DNA of 55,518 nucleotides, taken from positions 1 to 55,518 of the forward strand of contig NCSJ02000286.1 in assembly GCA_002812745.2 (NCBI GenBank). The letters run 5' to 3'. The notes beneath the pieces are model-generated. The model was not told where the DNA came from, did no database searches, and was given only the letters and a program-made list of their open reading frames with translations. Origin of the DNA: Scytalidium lignicola. Taxonomy: Eukaryota; Ascomycota; Leotiomycetes. The position numbers were made by a program, and so were the translations under genes. This document shows positions 1 to 55,518 of this stretch, piece after piece. Within the stretch, counting starts at the first letter, position 1, and every line of letters starts with the position of its first letter.

Positions 1-745
1 CCTCTAGAATAACTTCAATTGCTGGCTCCAGGATTTGATTCAAGTAATCTGTTTGTATAAATGCTCCATGTTTGCCATGGCCATGTATAATAATCAATTC
101 TGATTTATAATTATACCCAATTGCTCCCCAACAATTAACTGGTGTTGTATGTCCTCGATGAAATTGATGTTGAATACAAGTTGAACAAAATCGATCACCA
201 CGTTTGCGTATAACTTTAGTTTTAGAAGAATGATCACCAATCAAAAAAGTGCATTCATCAGAAAAGAGAACTGAAAACCATTATATCGTCCAAAACAAGT
301 GTTGTAATCCATATAACCATCGTTGAATAGCTTGTAACTTGGTTAAATATGGCTTTTGGCATGCTACACACCGATAATACCCCACTTCCTTCAAACGCCT
401 TTCAATTGTTTGTGCAGAGCATTCAAGGTGTAATTCTGCCTTTAATTGAAAATAATCAAGACATCTATGCTCGTATGATAAACAAATATAATTGATAATA
501 TCCAAAACAGCTTGTTAAGTGAGTAATCATGGTTTTCCTATACGAGTAGGTCGTATCCTCTCAGGCGCACCATATTTCAAAATTCAATTAACCGTCGATC
601 GACCAATCCTATACACTTTTGCAAGTTGTGAAGGATCCCAATTTGCAAGGAATCGAAGCTGTCGGATAGCTTCTTTATGCTTTGTAAGTATTTCATATCC
701 TAATTCATGCTCTGGCATTGGATTTGGAGGTGTTGTAGGTTCCAT
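1..745 (-). mobile_element. Degenerate Tc1/mariner-type transposase, cut by window edge
   Basis: Read on the minus strand from an ATG at 745, a single frame runs to the left edge of the window. It begins with a helix-turn-helix-like N-terminus (IRQLRFLANWDPSQLAKVY), then the Tc1-like segment with CAQTIERRLKEVGYYRCVA, and reaches the first catalytic block, FSDECTF, near 250-265. The frame is interrupted by at least four in-frame stops (one TAA at 281-283, others between about 510 and 590), mostly explicable as C-to-T changes in CAA or CGA codons. This is the usual architecture of fungal Tc1-like DDE transposases, which cut and paste at TA. The rest of the catalytic domain and the left terminal repeat lie outside the window. 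It is inactive as seen. Confidence 0.8.
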
Positions 746-887
746 TTTGGTGGTGTAATTATTAAGGATGGGGTGTACACAGACTTATGACGCTCGGTTC
801 GTAAGGGCACTCATGTGGCTTAGGTTGTTCGAGGTCGTCCAATCATGTCAGGGAAGTGATTAGGTAATTGGCTCACTGGCCGAAGTA

Positions 888-934
888 ATGTAATTCCCGC
901 TCAACCGGGCCACCCTATTGACCGGGCCACTTCC
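888..934 (+). repeat. Left terminal inverted repeat of the Fot1-like element
   Basis: This is the reverse complement of 2727-2773, identical over 45 bases and with one C/T difference in the outer two. It starts directly after a TA dinucleotide. Confidence 0.9.
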
Positions 935-1149
935 CCTCCACCTGAATGTTCAACACCAAATATTCAACAACAAAAACCAAATATTCGAATATATTTAATG
1001 ACTAGCTAAATTAGGGCATTTAGTTCTATTATGTCCAACAATTCCACGTTCTGAACACTTTTGTAGCCGTCGTACTGGTACTTGCAAAGAATTGGTGGAT
1101 ATTGAAGGATTTGACTCCTCAACTACATTTTGCGTTGTCACATTAGATT

Positions 1150-2657
1150 GAGCAAGTATTTGAGCTTCCTATGCTGTCAATGAACTTATATAAACTAATC
1201 GCTTTCGAGGTTTATGAAGCTTTTGTTGAAGTAAAGCATTTTCAGCTCGTAATGCTTCTATATCCTTAGTCACAAACACCATGTTGTGCATAACCATTTC
1301 GAATCCTTTAACTAATTGATTGAAAGCCNTTTTTTGTAAAAGTTGTAGGACTATGCTGTTCCTTAAGTAATTGCTGAATAGACTAAGATTACAATTGTAA
1401 TTGAACAGGATTATAAGGTGTTTGTAGAACCTATTGTGCTCTAGGATTGCTGTGAGTACTCCTTGGAGGTGTAGGAGTCTTTTCAACTTGAATGTACAAT
1501 TTAGCTAACACATGCTCTGGTTCATATAGAATCAATCCTGTTACTGAAAATCCATTGTAAATAGTAGTTGATTTGAAGGTTTGCTAGTATACAATTAGAT
1601 ATACAGCTAGGAAATCTTCGTTGTCGATATGTTGAATTCCACCTCTTACTTTGCTTTCAATTTGAACACCATACATACGTTTAAGCACTGTAAAACAACT
1701 CATATCAAGTGGCTAAAGGATATAAGATGAATGAAGAAGTATACAAAGTAGAATAATGTTGTTTTGAAAGTAATATCAATCGAATTCAGATGTCATATAA
1801 CTGCTATGACCATCAAGGATTAACATACAATATTGACCTTTAGTTTTGTCCTTAGTAAATAGATTAAATATTTTTTAAAGCTATTCAAGGTTAATTCGAT
1901 TATTAGTCTATTCATTATCACTTGTTTTAAGCCTCTAACTTTTAAGTAATTTGTAATACTAAGCTAATTGATAATTCTTTCCTTTGAAGATTATCATAGG
2001 TGATAAAGCTTATTCACAAGCATTAATTGATTCAATAGCAGTTATTTATTTGCAATTCCCAGGTTGTAAAAGTAGAAGTTTTCCAAAACAATCAAATGAT
2101 GTAATTACTTTAATAATAACAATAGTTCCCATAGCAAAGCTTATTTCATCAAAATTGTAGATGTCCTCATCTAGGATTCCATATTAAGCCTTAACCTCTA
2201 GGAATTGGTTAAACCACTCCTGAATAAGCTTTAGATCTTCATATAAAGCTCGTTTATAACTATATCGACGAACATATTTGGTAGTAAGCTCAGGATAACA
2301 ATCCAAAAACTTATGAACTCAATTTTTGCTTACAGATGTAGGAGAAACAAGTTTACCTCGCTCAAAAATCAAAGTATTAGCCATTGATTGTACTCTTGAA
2401 GGCCTAGGAGGCATTCCTCGTTTCCCCATAAAGATAATCCATTGTACTAAAGCTTCTTCCTCATATTGTGTTATTCTGAAGCGTTTGGTGTATGTGGTTC
2501 CCTTTTGAACTCAGCCATAGTATCGCGCATTCAATGTATTGCGAGGTACATCGAAATTACGCGCTACAACTTGAATGGACTTGATTTGCCCCTTTTTCAA
2601 CGCGTTTATAGCAAGAGCAATCCTTCCTTCTTGATGCGCATCTAAAGTTTTAACCAT
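1150..2657 (-). pseudogene. Fot1/pogo (CENP-B HTH, DDE_1) transposase remnant
   Basis: From the minus-strand ATG at 2657 the translation begins MVKTLDAHQEGRIALAI, a psq-type HTH start. It continues through a Tc5/CENP-B HTH region (KRGMPPRPSRVQSMAN) and the DDE segment with YNFDEISFAMG near 2130-2160. The C-terminal part (1169-1486) keeps FNQLVKGFEMVMHNMV and ALRAENALLQQKL, the coiled tail typical of Fot1-like proteins. Many in-frame stops and at least one frame change interrupt it. The N at 1329 is beside a T run. It is non-functional. The family call rests on motif order and on the flanking inverted repeats with TA duplications. Confidence 0.8.
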
Positions 2658-2726
2658 TGGAATGTGTTTTGGTGGAAAAATAAGTGGTTGAAGTTGGAGG
2701 GATTAATAGGTTTGATGATTGCGATA

Positions 2727-2773
2727 GGAAGTGGCCCGGTCAATAGGGTGGCCCGGTTGAGCGGGAATTACGT
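2727..2773 (-). repeat. Right terminal inverted repeat of the Fot1-like element
   Basis: This matches 888-934 in inverse orientation and ends directly before TA at 2774-2775. The GC-rich core (GGCCCGGTCAATAGGG) contrasts with the AT-rich interior, as RIP-damaged elements often show. Confidence 0.9.
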
Positions 2774-3069
2774 TAACGTAATTCCCTGTAAGTTATGCCG
2801 GAACACCCGGTATACCGAAACACTGAAATCTACTACAAAATCAACGAAAACTGCACATCAATAGCTCAACAATTATACAATTATATTTAACCAAACTTTA
2901 ATATCTATTTATCTAATTGATAATCAATAAGTATACAAATTTTAACGTGTTTAGCATATATAGCATATGCTATATAATAAAATAGCCTTGTATTAAAGGT
3001 CTAAAATCTAATCTAACCATATTACAAGCACTTAAACAAAAAATCAACTAAATATTTGGAATTAGATTA

Positions 3070-3178
3070 CTGTCATATCCTAAAGTGGCCTGTTTTTCGC
3101 GAATTCGAGCCTTGTGCACGCCTTTTTGCAGCGTGTACCATAGTAAATTAATGTAGAGGACTAAATCAACGAATTGAC
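3070..3178 (+). repeat. Left 109-bp TIR of nested transposon
   Basis: Inverse match to 5899-6007 and direct match to 53802-53910. The internal GTTTTTCGCGAATTCGAGCC block is conserved in all three copies. Confidence 0.9.
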
Positions 3179-3242
3179 TACCATATAACATGTTTCTACA
3201 CTTGTTTTTCGTGTTATTTACATACAAAGTGCTTGAATTAAT

Positions 3243-3660
3243 ATACCACCCAAAAAAGCTTGTTGTTCAGTACTTAAATTACATGCTAAACAATGTACAA
3301 AGAAGGTTTTAAAGCCTCCAAAGCTTTTAGAACCTCTTACACCTTGAATATGTCTGATTCTAAAGGTTACTCTTACTTCATCACCTTGTATAACTATCAG
3401 ACCTTCAACAATTGGTTCTAGCTTTCCAATGATTGGTTTTAACTTTCTTATAACTATTGAACTATTAAGAAATACTTTCCTTTCTTTGCTTAATTTAATT
3501 GATATACTATCAAAATAACCTTATAATCTTGAATTTAGAATAAAGGTATTTTTTAAGAGTTTGATGGTTTTATCTAAAAGGTCTTTTGAAGATATAAATA
3601 CAGATAATCACCTGAATTTCACTGATATTATAAAGTAAGTTAGAACAAGAGTTATTAAGA
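3243..3660 (+). pseudogene. ORF1 relic of nested transposon, start codon lost
   Basis: This is the counterpart of the ORF that opens at 53975 in copy 2. Here the start reads ATA instead of ATG (a G-to-A change), followed by codons for PPKKACCSVLK. The frame then breaks repeatedly. The product is unrecognised: a basic, proline-rich N-terminus. It lies on the strand opposite to the DDE transposase, so the element once had two converging genes. Confidence 0.6.
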
Positions 3661-4807
3661 TTATAAAACAAAAGAATATTCAAGGGCCTTTTCAAGATGA
3701 AGACTGATTAAAGTGTTATTTTAACAATATTCTTAAGCTTACTAAATATGATATAACATCTAATATCAAGTAAGAAAAGCTTAAAACTCTTCTGAAGAAT
3801 TAGCCTGTTGAAAAAGAGAATACTCTTCAAATTAAGGTTTAATATACTATTAACTTTGATCTATATAATAAACTTATGCTTGTTTTAATTATAAAATCAG
3901 CTTTACTAGAAAAACTATCTTCAAAATGAATTTTTCAAGCCTTAATGAAGAATGAATTTAAAAATAAAGTTATAACTCTTATAACTAAATAATTACAAAG
4001 TATAACCAAGATTTAGATTGAAGAATTAAACTAAATAATCAAAGATCAACTTATACATAAAATTGTATATATATTGTTTAAGTATTATTATTATAAAGTT
4101 TTAACTTATGTTAATTGATTTAAAATCTATTAAGATAAGATGATAAGTAATAAGAAAATCAAGTATACTCTGATTTTAATAGTAATAGCAAAAGCATAAG
4201 CAGATAAGATTNAAAAAGAATAGATCAACATTAAAAGCTTTATCTTTAAAGATAATTTATATAATTAGAAAAAAGGAAAATCAATATCTTGTTTTACAAC
4301 AAAAGAAAGAGAAAGTAAAGTAATTAAAGTTTAGAAATATTCTATTAATATTATTACATAATAATAATATTATCTTTAATATAAGAACCTTAACCTCTTT
4401 GAATTGACTAATAAGTCAAGGTTAAACTAACTTATTTAATAAAGAATCAATTTATCTATTAAGCCTTATTCAACTTAATTATAATAATAAAGGTTTAATT
4501 CTGTTATTTACTAAATATATATATAAATATCTTCCTTTATATCNAAAAAAGCAACAAGATTAAATTAGTACTCAAAATTCTACTAAACTAAGATATTCTT
4601 CTTATTCTATTTAACCAACTTAACAATAGTCAACTTAAATTATATAATTTCTTATGTAAAGCTGTTACAATTGTTTGAATGTATATATTAGGGTAGAAAA
4701 AGGAGTATAAGAATTACTTTGATTTATCAACCTTTATAATAATTCTTATAAATTTAAAGGTTTAATAGTTTTTATTATACATAGTAAAACTAATTAGATT
4801 TTTGTAT

Positions 4808-5803
4808 TTTCAATTATTTAATAACTTGAATAACAAAAATGACCATTTGCATTCTTAACAACTTTATAACTATTTCTCCTTCTTACTTTGTTAATTCTAA
4901 TATAAAGTAAAGCCTTAAAATCAACCTTAATATCTTGATAAGAAGTGTAATACCAATGAATCCACTTCTTTAAATCATTAAAACTCTCTTTGATTAAGTT
5001 GAAAAATGAGTAATATAAAGGTAAAAACTTAAGCAAAACACCTTTAACATTATAAAGTGATTAAAGGTATGTTTTTCTATGAATTATACAATTGTCCATT
5101 ATTAAAACTGACCTCTTATACAATCAAAGGTTATATAATAACAATATATCAATTTTAATCCATTACTTGAATATATTAACTGTTATACTTCCTTTGACAG
5201 TAATTGTTATGATATAACCTTCTATTATATATACTGGTAAAATTAAATACTTCTTCAATTGTTTTAATTACNTTTTTAACCTTTGCTAACTTATTAATAA
5301 ATGCTTATTTATATTTCTAATGTTCTGTACATTTAGTATTACTAGATTCATCTACAAAAACAAGTTGGTCAGCTTTCTATTCTATAGATTCAATATTCTA
5401 ATTGTCAATAAGATGTTGATTTCGTTGAGTAATTATGATTTTAAGCNTTTTTGTAATTAATATTAAGCTTCTTTAAAAGCTTGGAAACTATTGATTATAA
5501 CAATTATATATTAAATTCATTATATACAAAATCTATGATCTCATCCTGAAATATCTTATTAAACATTATTATTAATTTGATAACTGCTTCTTCAATTTCA
5601 AGGGTAACCATTGAAGGTCTGTTAGTATGTTTCTCTATATCTAATCTAATGATTGTACAAAGTTGTATACCTTGAGCAATATATCAAACAATTTTGTAAA
5701 AGACGTCAAAAGTAATAACAATTGTATATTTATCATCGTCAGAGTTCAGGAGAGTACTTTCAATAGCTTTTACCACTTCCTTACAAAGGTTTGAAGTCAT
5801 TAG
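4808..5803 (-). pseudogene. Tc1-like DDE transposase relic of nested transposon
   Basis: The minus-strand translation from about 5803 (MTSNLCKEVVKAIESTL) runs with many stops through ADQLVFVDESSNTKCTEH near 5330-5380, matching the first Asp block (V-D-E) of Tc1/IS630 transposases. It ends with YSFFNLIKESFNDLKKWIH (4960-5030), the degraded form of the S-P-D-x-N-P-I-E block before the last catalytic residue, where the Asp and Pro are now lost. Ns at 5272 and 5447 add frame uncertainty. Non-functional. Confidence 0.78.
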
Positions 5804-5898
5804 ATAGATTATATAGATTATATGAGGTTAAAATGTTCAGTATATATCGGTCAATTCGATTAGTTCAAGAAACAGGCGATAGATCGATCGAATAGAGT

Positions 5899-6007
5899 GT
5901 CAATTCGTTGATTTAGTCCTCTACATTAATTTACTATAGTACACACTGCAAAAAGGCATGCACAGGGCTCGAATTCGCGAAAAACAGGCCACTTTAGGAT
6001 ATGACAG
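5899..6007 (-). repeat. Right 109-bp TIR of nested transposon
   Basis: Inverse copy of 3070-3178. The mismatches are C/T transitions, for example CACGCC versus CATGCC, as expected from RIP. Confidence 0.9.
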
Positions 6008-6284
6008 TAAAGTAATTAACTATTTTACAAAGAATTANTTTTTTTTAAACTTTGTAGTTGTTGATTTTTTAAAGAATGAATTTTCTCGATTTTGCAGTAA
6101 ATTTCAGTGTTTCGGTATACCGGGTGTTCCGGCATACAGGGAATTACGTTAACCACACAAATGGAAAGAAAGAATTAAGGCACAATCAGCTTGGAAAGCT
6201 TAAGAGAATCACATTGCAATAGTGCGACTAATTTCGAGACTGCAATACGGGTACTGCTGTTTGAAAGTAGTGGCAGATTTAAAA

Positions 6285-9150
6285 ATGGCCCCGAAATATA
6301 TGGTACTGGCTGATATCAGGTCGTCACGAAGTGAATGCTTGGGCTGCTAACTAGTAACACCAGGATATAGCTGCTTTACAAGCTGCTCTTGAGCGGCAAG
6401 AGTCAACTATCGCGCTTCTACAACAGCGTATCAATCAACTTGAGACCCGTATGGGTGTCTCCCAGTCAGGAGCCATGGCGTCTGGGACTGCCATCGATGA
6501 GACGGCTGGGGGCGGGCAAACCGCATATAGGATTGATACCAAGGGCGAAGTGTTGCACCCTCCCATGATCCAGGAATTTTGCAAGATGAACACATAATGA
6601 CTAGGTGTTACAGGCCTGCCTTCACAATCCGCCGAATGGTGCACGATGGATACACTTACAGCGATCTTGCCATCGAAGACCTGGACCTGCTCCAGTTGTT
6701 GACGGATGAGATCGGCTACAAGTACCCTGGCATCAATTTTGGCCACGAAAAAATCTATATGCAATCCCCCTTCCCGGCCATTGTATGGACTTCCATTATC
6801 CTTAGCTACTTATTGTTATTACTATATTATTATTCCAAAATAGCCGGTAGAATTTTGACTAACAGTTTCTACAAGATCCACAACTGGGATAAATTGCAGA
6901 GAGCCGTTACCAAGGGGTCATATAGCAGGGGAAATCGTCAGGCACGCAAAGATCTCGCTCAGCTCCTTTATCAAATCTCAATATGTGAAGAGCTTTTGAA
7001 TTACTTCAGAACAAGGGAAGCATACACTGCCGCGGGTGTGACGACCTTCGAGACAGCATGGACCCTTTTCGTACCAGGAACCCTTATAGTCACCTACCCT
7101 TTTGTGGACGTTCCGCAGCTATTCAGAGTTGCCGAGGCGGCGGTACCTTGGGTACGGGCGCCTCTTAATAGAAGCCATATATATACATCAGCATGGTGTT
7201 GGGATTGGGACGGAAAGAGAATGGTTAAAGTTAAGTACAGCCTTAAGAGTACGTAGTCTCAAGAGTTTGAGTANTTTTTTTCTCTTCTTCTCTCAGTTGT
7301 CTTCGGGTTTTCAAGGCATGTTTTGGGGAGTACAATAATCTGTGTGTACTCAAGTTTTCTCCACTACTCGTTTGCTTAATTGCCCCAATTTTCGAAGACC
7401 AGTATTTGCTGACTCCTGGTTATGAAGTGAGGCGCTTTATGGGCACGAGAGCTATCAATGAGATGGAGTATTACCCGGTTCACTATCATACCAAGAACCC
7501 CGACCTATTCGAGAAGATTGAACTGCGATCAAAAATCTTTCTTTCGGCAACACTGTTTTGCAAACCTGGAGCACGCCAGAGGTATACGTATGATGGACAC
7601 GCGTATGTAAGAGGGAGAAAAACTATAACAGCAAATACGGTTGAAGAAGATGTAAGCTAGTAGACTTCATGATAAATTCTGGAAAGGATCTAATCTTGAG
7701 TTACGTGTCGTAGGAAGACGACGACAAGAGGGATATTGGTGACACCATTGAAGTTAAATTAACCCTTGTTAGTCCAGGTCTACACACGTTTTTTATCTAC
7801 GAGCATGGTATCTTTTAACTTTTCGCGTGTTGTAGATTAAGGGTGACATAATGTGCGATGCTCAGTCATATTCCGAATGGGGTATGTAAAAGATCCGTAC
7901 CCAACCACTCGTACCCATCTGATTGAAGTAGCAAGCTCGAAGAGTCGGCACCCTATAGGCAATATGGATCATGTCTCCGTTGAAGTTCCCGTTGGCGAAT
8001 TGAAAGATATGTTTGCCGATCTGAATTTCAATGACATTCAAAGTTACTTGCATGATAAGGTAAAAGAAAACATGCTTCTACTTCCTGGACGTCTGCTTGG
8101 ATATGCTACAAGAGAAAGGGTGTGGGGACAGTTCTTTGTCAAGTTGATACTACCTTCCTCGGGCAAAAATCCTCGCATATTTCGAGAAAATCTTCAACTG
8201 GAACACACATACAAGGACCTTATCGAAGCTCTATTTGCCTCGCACCTGCCCATGCAAGATCACCAACTCGAAGATGTGAAAATTGGGCAGGGAGGAGGCT
8301 CAATATTGCTCTTGCATGGTATTTCTAGGCCCTAACTGGTCTGCCATTCAACTAACCTCCTACTAGGGCCTTCCGGAGTTGGAAAGACGGTAGGTAACAA
8401 GGGCTAAGATTAATACCTAACAAAACGCACTCATAACGCCTTCTATAGCTCACAGCAGAAGCAATAGCCCTAGCAACCGGAATCCCTCTCTTGGCTGTTA
8501 GCGTGGCAGAGATCGGGCTTGACGCCTCAAGAGCTGAAAACAACCTAGGGAAGCTTTTCAGCCTCGCCACGAGATGGGACGCCTTGCTTCTTGTCAACGA
8601 AGCTGACGTTCTGCTTGAAACACGCAAATCCACTACCGATATCTCTCGCAATACTCTCACTTCGGTATTCCTGCGTGCACTTGAGTCTTATCGAGGCACC
8701 ATCATCTTGACTACTAATCGCGTCAAAATCTCGGTTGATGAAGCAATCATTAGTCGTATCAGTCTCGCAATTTCCTACCACCATCTAACTGATAATCAAA
8801 CACATGCAATCTTTAAACACTTCTTTGATCAGCTAGATCCGGAAATGATTAAAGGTCGCGGTCAGATTGATGAATTCATCGGTAGCACAGGACACCACTA
8901 CGGGCTCAATGGGCGGCAAATCCAGAACGTTGTGTCCCTCGCCTTAGCATTAGCACGTCAGGAGTGCAGGCTCGGCAAAGGTGATGGACAGCTTACTGAA
9001 GGGCATATACGGATGCTCTGCAAGATGACGAGAGAATTCTGGGAACGTTTGAACGACCGTCCTCTGGCACAGAGATATAATGATGAGCTTGAAGCCTTTG
9101 GTGGATTGGTGGATATGAGCCATGACGAATCAATTGCTGAACATAGATGA
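6285..9150 (+). CDS. AAA-type ATPase with DUF7025-like N-terminal region
   Basis: The likely start is ATG 6285 (MAPKYM). A phase-0 intron at 6303-6363 then joins to a coiled-coil segment (DIAALQAALERQESTIALL). The middle carries LAIEDLDLLQLLTDE, WDKLQRAV, TTFETAWTLFVPGT and WCWDWDGKRMVKV, the order seen in fungal DUF7025/AAA ATPases. A TM-like stretch at 6785-6890 reads as an intron. A further intron probably lies at about 7235-7400 (containing the N at 7274), and the stretch 7650-7860 is unresolved. Introns 8319-8366 and 8390-8448 are clear and restore Walker A GPSGVGKT. Walker B reads LLLVNEADVLL, with Asn where Asp is usual. Sensor-1-like ILTTNR follows. The C-terminus ends at TGA 9148. 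The cellular role of this family is poorly known. Exons before 8319 are approximate. Confidence 0.75.
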
Positions 9151-9887
9151 TGTTAGCTTGATATTTCGGTGACGGCCCTAGATTATTAAATATGCCAAAC
9201 TTATAGTGATTGGTTGTTTAGTGCTAGAGTTTTTAACAGCCTTAGTTTGGTTATAGTTAGAAGGCCCTTGGGGTAGGCAGGAGGGGCGGAGGGTTGGATT
9301 GAACGCGTCTTTGCCATTAGTACTTTATTATACTATAATCAGTATACTTATAGCTTGTTAACTTTAAATTAACTCTTGGACAATCTTAAATAACTGGGTG
9401 CTCACATAACACATTCGACTGACACTGGCCCCGGCGAAGTGTTACTTACTATACCTATGATAGGTGATACCTCCAATACTCGGCTTTTAGGTGATGAAGA
9501 ATGGTCAGTAGGAAGAGATGCTTCTTGGCTTGCACCACTGGTATAAAAACGAATTTAAAGAGACAGGGCCTTGGTAAGGCCATATTTTCTGGCGAAGCTT
9601 TGTTTGTTTATAAAATCAGCGGAAATAGCATCATATATATTAGTAGCTTCAGTGTTGTTATTAGGAAAGATATGTTTTAGAACCCCTTCTCTCTCCCCTA
9701 ACTTAGTTTCCTAAAGGATAAATTAATACAACTCTAGTCGACCGAAGGCGAGCATTATCTTGTTAACAATGGCCACCTTGTCGCATAGAATACCAAATAC
9801 ACACTGCAACGTGTAGCTTCCGGAGATATTATCTCTAGTCTTGCGGCAGAAGAAAGCCTCGGATGCAAGTTTACCGCACCTAGAACT
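9151..9887. other. Gene-free stretch downstream of the AAA ATPase
   Basis: AT-rich, with no supported ORF and no repeat I can pair. Its last part (about 9755-9887) reads on the minus strand as a continuation of the MAP-kinase fragment frame, but the translation no longer resembles a kinase. Confidence 0.4.
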
Positions 9888-10197
9888 CTCTTTTTCCAGA
9901 CCACGTTTTGTCCAGTGAGTTGATCTTTGGCAGAGCTGTACGACCAGGAAATTAGCATCTACGAGATCGACGGGCGCGTCAAGGCATATATCTTAAGACT
10001 CTAAAGGGGAAATAAAGGGAGATACATTATTAAACAAGCCCGAATGCACCCATACCAACTAATTGGAGATCAGAATATCTGCTTAATTTGAATTGGCTAT
10101 CTGGCTCGCGACGCTGCTCGTGAATGTCCATCACGACATACCTCGCCGAGGTCTCGAAAGCCGTGCCCAAGATTTGAGCTTGTACGAATTCCACCAT
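9888..10197 (-). pseudogene. N-terminal fragment of a HOG1-type MAP kinase
   Basis: From minus-strand ATG 10197 the sequence reads MVEFVQAQILGTAFETSA. After a putative intron (about 10087-10145) it continues SRYSDLQLVGMGAFGLV, and after a second intron SSAKDQLTGQNVVWKK. This is the start of fungal Hog1/Sty1-type stress MAP kinases, including the glycine-rich ATP loop (GMGAFG). The HOG1-like sequence stops about 55-60 residues in. The catalytic loop, the DFG motif and the TGY phosphorylation lip are absent. The retained introns show that a genomic segment was copied, not an mRNA. It cannot encode an active kinase. The full-length gene must lie elsewhere. Confidence 0.78.
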
Positions 10198-10308
10198 TAT
10201 AAAAGCTTGCCAAGAACAGTGTTGGCCAGACTTTTCTGTAAATTTTCCGCGGCCGACAAATGGTTTGGAGGTTGCAGTAGAAGACATATGCTGAGTACGT
10301 ATTAATAT

Positions 10309-10800
10309 ATGTTGGCTATTAGTAACTGCCCTTTTGTTTAAAAAAAAATATGAACCATTGAACAGCTTTACCATTCGACTAAACTTACCCAAAGACAAAA
10401 CATTAGAGATCGTATCACAAAGAATTATGAAGATGACGCGGCAAAATGTCATCATTTCTTATCAACCAATTTAGGGCTGTGAGTTCTTGATCAAGCATAG
10501 CATAGAATTAAAGTCAAAGAGAGTCAAGTGGTGGTTGTAAAGGGAATTGTTGAGTTATTGAAAGTTTTGCTTGGAATATGGTGCTGATATTAAAGAGGGA
10601 ACTTGGACATGGTGGGACAATCATGTGAAAATAAAGACATTGCATTGTATGGAGTTTATGTGGAAGGAAGAGCTGATAAGGCATAGTTCTTGTTGCAGAT
10701 TGGCGGACCCAAATTTTGCGGATGGTGGAGGAAGGTCTTACTTAGATGTGGTAAAGGCGAATGGTCATGTGGAAAAATCATAAGATTGTTGCAATATGCG
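10309..10800 (+). repeat. Dispersed repeat, copy 1
   Basis: This aligns in the same orientation with 49809-50270: shared blocks such as CAATTTAGGGCT, CTTGATCAAGCAT, AACTTGGACATGGTGG and TTTATGTGGAAGGAAG occur in the same order. Both copies can be read to give GTWTWW followed by Asp/Asn and HVK, then after a frame shift a VYVEGR-like segment. So the repeat derives from a coding sequence, although neither copy is open. I do not recognise the family. Base differences are rich in C/T changes. Confidence 0.7.
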
Positions 10801-11097
10801 CGCCTGAAGAAGTCCTTTCCTCGCCCATCCACAGCGTCTCGACAAATAAACTCTTCTTCGGGGTCGAACATGCAAGTCGCCCTCCGGCCTGTATCTAGTA
10901 GCGTCTCCCTGCCTGCGGGTGCAGACTCAAGCCATGTCTCGAGCCAGCATTCAACGGAGGATGTTGCGCTTAGTCAGACCAAAAATGATACGGCGCCAGA
11001 TTCGGTGAAGAATCTGGCCCATATCCTTGCAGGCATGTTAGGCCAGGGTCCGTCACTCGAGCTACCAGGTGGCGTCAGCCTTGAACTTGATTATTAA
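10801..11097 (+). pseudogene. 3' gene fragment broken by repeat and MITE
   Basis: An open frame runs from the end of the dispersed repeat to a TAA at 11095-11097, encoding a serine-rich stretch (LRPVSSSVSLPAGADSSHV) and then NLAHILAGMLGQGPSLELPG. The base composition is coding-like and richer in GC than its surroundings. The stop codon straddles the MITE junction: its TA is the target duplication and its last A is the first base of the MITE. If the MITE and one TA are removed, the frame continues past the junction into RSHQYCLPPHDDGSVNTS and a stop near 11588. The product is unrecognised, and its 5' part has been lost. Confidence 0.5.
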
Positions 11098-11525
11098 CGA
11101 AATTCCTAGTCCAATGCATCACCGAATGCAACGGATCGCTGAAATTTACCGCAAAAATTGAGCAATACCGCCCCTAGCAAACTCAATAATTATACTAAAT
11201 CTCAACTTGCAAATTTTAAAAGTAAACTAATCTAGCTAATACTACTGCGGATTCTGAGTTTCAAGTTCTTTAGCTTTTGGTAATCCCGTTAAACTCAATG
11301 TTAGCTTTAAGAATAAAGACTGTTTTCGTAAACATCATCAACCACAAATACCAATTATATCAGAAGCTATTTAGCTATTCAACAATCGGTAATTAACTAT
11401 CTTGCAAGATTTTATTCGAATAAAAGGTGTAATTATTGAGTTTGTTAAAGAGTATTATTACTTAATTTTGTGATAAATTTCCGTAATCCGCCGCATCGGG
11501 TGATCCGTTGAACCAGGAATTACAT
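11097..11525. mobile_element. MITE-like element, 429 bp, with about 100-bp inverted ends
   Basis: The ends begin ACGAAATTCC (left) and, inverted, ATGTAATTCC (right). They share GAAATTTA and CAAACTCAATAATTA blocks over about 100 bases with scattered transitions. The left flank is TA (11095-11096). The right flank reads CA, probably a mutated TA. There is no coding capacity. The opening bases and the GAAATTTA segment resemble the MITE at 2776-6149, so the two are probably related families. Confidence 0.75.
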
Positions 11526-11771
11526 CATAGATCACACCAGTACTGTCTGCCTCCCCATGACGATGGTTCGGTAAACACCTCTTAATGAGAATTTGATTAC
11601 AACCTCTTGGACATGATAACATATATAGCGACGTGGGACTCTGACAAGCAAGATAAGTAGTCTGGCAAACTATCCCTGGCCTTTTCTCCTATCACGTGTC
11701 CATAGGCCTGCTTATTGACGCTTGACGAACATCATTATAATCCTTACGCCATTGCGCTACGAGGAATCGCT

Positions 11772-12707
11772 ATGTCAGGAAGTACAGCGCCCGTGCTGGT
11801 TACTGGAGCCGCCGGCCAAGTCGGGGGAGTTGGGCGCCGCGTTGTAGAACTACTGCGAGCCTCAGGAGTGCCAGTCCGCGCGCTGGTCCGTCGAAACGAT
11901 GAGCGGGCCATGCACCTTCGCGACATTGGAGCAGAAGTTGTGGTCGCCGACCTCACAAAATTGGAAGAGGTCTTTCCGGTTCTCCAGGGCTGTGGGCGCG
12001 TGTTCTTCAGCATGAGCGTCTCTTCCCAGTATCTCGAGGCGACCGTGGTGATGACTGCGGCGGCGCGGGCCAGTGCCAGCATCGAGCTGCTCGTCAACAT
12101 GTCCCAGATGTCCGTTTCCGAGATGGACTTTACTCATGTTACCGAATCACCCCAGCATAGGCTGCAATGGCTAGGTGAACAGGTGCTCGACTGGTCAGGC
12201 GTGCCTGTAACGCACCTCCGACCTACAGTGTTTCAGGAGAATCCCATCTTCTGGGGGTTTGCCGCCAAGTCCATTGAAAAGTCAGGAACCATCCGTATGC
12301 CATTCGGGCGCAGACGCACGTCCCCAGTTGCTGCCAGCGATGTTGCAGAAGTCGCGGCTAAGATTCTCCTCGAACCCTCCAAATATGTAGGACAGATCCT
12401 GGAGATTACTGGACCGCGTTCCGTTGACATGTACGGTCTTGTCGAGGAGTATTCCACCGCGCTGGGCCGTCCCATCCAATATGTGGATGTTCCATTTGAG
12501 ACTTGGACAGACGAAGCGCTCGAGAAGAGTGGACTTCCCGAGCACGTTTACCAGCACATTCTGACTATGGCGAAACTCCATGCAGCGGGCCGTTACGACC
12601 GATGTACAAACTCGATCGAAGAGATCCTTGGCCGACCGGCCGCGAGTCTTTCCGCAACGATCAGGGATGGCCGCAGCCATTTCCCTATCACCTCAACTGC
12701 CCTTTGA
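11772..12707 (+). CDS. NmrA-like NAD(P)-binding reductase, intron-less
   Basis: Starting at ATG 11772 (MSGSTAPVLVTGAAGQVGG) this gives 311 residues without introns. The N-terminal GxxGxxG Rossmann motif is followed by VRALVRR, typical of the NmrA/HSCARG atypical SDR family, which bind NAD(P) and act as redox sensors or reductases. Later blocks include LLVNMSQMSV, VTHLRPTVFQENPIFW and ASDVAEVAAKIL, in the usual order and at the usual length (about 290-320). The catalytic Tyr-Lys pair of classical SDRs is not evident, as in many NmrA-like proteins. Its GC content and codon use are markedly higher than in the AT-rich flanks. The lack of introns and the closeness to bacterial-type sequences suggest transfer, but this is inference. 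Its substrate is unknown. Confidence 0.85.
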   Translation: MSGSTAPVLVTGAAGQVGGVGRRVVELLRASGVPVRALVRRNDERAMHLRDIGAEVVVADLTKLEEVFPVLQGCGRVFFSMSVSSQYLEATVVMTAAARASASIELLVNMSQMSVSEMDFTHVTESPQHRLQWLGEQVLDWSGVPVTHLRPTVFQENPIFWGFAAKSIEKSGTIRMPFGRRRTSPVAASDVAEVAAKILLEPSKYVGQILEITGPRSVDMYGLVEEYSTALGRPIQYVDVPFETWTDEALEKSGLPEHVYQHILTMAKLHAAGRYDRCTNSIEEILGRPAASLSATIRDGRSHFPITSTAL

Positions 12708-14631
12708 GCGTGGAATGAGAATATACACGCCAACTCCGCCCGCAGCGGCGCGCGGCAGCTTTGAAACGATTGATGTCGAGAGGTTTTTGCTTGAAAACCT
12801 GACATACCAGATTGAACATATCTAGTTCTCAGACGAGATCAAGGCCATCATCACAATTACGCAAAACGCGAGCACCTGTGTTGCTAACTACTGCTATATT
12901 TCTTAGGTAGTTTTAATAGGCAATTAAGCTAGGGATTTAAAATATGGAAATCTAATTAAAAACATAATTAAAAGTGTATTTTGATTTTAATTTTGTATAT
13001 GTCATGTTGCGATATTGCAGATTATACCACCAAACCGCTATAGTCAACTTACAGTCAACTATTATGTTCACGGTTGTCTAAGGTTGTTGCTCTGCAACAA
13101 CTACAGCCATAGGACAGTAAATCCTACGTATATATAGGAGAAGTTATAGCTGTAAATTCTACAAGCCATTCAAGTTGTTCTGAACCACTTCAGAGTGATG
13201 TTAGACTCGTCGAAGATAACCTCAAATGTAATAGATATTGCAACAAGGGGGAGGAAGGAATAGAAGATAAAGTTAGAGCCTCGCAACAGAAGTGTTGTCA
13301 AAAGCGGCCTTAGGCGGGTAACCCGAAATGGCGCCATCAAGTCCTCCAATCCGCTGGAAGACAGCTCTCCAGAATTAGTAAGATAACCCCCAAGTATGTA
13401 GCAACTTTGGCTTTATCATTCTGCATCAGAATCCTGACTTGCGAAACCAGGTAAGTTGCTGGCGACAATCTTAGCCTTTGTTTGGATTTAATGTTAAAAG
13501 ATTAAAAGATTGGGATTAGCTGCTGTATACTACTGTGGTACAGGCCATAAGTATTGTAAAAACCACTAGTAGGGGCAGGGGGTACGAAACACATCCTATG
13601 CTTGACTGAACATGACAATTCAACGCTCTTTTACACTCAAGTTAGAATTTGCATGAAATTAGCAGTAAACACCCTGGTCATCATAAAATCCCTCAAAAGC
13701 AGCATAGCGATATTACCCAGTTGATGATCCATGCTGACTTTCCCTGCTAGTATCNTTTTTTAATATATGTACTTTTATAAATTTGGNTTTTATTTTTGTA
13801 CGTATATTCTAGTTAATTATAATTTAAAATGCAATAAATTGTTAATTTACTAAATTTATATCTAATTGTAATATCTTTAACTGGTATTTGTGCAAAGTTA
13901 TAAAATTGTTGAATAATCTTCTTATGTTTTGTAGCTATCTTATAGCTTTTTTTGTGTTGAAAATCGAGGTTTGGAAGTGTAAAAACTATAATTATTAGTA
14001 GGTGTGGGGTAAAGAAGTAAAGCCTTGAAAGTAGGGCCGATTTCACAGACCCATGGTTCTAGGCTTGTTACAGCACCCGGCTTATAAGTTCTTAGTACGC
14101 CAGATCAACTCGGCATATACTGATTTTAATATCACTCACCACTTTACTCACTCCCTCTAAGACATTAATAATACTAGGGAACGATGATCGTATCATTCTA
14201 AATAAGGCAAGGGTTTTGAAGGGGGAACCTCTGAATGCTATGATGCCATGATGCCATGATTCGTCTACACCAAAGTCGTCGTTTTCCGATTTGTGGTGGC
14301 TTGCATGTACACGTGTCAATCCATTTATTCTATCAGCTCCAGTTTCAGTATTTTGTTGTCTCTTCCTTTATCATTAACTCTATCTTTGCCAACTGTTAGA
14401 GTGGCTCACAGTTTTAGTAGCCTTTTAAATATTCTTTGTCACCCTTCACCACTTTACAACTCCGAAAGCTACGTTCTGCTTTCATCAGCCTCTTTGAGGT
14501 TTTATTTAATGTAGTTAGGGTTTGTGTTCGACCCTGAGCAAGAAGACCCATCTAAGCACGTCATCTAATACATAGAATTAATGAATTGTTTGAGGCCAAG
14601 CAAACTACAATATTGAAAGTGAATCACTAAA
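12708..14631. other. Long AT-rich intergenic region
   Basis: Just after the NmrA-like gene a 37-codon GC-rich ORF (12715-12825) ends in LTYQIEHI and may be the relic of a neighbouring gene. The rest has no supported gene. It contains a short perfect hairpin (GTTGTTGC-TCT-GCAACAAC near 13083-13101), two Ns next to T runs (13755, 13787) and a TGATGCCA tandem near 14240. No tRNA was recognised. Confidence 0.4.
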
Positions 14632-16176
14632 ATGTGGCCGAGAAAATCAGCACAAAGATATTTAGGCCGATCCGAGGACAATAAACTTATCATAGTTGAT
14701 CAAAGACCAAAACCAATATTTCCTGCATATATTCTGCGACTTCCTGATGAGGTACTGCACAGCATATTTGTTGGTCTGCTATCCGAAGATGAATGGATTT
14801 TGGACAGACTAAGCCGCAGGGATCTTACGGCTGTCATGTATTCGTGCAAACGATTCTATCAGACTGCACAATGCTTCCTCTACGAAAGACTCAACTTTCA
14901 CTTAGTCCCACCGTCTATCCAGACGCAGCTCTTCTATCAAACTTTGAAAGCATCACCAATTTATGGGTGGCACTGCCGTCGCTTTACTATAGAACTACAT
15001 AGACTTCACCTCTTAGAATGTTGTCCTCCCAGCAAGCCAATAGCAGATTTCATAATCAGCTCCCTTCCAAATGTAAATCACCTCAAAATTATCGGAATTT
15101 CGCCCCTACTTTCAGCCTACGGTTTATTTTCAAGGCTTTCAGAATGCATGCCGCATGTGCAATACCTAGAAATATATAATATTCCAAGAGTTGCCTGTAG
15201 TTGGATTTGCCAGCAGATTGGGCTTCCAGTGTTGAAGAGCGTGAAGTTCAATACGACTAGCTATTTTGAGAGGGAAAATTTATTCACAGAGGTACGTGTA
15301 TGAAAGTAGGAGCTGCCCCTCAATATCTTTGGGAATCAGATGGTAAGATCCCTTGGAAGATTGTGTTAAATCAATATGTGACTTCATGCCACGGATTCAG
15401 CGACAATGGGATTGACGGCTGCTGTGTAATTTATAATTTATAAACATTCTCTTTCCTCTTCAATAGCAGAGTTAGCTTATTCTAACCTCGGCAAGCTTCT
15501 ACCAGGGAAACTATCGGAGGACAGAATGGGAAAGGCGTCAATCACACACCTTATTGTCCATGACGACTTCAAAGACAACCTAGATCTTTTAATTCCTGTC
15601 CTCCAATGGCCTCGTGCTCTCGAAGCCTTCTCTTTCGACAAGGTCTGGACTACTTATGATAATCAGGTCTTCATTTTTGAAAATCTCTCTAAGATTCTTT
15701 TACCCCAGCGACAGTCTCTTCGTCGAATCGATATTGGTTGGATTCATTTGTCAGAGAATGTCAGTTCCATCTTTGACACATCCTTTTTCCCAAACTTAGA
15801 ATATCTTAAAATTTATGAATCGAATATACGATGTGATCCTACAACAGCAGCTCGGGCACTATGTAGTGTTTCAGGTCGGTATACTCTAGTATTAGATTGC
15901 TTTGTTACTGAGGATGTCTGGCATTCATTTGGACCGCACAAAATGAACTGGCTGGAGGAATTTATCAGAGCCGCTGCAGAGCATTACTGGGGATTTACTA
16001 CCACTCAAGATAAGAGAATTATTATGCTGAATACGGGAAGTCGATGGGATGAATCTCGATACAGCCATTTAGAAGGGTATAAAATACCACTGATTCAATA
16101 TTTCAACGAGGTTGATCAAGTGGCGAAAGACGTAGGAATCGCATTTTCATATGAAATCGGGTATGACTTCTATTAA
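14632..16176 (+). CDS. F-box protein, two exons
   Basis: ATG 14632 opens MWPRKSAQRYLGRS. Residues about 30-90 form an F-box-like segment (ILRLPDEVLHSIFVGLL, then SRRDLTAVMYSCKRFYQTA), the surface by which such proteins dock onto Skp1 in SCF ubiquitin ligases. The rest is leucine-rich without a clear repeat, as in many ascomycete F-box proteins. A donor at 15296 and an acceptor ending at 15466 restore one frame across the gap, giving 457 residues (exon sum divisible by three). The donor at 15292 (GTACGT) is more canonical but breaks the frame, so an extra small exon is possible. Exon 2 (SELAYSNLGKLLPGK onward) runs to TAA 16174. The target protein is unknown. Confidence 0.75.
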
Positions 16177-18370
16177 GACTTTATTCATTAGAAGACTGGT
16201 AATAATGGAACAATAATGTGGAAATCAAAAGAAAACCTATAGCATAGTAGAATCATGTTGCCATCAATAAGTGTAAGCAGTTGTTATGGCCATCAATATT
16301 GGATGTATGTAAAACTATTTATTCTCTAAACCTATCTGTAGCCACAATTTTATTGGTCTATAATAGCCTATTATTCAAGTATTGAGCTTGTACTAGCTAA
16401 AATTAGCCTTCTACCCAAACTTGTTAAGGATCCGTATAGCCTCATCTCTTTAAAATGATAATCTAGGCCAAATATCAGCTGGACGATAACTTTCGGCCTC
16501 GGTTCCCACTACTATAACTTTTTGATTATGGAGTCAATGAATACAGAAGAGATATTGTTCAATAGCTCATCTTTAGGGCTATCCGTAAACATAATTTTTA
16601 TTTCGATTCAAGGTAAATTGGTGACGTTGTATCCCACCGAAGTCGTAAAACCGCCTGTTTTTGATTTTGCAGTGTGCTATTCTACCAATTCATCTTTGAT
16701 CGCGGCACAATCTGGGTCGTTCGAAGGCACTCTCAAAACTAAGGAGGTGTACATACAAAGATTCTTGATCAAAGCTGAACTGCCCGCGTCAGAGTGTCCT
16801 GAAGTTAGTGAGTTGGGAATAATCTAGGCCGGTGAACCAGAAGACGAACGAGAGGGCTTCGCTGTCAATACCGTACTACTGTATAAGGATACTGCCCGGC
16901 GGTGATTATCCAATTCTTGCGGACTACCGGAGCCTGGTAATGAAGTTTAAAATAAGACCGGGACTCTATATGGTAGTTGACATTGAAAACAAGCGGTGAG
17001 ATGTAGGTGGAGATGAAGCTTCTCCTGTACGCGCAGCAACTCATTTCCTGGGAAGACTAATTGCAGCATCTTCGCGTGAAGAATGTCGGAAGAATCTGCA
17101 GTACGGGTAAACATCTCCCGTTCAGGTGATTAGTTGATGAAGGCTTCGTAGAGGCGCGCGAGTGCTACTCTTGTTCTCCGTTCTTCGTCGCGGCATTATT
17201 GTCCAGCCAGTCATCTTCTTTAGTGCTTACTCGCACCACGACTTTGATAACGAACCCTTTTAAGCAGCCTACCGTGGAGATGTCTACTCACTATGTTTAC
17301 AATCCATGCCACAATAAAGAAATGCTTAACAACATGAGGTGGTTGTGGAGCGGTGCTTAGATCGAGGCGCTCATACACCTTTTCTTTGGCTTACCGCATT
17401 ATTCCTTAGCCTACCTACAAAGGTGGTAGAAATGTTTTGAAAAATGTGATTTAGACTAACTAAAAAGATTATTATCATGTCTTTTAAGTGGCTGCACAAT
17501 CCGGCTTATGATTAGCGGCTTGCTATTTAGTCCATCTATATCTTGAAACAGCATCCACTCCCTTATGATCTCTTGATACCCGTAGCTTGTTTCTTGTACC
17601 AGGAAAGGTTTGTAAATTGAAATATTTATTCCCCCCTTAATCCTATATCTACAGTAGTGCATAACCTCTACAGACCTATGGATATCCGATTCAGCTTTTA
17701 CAATCCTAAGATTCCTTGTCCGATTGTCAGACCTGTCCCATCGTGCTACAACATCTTCTACCTCTAGGGGCCCGGCAATAATTGAAACCAATAAAGCGCT
17801 TACCACTTCTAATTATTTCCTGCAACTACGCTGCTTTTCAACTAATCTGCATCATACTATTTCCGCAGCTTTGATCATACCGCTGACATAACCATTTGTA
17901 CCCGGCAACTACATTAACTGGCCGAGTCATAATTCCGGGCATTTAATACGCTTTAATGATTCAAGGCTACCCCAAGACTTTGTCCGGGGCCCCTCCAGCA
18001 TGCGGGGTAACATAATTCAGCAGTCTGGGGAAAATACACACCGTTTGCGCCACGAATGGACAGGACAACGTTTTTGTACTGCACCACCAATGCTGAACCG
18101 GTCAATACAATTATTTACCGGCATTGAGAGGTTAGATTCTAAATGCGACAGGAGGACATCCTGCAAGTCAGATGTCTTCCGAGATAAGTGGATCAGTTGT
18201 ACGACCCCGTAGAGATTTCAATGCATAAGTTGTGTATCCCCAGATCGATCTTGACGTTCTCTTCAATATAAAATAGCATATTTCTTTCAAGATCGAATCC
18301 AATACATCTGTGATACTAGCGTCAACTATTGCCTATCTACAGTGTTTAGTTACTTCAAAATGCTAGAAGA
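16177..18370. other. Intergenic region before the cluster
   Basis: No well-supported gene. There is an open frame at 16522-16827 (+) whose reading continues after its TAG into AGEPEDEREGFAVNTVLLY, perhaps an eroded gene. A 116-codon minus-strand frame at 17456-17806 (WDRSDNRTRNLRIVKAESD) has no recognisable domain. The last 450 bases carry ATTCCGGGC (17932-17940) and CCCGGC and ACCGGC triplets that may belong to the promoter of the transporter at 18371. Confidence 0.35.
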
Positions 18371-20357
18371 ATGGCTCCAGGGCAAACGCCTTCATTGGCT
18401 TATGAGAATCAGCTGCTCAGTGGTATGATTGATCGTCGTGTCATAGCATTGCGCAGATTGCCATATACTGACGAGCTGATACAGAGTTTCTTAATCGAAG
18501 GATACCAAGCTGGTGTCCTAGGAGGCGTACAAGGAACCAAGCCATACTTGGATGCTCTCAAGGTAAGTGTGATATCCAAAGATTTATAAAGTCAGTTCAA
18601 TATATTGAATGTTGATAGAACCCAACTGGCTCAGAAATAATACCGATGATTGCATCGTCATATACTCTTGCTGCAGCGGTGATGTCGTTGATCGTTGTCG
18701 TTATTGGCATGCCCCTCGGTCGCCAAAAAAGTATTCTCATTGGAAGTATCTTGATTATTTTTGGAGGCGTCATCCAGGCTACCTCATATTCGGTCCCTCA
18801 GATTATCGTTGCTCGAGTGATTTGCGTAAGTTTCTTCCATTAACCAACATATCTTTTAGTATGCTGATATAATATATAGGGTTTTGGTATAGGGGTAGGT
18901 TTCGGTGTCGTGCACTGCAAATTGAAGACTAACTGTCATGTTGTAGCTCATAACTTGCAACGTACCAATGTACATGGTGAGCGAACATAGTTACTCCAGT
19001 AACCTAAACGTTTATTTACTTTTCTCAGTCAGAAATGAGTGTACATGCTAAAGAGCGAGGCCCGGAGGTCGCAATAAACTGTGCTGGTCTTCTTGCAGGT
19101 GTTGCTTTGTCCTACTGGGTCGACTTTGGATTTACTCAAATGAGTAACCAGATTTCATGGGTAAGCAACAACCAAGAAAACTGAAATAGGTTTACTAATT
19201 TGGACCTCCTAGAGATTTCCAATAGCCCTGCAATCTGCTTTCGCTACAATATCTGCTTTAGGAATATTTTTCTGTCCAGACACTCCTAGATGGTACTATG
19301 CAAGAGGTCGCCTTGAGGAAGGTGATCGGACGCTGGCAAGACTTCATGGAGTTTATGACCAACAGCGTCAAGAATACGACGATCACTTTGCTATGCAAGC
19401 AATGAAAAGAGAAATATTTCAGAGCATCCAGATTGAATCAGAACAGGAAAATCATCTAAGCTGGATTAGCCTCATTTGGGACAACACACCACTTCGAGTC
19501 GGTCGTCGCATTCGAATATCATTCATGATTCTCTCCATCCAACAAATGATGGGCATAGATATCTTAGTTTACTACATGACTCTCATCTTTTCCCAGGTCG
19601 GCCTGTCAACTTTTTTATCTTCACTGCTGGCAGCTATATCCTTAACGATCCAATTTGGTGGAGCATTAACTTGTGTGCCAACGATCGAGAGACTCGGCCG
19701 TCGCACTATAATGATGTGGACTGCTGTGGGTCAAACAATTTGTATGCTTGTATTTGTCACTATGAACGGACTTCCACATAAATCACTTGCGACTCAATGG
19801 ACAGCAGTCAGCATAATGTTCTTCTATCTCTTCATGTATGGGTGGGGCTGGGTTGCTTGTCCTTGGTTAGTCTATCCAGAGCATCTCGGTATAACTTGAT
19901 ACTAATGACATAACAGGCTATACGGACCAGAAGTAAGTTCAATATCACATACATAACTGAATTATAGTAAACTCTAACTCTTACAGATTGCTCCACTTAA
20001 ATATCGACATGTTGGAGCCGCTGCTGGTCTATTTGGGGAATGGCTCTTCACATTTATCACTGTTTTTGCAGGTGGAATTGGTATTACTAATGTTGGATGG
20101 AAAATTTGGATCTGGCCACTTATATTCAACGCAATTGGGGTGGCATTCGTATACTTCATGTGTCCGGAGGTAAGTACTAATCACTTTTGCGGCTGTGTAA
20201 TTGCTAACTGAAAAAGACGACTGGCAAGACTCTCGAAGAGATTGACACGCTTTTTGCAAAAGAGCCAGCTCTTGTTGCCAGAATTCCTCATGAGGATGGG
20301 GATGAAAAGATTATTACAACTTCTCATCAAGAAATTGAGACGGCTCCATCTGCCTAG
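18371..20357 (+). CDS. MFS sugar-porter-type transporter (cluster gene 1)
   Basis: Nine exons can be joined: 18371-18562, 18619-18825, 18880-18894, 18947-18976, 19029-19160, 19213-19865, 19917-19932, 19987-20169 and 20217-20357. Together they give 522 residues (sum divisible by three). Sugar-porter signatures are present: GYQAGVLGGVQ, GMPLGRQKS, RFPIALQ, PDTPRWYYARG, ERLGRRT, CPWLYGPEIAPLKYRH and PETTGKTLEEID. These proteins carry sugars, polyols or quinate across the plasma membrane by proton symport. The stretch before GYQAG is unusually polar for TM1, so the first exon may be mis-modelled or the helix weakened. It lies at the left edge of the cluster and probably imports its substrate. It is not closely reminiscent of QutD. 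Confidence 0.85.
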
Positions 20358-20967
20358 CGCATCTTAGTTTCTTTGTATAGACCACTTTGAAGCACACTAG
20401 GCAGAACAGAAATTAACCCAGGAAAGAATATCTTTAAATATTTGCTCGCAAGTCGGGTTTAAAAATAAAACAACCTTTGTGTTTGAATTTAATAAACTCC
20501 TTATCATTCTCTAGAATACTTGCAACCCCGTGTATTCATATCTATAGATTTGAATTTTACAATCCTAAATCCTAGCAAATTACGGTATGTCACGATATAT
20601 TCTTTTGCTAAGCTGAAGCTTCTACATATACATTGTTATCCCATTTCCTGTAACTTAAGATAAAGAGAATACTTTGTTTACAATTACTATTTTTTTTTAT
20701 TGTAGTCAGAAAGGCTTATATGTTTAATTAATTTTTTTATCAGATCAGAAGCAGCTCCACTATTCACTTTAAGCTCAATCATCCTTTGTGGTTCTTTGTG
20801 GGATGAGTTTGAATCTATTGTATGTTAATATAACTGTAATATAATCGCTGGTCCTTTCAACCTCAGTCGTATTTGCGTTCAAATTCATAATTTGCTCGTG
20901 CATTCTTTCTCAGTCTTGATATCGTCTTGTTTTAGCCGAATAACCGCCTAGAAAATCTTAGTCCACA
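20358..20967. other. Convergent 3' intergenic region
   Basis: AT-rich sequence between the convergent transporter and thioesterase genes. It includes polyadenylation-like AATAAA runs near 20465-20490. No ORF or repeat is supported. Confidence 0.4.
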
Positions 20968-21999
20968 TCAAAATATAAATCTATCAAGTTCATATACCTC
21001 TTGTATGCAACTTGCAATTAACACTCCATCCTTTGTCCAGATCTTCTGATATGCAACTCCTCGCTCATCTCCAGCCCAATGACTTCGTAATTCTGTCAAC
21101 ATCCACTCATCCGCTCTGACTTTCAGTGGGTTGTGGAAGAACATGGTATGGTTGAGAGTTACCATCATGCCTATCTCCAGATCCTCATTTTCTAAACGTT
21201 CTTCTCGGTCTAATATGGGAATTTCGCCGTGGATTTTTGAATGCATCCACAGGTCATCTCCAGGTAAAATTAACTCTGTGAATGGAGGCCTAGTGAAACG
21301 CCATATATTATGAACACGAGGTATTACCCCAATTAAATAGCTGTCCGACATGTATGCTAGTGCAGCGAGGTGAATTTGGTGACTTCCGGATGCTGAAATC
21401 TTACCACGCGCCTTGACCCATTGATGCGTAAACTTCTCATGGGGGTTAGGCGATGTAATGTTAACTATTCCGATTCTCCTATTGATATATGGCCACTCTC
21501 CAGTTTCATCTCCCTGAGTCAGCCCGTCATCTATATCATCTTTTGGTATGGGAACATTAGGAGGTATTGGCTCTGCATGTTCTATAAGCTTCTTGCGATC
21601 ACTTTCCAATCGGACAAAACTTATTGTCGAAGTGAATATAAGTTTTTCTTTTTGCATTGCCTTAACATTTCTAGTAGCAAAGCTCTTTCCTTCACGCAAA
21701 CACTCAACATGGTATATGATAGGAATATTAGAATTCCCTGCCAGGAGAAAAAAACAATTTATGGAGTGTATTGCAAAGTTGTGGGGAACAGTTTGGTTTG
21801 CTGCAAGGAGACATTGTGCAATAGTGACACCGCCAAAAATTCCTCGGGCACCTGGAGGATGCCAAGCTGGCCGTGTGTTTGTGAACAATTTGGGGTAGAC
21901 CTGATTTAACGACGTAAGCTCTAGCAGGTTCTCAATCAGGGACTTAGAAGGATCAAGAGGAGGAGGTTTGAACAATGTTTGACTATCATCCATCGGCAT
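20968..21999 (-). CDS. TesB/ACOT8-type acyl-CoA thioesterase (cluster gene 2)
   Basis: A single exon of 343 residues starts at ATG 21999 (MPMDDSQTLFKPPPLDPSK). It has the double hot-dog layout of the thioesterase II family. The first half contains PPGARGIFGGVTIAQ and HSINCFFLLAG, the second LAALAYMSDSYLIG and MMVTLNHTMFFHNPLKVRADEWML. This last block matches the F-H-x-x-F-x-A-D-x-W-x-L-type signature of TesB/ACOT8. These enzymes hydrolyse acyl-CoA to acid and CoA, often in peroxisomes. The C-terminus (DRFIF) is not a PTS1. It is divergently transcribed from the Zn2Cys6 gene at 22403, with a shared promoter holding ATTCCGA motifs. In this cluster it could release a free aromatic acid from its CoA ester (inference). 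Confidence 0.85.
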   Translation of the reverse strand: MPMDDSQTLFKPPPLDPSKSLIENLLELTSLNQVYPKLFTNTRPAWHPPGARGIFGGVTIAQCLLAANQTVPHNFAIHSINCFFLLAGNSNIPIIYHVECLREGKSFATRNVKAMQKEKLIFTSTISFVRLESDRKKLIEHAEPIPPNVPIPKDDIDDGLTQGDETGEWPYINRRIGIVNITSPNPHEKFTHQWVKARGKISASGSHQIHLAALAYMSDSYLIGVIPRVHNIWRFTRPPFTELILPGDDLWMHSKIHGEIPILDREERLENEDLEIGMMVTLNHTMFFHNPLKVRADEWMLTELRSHWAGDERGVAYQKIWTKDGVLIASCIQEVYELDRFIF

Positions 22000-22402
22000 T
22001 AGAGAATTAGAAAACTCAAATCTTCATGTAGTTATGTGAAGTAAAGGCAGTTTCTCCAGGATTATTTTGGGCGTACACAGTAAATGATATTCCATAAAAT
22101 TGTCCATTTTCGGATTCGGAATAGATGTTAAGACATTGTAGAGGTATTACTTAATCTAACATGTAAAAATTACACTAAGCATGCGTGATCGTCTCTAAGT
22201 GTTCCTAGTGGATACTATTAAGTGGTTGGTTCGAGGTGCTTCTTATTCCGAAGGTGGAGGTGATGTGCAAAGAATGCACCGGCATATTAATATTATCACC
22301 GGTTCCACTTTAACCTTCATTATACTCAACGCAGTTGAATTCGTTGTCACAGGTTAGCATATATCTCTCAATTATGATCTGGTTACTCAGAGTACTCCAA
22401 TA
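22000..22402. promoter_or_regulatory. Divergent promoter, thioesterase / regulator
   Basis: The stretch separates two divergent start codons. It holds CGGATTCGGAAT at 22111-22122 and ATTCCGAA at 22245-22252. CGG triplets in such contexts are the usual half-sites of Zn2Cys6 proteins. The same ATTCCGA core recurs in other promoters of the cluster. Binding is inferred. Confidence 0.45.
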
Positions 22403-24898
22403 ATGGATGAAATTTGCAAACCACATGAGGAAGCCATTGCGGTCTCCTCTCTTTCGCCTATACCCAGCATCAAAAAAAGAGACAAATACACCCGAAATGC
22501 GTGGTAACGAAAGATAGAATTGAAGATATGAGTTGGATATTGCTTTTCTAACACTCTCTAGTCATGAGTGTCGCTCTCGTAAAGTTAAGGTCTCGTATCC
22601 TTTAAGAATTCACACCTTAAGACGTCAATATTGACGATAAATAGTGTACAGGTGGCACTCCTTGTCGGAGCTGTCTACAACATAGTATGACATGTTCCTA
22701 TCCCAGTCGAGACAAGTCAAGAAAGACTAAGAATAACATCGGAATTAGAAAAAGGTATGTGAAGCTTAATTATCAATGTACATTATTTGGCTGTTTGGCC
22801 GTTTGGATTGATCGGTCATATTTAGATCCCCCTTCAAACGCGGGAATCCTGACGGCCAAGATGGAAGTTTTCTAAAGCGCCTAGAAGAACTTGAGCAGAG
22901 GATTGAGCGAGTTGATAAAGGGTGAGTCTATGATATGCGTAAATGATAAATCGTCAAGACCTACACATTACTATGCTGATACATTCAATTCAAAATAGAT
23001 CCAATGACAGCTTGGTAATGGAATCTATGAAGCCGTCTGAATCAGTCGATATCGTGTTTTGCAATGATGTCAATGACATTAACGAGAACATAGTAAGCAT
23101 GTACGAGGATCGGCCTCATGAAATGGAAATATTCGGAGTTACTACCGATAATCATGCTGCTGCGTCGCTGAGTTCCCATATATGCGCCCTAAAATATATT
23201 CTGCTGCCGAGTGACAACTTCACTACTATTTCTCCCATTCATTCTAATAGGGGTGCAAATTTTGATACAGATAAGAAAGATAAAAAGCAGTATCTCCGCA
23301 ACCTACCTTCAGTACAATTGTTGCGTCACCTCTTCCGTTGCTACTTCGAGCAGTTGAGCTATTTCTTCCCTTGTGTTGATGAAGAAGAATTCATGTCGCG
23401 CTTCTCCCAGATCGAGGAAGAGCAAAATCTCCAAGATGACCACATATCAATATACATAAATCCCTCAGATAGTTCATTCATCATGCTGATGTGTGGGGTG
23501 CTCGCCGTTGCAACTTATCTAGACCCGAAAAGCCATGACGAGAAATCATCTGCTTCTCCAGGATGGCGTTTTCTATCGATGGCTGAAACTATTCTCAGAC
23601 GACGAAGCTCATTTATGACAGATTTAGACTTGAATCTAGTTCGCTATCACACTGTCAAAGCTATGTATATGACCCACATAGAGAAACTGAGTGGTGCTTA
23701 CAACGCTATTGCCGATGCGGTTCAACTTGCGTTCAGAATAGGGTTAAACAACCAATCACTGTGGAGATATTGCTCTGATAATGATAAATATGCTCGTCAG
23801 CTACTGTGGTGGACCATATATTATATGGATCGGCGTGTGGCACAGAAGTGCTGGAGGCCGTACTTCATTCGTGAGAATGAGGTAGGTGTAGATGAGCCTA
23901 GAATGATGGACGCAGAGAGGTATAACATATCAGATACAATGGAGAGATCAAATGATCGTAAAGTCCTACTCAGTCTTCGATACGTTCAGGCTCAAGTGAA
24001 TTGGGCACGCTTGTGGGCACGTATTTGGGATACCTTCTTTGCTGTTAGAGCAAATAATGGTGGTAATAATACCGAAGAAATTGAAATAATGGACACACGA
24101 ATCCTTCATATAAAGAGGCAACTAGATCAAAGCCTGTGCTGGGATACATCACAATTACAAGACTATATAAATCTAGGAGAAACCGATGGAGAGACTAGGT
24201 CCAGACTTGTCACATTCACAGTACGTATTTACCTACATATACTGGATCCAACCAGCTTTTAATAATGAGCAGCGCTTATATTAACACCAACATAGAGGAT
24301 AAACCTTCTTCGACTATTAATTCGCCAGAATCCACTACATGCTTCAGCATCAGCGGCACATAGTGCCAAAATCTGCATAGATCTTGCTAGTGAGAATATA
24401 GACGCAATTGTAGCCTATATGAACACGAGACTCAACCCCATCCCATTTGGTCTTAATGCTGTAGAATGTGTGGTGGAGAGTATGTGCCATTTAGCACCTC
24501 ATCTAACATCCACAAAGAGCGAAGACTTGCATTGTGTCTCCTCATTTTTCCGCGCCATCGAGTTTCTCGAACGATTATCTAGCTCTCTTGGAGCAGCACA
24601 GCGGGCATTGACAGTGTTGGATGAGATTATAAAGAATGGAAGACAAACTGTTCTTGAGTCCAAGCTATCTGCTGGGCAAAGTGTTCCATCCTTACTTGTA
24701 CCATCTCAGATGACTAGTCTCGAAATGCTTGACAATAGTTTGATCAATCCTGACCAATCTGGAATAAACTTTCATGGCCTCAATTTAGAGTCACTATCCA
24801 ATGTATTTCCACCTTTAAATTGGGGATTAGCTTCGGATCCTGTTATGGATGGAAATGATGGAAATTCAATAAATTTCAACTATGATCAAACTTATTAG
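22403..24898 (+). CDS. Zn2Cys6 transcription factor 1 (cluster regulator)
   Basis: Six exons (22403-22503, 22562-22589, 22645-22754, 22826-22921, 22999-24220, 24296-24898) join to 719 residues with the frame kept. The zinc cluster is split over three exons and reads ACHECRSRKVKCTGGTPCRSC plus six residues to the last Cys (spacing C2C6C5C2C6C). It is followed by a basic linker and a short coiled coil (LKRLEELEQRIERVDK) for dimerisation. The middle shows the fungal_trans region: LRHLFRCYFEQLSYFFPCVD, LWWTIYYMDRR. A gene finder that starts at 22943 would miss the DNA-binding domain. Placed between the thioesterase and CoA ligase genes, it is a likely pathway-specific activator (inference). It does not resemble the QutA/QA-1F zinc cluster. 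Confidence 0.9.
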
Positions 24899-25259
24899 AA
24901 CAAATATGTAGAAATTGAATTAAACTTTTACTCCACCGTTATCTATTTCTTTAATAGCCCATGAGATAAAATACGCCGTAATATTTTTGACCTTTTCTAC
25001 AAGCAAACTCATAGAAATTTAATACAATCAATTCATAAGTTCGGTTTTCGGAAATTTTAATTGAGTCGCAATTCCGAATCTACATTATACAGCGTCAAGT
25101 AGTGTAAAATGAAAGAAGACGGATAGCTTCCGAAGGTGTTCTGGGTCCGCTAACTCACAGCTCTTAAGAAGACAGAAAACATGATCAATATCTAGTTTAT
25201 AGTATTCAACCTTTATTATTAAATATTTACCCATTTCAGGCAAGGCTTGTGGCATCGCT
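24899..25259. promoter_or_regulatory. Promoter of the CoA ligase gene
   Basis: AT-rich, with no ORF on the plus strand. Contains TTCGGTTTTCGGAAAT (25040-25055) and ATTCCGAATC (25071-25080), within 220 bases of the start at 25260. This is the same core as in the neighbouring promoters. Confidence 0.45.
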
Positions 25260-27604
25260 ATGGCTCCTATATTTTCCAAATTGAAGGTCCACATGAGACC
25301 GGATCGATCCATCACACAATTCATGCAAGAAAATGTATCTAATACAGATCCCTTGAAAATAATTTGTGAGGATACTGTGTCTGGGAAAAATGCTACATAC
25401 GGTAGCCTCCGAGAAGACGCATTCCGTGCTGCTCATACCCTCCGTCATCAATATGGTCTATGCGAAGGTGATACTGTATCTATTATCTCGAGAAGTTGTG
25501 TAAGTACAATATTAATATCTTGTGAACAATAATTACTAGGTAGCAACAGTTCCTAAGGAGGAGTGAAACAGAATAACTAGGAAACCTCATGATATTCTTT
25601 ACTAAAAATTTAGCAGGTCGACTACATCATTGCTGCTCATTCAGTGTGGGCAGCAGGTGGCATCGTTAGGTTCGGTTCTATAAGAGCATCCTTCTAATCT
25701 GATTATTACTGATCAATTTAAAGCACCATAAACCACTCTTCTACCGCGCAGGAAATTGCTCACGCAATTCAAATTGTCAAACCAAGGTTCTTTATTGTAG
25801 ATGCAACCGTTAATCACAAACTCAATGAAGCTACAAAGCTAGAGGGGACGATCTCATATGCAGATTGTAGAGTCTTCACTCTTCTTTCCAGAATTGATGG
25901 TCATTCATTGGTAGTAGAACTTCAAATATCTAAACTAAGTATTCATGGGTACAATGAAATTAACATAATTGCTAGTTCCCTAATGATTTTGTTGGAAATC
26001 CATCCAGGATAGGATATGAGACTTATGTACTGGATGGGAAAGATGCAAGAACAGTTTGTGCTGCGATTGTGCTCTCGAGTGGAACAACTGGTTCACCAAA
26101 GGCTGTCATGCTCTCCCACCATAACTTAGTTGCAATTTGCGAGCAGCTACGGTTACATAATAATGATAATTGGAGAGGTTCTATGAGGGAAATATTCTTT
26201 CCTGTATGTCCTTACCCTTTCTTAAGTTTACACCAGAACTTGATAACAATGATACATTAATCTGATCTTTAATTAGCCCTGTAGGTCGTCATATTATCCT
26301 TATACATTATTACAAGAGTTGGGCTAATTCATTCTTAGTATCTCACATTTATGGAGTATATGTCTGTGCATTAATGGGCCCTTGGCTGGGCTGCTACATC
26401 TGCTTGGTTCCTTCTTTCGATCTTGAAAACTATTGCATGGTACGAATTTGTATAATATTCTTTCAATAATCCAGAACATACTAATTCTAAAATGCGCAAA
26501 AGTTGATGCAAGAGAAGAGTGCAACACTTGCTAGACTAGTACCAACAGTTGCATTGGCACTTGCAGAGTCTAAGGTAGTAGAAAAATATAAATACTCAGA
26601 TCTGGAGTATTTTTCTTGTGCAGCAGCACCATTGAAAGTAAGTAAACTAATAGAATTACTAAATCCGACAAGAGAAGTTAATAAGGACAGCCATATGTAG
26701 CTGCAAAATTAAGAGACAAGTTTCCAGGAGTCAGCATCTGTCAAAGTATGTATTGAGTTATCTCTAACTTAGTATAAAATATGCACGTTACTAACAAGCT
26801 CTAACCATATAGCATATGGCTGTACTGAACTTTCCTCTTGTGTTTCTCAAAGTGGAGTTCAAGACAAGGGTTCTCCCCTAGTAGCTACAGGAACTCTGCT
26901 TGCAAATATCGGCATTCGTTTTGTCAATGAAAAACTAGAAGATCTGCCTCCTCACCAGCCAGGCGAGATCTGCGTTAATTCACCTACTATTATGATGTAG
27001 GACTCGGCATGATTCTTTTCTATAGCTGAATGGTCACTCTAACGCAAATATCTTCATTATAGGGGTTATAAAGACAACGAGATTGCAACCCATGAAGCTA
27101 TGCTAGAGCCTGGATGGTACAGGACTGGTGATATAGGATATCTTGACTCCAAGGGTTATTTAATCGTAATTGATCGCATCAAGGACATCATCAAATATAA
27201 AGGGTAAGTCCTCTTATTAGCCAGATTAGTCTCAAATCTAGGACTAAATTCAACCCAATCTGGGCTAATGGGAAACAACATGCAGCTTTCAAGTTAGCCC
27301 AACGGAAATCGAAGAAGTCATAGGATTACACCCCCTTGTTGAAGACGCTGCCGTCACATCTACATGGAACGACTCAGAAGCAACCGAGGTCCCACAAGCT
27401 TTCATTGTACCAGTTTTAGGGACTCCGATCTCTGATTACAAACAACTTGGACAAGAGATCCAAGACTTGGTTGCTCTAAAACTGGCGGGATATAAAAGAT
27501 TGCGTGGTGGCGTGAAATTCGTGGATAAACTGCCGAAAAACCCGACAGGTAAAATTTTAAGAAGACAGCTACGAGATGCAGCGAGGTTGAAAGCAAAAAT
27601 TTAA
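25260..27604 (+). CDS. Acyl-CoA / 4-coumarate-CoA ligase-like enzyme (cluster gene 4)
   Basis: The multi-exon gene starts at ATG 25260 ([19 protein letters not shown]) and ends at TAA 27602. It carries the ANL-superfamily motifs in order: [15 protein letters not shown] (P-loop, about 26070-26115), AYGCTELS (after an intron near 26815), [15 protein letters not shown] with [11 protein letters not shown] (about 27118-27204), [11 protein letters not shown] and [15 protein letters not shown] near the C-terminus with the catalytic Lys. Such enzymes adenylate a carboxylic acid and transfer it to CoA. Fungal 4CL-like members act on hydroxycinnamic, benzoic or fatty acids. At least eight short introns interrupt it (for example 25501-25618 and about 27205-27285). 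The exact borders in 25500-26040 are uncertain. The tail AKI is at best a weak PTS1. Substrate unproven. Confidence 0.85.
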
Positions 27605-28224
27605 GATCTAGAGCCTCTTGAAGATAATTGCTTAGCTCCTCAATTTAGTTGCAGATCCATAGTTAGATCCAAATGATAAAGGAACACCCAATGCCTCCAG
27701 AAAGTTCTTTAAATGTTATTTAGCACTATGTCTTACATACAACTTTAGTTAATACATATATAGGTAACTAATACCATGAGGTGTTTGCGTTATTCATATA
27801 CTGATCCTATTTATTTATCGTTGACGAGATATAATAGAGTGATAGAAACTAGCCAGGAAGATGATAAATTCAACTATAGATCAAATTAATATATGTATGC
27901 ATGCCACATAAAAAGCTGATGTTGCAATATAGTAATTTTCTAGGCCTTCCAATGGATGGGCGATGATGAGGTTTTCACACCCTGGTTTTCGTTTCTTGGA
28001 ATTCGGAATCTTCTCCATTCCGACGCTTATTGCACTATACAATTCTGGGTAGTATAACATTTAGCAGGAAACCCACCATAATTCCGGTGGATAAGTAAAA
28101 TGAAATAAGATTAAAATTTATTATTGTAGTATATTTAATATTATATTTGAGAGTAACTTGACGTTGAATTATCAGCGTGCTCGTAAAACGCTTATCTCGA
28201 TACCCTTATTCTTTAGTGCCAACA
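27605..28224. promoter_or_regulatory. Promoter region of the type III CoA-transferase gene
   Basis: No gene. The 220 bases before the start contain GGAATTCGGAATC (27998-28010), ATTCCGAC (28017-28024) and AATTCCGGTGGATAAG (from 28080). The first two repeat the cluster motif in opposite directions. Confidence 0.45.
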
Positions 28225-29382
28225 ATGCCCTCATTAGATGGTCTCCGCGTCCTTGAACTCGCTGGCTTAGCACCTGGACCTTTCACTGGTCTACTTCTTG
28301 CTGACAATGGTGCCGATGTCCTACGAATCGATCGTGTTCCACGTCCACCTACTCCAAGCCCTGATACACTGGTCCGACACAAATCGTGTATTGCTGTGGA
28401 CTTGAAATCAGCACCAGGAAAAACACTCTTCCTAGAACTTATACGAAATGTTGATATTTTAATCGACCCTTATAGGCCAGGAGTGCTCGAATCGTTGAAT
28501 TTGTGTCCTTCCAAAGTACTTCTCAAACTGAACCCTCGACTAGTGGTGGCAAGACTCACGGGTTTCAGAAGAGATGGAAAATATGCCTCAATGGCTGGCC
28601 ATGATATTAACTACCTTGCTGTATCCGGCGTTCTCTCAATGCTTGGCCCCTCCATCAAAGTTCCTCCGTTCAACCATCCGCTTCCACCAAGCCCTCCCGG
28701 AAACCTCCTTGCTGATTTTGCCGGAGGTGGCCTTATTTGCTTTGCTGGAATTCTTCTTGCACTATATGCCCGCTCAAAATTAGGCAGAGGACAAATAGTT
28801 GAGGCAAATATGGTGGACGGGGTCTCCTACCTCGGAACAGCTCCACGACAAGCCACAAAAATAGCTGGCCAGTGGGACCGACCTCGAGGCCAAAATCTTG
28901 TCGATGGTGGGTGTCCATACTACAACGTCTATGAATGTAGAGATGATGGGAAATATATGGCCGTGGCATCACTAGAGCTACGTTTTTTTAACGAGCTAAT
29001 AAAGGGGTTGGAAGTGGGAGAAAAGGACTGGGAAGGGAACAGGGACTCGAGGACTACATGGCCAAAAATGAAAGCCATCTTTGAAAAGAAGTTCAAGAGT
29101 AAGACCCGCAAAGAATGGGAAAATATATTTGACGGAACAGATGCGTGTTGCACACCTGTTCTCACACATGATGAGCTCGAAAATGCTGGATATGAGCAAC
29201 GTGCTGCAGTTACCCTAACTGAAACACCCTCATTATATATTCAAGATGGATGGTCGATAAAGACACTGAAAACCGATGAGGGTGGCGAGAGCAAACTACA
29301 AGCCTGGATGGGTTGGAAAAAGGGTCGTGATTATCAGATTGAAAATGGAGCTTTTGCAAGGAAGGATGTTGCAAAATTGTAA
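28225..29382 (+). CDS. Type III CoA-transferase / alpha-methylacyl-CoA racemase-like
   Basis: A single exon of 385 residues starts at ATG 28225 (MPSLDGLRVLELAGLAPGPF), better than any upstream non-ATG start. It shows the CaiB/BaiF fold signatures: LAGLAPGPFTGLLLADNGADV, PYRPGVLESL, and GHDINYLAVSG with the His-Asp pair used by AMACR-type racemases, then GGLICFAGILLALYARSKLGRGQIV. Members either move CoA between acids or racemise 2-methylacyl-CoAs. The length fits AMACR/Mcr. The C-terminus ends AKL, a standard PTS1, so it is predicted peroxisomal. It sits directly after the CoA ligase on the same strand and probably acts on the same CoA ester. The sequence alone does not settle transferase versus racemase. 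Confidence 0.87.
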   Translation: MPSLDGLRVLELAGLAPGPFTGLLLADNGADVLRIDRVPRPPTPSPDTLVRHKSCIAVDLKSAPGKTLFLELIRNVDILIDPYRPGVLESLNLCPSKVLLKLNPRLVVARLTGFRRDGKYASMAGHDINYLAVSGVLSMLGPSIKVPPFNHPLPPSPPGNLLADFAGGGLICFAGILLALYARSKLGRGQIVEANMVDGVSYLGTAPRQATKIAGQWDRPRGQNLVDGGCPYYNVYECRDDGKYMAVASLELRFFNELIKGLEVGEKDWEGNRDSRTTWPKMKAIFEKKFKSKTRKEWENIFDGTDACCTPVLTHDELENAGYEQRAAVTLTETPSLYIQDGWSIKTLKTDEGGESKLQAWMGWKKGRDYQIENGAFARKDVAKL

Positions 29383-29457
29383 TAAAAAGTAATCTACTTC
29401 AACTGATATTGGTGAAAATTCCATAGTTCAACTGATTGATATGTTCATCAGTGCCCG

Positions 29458-30624
29458 CTATAAGTATGCTCGCTCTTGCTTTAAGGACTGTATAACTTCC
29501 AATATTCTCCTTGTAGAACCCTGATGTGATGCATCCCAAAACGGTGGCACTACTCGAACAGCTTTTACAAGTTTCTGAAGCCCCTCCATACCTCGCTTTG
29601 CATGAATTACAGGTACATCCGCTCCTGGTTTATTGAGAGAGTGGTTAAAAACCTCAGGTGATATTACACCATTGTATCCTGTAGCTAACACAGCTGCTGT
29701 CACCAACTCCGTTGGCATGTAACCTCCTTTAGATACCTCCAGAGGATATAAACGATGACTGCGAGACCACGGTAATAGGGGCGGAATCTCGGGATCGGTT
29801 GGAGGTAAAAACGTTTTAGGATCCATCAATTCCGCATCACCAACTTGATAAAAGAAGATCTTGTGTCCAGGCACTGTTAGAGCAAGAGCTGCAAGAGACG
29901 AACATAAAACCTCTATAGACTCTTCAATTGTTGGGTATACCCTACCATGGCCAGCTGGATTGTACGGATCTGCAAATTCGACTGCGAGAACGTTAAAGGC
30001 ATCAACTATCAGCCCTACATTCGGCCTATTGGCTGCTCGTACTGCTTCCCACGAGGATGACCAGGTATTTCTTGTTGCCCACGATAAACCTTCATAGCCG
30101 ATTCTCAGCATCCTACCACCATCTGCTCTTGAATATGCTGCAGCTATATCACCAAGCTCTGCCAGATCTTTTGCAACAGTCTTCAAATTTGAAGTAACCC
30201 CGGAATCTGCCCGAATACTAGAACACATAAACACCAAGTCCGTATCAAATTCCCTCATGAATGGAAATCTTTTTACCACAAGGTCAAGCGTCTTTCGACG
30301 TTCTTTGGGATCTTTGATACCTTCAATCTTTCGTAGTGGTTGTGTGCATACAATTCGCATCCCTAGGGATTTGACAAGATTACCAAGCTTTCGAGCGACT
30401 CGAAGATTCTGTGGTTTAGGTTCCCATAATTGTTCCCCGTCTAGACCGTGCTCCTCCAAGTATGCTGCCCAACATTCATCAAACAAATCAACCCAACGAT
30501 ATCCTTCATTTGCGGCCGCTTCAAGTCGAGGAGCTAATTTATGTTCTCTCCAGTTTCCAAGAGACAGGCTTGCAATCCCAAATTCATTGTCAACAGTTCG
30601 GGGTGGCCACGAGATCGGCATCAT
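29458..30624 (-). CDS. 3-dehydroshikimate dehydratase-like TIM-barrel enzyme 1
   Basis: A single exon of 388 residues starts at ATG 30624 (MMPISWPPRTVDNEFGIAS). It belongs to the AP-endonuclease-2/xylose-isomerase-like TIM-barrel family to which fungal dehydroshikimate dehydratases (QA-4/QutC) belong. Recognisable blocks are GYRWVDLFDECWAAY (metal ligand Glu/Asp region), RIGYEGLSWATRNTWSSSW, NVGLIVDAFNVLAVEFADPY, KIFFYQVGDAEL and NGVISPEVFNHSL. These enzymes turn 3-dehydroshikimate into protocatechuate using a divalent metal. It is convergent with the CoA-transferase gene and lies beside the quinate dehydrogenase module. The family also holds sugar-phosphate isomerases, so the activity is likely but not certain. 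Confidence 0.8.
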   Translation of the reverse strand: MMPISWPPRTVDNEFGIASLSLGNWREHKLAPRLEAAANEGYRWVDLFDECWAAYLEEHGLDGEQLWEPKPQNLRVARKLGNLVKSLGMRIVCTQPLRKIEGIKDPKERRKTLDLVVKRFPFMREFDTDLVFMCSSIRADSGVTSNLKTVAKDLAELGDIAAAYSRADGGRMLRIGYEGLSWATRNTWSSSWEAVRAANRPNVGLIVDAFNVLAVEFADPYNPAGHGRVYPTIEESIEVLCSSLAALALTVPGHKIFFYQVGDAELMDPKTFLPPTDPEIPPLLPWSRSHRLYPLEVSKGGYMPTELVTAAVLATGYNGVISPEVFNHSLNKPGADVPVIHAKRGMEGLQKLVKAVRVVPPFWDASHQGSTRRILEVIQSLKQERAYL

Positions 30625-30979
30625 GACGATAAAGCTGCACAATAGCCTAAATTATTCATATTCGGGTGAAGTTTAAGCTACTTTTTTTTAGCGATGTGGT
30701 TTTGGCAACCCTAGACCTTAATAATATGAACCGGCATGTATGTCATTGTTGTTCATTTTTCTATCACACGGGGATTTATTTAATATACCGGTAATGGGAA
30801 ATGGGTAAGATCCGAGGTCTAGGAAGACTAGGCAAGAATCTGCTTCAAAAATGGGGGCCATACAACTGCCACAACCTACTGTAATTATACAACAGGTAAT
30901 ACCAGAGTGTGGTTAACTATTGTGAAGTTAATTGAATACATGTGAATTTCTTCATCGTTCTACTCATTATGTCGCTTAA
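30625..30979. promoter_or_regulatory. Promoter of dehydratase 1 and 3' end of oxidoreductase
   Basis: No ORF. CGG-containing sites occur at about 30657 (ATTCGGGTG), 30731 (ACCGGCATG), 30788 (ACCGGTAATG) and 30811 (TCCGAGG). They are possible Zn2Cys6 half-sites, weaker matches to the cluster motif. Confidence 0.35.
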
Positions 30980-32113
30980 TCATACAATATGACTAATATC
31001 AACTGGACAACCATCTCCATTTCTCAAAGCTTTTATAACTGCCTCACAGACTTTGACTGCAGCTAAGCCGTCTTCTCCAGAGCATCTTGGTTCTTCAATT
31101 CCTGTAACCACTCTTGCTAGGTGCTCTACCTGTAGTTGAAATGGAACACCATCAACAACCTTCAAGATCTCCTTAGTCATAGGTGCATTCCATCCAACTC
31201 TTACGCCCCGTTTCTCTGTTCCTTCCTTTGTATATGTCCAGATACAGCCATCTGGTACGCTCAAAGTCCCATCGCTGCCAAATACTCGAAAAGCATCAAC
31301 TCCGCCCTCGGCTTTTGGATATGAGGGGTTATCTCCTGTGGCTGAATCCCAGCCATACGGACTGGCAACGTTATCGCAGAGAACAAAGGTCCCAACAACG
31401 CCATCTGCAAACTGAAACAAAATAGCTGCACCCTCCTCTACTTCGTCACCTTCTTTAACCCCATCGTGTCCCCTGCGACTCACTGTACCTGTTGCCCAGA
31501 CACGTATGACTTTAGACCCAGTCAGGAAATGTAGCACGTCAATATCGTGCACAAAATTTGTCCAAACTGGCCCACCACCTCTTGAACGGGAACGTCGCCA
31601 TTCCGCAAATTCAAAATAGTCTCCAGTCTTCTTGGACATCCATTGACCTGTCACAGCAGTAATTTTTCCGAGTTTCCCTGACAAGATAAGCTGTTTTGAA
31701 GCATCTAGAGCTGGATAGTAACGTCGGTGATGGCCAACCATTAGTTTGCACTCTTTAGTTTTTGCTAAACTAATTAGTTGGGTACCAGAGTTTGAAGTTG
31801 TTGAGATAGGCTTTTCAACTAGAATGACCTTTGGGCTGGTTAGACCAAGAATACCAGTAGCAAGACTGACATGTAAGCCAGATGGGGCACAGATAATGTA
31901 GGCCTCAGGAACCCTTGAGGTTGAAGATAGGAGCTCTGGTACTGTAGGGAAATGTGGAACTGAGAGAGATTTAGCTAAATTTTGACCTGGTGAAAATGGA
32001 TCAATTATGGCCAATAATTCGCATGTTGGGGATGAGAGTAAATATTTTGCATGAAGTGGTGCAATGGTTCCGCCGCCAATAAGGACGACACCAATCTTAG
32101 ACTTATCATCCAT
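30980..32113 (-). CDS. Gfo/Idh/MocA-family NAD(P)-dependent oxidoreductase
   Basis: A single exon of 377 residues starts at ATG 32113 (MDDKSKIGVVLIGGGTIAPL). The N-terminal Rossmann motif GGGTIAPLHA, the conserved ILVEKPIST (EKP catalytic Lys region) and FVHDIDVLHFLTG (H-D block) define the family. Known members oxidise or reduce sugars, inositols and related cyclitols. Corynebacterial and other inositol dehydrogenases are relatives. In this setting it may handle a hydroxylated cyclohexane ring such as quinate or a derived ketone (inference). Divergent from the quinate dehydrogenase gene at 32433, with a 319-bp shared promoter. No PTS1 at the C-terminus (SHIV). Confidence 0.87.
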   Translation of the reverse strand: MDDKSKIGVVLIGGGTIAPLHAKYLLSSPTCELLAIIDPFSPGQNLAKSLSVPHFPTVPELLSSTSRVPEAYIICAPSGLHVSLATGILGLTSPKVILVEKPISTTSNSGTQLISLAKTKECKLMVGHHRRYYPALDASKQLILSGKLGKITAVTGQWMSKKTGDYFEFAEWRRSRSRGGGPVWTNFVHDIDVLHFLTGSKVIRVWATGTVSRRGHDGVKEGDEVEEGAAILFQFADGVVGTFVLCDNVASPYGWDSATGDNPSYPKAEGGVDAFRVFGSDGTLSVPDGCIWTYTKEGTEKRGVRVGWNAPMTKEILKVVDGVPFQLQVEHLARVVTGIEEPRCSGEDGLAAVKVCEAVIKALRNGDGCPVDISHIV

Positions 32114-32432
32114 AATGAGTTTATTTATTTTAATAAAGGTCTTGATCTTAATAGAACACACACTAAATAATTATGTGAAAGCTATATTTATGTATAATGC
32201 GAGTTAATATGGCATATGCTTTCAGGTCTCAGAATACTTACAATAAATGCTGCATATCCCACTTACAACAGGCCCGCCAGTTTNAAAAAAGTTGCCGGAT
32301 TGTTAACAGTTATACCTGCTAAATTCCGAGCCCGGCATTCACAACTATTACTTAATTGCATATAAAACGCATTGCTAATATTTTCTTGAATCTTTACATC
32401 CTGTAAGGTATCCGCTCTTAGTCTTATCTAAT
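32114..32432. promoter_or_regulatory. Divergent promoter, Gfo/Idh oxidoreductase / quinate dehydrogenase
   Basis: Contains GCCGGATTG near 32294 and ATTCCGAGCCCGGCATTC at 32323-32340, about 100 bases before the quinate dehydrogenase start. The N at 32284 precedes an A run. Confidence 0.5.
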
Positions 32433-33401
32433 ATGGACACTCTTAAGCATTCCTATAACTATGGAACATCCCCTCTTTCACCGGACTCATTGTCAAAAGA
32501 ACTCCGCATTTATCTATTCGGAAAGCCAATTGCCAAGTCACTCTCCCCTCTCCTACAACCCATTTTTTTCAAAGCTGCCTCAGCATCATGGACATTTCAT
32601 TTAGCAGAAACCACGCGCTCCACGGAATTCTCACATAAACTAGAAGATCCAGATTATATTGGAGCTTCAATTACGATGCCAAATAAAGTAGCCTTCATGC
32701 CCTTCCTAGATGACATCACCGAAGAAGCACGAACAATCGGAGCTGTTAATACTTGCTTTGTTCGACTTGATGGCCAAGGCATTCGAAGACATATTGGAAC
32801 AAACACGGACTGCATAGGAATCCGAGATACACTTCATCAAAAAGTTCCTAAAATTGTCCAAACCAAATTAAAACAGCCTGCTCTAGTTATCGGCGGTGGT
32901 GGAGCTGCAAGGAGTGCTATCTATGCATTGTGGAGGTGGTTTGAACCCTCGGAAATCTATATAGTCAACAGGTTGAAATCTGAGGTTGACGCTATTATTA
33001 CTTCATTCGAAACCACAATACCTGGAATCAACCTTCAGCACGTTGCTACTGTACAAAGTGCGTATTCTCTGCCAACACCTGTTATTAGTATAGGAACAAT
33101 TCCAGACTATCCCCCTAAAGGACATGGAGAGATTCTCTGCTGGCAGATTTGTGAAATATTTATGCAGGAGAGAAAAGGTGTGTTGTTGGATATGTGCTAT
33201 CTACCAAGCCCGATAACAAGATTATCCAGAATGGCAGAGAAGAATGGGTGGCTAGTGATATACGGGAGTGAGGTGCTAGTTCGTATATGTGCTGCTCAAC
33301 AGGTACTCTGGCTAGAAAAGGAACCCAGTATAGAAGCAGTGAATCAAGCCCAGCTTGTAGTGAAGGCTAGTTTAAGGGATGTTACTCAGTCTAAACTGTA
33401 A
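32433..33401 (+). CDS. Quinate/shikimate 5-dehydrogenase
   Basis: A single exon of 322 residues. It has the AroE/QutB layout. The substrate-binding N-domain has IYLFGKPIAKSLSPLL and SITMPNKVAFMPFLDDI, with the catalytic Lys in PNK. GAVNTCF and HIGTNTDCIGIRD follow, with the partner Asp. The NAD(P) domain carries VIGGGGAARSAIYAL. The C-terminus has VLLDMCYLPSPITRL. Quinate dehydrogenase oxidises quinate or shikimate to 3-dehydroquinate or 3-dehydroshikimate, the entry to protocatechuate. A stand-alone protein, not part of a pentafunctional AROM, points to catabolism. Fungal QutB/QA-3 homologues are of this size. Quinate versus shikimate preference cannot be decided by eye. Confidence 0.9.
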   Translation: MDTLKHSYNYGTSPLSPDSLSKELRIYLFGKPIAKSLSPLLQPIFFKAASASWTFHLAETTRSTEFSHKLEDPDYIGASITMPNKVAFMPFLDDITEEARTIGAVNTCFVRLDGQGIRRHIGTNTDCIGIRDTLHQKVPKIVQTKLKQPALVIGGGGAARSAIYALWRWFEPSEIYIVNRLKSEVDAIITSFETTIPGINLQHVATVQSAYSLPTPVISIGTIPDYPPKGHGEILCWQICEIFMQERKGVLLDMCYLPSPITRLSRMAEKNGWLVIYGSEVLVRICAAQQVLWLEKEPSIEAVNQAQLVVKASLRDVTQSKL

Positions 33402-34087
33402 AATCATTTCAAAACTAGAAACAAACCATGGATACATAAGTAATTTGAGGGCTCAATTGAAACTGAAGAATACCTTACACTTTTTTAGCTTCATTATTTC
33501 AAATTTCCCATGCGTCATAATTCATCAGTTTAGCGACTCTACGATTTCTGAGGTTATTCGGAATTAAGCACATACATGTACAGTAGTTAATCTTTTGCGA
33601 AACATTCCATCTCACTTCCGAAAACCTCATGGTTTACGCCTTCTAATGTGCCAAGACCCCGGAATTATGAGTTTCAAATCTTAAACATATGCGGATCCAG
33701 GCTTCTGCACTCTGTGTTCAATCTCAGTTTAATTCCAATTTTAATCTTTCAGGTAAAAGTTTTAGAAGATAGCCTTCAAAGTGTGCAGTGCACCATGAGG
33801 TTACAATTTTTCTTCCGGAAATATACTCGGTACCTAACCAACAAGCTCATTCCAACCCTAGATTGGCTAGTCATTGTTATTAATGCCACGAAATTCTAAA
33901 CCCGGCTCATAGATTTAAACAGCGGTAATGCGGGGGAAGAGGGTTTGCACTACAAAGCCGTCCTAAATCGGACGAACCATACGTAAAGCTCTAGTAAAGT
34001 ATAATAAGTAGCTCCATATTTGCAGCTCTTCAAAGTAACATACTCATCATTGTATTTATCATTTATCATTTCTTTTGGTCACACAAT
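33402..34087. promoter_or_regulatory. Promoter region of the OYE-type reductase
   Basis: No convincing ORF (the frame at 33648-33899 lacks domain or codon support). Sites: ATTCGGAAT (33556-33564), CTTCCGAAA (33615-33623), CCCCGGAATTAT (33657-33668) and TTCCGGAAA near 33812. This is the densest set of the shared core in the cluster. Confidence 0.45.
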
Positions 34088-35590
34088 ATGGAACCGTCAG
34101 TTGTACTAGCACAGGTAAATCATCAGTCAAATCTTCTTCACCTAAATCAATTAGCTCATACTAACATACAACTATTCGCATTTTTCCATTAATAGCCCAT
34201 TACTCTCAAGCTATCTGGAAAGACTATTCCCAATCGCCTTTACCGCACTCCACTTAGTGAATATGCGTCGACATATGATGAGGACAACGTTGAAAACAGT
34301 GGAAAACCTCTAGCTAGATATGCAGAATTATACCAAGGTATGTCAGACCTTATTAAAGAGAAAATGGAAGTTCTGGAAGCTAATTATAAGCAATTTAATA
34401 CAGAAATCGCGGATGGAGGTGCTGGTCTGATCTGTTTTGGCAACATCCCAATACACCGAGATAATTTAGAGAACTACAATAATGCAGTGCTTGACCCCAA
34501 CAATCCGTGGGATCCAGTAGCAGCTTTTGCTCCTGCAATCAAAGCCGTGAAATCAAGAGGGGCACTCTGTCTTCCACAATTACAGTTTCCAGGGAGACAG
34601 GTTCCTGAGTTCCTGAACAAGCATCCCAAGTCGTCCTCTGATATCCAACTGAAACCTTGTTTAAACAAAACCTATGGAAAACCAACTCCACTTACAAAAA
34701 GTGAAATTAAGGAACTCATCGGACGATATGTTTGGGCTTCAGACGTTCTTGAAAAGGCAGGAGCGGACGGAATTATTGTGCGTCTTTCTGTCCACATATG
34801 GTGAAATGTCCCATAATAACGGCTTTGTCCTCACAGCTTCACGCTTGTCATGGATACATCATGAATCAGTTTCTATCGCCAAGGATAAATAAACGGATGG
34901 ATGAGGTTGGTGTCTTATATTCCCTAACCAATGAGCAATATTCTCACGAATAATATGTTTATAGTATGGGGGGAGTCTCGAAAACCGTGCTCGATTCATT
35001 CTTGAAGTCGTCGCCGCTATCAAATCTAAACTTCCCTCCGACAAATTTGTTATTGCTGCTAAATTTAGTTGTCAGGACTGTAAGACATTGCGACTCTAAT
35101 ATACTTTTTTAATTAGAGATCACCACTAACCTCTTCGGTAACCTAAATAGTCATCGAGGGCGGACAGAGCTTTGCAGAGCAGTGCGTTGTCATCAAATGG
35201 CTGGAAGAAGCTGGTGTTGATTTCTTCGACATCTCCGGTGGCACATACGAATCACCGGCGTGGAGGGGTAATATCATGACTGAACTTACTGAGCGATCAT
35301 CACAGAAAATACGAGGGAGCTATTTCATTGAATGGGCTCAAGAATTGAAGAAGGTATTGGTAAGTAAAACCAAATCTCTCAGTCTTAGCACATGAGATAT
35401 TATTTCTTTCTAACTACTACAGTCACGGGCGGTTATTGGAACTACTGGAGGTTGGCGTGATGCTTACCGTATGTCAGAAGCGGTTGAGAATGGGGATATT
35501 GATATGATAGGATTGGGTAGACCTTTGAGAGAAGACCCTCAGTTTGTTAACGGAGTTCTTCGAGGAGACGTCATAGAGAGCAAGTTATAA
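34088..35590 (+). CDS. Old Yellow Enzyme-type NAD(P)H:flavin oxidoreductase with SKL tail
   Basis: Six exons (34088-34114, 34196-34777, 34837-34905, 34965-35079, 35151-35359, 35423-35590) give 389 residues, frame kept. Signatures: TPLSEYAS near the start, ADGGAGLICFGNI, LPQLQFPGRQ, then HACHGYIMNQFLSP with the substrate-binding His pair, INKRMDEYGGSLENRARFI, VDFFDISGGTYESP and GLGRPLREDPQFVNG. FMN enzymes of this class reduce activated C=C bonds or dienoyl-CoAs. It ends IESKL, a strong PTS1, so it should be peroxisomal. The stretch GMSDLIKEKMEVLEANYK is extra relative to typical members and could be a retained in-frame segment. Next to the quinate dehydrogenase, it may reduce a ring or side-chain double bond (inference). 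Confidence 0.88.
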
Positions 35591-36787
35591 ACACATAGAA
35601 AATCAGACTATTTCAAATAGAACTCTTGGATTTTTTGTAACTTTAAAGAGGCAAAATTGTAGTAGAGACGAGATTTGAGAAATTGATTTCTAAATCTTAC
35701 AAAAAGCGTACATCTTTCGCTTACCCTTGCAAATGTCTCCACTTTCCTATTTGAAAATAAGGAGTAAATAAAGGGCTGGCTTGGATATCAGTGGGCAACG
35801 AGCCTGCTTGGGTTTATTGCGCTGGCCTGTGCACCTTTTCCGTGAGTTCCATCGTGAGAATGCCTGCTCCACAACTGTTATGACTGATATATGCTTGTAG
35901 ATTTCTATTCTATAAATACGGTTACTTGTTGAGAGCACAAAGCCGTTTTGCTATAAAGGAATAGCTGTATTCTCTCAGATTCATGATTTAAGGATTCTAT
36001 CGGTTATTGAAATGCTGTATTAAGGGTAACTAGATGTGTTGTCTTTGATCTGGAATCATCCTGGAAATCAAAATATAAATAAGGCCTAATAAATTCTAAA
36101 GACTGTATGTTGTGGGAGTGATTGAGGAAAATTACATGTCCGAAAGTATACAAATAGACGAATACATATTGTCAGAGAAATTGTAGATTAACAATTTTGT
36201 ACCATAATAACTTGCATATTTTCTCTAAATTATCCTCGGACCATAAATATCTTCTTAGCACTCCCAGAACATCTTCCCACCAATGCATGGCCAATTGGTG
36301 GCATGCTATGGTTAGCCAAGATGTATAACATCCTTTTCTAGCAGTGTCCGAAGCCGGGACTGCTATTCCACCTAAACACCATTATTATCACCCGAAGGTG
36401 ATAACATGTATACAAGCTTTGCTAAATATGGAGTACGTCCAGTTCACTCCTTGGATTTATCAACAAAGACACTAACAAACCCCTGGCTTCATGTTCAGAT
36501 GGATAGCGTGCTCGTTTGTTTAGGTTAAAAGTGCAAACACTATCCTCTTAAATCTCATACAAGTATTCTCTGAACTTCATTATCGTATGTCAGCATACCA
36601 CTTTATTAACTCCACGGTGATATTATATTTCACCAATCTACTAAAACAAATTACACTCTGTAATCGTCTAATTCAAAGGAGACACTCAATTCTATTCCTT
36701 TTACCCAAGATCTATGTTGACTCACAAATCAAATACTATAACATGACAAATCTTAACTCTAAATAACCTACAAACATAATTTCCTAA
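35591..36787. other. Convergent intergenic region
   Basis: About 1.2 kb between the OYE and TF2 3' ends. It divides the cluster into two halves. AT-rich, with no supported gene, tRNA or paired repeat. Confidence 0.4.
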
Positions 36788-39687
36788 TCAAGCCACGCCC
36801 CCAAAGCCCTGCCCAAAAAATTCTTGGAACATTATCGTATAATCCCCTCCAAATGTCCCTTCTTCCTCCATCATTTGTGGAGTAAAGAAGGGATCGAAAC
36901 ACAAAAGCGTGTCATCTCCCTGGAACGGTAACGATTCCATCTCGTTACTAGAAGAATCAAAAGTTGCGGTAGCTGTCGTCAGTATATCATCATTCTGAAC
37001 ATCTTGTGTTCGAAGATTATGGACATAGTCTCTAATTGTAGCTGATTGGGCACGTACAATCATCATAAGATGCTGTCCCAAGAGAGCGGCAATTCCAAAG
37101 CGATGGAGAGGGGTTGATCCCGCTTTTTCAAGTTGTAGTGCTAGTTGAGAAAGTAAAGTGAGAAGTTCTATATCTGACCCAGGTTGCCTTCCATGTGCAG
37201 ATGGGAAGAGCTAGCTTATATTTCAGCTTTCAGGTCAAATATAAAGTAACTGACTGGGGTTTTGAACACACCTTGAGAGCTAGAACTGCTGCATAAGATA
37301 ACATGGCCCAACTATACGGGAAGTAATTAGATATTGAATTTCTATCAGGATGACAACATTAACTTACGTAGGAGCTAGCATGCAATACAACGGCTCTCCA
37401 ATGTCTTGCAGATCTCGAACAGCAACTTCACAGCATTCAACTGCAGCCTCGAAGCAATCCTTTTTGATAGCTTGAGCATCAACCTTGAATACATTTGAAT
37501 CATGTAAAGCAAATGAAAGTGCCCAAAGTCGCCCATGCATATAAACATAACGTAAAAAGACGCTTGACAAGAACTCAGTAGGATCAGAAAGGTTTGCCGT
37601 CGTTGGCAACCAGGTCTGACACCAGGATGAGAGGCTCTTATTAAAGAATTTCCGTACCCAGTATGGATCAGACTGCTGTTGAAGAGCCTCCGTTCTCAAG
37701 TCTTCGTGCATGTGAGCTAACTGTCGACGGAAGAGAATGAAAGCACATGTATGCTTATCAGTGTCAATGGCTAGGTCATGTCTCCACCAGGATTCGATAT
37801 GCAGAGTGAGCTCATTCTCGGGGAACGGATTCATTCGACCTCTAGCTGCGCTGCTGGCTCGCTCCCATAAGAAGATCCTTAACCATGTCCGCTCTCGATT
37901 ACGAGCTAATCGCTGTCGAAATTCGGCAGGTCCCATATGGGTTCTCGGGCTGTTTGACATATTCGCTGGATATTGTTGAGGAGAACCCGTTGGTGTTGGT
38001 TCTCTTAATGTTTCGGCACCGGTTCGACCTGATAAATCTCTGCATCGTTGATCAAGGCCTAGATCTGCTGCAACTCCAAAGGCGTACATGGTATATAGCC
38101 AAGTGCGCTCTTCATACATTGATGATGCAGGAGTTGCCGAAAGCAGAGAAATGTAATATCCTTGGATGATATCGACGGACTTGTAGCCACAGGTATGCAC
38201 ATGCTTCGAAAGCTTTTCTCCATGTAATCGAAGTCTCTTAGCAAGAGTACTGCAATCGGGATTAAACTGGGCCGTGATGGCCAACATCCAGGTGAAAAGA
38301 AGAGCTGAACGAGTGCGAACAAAGGTTGGTGTGTGCAATTTGGGGTCTAGAATTCCATTAATGGGATGCAGTCGATGGAAGTAGATAGGGAAAAGGTCTT
38401 CAGCTTCCTCCATAGTTACGATGCCAAGTTCTACGGGGTCAACATCTGGACCGGTGTCACGTCTCCACTGTGGTTCTGGGGGTTTGAAATAATCCGAACA
38501 GCGATAGGACCGAGGTTCTGGATCGAGGAGAGCATCCAATCCTTTTTCCAGACGTTCGAAGCCTATCTTTAGGGGTAATTGTACACATCCAGGCAGAGAT
38601 CGAAGGTCATGTTTCAGTCTGGACGACTCAGTAGTGATGGGACTCTCATATGGCCTAGATGGAGACTCTGAGCTCGATAAAGGAGAGGGCTGAGTAGAGC
38701 TAGCATAATGGCTCTCTCGTGCCCGAGCAGCGCCGGCTGCATCAGCTAGCAAGCCAAAGGGGTTGCTAACTGTGCTGGGCTCCGTCTCTGAAGTGAGTGT
38801 TTCTTGCATGGGCAACTGCTGAACTGCTTCTGCTGCAGCATCTGCCAGCATTCTGAATGATGAATCCTCGACTACGGTATGCTCTCCTCCCATGGCTGGT
38901 CGTTCTCCTGGCATCTGCTGCACTGTTCCTGCGGCATCTGCCAACAGTCCAAACGGATGACTGACCCTTCCAGATCCCATGTCCGAGGGTGTTTGAGGCG
39001 CCGAATCTGGTTGAAGGCAAGTTGGCAGAGTAGTTGAACACGGTGTACGGGTCGTTTGCAGAGATAGCGCTGGAGCTGGAGGAGTAAATCCGGCACCTCC
39101 TGACTCAGGAACTGCAGGTTGCTCCAAATCTTGGACAAATCCAGGATCCAGATCTCCCGGCTCCGTGTGATTAGTGCCCTGCTTGTCCGAATCCAGATTG
39201 GGAACCAGGTCGCTTTCAAAAATAAACTCGTTGGGGTTGCTCTGATCGGAGTCACTCTGCAGTAACGAAACAACGTCCATGATATTATTAGTGGCTGCCG
39301 ATGGCGGAGGTTGAGATTTCTTCTGCGCCTTCTTAAGCTCCGACTCGATTTGACGCCACGCCTTCTCAATGCCTTTGTATCTACCCACAGAGCCTCGTTT
39401 TCGTCCCATGGGACGAGGTTTGGGAATTCTGCATGCCTTGCCGCTGCGAGAACAGCGTTCACAGGGCTCCAACACGTCGGCACCCGGCAGCATGGGGGAT
39501 TCGCTACGAATGCATCTCATCTACGCAAATGAGCATCAAAGAGCGGGATGGTTCACACAGCAAGTTCATAATAAAAATGGCCTACCTTGAGTCTGCGACA
39601 GGCTTCGCATGCTGCGACAGTTGACGAGCGGCGAGTTGATGTTGAGGTCCATTGCTCGGGCTCGGCTGCTTCTGCACTGGCCGCCAT
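36788..39687 (-). CDS. Zn2Cys6 transcription factor 2
   Basis: Four exons on the minus strand (39687-39586, 39520-37368, 37311-37272, 37210-36788) give 905 residues, sum divisible by three. The zinc cluster spans the first intron: ACEACRRLK joins to MRCIRSESPML, then CERCSRSGKACRI. The loop between Cys3 and Cys4 is long (16 residues). It is followed by GRKRGSVGRYKGIEKAWRQI, a basic and coiled linker. A low-complexity region contains three PFGLLADAAG-type repeats (about residues 190-270). The fungal_trans middle homology region follows (LFPIYFHRLHPINGILDPK, RTWLYTMYAFGVAADLGLD). A conventional ORF call from 39520 would lose the first three Cys. It probably regulates the right half of the cluster; its target sites are unknown. 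Confidence 0.9.
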
Positions 39688-40155
39688 CGTAGGCCAGGAT
39701 GATTTCCTCCACGCGACATTACAGAATCAGAGATGCAAAACCAGGAGAAAAGACGGGGAAGGGGGAGAAGAGCCCAAGGCGAGACCCCATCAAGGGTTTG
39801 ATGGTGCGGGGTAGTTAGTGTCTGAGCTGCTCAGCACCTAGGCAGATCCAGGGCTGGGAAAGCCCCGAAGATTGCCGTAGTAGATTAGCAACCAACGCCG
39901 CGTCAATAATCCAGGAGCAATAACAGCAATTACAGCAATGATGGATCAACTACAGATTCCCTGGTTGGCTGGTGATTATTGTGTCTGGCAGCACTGAACC
40001 ACGACGCTATCTCACCTTCCAGCTACGACATCTACACAGTTACTATTATACGGTTACCCCTAAATGCAGAATTTTATCTACTTCAAGCAACAAGTATTTA
40101 CAGTAACTACAGTCTCAATATACACAAAAGATCTTACAGACATAGGTGACAATAA
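39688..40155. promoter_or_regulatory. Upstream region of TF2 and 3' end of MFS 2
   Basis: No gene. More GC-rich than other spacers. Contains a short CAATTACAGCAATGA-type repeat near 39920 but no clear regulatory palindrome. Confidence 0.35.
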
Positions 40156-41787
40156 TCATTGCTTGGCATCCTCGAGCTCGAGCACTGCAACATGCTCCAC
40201 ATTGCTTTCCTTCGCGTCTCCCTTGTCTCTGTGTGTGATATCTCCCACTTGCCGCACAATCTTCACTGCCTCGTCATACGACANTTTTCGACCCTCCCTC
40301 GTACTTGGTTTCGAAAATTCGGTCCACCTGTTCAAGAGACAGCCCCGCAGTCTCGATGTAAAAGAGCCAGATCAGCGGCAAGAATGAAAAGTTGAATGTG
40401 CAGAAGATCAGATAGAACTTCCACCCGAGGTTGGTAATGCCAGGCGGAGTGATGAGGACCACAACGTAGACAAACGCCCATTGCACTATCATCGCTATGG
40501 CAGCGCCGGTGTTGCGCATTTTATGCGAGTTGATTTCGGAAGGATAGATGAATGGAATGTTCAGATACGAGGTTCCCTGGATACAACTTCGTTAGTTATC
40601 CTGCGTAAAAGAATGAATAAAATAAAAATAACCTCATGAAACTCATGACTACATCGTGTACTCACCTGGAAGACATAAAATATGAAGATCCAAGATACAG
40701 CGAAAGCCCCCATGGGCTTGGTCCCATAACTAAGACCTAATGCCGCCATGCCAAAGCACACACTCTGCCCAAAGGCGCCAATCATCAAGAGAATCTTGCG
40801 GCCAACTCGGTCAACAAGAAGTGTTCCAACAAAGGCCCAGACACCAAAGAGTATGAAGTCTACCACCGACAACACCAAAGCAAAACGCGCACTATAGCCA
40901 AAGGAGTTGACAAGGACAACTGGGAGATAGTAGGCAATGACATTTGTACCACCAACTTGTTGCATGAACGACGGACCGGCACCAAGCAAGATGCGTCGAA
41001 AGGTCTGCTGTCTGCCACCACTGAAGACTTCGCGAAGGCCAGGTTTTTGTTCCATCCTCTCCCATTCGACCGCATCCACGATAAGAGCCAAGCTATCATT
41101 GACTTCTTGTGAATCCTGCGGTTTGGCAAACAAGCGCGCGATAACCTGTCGGGCCTCGTCCGTTCGATCCTTTAAAACCAGCCAGCGCGGCGACTCAGGC
41201 ATGAAACTGACGAGGCCAATGGTCACAAATGCAAAGAAGCACTGAAATGCTAGAGGAAAGCGCCAGATCACGTCTTTGTCCTGGTTGGCGTATGTGAAAC
41301 CGAGATTGATCAAACTGGCGATGACCAGGCCGGCAATAAGCAGGATGAGCTGGAGGGATATGAGCCGTCCACGATGTTGCGGCTTCGAAGTTTCACTCTG
41401 CCATAGTGGAATAGCTGTAGTATTAATTCCCGTCCCCACGCCAGTGATGATGCGCGCGACGATGATATGAGGCAAGGAGAAGGCGCAGGATTGGAGAGCG
41501 CCGCCAATGATAATGGTGGTACACGCAAGAGCGATAGAGCGTCGTCGACCAAGCTTGTCACCCGTAAATACCGAGAGCAGGGCTCCCAGCATGCACCCCA
41601 GATCGTAGCTGGAGACAATCTGACCCTGGGTGGTCGAGTTGGGATTGTTGAAGGTCTTGAGGAAGGCTGAGATGGAAAGCAGGCCCCCGAAGACCCCCTG
41701 GTCGTAGCCAAACAGCAGGAATCCAGCACCCGAGGTCAGGGTAATGCACGCTGTCAGCGCCCTTCCCTCCAGACTGCGGAGAAACAT
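40156..41787 (-). CDS. MFS sugar-porter-type transporter 2
   Basis: ATG 41787 (MFLRSLEGRALTACITLTS) to TGA 40156, one intron at 40577-40665. Signatures: FLLFGYDQGVFGGLL, GDKLGRRRSI, RGRLISLQ, WRFPLAFQCFF, PESPRWLVLKDRTDEA, VDRVGRKIL and FIYPSEINSHKMRNTGAA, ending ETAGLSLEQVDRIFE, with 12 probable membrane helices. It is a full-length sugar-porter family member of about 510 residues. An N at 40284 beside a T run causes an apparent frame change. The reading after it (YDEAVKIVRQVGD to LELEDAKQ, stop) is clearly the genuine tail, so the break is a sequencing artefact. Probably the second importer of the cluster. Confidence 0.88.
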
Positions 41788-42496
41788 CTTTTCAGTTAGA
41801 TTTTCGAGTAAGGGGACCACTGCTGACCTAAAGCAGGGCCTGGGGTTGAGAGATGTGATCTTTATACAGCAAAGGTAGGCAGAGAGAATCTAAAAGACAG
41901 AGTTCCCAGACCGGACAGTAAAAGAATTGACCGGGGATAGAATCTTCACCACCCCCAGACCCCAGAAAGACCCACGATCTAGATTGAGAAAGTCTATCTC
42001 AAGATAGACTAGCTAAGCTGTATCCCAGATAGTTAATCAACTACTGAGCGGCAAGTCTGCCAGTGCCCCTCAAAAATCTCCCATCGAAATAGAACCATGC
42101 ATTCCAATCTATTGAGTTCAAGATTAGGACCGGCCGGCTTACACATGTATTAATTCTTGTATGGCTACATCCTATACTCGAGATTCCGTATATATAATAC
42201 GTCAATGCAACGGAATAGGAGGAGAGCTTTGGTAACTATAACCACATTTGACATCATGCGCCACCAAATATTATCACGCAAACCGCATATTATTGCCACA
42301 AATGAAAGCTCATGATTGTGATGGCATTATGTGTATTCACCTTGTCAAGAAGTACAAGTGATAATCCTCTATTGAAGAGAAATCCCGAGACCATTTAGAT
42401 CATGCATAAAAATGATGTTCATTTCAAGGTTGAGACTAGATACACACACACACACACACACACACACAAGGGGGGTAACACATAAGACAAGAAACC
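41788..42496. other. Intergenic region with microsatellite
   Basis: Promoter of MFS 2 and 3' end of the flavoprotein gene. No ORF. Holds a (CA)n tract at 42441-42469. Confidence 0.45.
42441..42469 (+). repeat. (CA)n microsatellite
   Basis: About 14 uninterrupted CA units followed by AGGGGGG, just 3' of the flavoprotein gene. Confidence 0.95.
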
Positions 42497-44371
42497 TCAC
42501 AACCGTGATCCAATAAGCTGGTTCTCATCATAGTGGACGTCTTTGGGATTTGCGGCGGGTAACGCTGGCCGTGACAGATTCAGCTCGGTCGCAATAGCAC
42601 GAGAAGCCCAGAGTCCCGTCACGAATGCCAGCGCAAGACCGCCCGCATAGCCCAAGTTGCTGAAGCCGCCCGCATCGACACCGGCGACCAGAAGCCCTGG
42701 AATGGGCGTTTTGTCAGTAGTCAACGCGTGGCCCTTGGAGTCAATTGCAATGCCACCGTAGGTGAAAGTGATACTAGACGTACACCAGTTAGCCAAACCC
42801 GGCGCACAGTCTAATTATTAGGATTACTAGGGGAACGGCTTCCAGAGAGCAACTTACGAAGGCTGGACCTCCATAACATAGAACGGTCCTTCGCCGTCAA
42901 TAAGGGGGACGGGAACCGGACCGGACCGTCCCACAGGAGCATCGAGCGATGTAGAGAGATCCCCGAGGCGTACAGCTTGGTCATATCGCTGCAGTGTCCG
43001 TTGAGCTTCAATCCCGTCAGCTCCCCATCGAATTAGGATGTCTACTAGTCCGTCCAGCGTAGGTGCACTGGCAACGTTGCATCCGTGGTCACGCGCCTTC
43101 TGGAGACGGTCGATGTCCCCAGCGTTGGGGAACAATGCTGATACACAGTGCTGGGCGCGTGTTTTCTCACTATCAAGCACATAAGAGAGTAAAATTAGAA
43201 CCCCTGTTTCACTGCAGAAGATTATCTAGATCTGTAGAATGGGGTGTGAAAACCTACTTGAACAGCAGAAACCCGCGCCTCTTCTCTTGCTTAGCTAGAT
43301 GCTGGTTCACGATCTCATCTCCGGTTGTCTCATCTGCGAACCTCTTACCCGCTTCATTGATCAGTATGCAATACTTGCTCTCTGTGTTTAAACGTCCATT
43401 AGTTTCAGTCGCTTGCTAAATACATGTACTTTGTTTTCCAATTGATCATGGGGGCTTACGATATTGTGCCAGTGGCAGATAATCCTTAGGATCAACATCT
43501 TCTGCTCGAAGTGGTGCAGCCAGCAGGTGCCCATAGTATGTATTCATCCCACGGCTTGTCCCGGCGCCCACGCAAGTGGCCAGAGTGAGGCCATCGCCAA
43601 CAGAACCACGGTTTGAGCGTACAAATATATTATCACCTCCCTGACCTAAATATCGAGCTGTGAGGCTCGGCGAACCTTGGAATCCTCCTGTTGCCAGCAC
43701 AACAATCTTAGCCTTGACTTCCAGGTACTGAGATTGACGTCCCTCTGCTGAATTACGACGTATGATGGCACCTACAACACGGGATCCAGGAACTCCAGGT
43801 CTCTCTTGCAGTAGTTTCACGACTGAGGTGTTCAGGAATACCTCTGATCCCGTCTTGCTTCCTTTGATCTTCTTCAGATGCAACTCGTGGAGAGATGGAA
43901 TTTTGATGGGATACCCAATCCCTAAAAGAATCATGATCAGTAACTAGAAATCTCAACCATAATATTATCTCAGGAAAGCAGAACTTTACCAATGGTCATG
44001 ATGGGAGAAAATCTATTAAATGTCGGTATTCCACTCTGCCGCATCCATTCCACAGCTGGGAGATAGTCATCCAACCAGGCGCGCTGTAACGCTGGATCAC
44101 CATCTGGAATCCAGCCTCTTATGCTCTCATAACTCTTAGGAGCCCAACTGAAGAAAACGACTTCTTTAGAATTTTTCTTTTCATTTTCTAAGGCACATGC
44201 TAAAATTTGAAAGACTTACAACATGCCAGCCGAGTAATTTGAGGATCCGCCGACCTGGTACTGCTTCTCAACAACCAGCACTTTTGCCCCTGCGGCTGCT
44301 GCAAACGATGCTGTCGACATCCCCGACATTCCACCGCCACATACTAACACATCAACCGTAATAGCCTCCAT
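42497..44371 (-). CDS. FAD-binding fumarate-reductase-type flavoprotein
   Basis: Start ATG 44371 (MEAITVDVLVCGGGMSGMS), stop 42497, five or six exons. The dinucleotide-binding motif VLVCGGGMSGMSTASFA and VVEKQYQVGGSSNYSAGM are followed, after an intron at about 44147-44219, by WAPKSYESIRGWIPDG. Later come IVVLATGGFQGS, GDGLTLATCVGAG, and the C-terminal TYGGIAIDSKGHALT and GLLVAGVDAGGFSNLGYAGG typical of FAD_binding_2 proteins (fumarate reductase, ketosteroid dehydrogenase, tricarballylate dehydrogenase-like). These add or remove hydrogen across C-C bonds next to carbonyl or carboxyl groups. On a hydroaromatic acid such chemistry could desaturate or reduce the ring (inference). No PTS1 (GSRL is at best a weak SRL-like tail). 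Small exons around 43180-43440 and 42800 are approximate. Confidence 0.85.
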
Positions 44372-45884
44372 TATTGACAAAGCGTCTATCTTCTTCAAAG
44401 GTGGTCTCTTACAAAAAGAAAGATTACAAGTATCACATCTATTACCTTTGCTTCCACGAAATATATCCGTAAATACAAAAAAAAATGTATCAGATAATGC
44501 AGATAGATAAACAAATTCTTGTAGCTATAAAACCTCTAGCTTCATCCCACTAACAGTGGTTCCATGTTGGGCTTATATCGGCATCCAGATTTACATCCCG
44601 GCTTAGATCCAAAAACTCCTTGAATCTTCAGAGCTGAGACTTCTGGCTAAAGTTATAACCTGTTCCGGTTCCGGAAGCATCGCAACATTACTGCCTATCA
44701 CTATTACGGTGATTGCTATGTTTTCAGTCTACAATAGCTTTGAATTAAATTGAACATATTAGAATCTAGTTTACTTACGAGCGTCATATTCTCTAAACCA
44801 AAGTCCAGAAGCTTCACATCACTATTAAAGCAATTCATCCTCGTTCTTAAGATTGTAAATATTTGCAACTAACACTGCAGAACCTTCAATCTCTACACTC
44901 ATGAAAGAGATAATCTGTACGTCATCATCGTCAGATTTGGCCCGCTACCGGTGTCAGGCTGTGGGTTCTTGAAGCTTGAAGGAATGGAGTGCAGAAAGTC
45001 TTCCGGAAGATAGATTTAATGGCCGGATTAAATGTGTTCTGGCCAATCAGATTTAATCAATGGTTACCTCGGTCGGTATTTGGAGCTTGGGCCTTGGGAG
45101 CTCTCAGCACGATGTTCTGAAGGAGTTGAGCTTTTCTGAATGTATGTTAAAATAATTGAAAATTGTAGTAATTTAGTTTCTGAAATTTAATATAAATGCT
45201 CTAGTTAGGGTTTTAGATGTTATCCATTGTTTGATTCTAAGTGCCACATGGCTTGGCATATATATTCACAATTTGGTACCCAAATTTAAAAGCTAATCAA
45301 ACCTTTATCTTCACCAGGCACAATTGATTAATTAGCCTCTCCTTTTACATTAATAGCTAATTATTTCTGGAGTGGTAACTTGAAAATAGTTATAATATTT
45401 TATAGTAAATGTTGGCTATTTCGTAGAGATGCGGTCCCAGATTGGGAAAAAGAAGTGAAAGTGCGTTCCAGTGAGCATAATGCCTATCAAGCGACATAGT
45501 TTTTGATCTGCTGTGATCATTGTTGTCTCTGAAGTTGTTGACGATTTTAGAGCTTTACAAGGAAAGCATTATAAGGAATAAAAATGGCCTACGGCTTGCG
45601 ATGTGCACAGTTGGGGGGGTTTTCTAGGAATGATGCAATATGTTCAATGAAAATGTAGCAATCATGATACGAATAGTGAATTATAGCAAAATTTTTAGTC
45701 CAAGTTCAAGTTCAGTTTTATAACCACCATCATCAAATAAAGCTCGGGTGAAGAGATGAATTCACCGATTATTTCATAGTATTTCGAGAACAAGTATCAG
45801 CATCGGACCTCCACTCTTATCGATCACGGTCATTACGTACCCTCGACTGATTCCTAAAGATGTGACAAACCCAATTCCTCGGTC
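44372..45884. other. Long AT-rich intergenic region
   Basis: Includes the flavoprotein promoter, with ATCCCGGCTTAGATCC (about 44597) and GTTCCGGTTCCGGAAGC (about 44664-44680) as candidate Zn2Cys6 sites. The remainder (45100-45880) holds nothing I can support. Confidence 0.4.
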
Positions 45885-47049
45885 TTAGAGCTTGTGAGCG
45901 CAGTTCAGCCCACACTTGGAGACAATTTCACGCCACGATGTCATGCCTCTGCTGGCCCATTCATCCGGTACCCTAAATTGATATGAAGTTAGCAAAGAAA
46001 CAGAAACGGACTGTTGGCAATCTAGTAGATACTAACGAATAGCGCTTATCCCATAAATCCGTATTGAAGACTTCCATAGAAACCCATCCTGTGTATCCCA
46101 TCTCAAAAATAGTCTTCGCAACCTCGAGCGCAGGGAGAGTGCCTCCATATCGAGGTGGTTCGCAGGGAAACATCCTGCAGTTTCGGGATTGGGTCATAAA
46201 TGGTGGCTGGTTAATATCTTGAATAGGGTAGCCTTTCTGCTCAGGATCAGCAACACTGGCGTCGCTCAGTTGCAGATATCCAATATCGCTGGCCTTGACT
46301 GTGCGTTTCATCTCGTCCATGCTCTTTCTCAACCTATGAAGTCCATCGGTCCGAACTGGACTAATCGCATTGAACGGATCCCCAGCCTCCTTCGCCGCAA
46401 TGTGAAAGGTGTCCAGGCAGTACCGAACATTTGGGAGACCAGTCAGGGTAATAATATCTCGAGTCTGTTGCCAGGTATCGATGTGTATTCCCCATGCTGT
46501 GGCTTCATATGCTACCACCAAGCCATATTTCTGGGCGAGGCGTCCGAGACGTCTTAAATTATCTGCGATTTTATTGTAATCCGAGGTGATTTTGGCTTCC
46601 GGCATAGGATAGATGCACGATGGAATCTGGTATCGTGCTGTTAGAATCTAAGTTGATTGGATGCTTCATATATATGCTTCTCGGTATACCTGAAAAATTG
46701 AAACTCGCATGAGCATACATAGCTGCATCCATAGCTCTGCCTCTTCAAGTCGCGCCTCAATTTCTAACGGATCAATGAGTCCATCATACGCCCCAAAGGG
46801 ATTCAAGGCAATAATCTCCAGTGAAAGAGTTGTTGCATTAAGAAAAACATCCGTAGCCGCAGCACGCAGTCTATTTGCCCGACTTGTTTCTCGAACAAAA
46901 GATGCGGCGTGTGCTTCGAGACACTCAATCGCAACCTCTACACCATCAAAGCCATGAGCTTTTGCAGCTTGAAGCTTGCGAATTATATTATGTCCAGCTG
47001 CCGACTTCCCAAGAGAATTTGTCGCAATTGCGATTTTACAGCGAGCCAT
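45885..47049 (-). CDS. 3-dehydroshikimate dehydratase-like TIM-barrel enzyme 2
   Basis: Three exons (47049-46690, 46626-46037, 45972-45885) give 345 residues, frame kept. Start MARCKIAIATNSLGKSAAGH. Blocks KAHGFDGVEVAIECLEAHA, LVVAYEATAWGIHIDTWQQ, NVRYCLDTFHIAAKEAGDP, DIGYLQLSDASV and YTGWVSMEVFNTDLWDKRY match the fungal dehydroshikimate dehydratase (QA-4/QutC) layout, with the metal-ligand Glu/Asp/His/Glu positions. This one is closer in appearance to classical fungal dehydratases than enzyme 1 at 29458-30624. It would convert 3-dehydroshikimate to protocatechuate. It shares a 276-bp promoter with the divergent SDR gene. The N at 47052 lies just outside the start. Confidence 0.87.
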
Positions 47050-47325
47050 AGNTTTTTTTTCCATACAGTGTTTCTTGTCTCTGAAGAATGGTACCACAAT
47101 AGGCCAGTTTTGATCGTGTTATGGAGTTGTATTCGGCCTTCAAATAAAAGAGCCGGGCATGCAACTGGAAGTGGAATTGCATTCAGCAATATCGTGCCGG
47201 GCGAATTCATAACCGGGTTAGCCAGCTTCAAAGAAGCTATCTTCCCCGCATCCAAGGTAAAATGCTCCAGTCCAGAATTTCCCTTCAGCTCTTGTAATAT
47301 TTAGAGCGGAACGCAGCTTTTCACA
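47050..47325. promoter_or_regulatory. Divergent promoter, dehydratase 2 / SDR
   Basis: Contains three GC-rich blocks in AT-rich sequence: GAGCCGGGCATGC (about 47150), GTGCCGGGCGAATTC (about 47191) and AACCGGGTTAGCC (about 47210). The repeated GCCGGGC suggests a regulator site different from the ATTCCGA core of the left half, perhaps for TF2. Confidence 0.4.
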
Positions 47326-48510
47326 ATGCCACTTCGAGCGAAGGTCAATTTTCCAGCGAGCATGTCTTCTCAGCCCCCGGGAGTTGTTATTATTACTGGT
47401 TTGTCATTCTCTCATTAAGTGAAACTTCTGTGGCTTGGAAGGAGTTTGAATTTTAAGATTAATTTTAGCTCATAGGTGGAGCGGATGGCTTTGGAGCTGC
47501 CATTGCCGACCGATTTAGCAAGGAGGGATACAAAGTTATTATAATTGACATTAATCGAGCAAAGGGGGAGGAAAAGGCCAAAACCGATCCAAATATTTAC
47601 TTCATGTCTGGTGATGTGACGCAACGTGAAACATGGGAGAAAGCTCTGTCCGTTGCGCAGACGGAATATGGAAGAATTGATGTCGTAGTCAATAATGCAG
47701 GTAATTAATCTATCGTGCCCTCTCCTCACTATGAATTGTCACTAACATTGCAAAACACTAGGCATTACCTATGACCCTTCTGTAATCTCAACTCAATTCT
47801 CGTGAACATACTGGGGCGCTAACACATATCCTAGCCGGTTCACACGAAGACTATTGATTTGTATGAAAAGGTTTTTAATTTGAATGTCAAGGTAAAAATG
47901 TCTTTACCAGTGCTTGTGCTGGCGCTTACGTCACACAAGCCCATATTTTTGAGTGCTCAAGTAATTGCTCCTGTAATGCTTGAACAAGGTAATGGGGCTT
48001 TCGTTAACATCACAAGGTATGCGTACCGAATTTTTCGAAGGATGTGATGAACTTACTAGAAATTTCTTTCAGCACCGGCTGTACTCGTCCTAGACCTGGA
48101 TTTGCTTTCTATAATGCGTCGAAAGGCGCCGTGAATGTGAGAATCATGTCTCCGAATTTGTGATCTAGACTGAAAAGACAATAGATAGCCTCAAAGACAA
48201 TGGCATTGGAATATGCACCAAAGATTCGATTTAATTGTATTTCTCCTGCTGTTGGAAATACATCTATGTCTGCACCACTGCTAAACTTCTCAGTTTATGA
48301 ACGCATCTAACAATTATCCATAGGCTCAAAAATAGTATTGGAGATGACTCACAATCTTCAGAGCGACTACGTAAACTAGAGGAAACTTTACCTATGAGGA
48401 GAATCACACAGCCCTCAGATATTGCTAACGCTGCATGGTACCTTGCTTCTGATCAAAGCTCATTTGTAACTGGAACTACGCTGGAGGTAGATGGTGGACG
48501 GGGGGTATAG
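47326..48510 (+). CDS. Short-chain dehydrogenase/reductase (SDR)
   Basis: ATG 47326 opens [19 protein letters not shown]. The first intron (47399-47475) splits the cofactor motif, which reads [19 protein letters not shown]. Then come NNAG (exon end 47700), VFVNIT-like FVNITSTG, the catalytic YNASKGA and [19 protein letters not shown]. The last exon ends [15 protein letters not shown], all in canonical classical-SDR order. About seven introns are present. Ser, Tyr and Lys of the active site are all there. It should oxidise or reduce an alcohol/ketone with NAD(P). At the right edge of the cluster and divergent from dehydratase 2, it may act on a ring hydroxyl (inference). Confidence 0.87.
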
Positions 48511-49429
48511 ATTAAAGTCAATAGAATCATTGTAAGGTAAATTTTGGATATTTTAAATTGTCTTATAGAAATAGAGTCAATTATGAAACAAACTCATCTA
48601 ATAAAGCCTCCACTAAGACTGCTTGTTACCGATGAATGACATGGCTAGGAAGCAATGCTTCATGTAAAATTAAACATGCTCTTAGTAATATGCTCCAGAA
48701 CGGAGTAGAATTGCTTTGTGTTGGACAGGTTACATAGGCCGATCATAATAAGTTCCCATAGAATATATATAAATTGACTACTAAATTAACTACTGTACAG
48801 TTAGGTAAGTATGGCCTATATATACTACTACAGGCTAGTGGGAGCCGGTCTCGGATCCCACTCTAGAGCCCTGTATAGCTGAATATTAGCTATATGGCCT
48901 GTACAGTTGAATCTCCCATTCCCTGTACAGCTGAACCATCATATTCAACACTTTGTATATGTGATTAGTAAAAAGAAATTAACGACCATCAAATTGCTGA
49001 AGGTATTTAAGAAATCCTTTATAGCCTTGTTGCCATCTGTTAGCAAGAATTATAAATTATTAACAACTTTCTGTTAACTTATCAAAGTTTACTGACTTGC
49101 TATTACTGGTATTTCTATTTCAAATTATTTTTAATATAGATGTACAAGTCTTGACCGCTCCGACAGATCTATCCACCCGATTTGTTTTTATCATATTTGG
49201 AGTTAACCTTTTGTTCTTCATTTATTCTGTGTGAGAGAGCAACATAATTTATTGTCCACATGTAAACTATCCTAATAGAGTAATAATCTCTTTTTAGCAT
49301 CATTGAAGACCTCGATCTCGATCGTGGGACTGGGAAATTGATCTGCCATTGTCAGAGCTGTTTCTCCAAGTGGTTAGTTGAAGTGCGATTGGACGTACTG
49401 TTGATGAGAAAGACATACTTCTAGATGTC
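48511..49429. other. Intergenic region right of the cluster
   Basis: AT-rich. Contains a cluster of CTGTACAG-type sites (48792-48936, listed separately) but no supported gene. Confidence 0.4.
48792..48936. repeat. Four CTGTAYAGYT repeats
   Basis: ACTGTACAGTTA (48792-48803), CTGTATAGCTGAAT (48871), CTGTACAGTTGAAT (48899) and CTGTACAGCTGAAC (48923). The TGTACA core is palindromic. The role is unknown: regulatory array or relic of a tandem repeat. Confidence 0.55.
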
Positions 49430-49790
49430 AGTTGGAGCTATGGTAGCACTGGTGATATTCTATGAGGGGTGCCTGGCGGCCCTGATGGCAGGCCCACGGG
49501 ACATATAGCCCTCCGGAGGCATTAACAACTTCAGGTCCCTTTCAGGAGTTGCCACTACAGCAGGATCAAGAGGTAGCATGGCGTCTGTCGTCGGCGTCTG
49601 AAGAGAAGGCCATTGAAAATAAAGGAGAAATAAAATTCCCAGAAAGATTGCCAACGTGATGAGTAGAGCCACCACTGTCTGGGAGGCACGGTTCCAGCCT
49701 TTGCGGGGAGAGTGACAGAGAGAAGCACTCTCTTCCCTCCAACGTGCTAGGAAGGAGGGTTAGGCGGTCACGTTCGGCAGAAATAGCAAC
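49430..49790 (-). pseudogene. C-terminal fragment of a single-span membrane protein
   Basis: A minus-strand frame runs from about 49790 (VAISAERDRLTLLPSTLEG) through one hydrophobic helix (VVALLITLAIFLGILFLLYF) to PLDPAVVATPERDLKLLMPP and a stop at 49460. Composition is coding-like. No credible start codon or exon precedes it, because the dispersed repeat begins 19 bases upstream at 49809. Probably a gene truncated by that repeat, or a terminal exon whose upstream part lies elsewhere. Family unrecognised. Confidence 0.45.
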
Positions 49791-49808
49791 GGGGAGGCAA
49801 GAAGCTGG

Positions 49809-50270
49809 CTGGCCATTAGCAACTGCTCCTTTGGTTCAAAAATTATGAATGGTTGAATAGCTTTACTATTCGACGAAACTTGCCCAAAAAGACAAATCAT
49901 TTAACCATCATATCGCAAATAGCTATTCTACTATATATAGCACATAACAAAGTGCTAACTTATACAGAGAACGAGGCAAAATGTTATGATTTCGTGCTAA
50001 ACAATTTAGGGCTATAAATCCTTGATCAAGCATGGAATTAAAGTCAAAGATGGTAGAGTGTGGTATTGGCAGTTGTGAAGGGAATTGTCGAGACCTTGCC
50101 TGAAAGTGGTGCTGGTATTAAAGAGGGGAACTTGGACATGGTGGAACGACCATGTGAAAAATACAGACTTTGCATTATATCGAGTTTATGTGGAAGGAAG
50201 GTTTGATAAGGAATAGTCCCAAATTTTGCGGAATGGTCATGTGGAAAAATTATGAAAGTGTTGCAGTAGA
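49809..50270 (+). repeat. Dispersed repeat, copy 2
   Basis: Same orientation and block order as 10309-10800, about 39.5 kb away. This copy reads more openly: after a frame change GTWTWWNDHVKNTDFALYRV and YVEGRFDKE can be seen. It lacks a start codon and ends by divergence at about 50270. Both copies sit beside truncated coding fragments. Confidence 0.7.
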
Positions 50271-50555
50271 AGGGAGCAAAGCCACGATCACTTCATCGCC
50301 GACTCTCATGGTCAGTATTTTTGGGACNAAAAATTCAAAAGCGTCACCCAGACTCTCTTGTAGTTTAAGTGAAAAGACGCCCCGGTGTAAAATGAGTTGT
50401 TATTACCTAGATAAATTTATTCCTAGCGAAAGAGAGTTGTAACCTAGCGTAGATCAATTTACTTTTGCACCGAATTGCAAGAAAAATGCTTCCCTTTATC
50501 ATGACTCCATTTTGGGAAGACCTTTACCATATAATCATCAATCTGAATGCTCTTC

Positions 50556-51691
50556 TCAGACGTCAATGCTTTCCTTCCCTCCGATCGTCCCTTCTTCGGC
50601 AAAAGACAGAAATTGTTGTCCTCCTTCTCTGCTTTCCCGACAATCGGGTGGGTATTGTATCTGCCGATCTATTTCCCCACCCGATTTTGGAGCAGTGATG
50701 ATGTCCACGGTTAAAGCACCGATTATACTCATGCTCAGTATGCATGGGAATACCTCGAGAAACACAGTATTGAGATCCTTTGTGAGATGTGCTCCCATAA
50801 GAAGAGTGGGTAAAGCTACGAGGAGCACGCTTGGAAGACGTGTCGTTCGCCATTCTCCTTCTGCGAACAATCTGACAATAGAAAAGCAGTATATTGGCAC
50901 AAGGAGGGTGAGTGTGTAGAGGAGGAGGTATTCGCAGGAGAGAGTAGCTATTTGGAAATTTGAGGGTATTTGGATTTGAAGACCTTTCTGCAACAAGAAC
51001 ATCTGTTAGCATATGTTTTGCTCACTTGTAGCTGGGAAGATTACAAGGGATTCTCGCAGCCGATCGCCGACACGAGGATCTTGAAGAAGTCGATGTAGCA
51101 AAGCAATGCTAAGGCCAGCGGATCCTGCGACGATAGATAGAAGTGTCTCCTGGCTGTTGGATTCGCGAACGTGGGATATTTGGTCTGCTGAGGTTGAATG
51201 CATGTCAGTCAAAGCTCGTACTTCATTTGGAACCATCTTCACTCACCAGGTTCGTTGTGCGTTTGGATCTCCCCTTTTTCTAGGCACATGTCAAGACTGA
51301 TCGCGACCCAAGTTGCTTGGCTTGGTAGGAAGAAGGTGGGACAGTGAGCTCAGTGTCGATAAATTTCTTGAGATGGAGGTTATGAATCAAAACCAGACAG
51401 TGCGGCTGAATTGTGCGTTACACAAGCCGCACTTGACGACGTTGAGTTTTTGCAGAACTGACATTCTTCCTGCTCTGCAGCATCAACGAGCCCTTCTATA
51501 ATCAGAAAATTGAGAATGAACGGAGGAACCACGACAAGTCCGCCGATACACAGCGAAGCACCAAGAAGCAATACCCTCTCACAAGACGGTGACAGCTCAG
51601 CACAGCGCCGACCCAGCCCCCAAGATCGCAACTCTGGAGCCGCTGACACCAAAGCAAGTCCGTACATACACCGCACAGTGGACAAGTGCAT
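50556..51691 (-). CDS. Multi-pass membrane protein, family unrecognised
   Basis: ATG 51691 (MHLSTVRCMYGLALVSAAP) leads into a first helix (LLLGASLCIGGLVVVPPFI). Introns at 51188-51246 and 50988-51044 are clear (the latter with a TGCTAAC branch point) and join WVAISLDMCLEKGE, EPADQISHVRESNSQ, LLSIVAGSAGLSIALLHRLL, then KGLQIQIPSNF, CEYLLLYTLTLLVPIYCF, SVLLVALPTLLMGAHL and CILSMSIIGALTVDII. This makes five to six helices. A further intron near 51290-51440 is less certain. The tail is polar, ending at a stop at 50556. It shares a 123-bp promoter with the gene at 51815. No function can be assigned. Confidence 0.6.
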
Positions 51692-51814
51692 TTCTTGTTC
51701 TCTTATTTGCCTCGCAGGACTTGTTGATAGCGAAATGGATCTCCCTAGGGTAAGTCATTATGCAGCTTTCTTGTTATTTAGCACAGTGATTAAAGTGATT
51801 CTTGAAATACATAG

Positions 51815-53145
51815 ATGGACCCTAGTCTGGATATCGACCATGATTCTCATTGGTCTGGAGGACCCGGACTTAACAAGACAGTACGTTATTAGAAACAGAA
51901 TGGCGAAGAGTTTCATACTAAATAGAACAAAACAGGCAGTTGATGTCGAACATTCTGGTAGACCTGATCCTCTATATGGCTTTCCTGTGCCTGGCACAAC
52001 CGGAGATCACAAAGTCATTTCTGATCATCCCACTAATTGTGAATATGGGGATGATTTGCACGTCCCCATCAGCCTTGAAAGGAGAAACGGAGTCAAGACC
52101 CTCACAACCCCCACGATAGGCACCGACTTGAAGTTGAGAAAGCATACCACCAGAGGCCGACCACCGAGGAGAAAACGCCCCAAATACAGTGATGCACATT
52201 CTTTTACTAGAGAGATTGATATGTCTGATATTGAGGGTTCATTCGCGATTTCTTCTCCATATAGTGAGCGACTTATAAAGGACAAGAACCAGATGGTTGG
52301 TAAGTTACCCTTAGAAGTGACTGCTCTCCAAAGCAAAAGCTAATTGAGGCTGTATAGCGCTTCGCAAACTGCAGGAGCGTAGTAAACTCGAGAAGTATTG
52401 TAGAGGTAAGGAGACCTGGGGCGAGTATAAACGGGGAGTCAAGAAAAGGGTGGAGGTCAGAAAACTCATTCAAGAACTGCTTGAGATACTTGAAAGGCTT
52501 GTGCAATGCTGGTGGTTGTTTCACCGTGTCATAGTGTTTGTTGAGAATGTTTCCCCGGTATTCTACCGTGACACTATAATGTTAAGCAGAAACGACAAAT
52601 CATTTCCGTCCAATAAAGAAAACACCGGAACTCGGAAATTAATTCAAAGGCCATTGGAAAGCAACCTCGTCGTTGAAGAAGACCGTTTGCAAGTAGACCA
52701 TTTGAAAGCGGGCTATTTGAAATCAGACCGTTTGAAAGCAGGCCGTTTGAAAGAAGACCATCACCTGAACTCCATCTACGGACAAAATCCCCAGGAATGC
52801 TCATCATTCCAACCAAATTGGGAGACAACCCTTAAGAAGAAATATGTATACATTTGGAGTTGCTGCGCTTGTGGCTATTCGGCCGTAAACATAAATACGT
52901 GTCCAGACACAGCCTACATAGTAGGAAAAAGTGGACTGTCGAAAACTGTTGGTTGGGTATTGAGATCTTTTGCTAGGTTTTGGGAGAATAGTCTAATCGA
53001 CGGGATGGCTAGGATGAGATGTGTTTGCCAGCATGCGGAATACTACGATGTGCACGGTACCAAACAACAAAGGTCAATCTGGGTTATGGGGTTCATAGAG
53101 AAGTTACTCAGACCAAGGTCAATCAAACGTGTGCTTCAAATATAG
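51815..53145 (+). CDS. Unrecognised protein with AT-hook-like motif, coiled coil and Cys-rich tail
   Basis: Three exons (51815-51880, 51936-52299, 52358-53145) join to 405 residues, sum divisible by three. Start MDPSLDIDHDSHWSGGPG. Residues about 110-125 read TTRGRPPRRKRPKYS, close to an AT-hook (R-G-R-P). Residues about 145-195 are a charged coiled coil (ALRKLQERSKLEKYCRGKE, KRVEVRKLIQELLEILERL). A short tandem repeat (LKAGYLKSDRLKAGRLKED) follows at about 250-280. The C-terminal part has WSCCACGYSAVNINTCPD and MRCVCQHAEYY, resembling fungal zinc-binding tails of the C-x2-C type. A nuclear DNA-binding role is possible but not shown. No enzyme motif seen. Confidence 0.7.
52684..52760 (+). repeat. 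15-bp coding minisatellite, five units
   Basis: Five imperfect in-frame units of GACCRTTTGAAAGCA type inside the gene at 51815-53145, encoding a five-residue L-K-x-[DG]-[RHY] period. Unit number could vary between isolates. Confidence 0.8.
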
Positions 53146-53801
53146 TTCATGAGAGTGTAAAGAACTATTGTGCAGTATCTTTATCCAAAATCAGGAGCAT
53201 TCGCAATTGGTGGCTACCGCAAGAGGAGATTTCAATGGGCGTTTAGGAATTAGTTGGCCGGAATAAGATAAGACGTCAGATATGATTTACTAGAAGTAAG
53301 AAATTAAGAACAAGTTGGTTAGGAAGCAAAAGGTATTGGCCATGTGTTAGTAGAACTTCAAAGTCTAGAGTGCCTTAAATAATGCACAAGACTTTATACG
53401 TTATTTTTTAAGATTTATCAATATTTTTAATAACAGGCAAGGAATTTTTTCGGGAAAATAGTAAGAAAATAAGGTAGATATGGATGAGAGCGGCTTGATA
53501 GAAGAGAAAGAGTGTAAACAAAACACTAGGAGAAGTTTAGTTGGTTCGAGAGAAGATTCAGATAATTTTAGAGATTTCAACAAAGTTAATGGATAAGGCG
53601 TGTTAGTAAGACTAAAGCAATTTCTTGAGACTTCTTTATGCATTCAATAAAGAGAGTATTTCAACAAAGAGAGTATTCATTTTGCTTGAAGCACCATGCG
53701 CTAGAACAGATTGCAAAGATCTTATGTTACTCCTAATATAATTATGACAACAATGAAGACCTGTCAAAAATTTCTTAACCGATAAATACGGTAACTCCAT
53801 A
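53146..53801. other. AT-rich spacer before transposon copy 2
   Basis: No supported gene. Ends with TA at 53800-53801, the target site of the transposon copy. Confidence 0.45.
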
Positions 53802-53910
53802 CTGTCATATCCTAAAGTGGCCTGTTTTTCGCGAATTCGAGCCCTGTGCACGCCTTTTTGCAGCGTGTACCATGGTAAATTAATGTAGAGGACTAAATCA
53901 ACGAATTGAC
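53802..53910 (+). repeat. Left TIR of transposon copy 2
   Basis: Direct match to 3070-3178 and inverse match to 5899-6007. Confidence 0.9.
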
Positions 53911-53974
53911 TACCATACGACATGTTTCTACACTTGTTTTTCGTGCTATTTGCATATGAAGTGCTTGAATCGAT

Positions 53975-54370
53975 ATGCCACCTAAAAAAGCTCGCTGTTC
54001 AGCATTTAAACCACGTGCCAAACGATGTATGAAGAAGGTTTTAAAGCCTCCAGAGCTTCTAGAGCCTCCTACACCTCGAACACGTCTGATTCTAAGGGTT
54101 ATTCCTGCTCCATCACCTTGTATAACTGTCAGACCTTCAGCAATTGGTTTTAACTCTTCAGTAATTAGTTTTAACTTTTTTATAATTGTTAAACTATTAA
54201 AAAATATCTTTCTTTCTTTGCTTAATTCAATTAATATATTACTAAAACAACCTTATAATCTTAAATTTAGAATAAAGGTATTTTTCAAGGGTTTGATAGT
54301 TTTATTTAAAAGGTTTCTTGAAGATATAAATGTAAATAATCACCTGAATTTCATTGATATTATAAAGTAA
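53975..54370 (+). pseudogene. ORF1 of transposon copy 2 (131 codons, degraded after the first part)
   Basis: Opens MPPKKARCSAFKPRAKRCM and is proline- and arginine-rich for about 65 residues (LLEPPTPRTRLILRV). It then becomes Phe/Ile/Asn/Lys-rich, as RIP makes codons AT-rich, and stops at 54368. Downstream the same strand still shows frame fragments. Product unrecognised. It faces the DDE transposase of the same element. Confidence 0.6.
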
Positions 54371-55518
54371 GTTAGAACAAGAGTTATTAAGATTATAAAG
54401 TAAAAAAATATTTAAGAACCTCTTCAAGGTAAAGATTGATTAAAGTGTTATTTAAGCAGTATTCTTAAGCTTACTGAGTATAATATAATATTTAATATCA
54501 AGTAAGAAAAGCTTNAAAACTCTCTTAAGGAATTAACTTGTTAAAAAAGAGAATACTCTTTAAATTGAGGTTTGATATATTATTGACTTTGATTTATACA
54601 ATGAACTTGTACTTGTTTCAACTATAAAGTTAGCTTTACCAGAGAAATTACTTTTAAAATGAATTTTTCAAGCTTTAACAAAGAATAAATTCAAAAACAA
54701 AGTTATAACTCTTATAACTAAACAATTATAAAGTATAACCAAGATTCAGATCAAAGAATTGAACTAAATAATTGAAGATTAATTTATATATAAAATTGTA
54801 CATACATTATTTAAGTATTATCATTATAAGATAATAAGTAATAAGAGAATCAAGTATACTCTGATTTTGATAATAATAATAAAAGTATAAGTAAATAAGA
54901 TTAAAAAGAATAGATTAACATTAAAAGCTTTATCTTTAAAGATAATTTGCATAATTAGAGAAAAGGAAAACTAATATCTTACTTTATAACAAAAGAAAGA
55001 AAAAGTAAAGTAATTAAGGTTTAGAAATGTTTTATTAATATTATTATATAATAGTAATATTATCTTTAACATAAGAACCTTAACCTTTTTAAATCAACTA
55101 ACAAGTTAAGGTTAAACTAACTTATTTAATAAAGAATCAATTTGTTTATCAAGCTTTATTCAACTTAATTATAATAATGAAGGTTTAATTTTGTTATTTA
55201 TTGAATATATATATAAATATCTTCTTTTACATTAAAAAAGTAATAAGATTGAATTAGTACTCAAAATTCTATTAGACTAAGATATCCTTCTTATTTTATT
55301 TAACTAACTTAATGATAATTAACTTAAATTATATGGTTTTTTATATAGAGTTATTATAATTGTTTAAATGTATATACTAAGATAGAAAAAGGAATATAAG
55401 AATTACTTTGATTTATTAATCTTTATAGTAATTCTTATAGATTTAAAGGTTTAATAACTTTTATTATATATAGTAAAACTAATTAGATTTTTGTATTTTC
55501 AATTATTTAATAACTTGA

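Follow-up and report, generated by a model that had tools for sequence, protein, structure and literature searches.

Fourteen fungal genes joining quinate-type, CoA-ester and flavin enzymes: a probable co-regulated, partly peroxisomal cluster in Scytalidium lignicola

Quinate breakdown in fungi is a textbook example of a gene cluster and reaches protocatechuate in just three steps. Bacteria carry CoA-based toolkits for ring acids, among them the bai operon, the 4-oxocyclohexanecarboxylate desaturases and cyclohexanecarboxyl-CoA formation. The fungal qa/qut quinate utilisation cluster (PMC12610400) is among the closest known systems to a gene set on a 55.5-kb contig of Scytalidium lignicola (NCSJ02000286.1; this whole stretch is called the window below). 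Within 18371..48510, we modelled 14 fungal genes:

18371..20357, + strand: MFS1, sugar-type MFS transporter, 518 aa, 8 introns (Pfam Sugar_tr, 2.2e-75)
20885..21999, - strand: TES, acyl-CoA thioesterase II (TesB) type, 354 aa, ends SKL (Pfam 4HBT_3C, 1.9e-31, ORF; PDB TesB, 8e-31)
22403..24898, + strand: REG1, Zn2Cys6 regulator, 719 aa (Zn_clus, 2.2e-8; Fungal_trans, 7.9e-9)
25260..27604, + strand: CAL, acyl-CoA ligase, 549 aa, ends AKI (AMP-binding, 9.9e-59; NCBIfam acyl-CoA ligases)
28225..29382, + strand: CAT, alpha-methylacyl-CoA-racemase-type, 385 aa, ends AKL (1x74, 3.3e-76; CoA_transf_3, 1.9e-59, ORF)
29458..30624, - strand: DSD1, 3-dehydroshikimate-dehydratase-like, 388 aa (5hmq, 9e-24; NCBIfam QuiC, 1.2e-29, below cut-off)
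30980..32113, - strand: GFO, Gfo/Idh/MocA oxidoreductase, 377 aa (Pfam GFO_IDH_MocA)
32433..33401, + strand: SDH, shikimate/quinate dehydrogenase superfamily, 322 aa, ends SKL (Shikimate_dh_N, 1.7e-18; AROM, 4e-30)
34088..35590, + strand: OYE, NADH:flavin oxidoreductase, 389 aa, ends SKL (Oxidored_FMN, 5.4e-47)
36788..39687, - strand: REG2, second Zn2Cys6 regulator, 905 aa (Zn_clus, 1.5e-4, marginal: 22.3 bits, cut-off 21)
40156..41787, - strand: MFS2, second sugar-type transporter (Sugar_tr, 1.5e-71, ORF)
42497..44371, - strand: FAD, FAD_binding_2 flavoprotein, 494 aa, ends SRL (FAD_binding_2, 3e-34)
45885..47049, - strand: DSD2, second 3-dehydroshikimate-dehydratase-like, 345 aa, ends HKL (AP_endonuc_2, 4.7e-28; 5hmq, 9.8e-13)
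47326..48510, + strand: SDR, short-chain dehydrogenase, 277 aa in this model (adh_short_C2, 2.8e-49)

All 14 products score above the cut-off of the Pfam family expected for them (for TES, CAT, and MFS2, the match is to the long ORF). An earlier note had read 14 genes here with almost no foreign genes between them, and both statements hold: the genes lie where it placed them, mostly under the names it gave, and no unrelated gene model breaks the run, whose largest gene-free gaps are ~1.2 kb (35590-36788) and ~1.5 kb (44371-45885). Its family assignments stood, but CAT is racemase-type rather than a "CoA-transferase," and the C terminus of TES had to be redrawn, as an overlooked terminal 50-nt intron changes it to SKL. 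Several models carry local doubts: the 4-nt exon of CAL at 26277-26280 is doubtful; MFS2 likely starts at 41787, and its last exon is uncertain; the last exon of DSD2 was chosen by hand; and an intron near 48016 may be missed in SDR.

The gene set has in common with the qa/qut cluster (PMC12610400) two of three enzyme types (the dehydrogenase superfamily and the 3-dehydroshikimate dehydratase type), a sugar-type permease, and a Zn2Cys6 activator; protocatechuate would be a common end point, which for this gene set we infer. Unlike qa/qut, it has no dehydroquinase and no QutR-type repressor and possesses five C-terminal PTS1 signals, and beyond qa/qut, it adds a CoA ligase, a racemase, a thioesterase, OYE, the FAD protein, Gfo/Idh, SDR, and a second regulator. 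The claim that dehydroquinase and repressor are missing was borne out. The type II dehydroquinase family (PF01220) has 0 matches in the whole assembly (46.85 Mb in 664 contigs, possibly incomplete), and DHquinase_I (QutR-type) matches occur on contigs C146, C110, and C255 only, with none on the window's contig (C206). We therefore rejected a type II dehydroquinase encoded elsewhere in these 664 contigs, and since none was found assembly-wide, its absence is not merely a matter of clustering. Together with the CoA and flavin enzymes present, the missing dehydroquinase and repressor support a distinct pathway, as had been proposed, over a classical qut/qa one. Titles and opening parts of abstracts in a literature search yielded no account of this gene set.

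SDH belongs to the quinate-dehydrogenase superfamily and keeps the Lys and Asp of shikimate dehydrogenases, which we take to be catalytic, with the conserved Gln, presumably substrate-contacting, replaced by Ile. Without this Gln, SDH may not act on shikimate. A closer QutB candidate, 39.5% identical to SDH, lies on C255, where QutR-, QutA-, and QutB-like genes sit together within 7.6 kb. Shikimate_dh_N has four matches in the assembly, one of them inside the gene set.

The presence of two dehydroshikimate dehydratases, also claimed before, is confirmed at the level of family by 5hmq and AP_endonuc_2 matches. DSD1 and DSD2 fall in the same TIM-barrel family as QuiC/QsuB-type 3-dehydroshikimate dehydratases (5hmq), and both keep the Glu, Asp, Gln, and Glu that align with the metal-binding positions of 5hmq and presumably bind metal here. 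They are only 28% identical to each other. DSD1 has Asn for a QuiC His, DSD2 has Gly for a QuiC Arg, and both score far below the cut-off of the QuiC equivalog, whose model spans a longer fusion protein. The assembly holds three AP_endonuc_2 matches; the third is deoxyribonuclease IV, and DSD1 and DSD2 are the sole QuiC-like genes found. CoA_transf_3 (26 exon matches) and OYE (24 matches) are large families in this assembly, and MFS, SDR, and Zn2Cys6 are big families across fungi, so their mere presence in the run says little.

CAT had been called a type III CoA-transferase. This label was rejected: CAT matches alpha-methylacyl-CoA racemases at E=3e-76 (1x74, E=3.3e-76, over residues 4-321 of 385) and the best CoA-transferase-type chains at 6e-19. 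CAT shares its family with the racemase 1x74 and differs by its setting among ring-acid genes; C11 carries a paralogue with 52% identity that also ends in SKL.

A CoA ligase, a CoA_transf_3 protein, OYE, and SDR recur in the bacterial CoA toolkits that act on ring acids, as does a flavin protein of putative desaturase type. This is a likeness of toolkit only. FAD is nearer TcuA (NCBIfam, 5.7e-39, below cut-off) than the ring desaturases ChcC1 (4e-21) and ChcC2 (1.3e-20), both far below family cut-offs, with flavocytochrome c3 at 1e-23; OYE matches BaiCD at 8e-36, far below the family cut-off, and GFO matches the NCBIfam inositol 2-dehydrogenase at 4.9e-35, again below cut-off. Scans of bacterial and archaeal neighbourhoods, which covered 3 of the 14 proteins, returned no relatives of FAD among 11 pattern stretches and none of DSD1 or DSD2 among 280.

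Five of the 14 proteins (TES, CAT, SDH, OYE, and FAD) end in a strict PTS1, defined as a C-terminal [SAC][KRH][LM]. From composition, the probability of this is 2.4e-10, or 4.6e-8 if TES, whose PTS1 rests on the added last intron, is left out. CAL (AKI) and DSD2 (HKL) have near-PTS1 ends, and the other seven proteins have none; alternative last exons gave no PTS1 for DSD1 or SDR and only a weak SHI for GFO, which we did not adopt. No PTS2 motif was present in the first 60 residues of any of the 14. Fungal racemases, thioesterases, and ligases are frequently peroxisomal anyway. Among paralogues, the four examined for OYE all lack PTS1, and the QutB-like paralogue of SDH ends in AKSH, while PTS1-like ends occur in one of two CoA_transf_3 and two of seven FAD_binding_2 paralogues examined. 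We read the PTS1 ends as signs of a shared compartment, the predicted peroxisome.

The exact palindrome CCGG-N16-CCGG has five copies in the window:

18098..18121: upstream of MFS1
22279..22302: between TES and REG1
35235..35258: within an OYE exon (coding)
41911..41934: upstream of MFS2
45003..45026: 632 nt upstream of FAD

The expected number is 0.16, and 0 of 100 shuffles reached five copies. Assembly-wide, there are 175 exact copies, giving P=2.7e-6 for at least five in the window, a value that leaves the spacings tried uncounted for a word picked out after the fact and with one of five copies in coding sequence. The CAL, CAT, and REG2 promoters lack the palindrome. With one mismatch allowed, CCGG pairs number 14 at N16, 15 at N21, and 13 at N5; because the other spacings give similar numbers, we do not rely on the one-mismatch copies by themselves. 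A second word, TTCSGAA, occurs eight times in upstream regions against 0.67 expected (maximum of four in 300 shuffles); this count used the corrected MFS2 start, whereas the CGG-pair scan used the set with the wrong one. Regulation through a Qa-1F/QutA-type site was rejected: the activator consensus, which we take to be GGRTAARYRYTTATCC, has no match in the window at up to two mismatches and seven at three, against 8.2 by chance. It has none at a control locus (L022) either, so this consensus may not hold for the fungus studied here. We regard the shared promoter words as signs of co-regulation of the gene set.

Directly from sequence come the gene families, the tripeptides at the C termini, the promoter words held in common, the scarcity of such dehydratases in the genome, and the failure to detect a type II dehydroquinase in the assembly. 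We consider it probable that the 14 genes form one co-regulated, partly peroxisomal cluster. They might instead be two adjoining sets, left (18.4-35.6 kb) and right (36.8-48.5 kb), or partly a chance neighbourhood. An MFS, a regulator, and a dehydratase fall in each half, one of each kind; GC3 lies at 0.33-0.39 in the nine left-half genes and SDR and at 0.42-0.60 in REG2, MFS2, FAD, and DSD2; and TTCSGAA is concentrated in four promoters, all in the left half. However, exact CCGG-N16-CCGG sites and PTS1 ends occur in both halves, and the pair of QuiC-like dehydratases, beyond which none turned up in the assembly, is split between them, and we judge a division unlikely.

For a single cluster, we tentatively favour a route, run largely in peroxisomes, from a hydroaromatic acid through its CoA ester to protocatechuate; its compartment, substrate, step order, and the pairing of regulators with promoter words are what we infer. 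The substrate would be a plant hydroaromatic carboxylic acid, a relative of shikimate whose ring is fully or partly saturated, taken up by MFS1 or MFS2. CAL would convert the acid to its CoA ester, CAT would epimerise the carbon adjoining the thioester, FAD and OYE (the latter on ring enones or dienoyl esters) would adjust ring C=C bonds, and TES would release the free acid. SDH, GFO, and SDR may then oxidise ring hydroxyls, and DSD1 and DSD2 could dehydrate the 3-dehydroshikimate-type ketone so formed to protocatechuate for the ordinary beta-ketoadipate route. REG1 and REG2 would turn the set on, at least one via CCGG-N16-CCGG. DSD1, GFO, and SDR, which this scheme needs, lack a PTS1, and a PTS2 is absent from all 14 proteins, so the route would cross compartments. 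The earlier note had proposed a hydroaromatic acid or a quinate ester; we retain the former as the tentative choice and find the latter less likely, since there is no esterase among the 14 genes and, with no type II dehydroquinase, entry at a shikimate-type compound lacks fewer steps.

The same enzymes could conceivably serve biosynthesis, in which the fungus's own 3-dehydroshikimate or shikimate would feed a secreted compound by way of a cyclohexanoid acyl-CoA or an aromatic acid, much as bacteria form cyclohexanecarboxyl-CoA from shikimate. The CoA ligase, OYE, SDR, FAD protein, and racemase suit ring reduction as well as oxidation, and a sugar-type MFS could in principle export. We think this improbable, as the genes modelled on the 55.5-kb contig include no synthase-type core gene, MFS1 and MFS2 both belong to the Sugar_tr family, and two dehydratases towards protocatechuate suit breakdown better; the contig ends 7 kb to the right, so a core gene might lie beyond it. 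Improbable too is a two-arm cluster for hydroxycinnamoyl esters such as chlorogenate, with SDH and DSD as the quinate/shikimate half and CAL, TES, and CAT as the cinnamate half on a peroxisomal CoA route: the PTS1-like ends of the ligase and thioesterase, the dehydratases with a quinate-dehydrogenase-superfamily protein, and the two transporters would fit, but enoyl-CoA hydratase and thiolase are, like the esterase, missing from the 14 genes, a type II dehydroquinase was not found in the assembly, and it is not evident what the racemase, OYE, and FAD protein would do in shortening the caffeate side chain.

Returning to the favoured breakdown of a hydroaromatic acid, its furthest extension, which we put forward as a doubtful possibility, is a second fungal route from hydroaromatic acids to protocatechuate: peroxisomal, running on CoA thioesters, with its own two-regulator switch, in a host without type II dehydroquinase. 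SDH would act there in the peroxisome on an unusual substrate, as its conserved Gln is replaced by Ile. More generally, a co-regulated, peroxisome-targeted cluster joining quinate-type with CoA-ester and flavin chemistry, an idea that the promoter palindrome and PTS1 ends make directly testable, would handle plant ring acids in a different way. It would also supply racemase, desaturase, and dehydratase enzymes for converting hydroaromatic feedstocks into aromatics.

All 14 genes of the catabolic cluster that an earlier note had placed at 18371–48510 could be modelled with open frames, and every product matched its expected Pfam family above the cut-off (14/14). Spliced models came from a small predictor trained on the long open reading frames (ORFs) of the window, which is one full contig of the 46.85-Mb, 664-contig assembly and is marked as fungal by its introns and Zn2Cys6 factors. 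Seven were corrected manually from the sequence: a thioesterase (TES), a Zn2Cys6 regulator (REG1), an acyl-CoA ligase (CAL), a 3-dehydroshikimate-dehydratase-like protein (DSD2), a member of the shikimate/quinate-dehydrogenase superfamily (SDH), a Gfo/Idh/MocA oxidoreductase (GFO), and the start of a sugar-type transporter (MFS2). Long ORFs were the Pfam input for TES, MFS2, and a CoA_transf_3 protein (CAT). The remaining products are a second transporter (MFS1), DSD1, an NADH:flavin oxidoreductase (OYE), a second regulator (REG2), a FAD_binding_2 protein (FAD), and a short-chain dehydrogenase (SDR). An F-box-like gene, an NmrA-like gene, and an AAA ATPase flank the cluster on the left; on the right, neither of the two models scanned had a Pfam match, and the contig ends 7 kb past SDR. 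Positions 1–6000 are strongly A+T-rich (23–35% G+C; adjoining gene-bearing DNA, 40–44%) and appear to resemble the product of fungal repeat-induced mutation.

The classical qa/qut cluster (PMC12610400) has three enzymes alongside a permease and an activator–repressor pair. Two enzyme types are common to the window cluster, but two defining parts, the dehydroquinase and the repressor, are absent from it. The window cluster is therefore not a qa/qut member, in agreement with the earlier note, and none of the papers listed in our literature search shows a cluster with this gene set. A whole-assembly search for type II dehydroquinase (PF01220), positive in 7 of 14 control genomes, gave no matches. 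AP_endonuc_2 matched three times (DSD1, DSD2, and a deoxyribonuclease IV on contig C640) and Shikimate_dh_N four times (an AROM-like gene on C110, two on C255, and one in the window). Related genes lie on C255, where three span 7.6 kb (labels assigned from domain order), and on C146:

L021 7029–9426 (C255): QutR-like gene
L022 195–2705 (C255): QutA-like Zn2Cys6 gene
L022 3651–4682 (C255): QutB-like gene
L023 4823–6862 (C146): 680-aa open frame with a type I dehydroquinase part and a shikimate-dehydrogenase-like C-terminal part

We read the C255 trio as a reduced qut locus; neither a type II dehydroquinase nor a dehydratase lies near it. Since the QutB-like gene is on C255 and the dehydratases are in the window, DSD1 and DSD2 are separated from the likelier quinate dehydrogenase. 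In the C146 frame, which is distinct from AROM, the type I dehydroquinase match is full-length (192 bits), and motifs that we take to hold the catalytic His and Lys are apparently present. The frame may encode an active, unlinked dehydroquinase and, if active, could fill this gap in the route, a possibility that makes the absence of a type II enzyme a weaker argument.

CAT had been labelled a type III CoA-transferase, a label that we revise: its nearest chains are alpha-methylacyl-CoA racemases (E = 3e-76, versus 6e-19 or worse for CoA-transferase-type chains), so CAT is a racemase-type protein. Its paralogue on C11 (52% identity) ends in SKL. DSD1 and DSD2 share 28% identity, and both keep the residues aligned with what we take to be the QuiC metal ligands. 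A QuiC His is Asn in DSD1 and a QuiC Arg is Gly in DSD2. SDH is 39.5% identical to the QutB-like paralogue and 36% to an AROM domain; it keeps Lys and Asp at the catalytic positions but has Ile where the QutB-like protein and the two AROM chains compared have Gln.

Five of the 14 models end in a strict peroxisomal signal (PTS1): TES, SDH, and OYE (SKL), CAT (AKL), and FAD (SRL). The TES ending, CTSKL, emerges on splicing of a 50-nt terminal intron that the ORF reads through. Two more have near-PTS1 ends (CAL, AKI; DSD2, HKL), and the other seven have no C-terminal PTS1. A composition null (p = 0.0026 per strict ending) gives P = 2.4e-10 for at least 5 of 14, or 4.6e-8 without TES, but is too favourable to the peroxisomal case, because fungal racemases, thioesterases, and ligases are frequently peroxisomal and some paralogues have such ends (CoA_transf_3, one of two examined, SKL; FAD_binding_2, two of seven examined, AKL and PRL). 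SDH and OYE are the informative cases, since the QutB-like paralogue of SDH ends in AKSH and none of the four OYE paralogues examined, among 24 OYE exon matches, has a PTS1. Near the FAD_binding_2 paralogue ending in AKL (L030, C84), no more than about 1.5 kb away, is an SDR-like stretch; the two may form a further small set of similar kind.

We scanned 11 upstream regions for CGG pairs at spacings of 0–20. One spacing class occurred in six regions; of 200 shuffles, one reached four and the rest fewer. The site in this class is CCGG-N16-CCGG. Exact copies in the window number five (0.16 expected; 0/100 shuffles), and every other spacing from 4 to 25 has at most two. Assembly-wide there are 175, one per 268 kb (430 for the pattern read backwards), a rate that predicts 0.21 in the window (P(≥5) = 2.7e-6, before allowing for ~60 spacing/orientation classes tried). 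Four are intergenic (upstream of MFS1, MFS2, and FAD, and in the TES-REG1 gap); the fifth is within an OYE exon. One-mismatch copies number 14 (4.3 expected), all within 17902–48098, 10 outside exons and four inside, with intergenic ones at DSD1, GFO/SDH, OYE, and DSD2/SDR; with one mismatch, however, spacings such as N21 (15) and N5 (13) are about as frequent, so we rely only on the exact N16 copies. The CAL, CAT, and REG2 promoters lack the word. On C255, the QutB-like gene has a one-mismatch copy upstream, at L022 5068. Of the 11 window copies of a second word, TTCSGAA, 8 lie in the TES/REG1, CAL, CAT, and OYE promoters, all in the left half (MFS1 to OYE), three of them within about 90 nt upstream of CAL:

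Window 22115, 22246, 25047, 25072, 25128, 28002, 33557, 33616: TTCSGAA

The null is 0.67 (maximum 4 in 300 shuffles), for a word that is the best of 64 of its form. A second regulator may act at TTCSGAA, and two words are consistent with two regulators; which regulator pairs with which word would be a guess.

Third-position G+C is 0.33–0.39 in the nine left-half genes and SDR and 0.42–0.60 in REG2, MFS2, FAD, and DSD2 (three genes elsewhere, 0.43–0.45), a step suggesting that parts of the cluster have different histories. Rival readings are a two-arm chlorogenate cluster, a biosynthetic cluster, and two neighbouring sets.

In the single route that we propose, MFS1 and MFS2 would take up the substrate, CAL would activate it with CoA, and CAT would epimerise the carbon adjacent to the thioester. 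The CAT step needs a hydrogen-bearing ring carbon, so the substrate would not be quinate or shikimate themselves. FAD and OYE would desaturate or reduce the ring, TES would hydrolyse the thioester, SDH, GFO, and SDR would oxidise ring hydroxyls, and DSD1 and DSD2 would dehydrate the product to protocatechuate. With no peroxisomal signal on DSD1, GFO, or SDR, the route would require either that intermediates exit the organelle or that DSD2 perform the peroxisomal step. Families and tripeptides are read directly from sequence; substrate, step order, and compartment are what we infer, in the simplest scheme that would give each gene a role.
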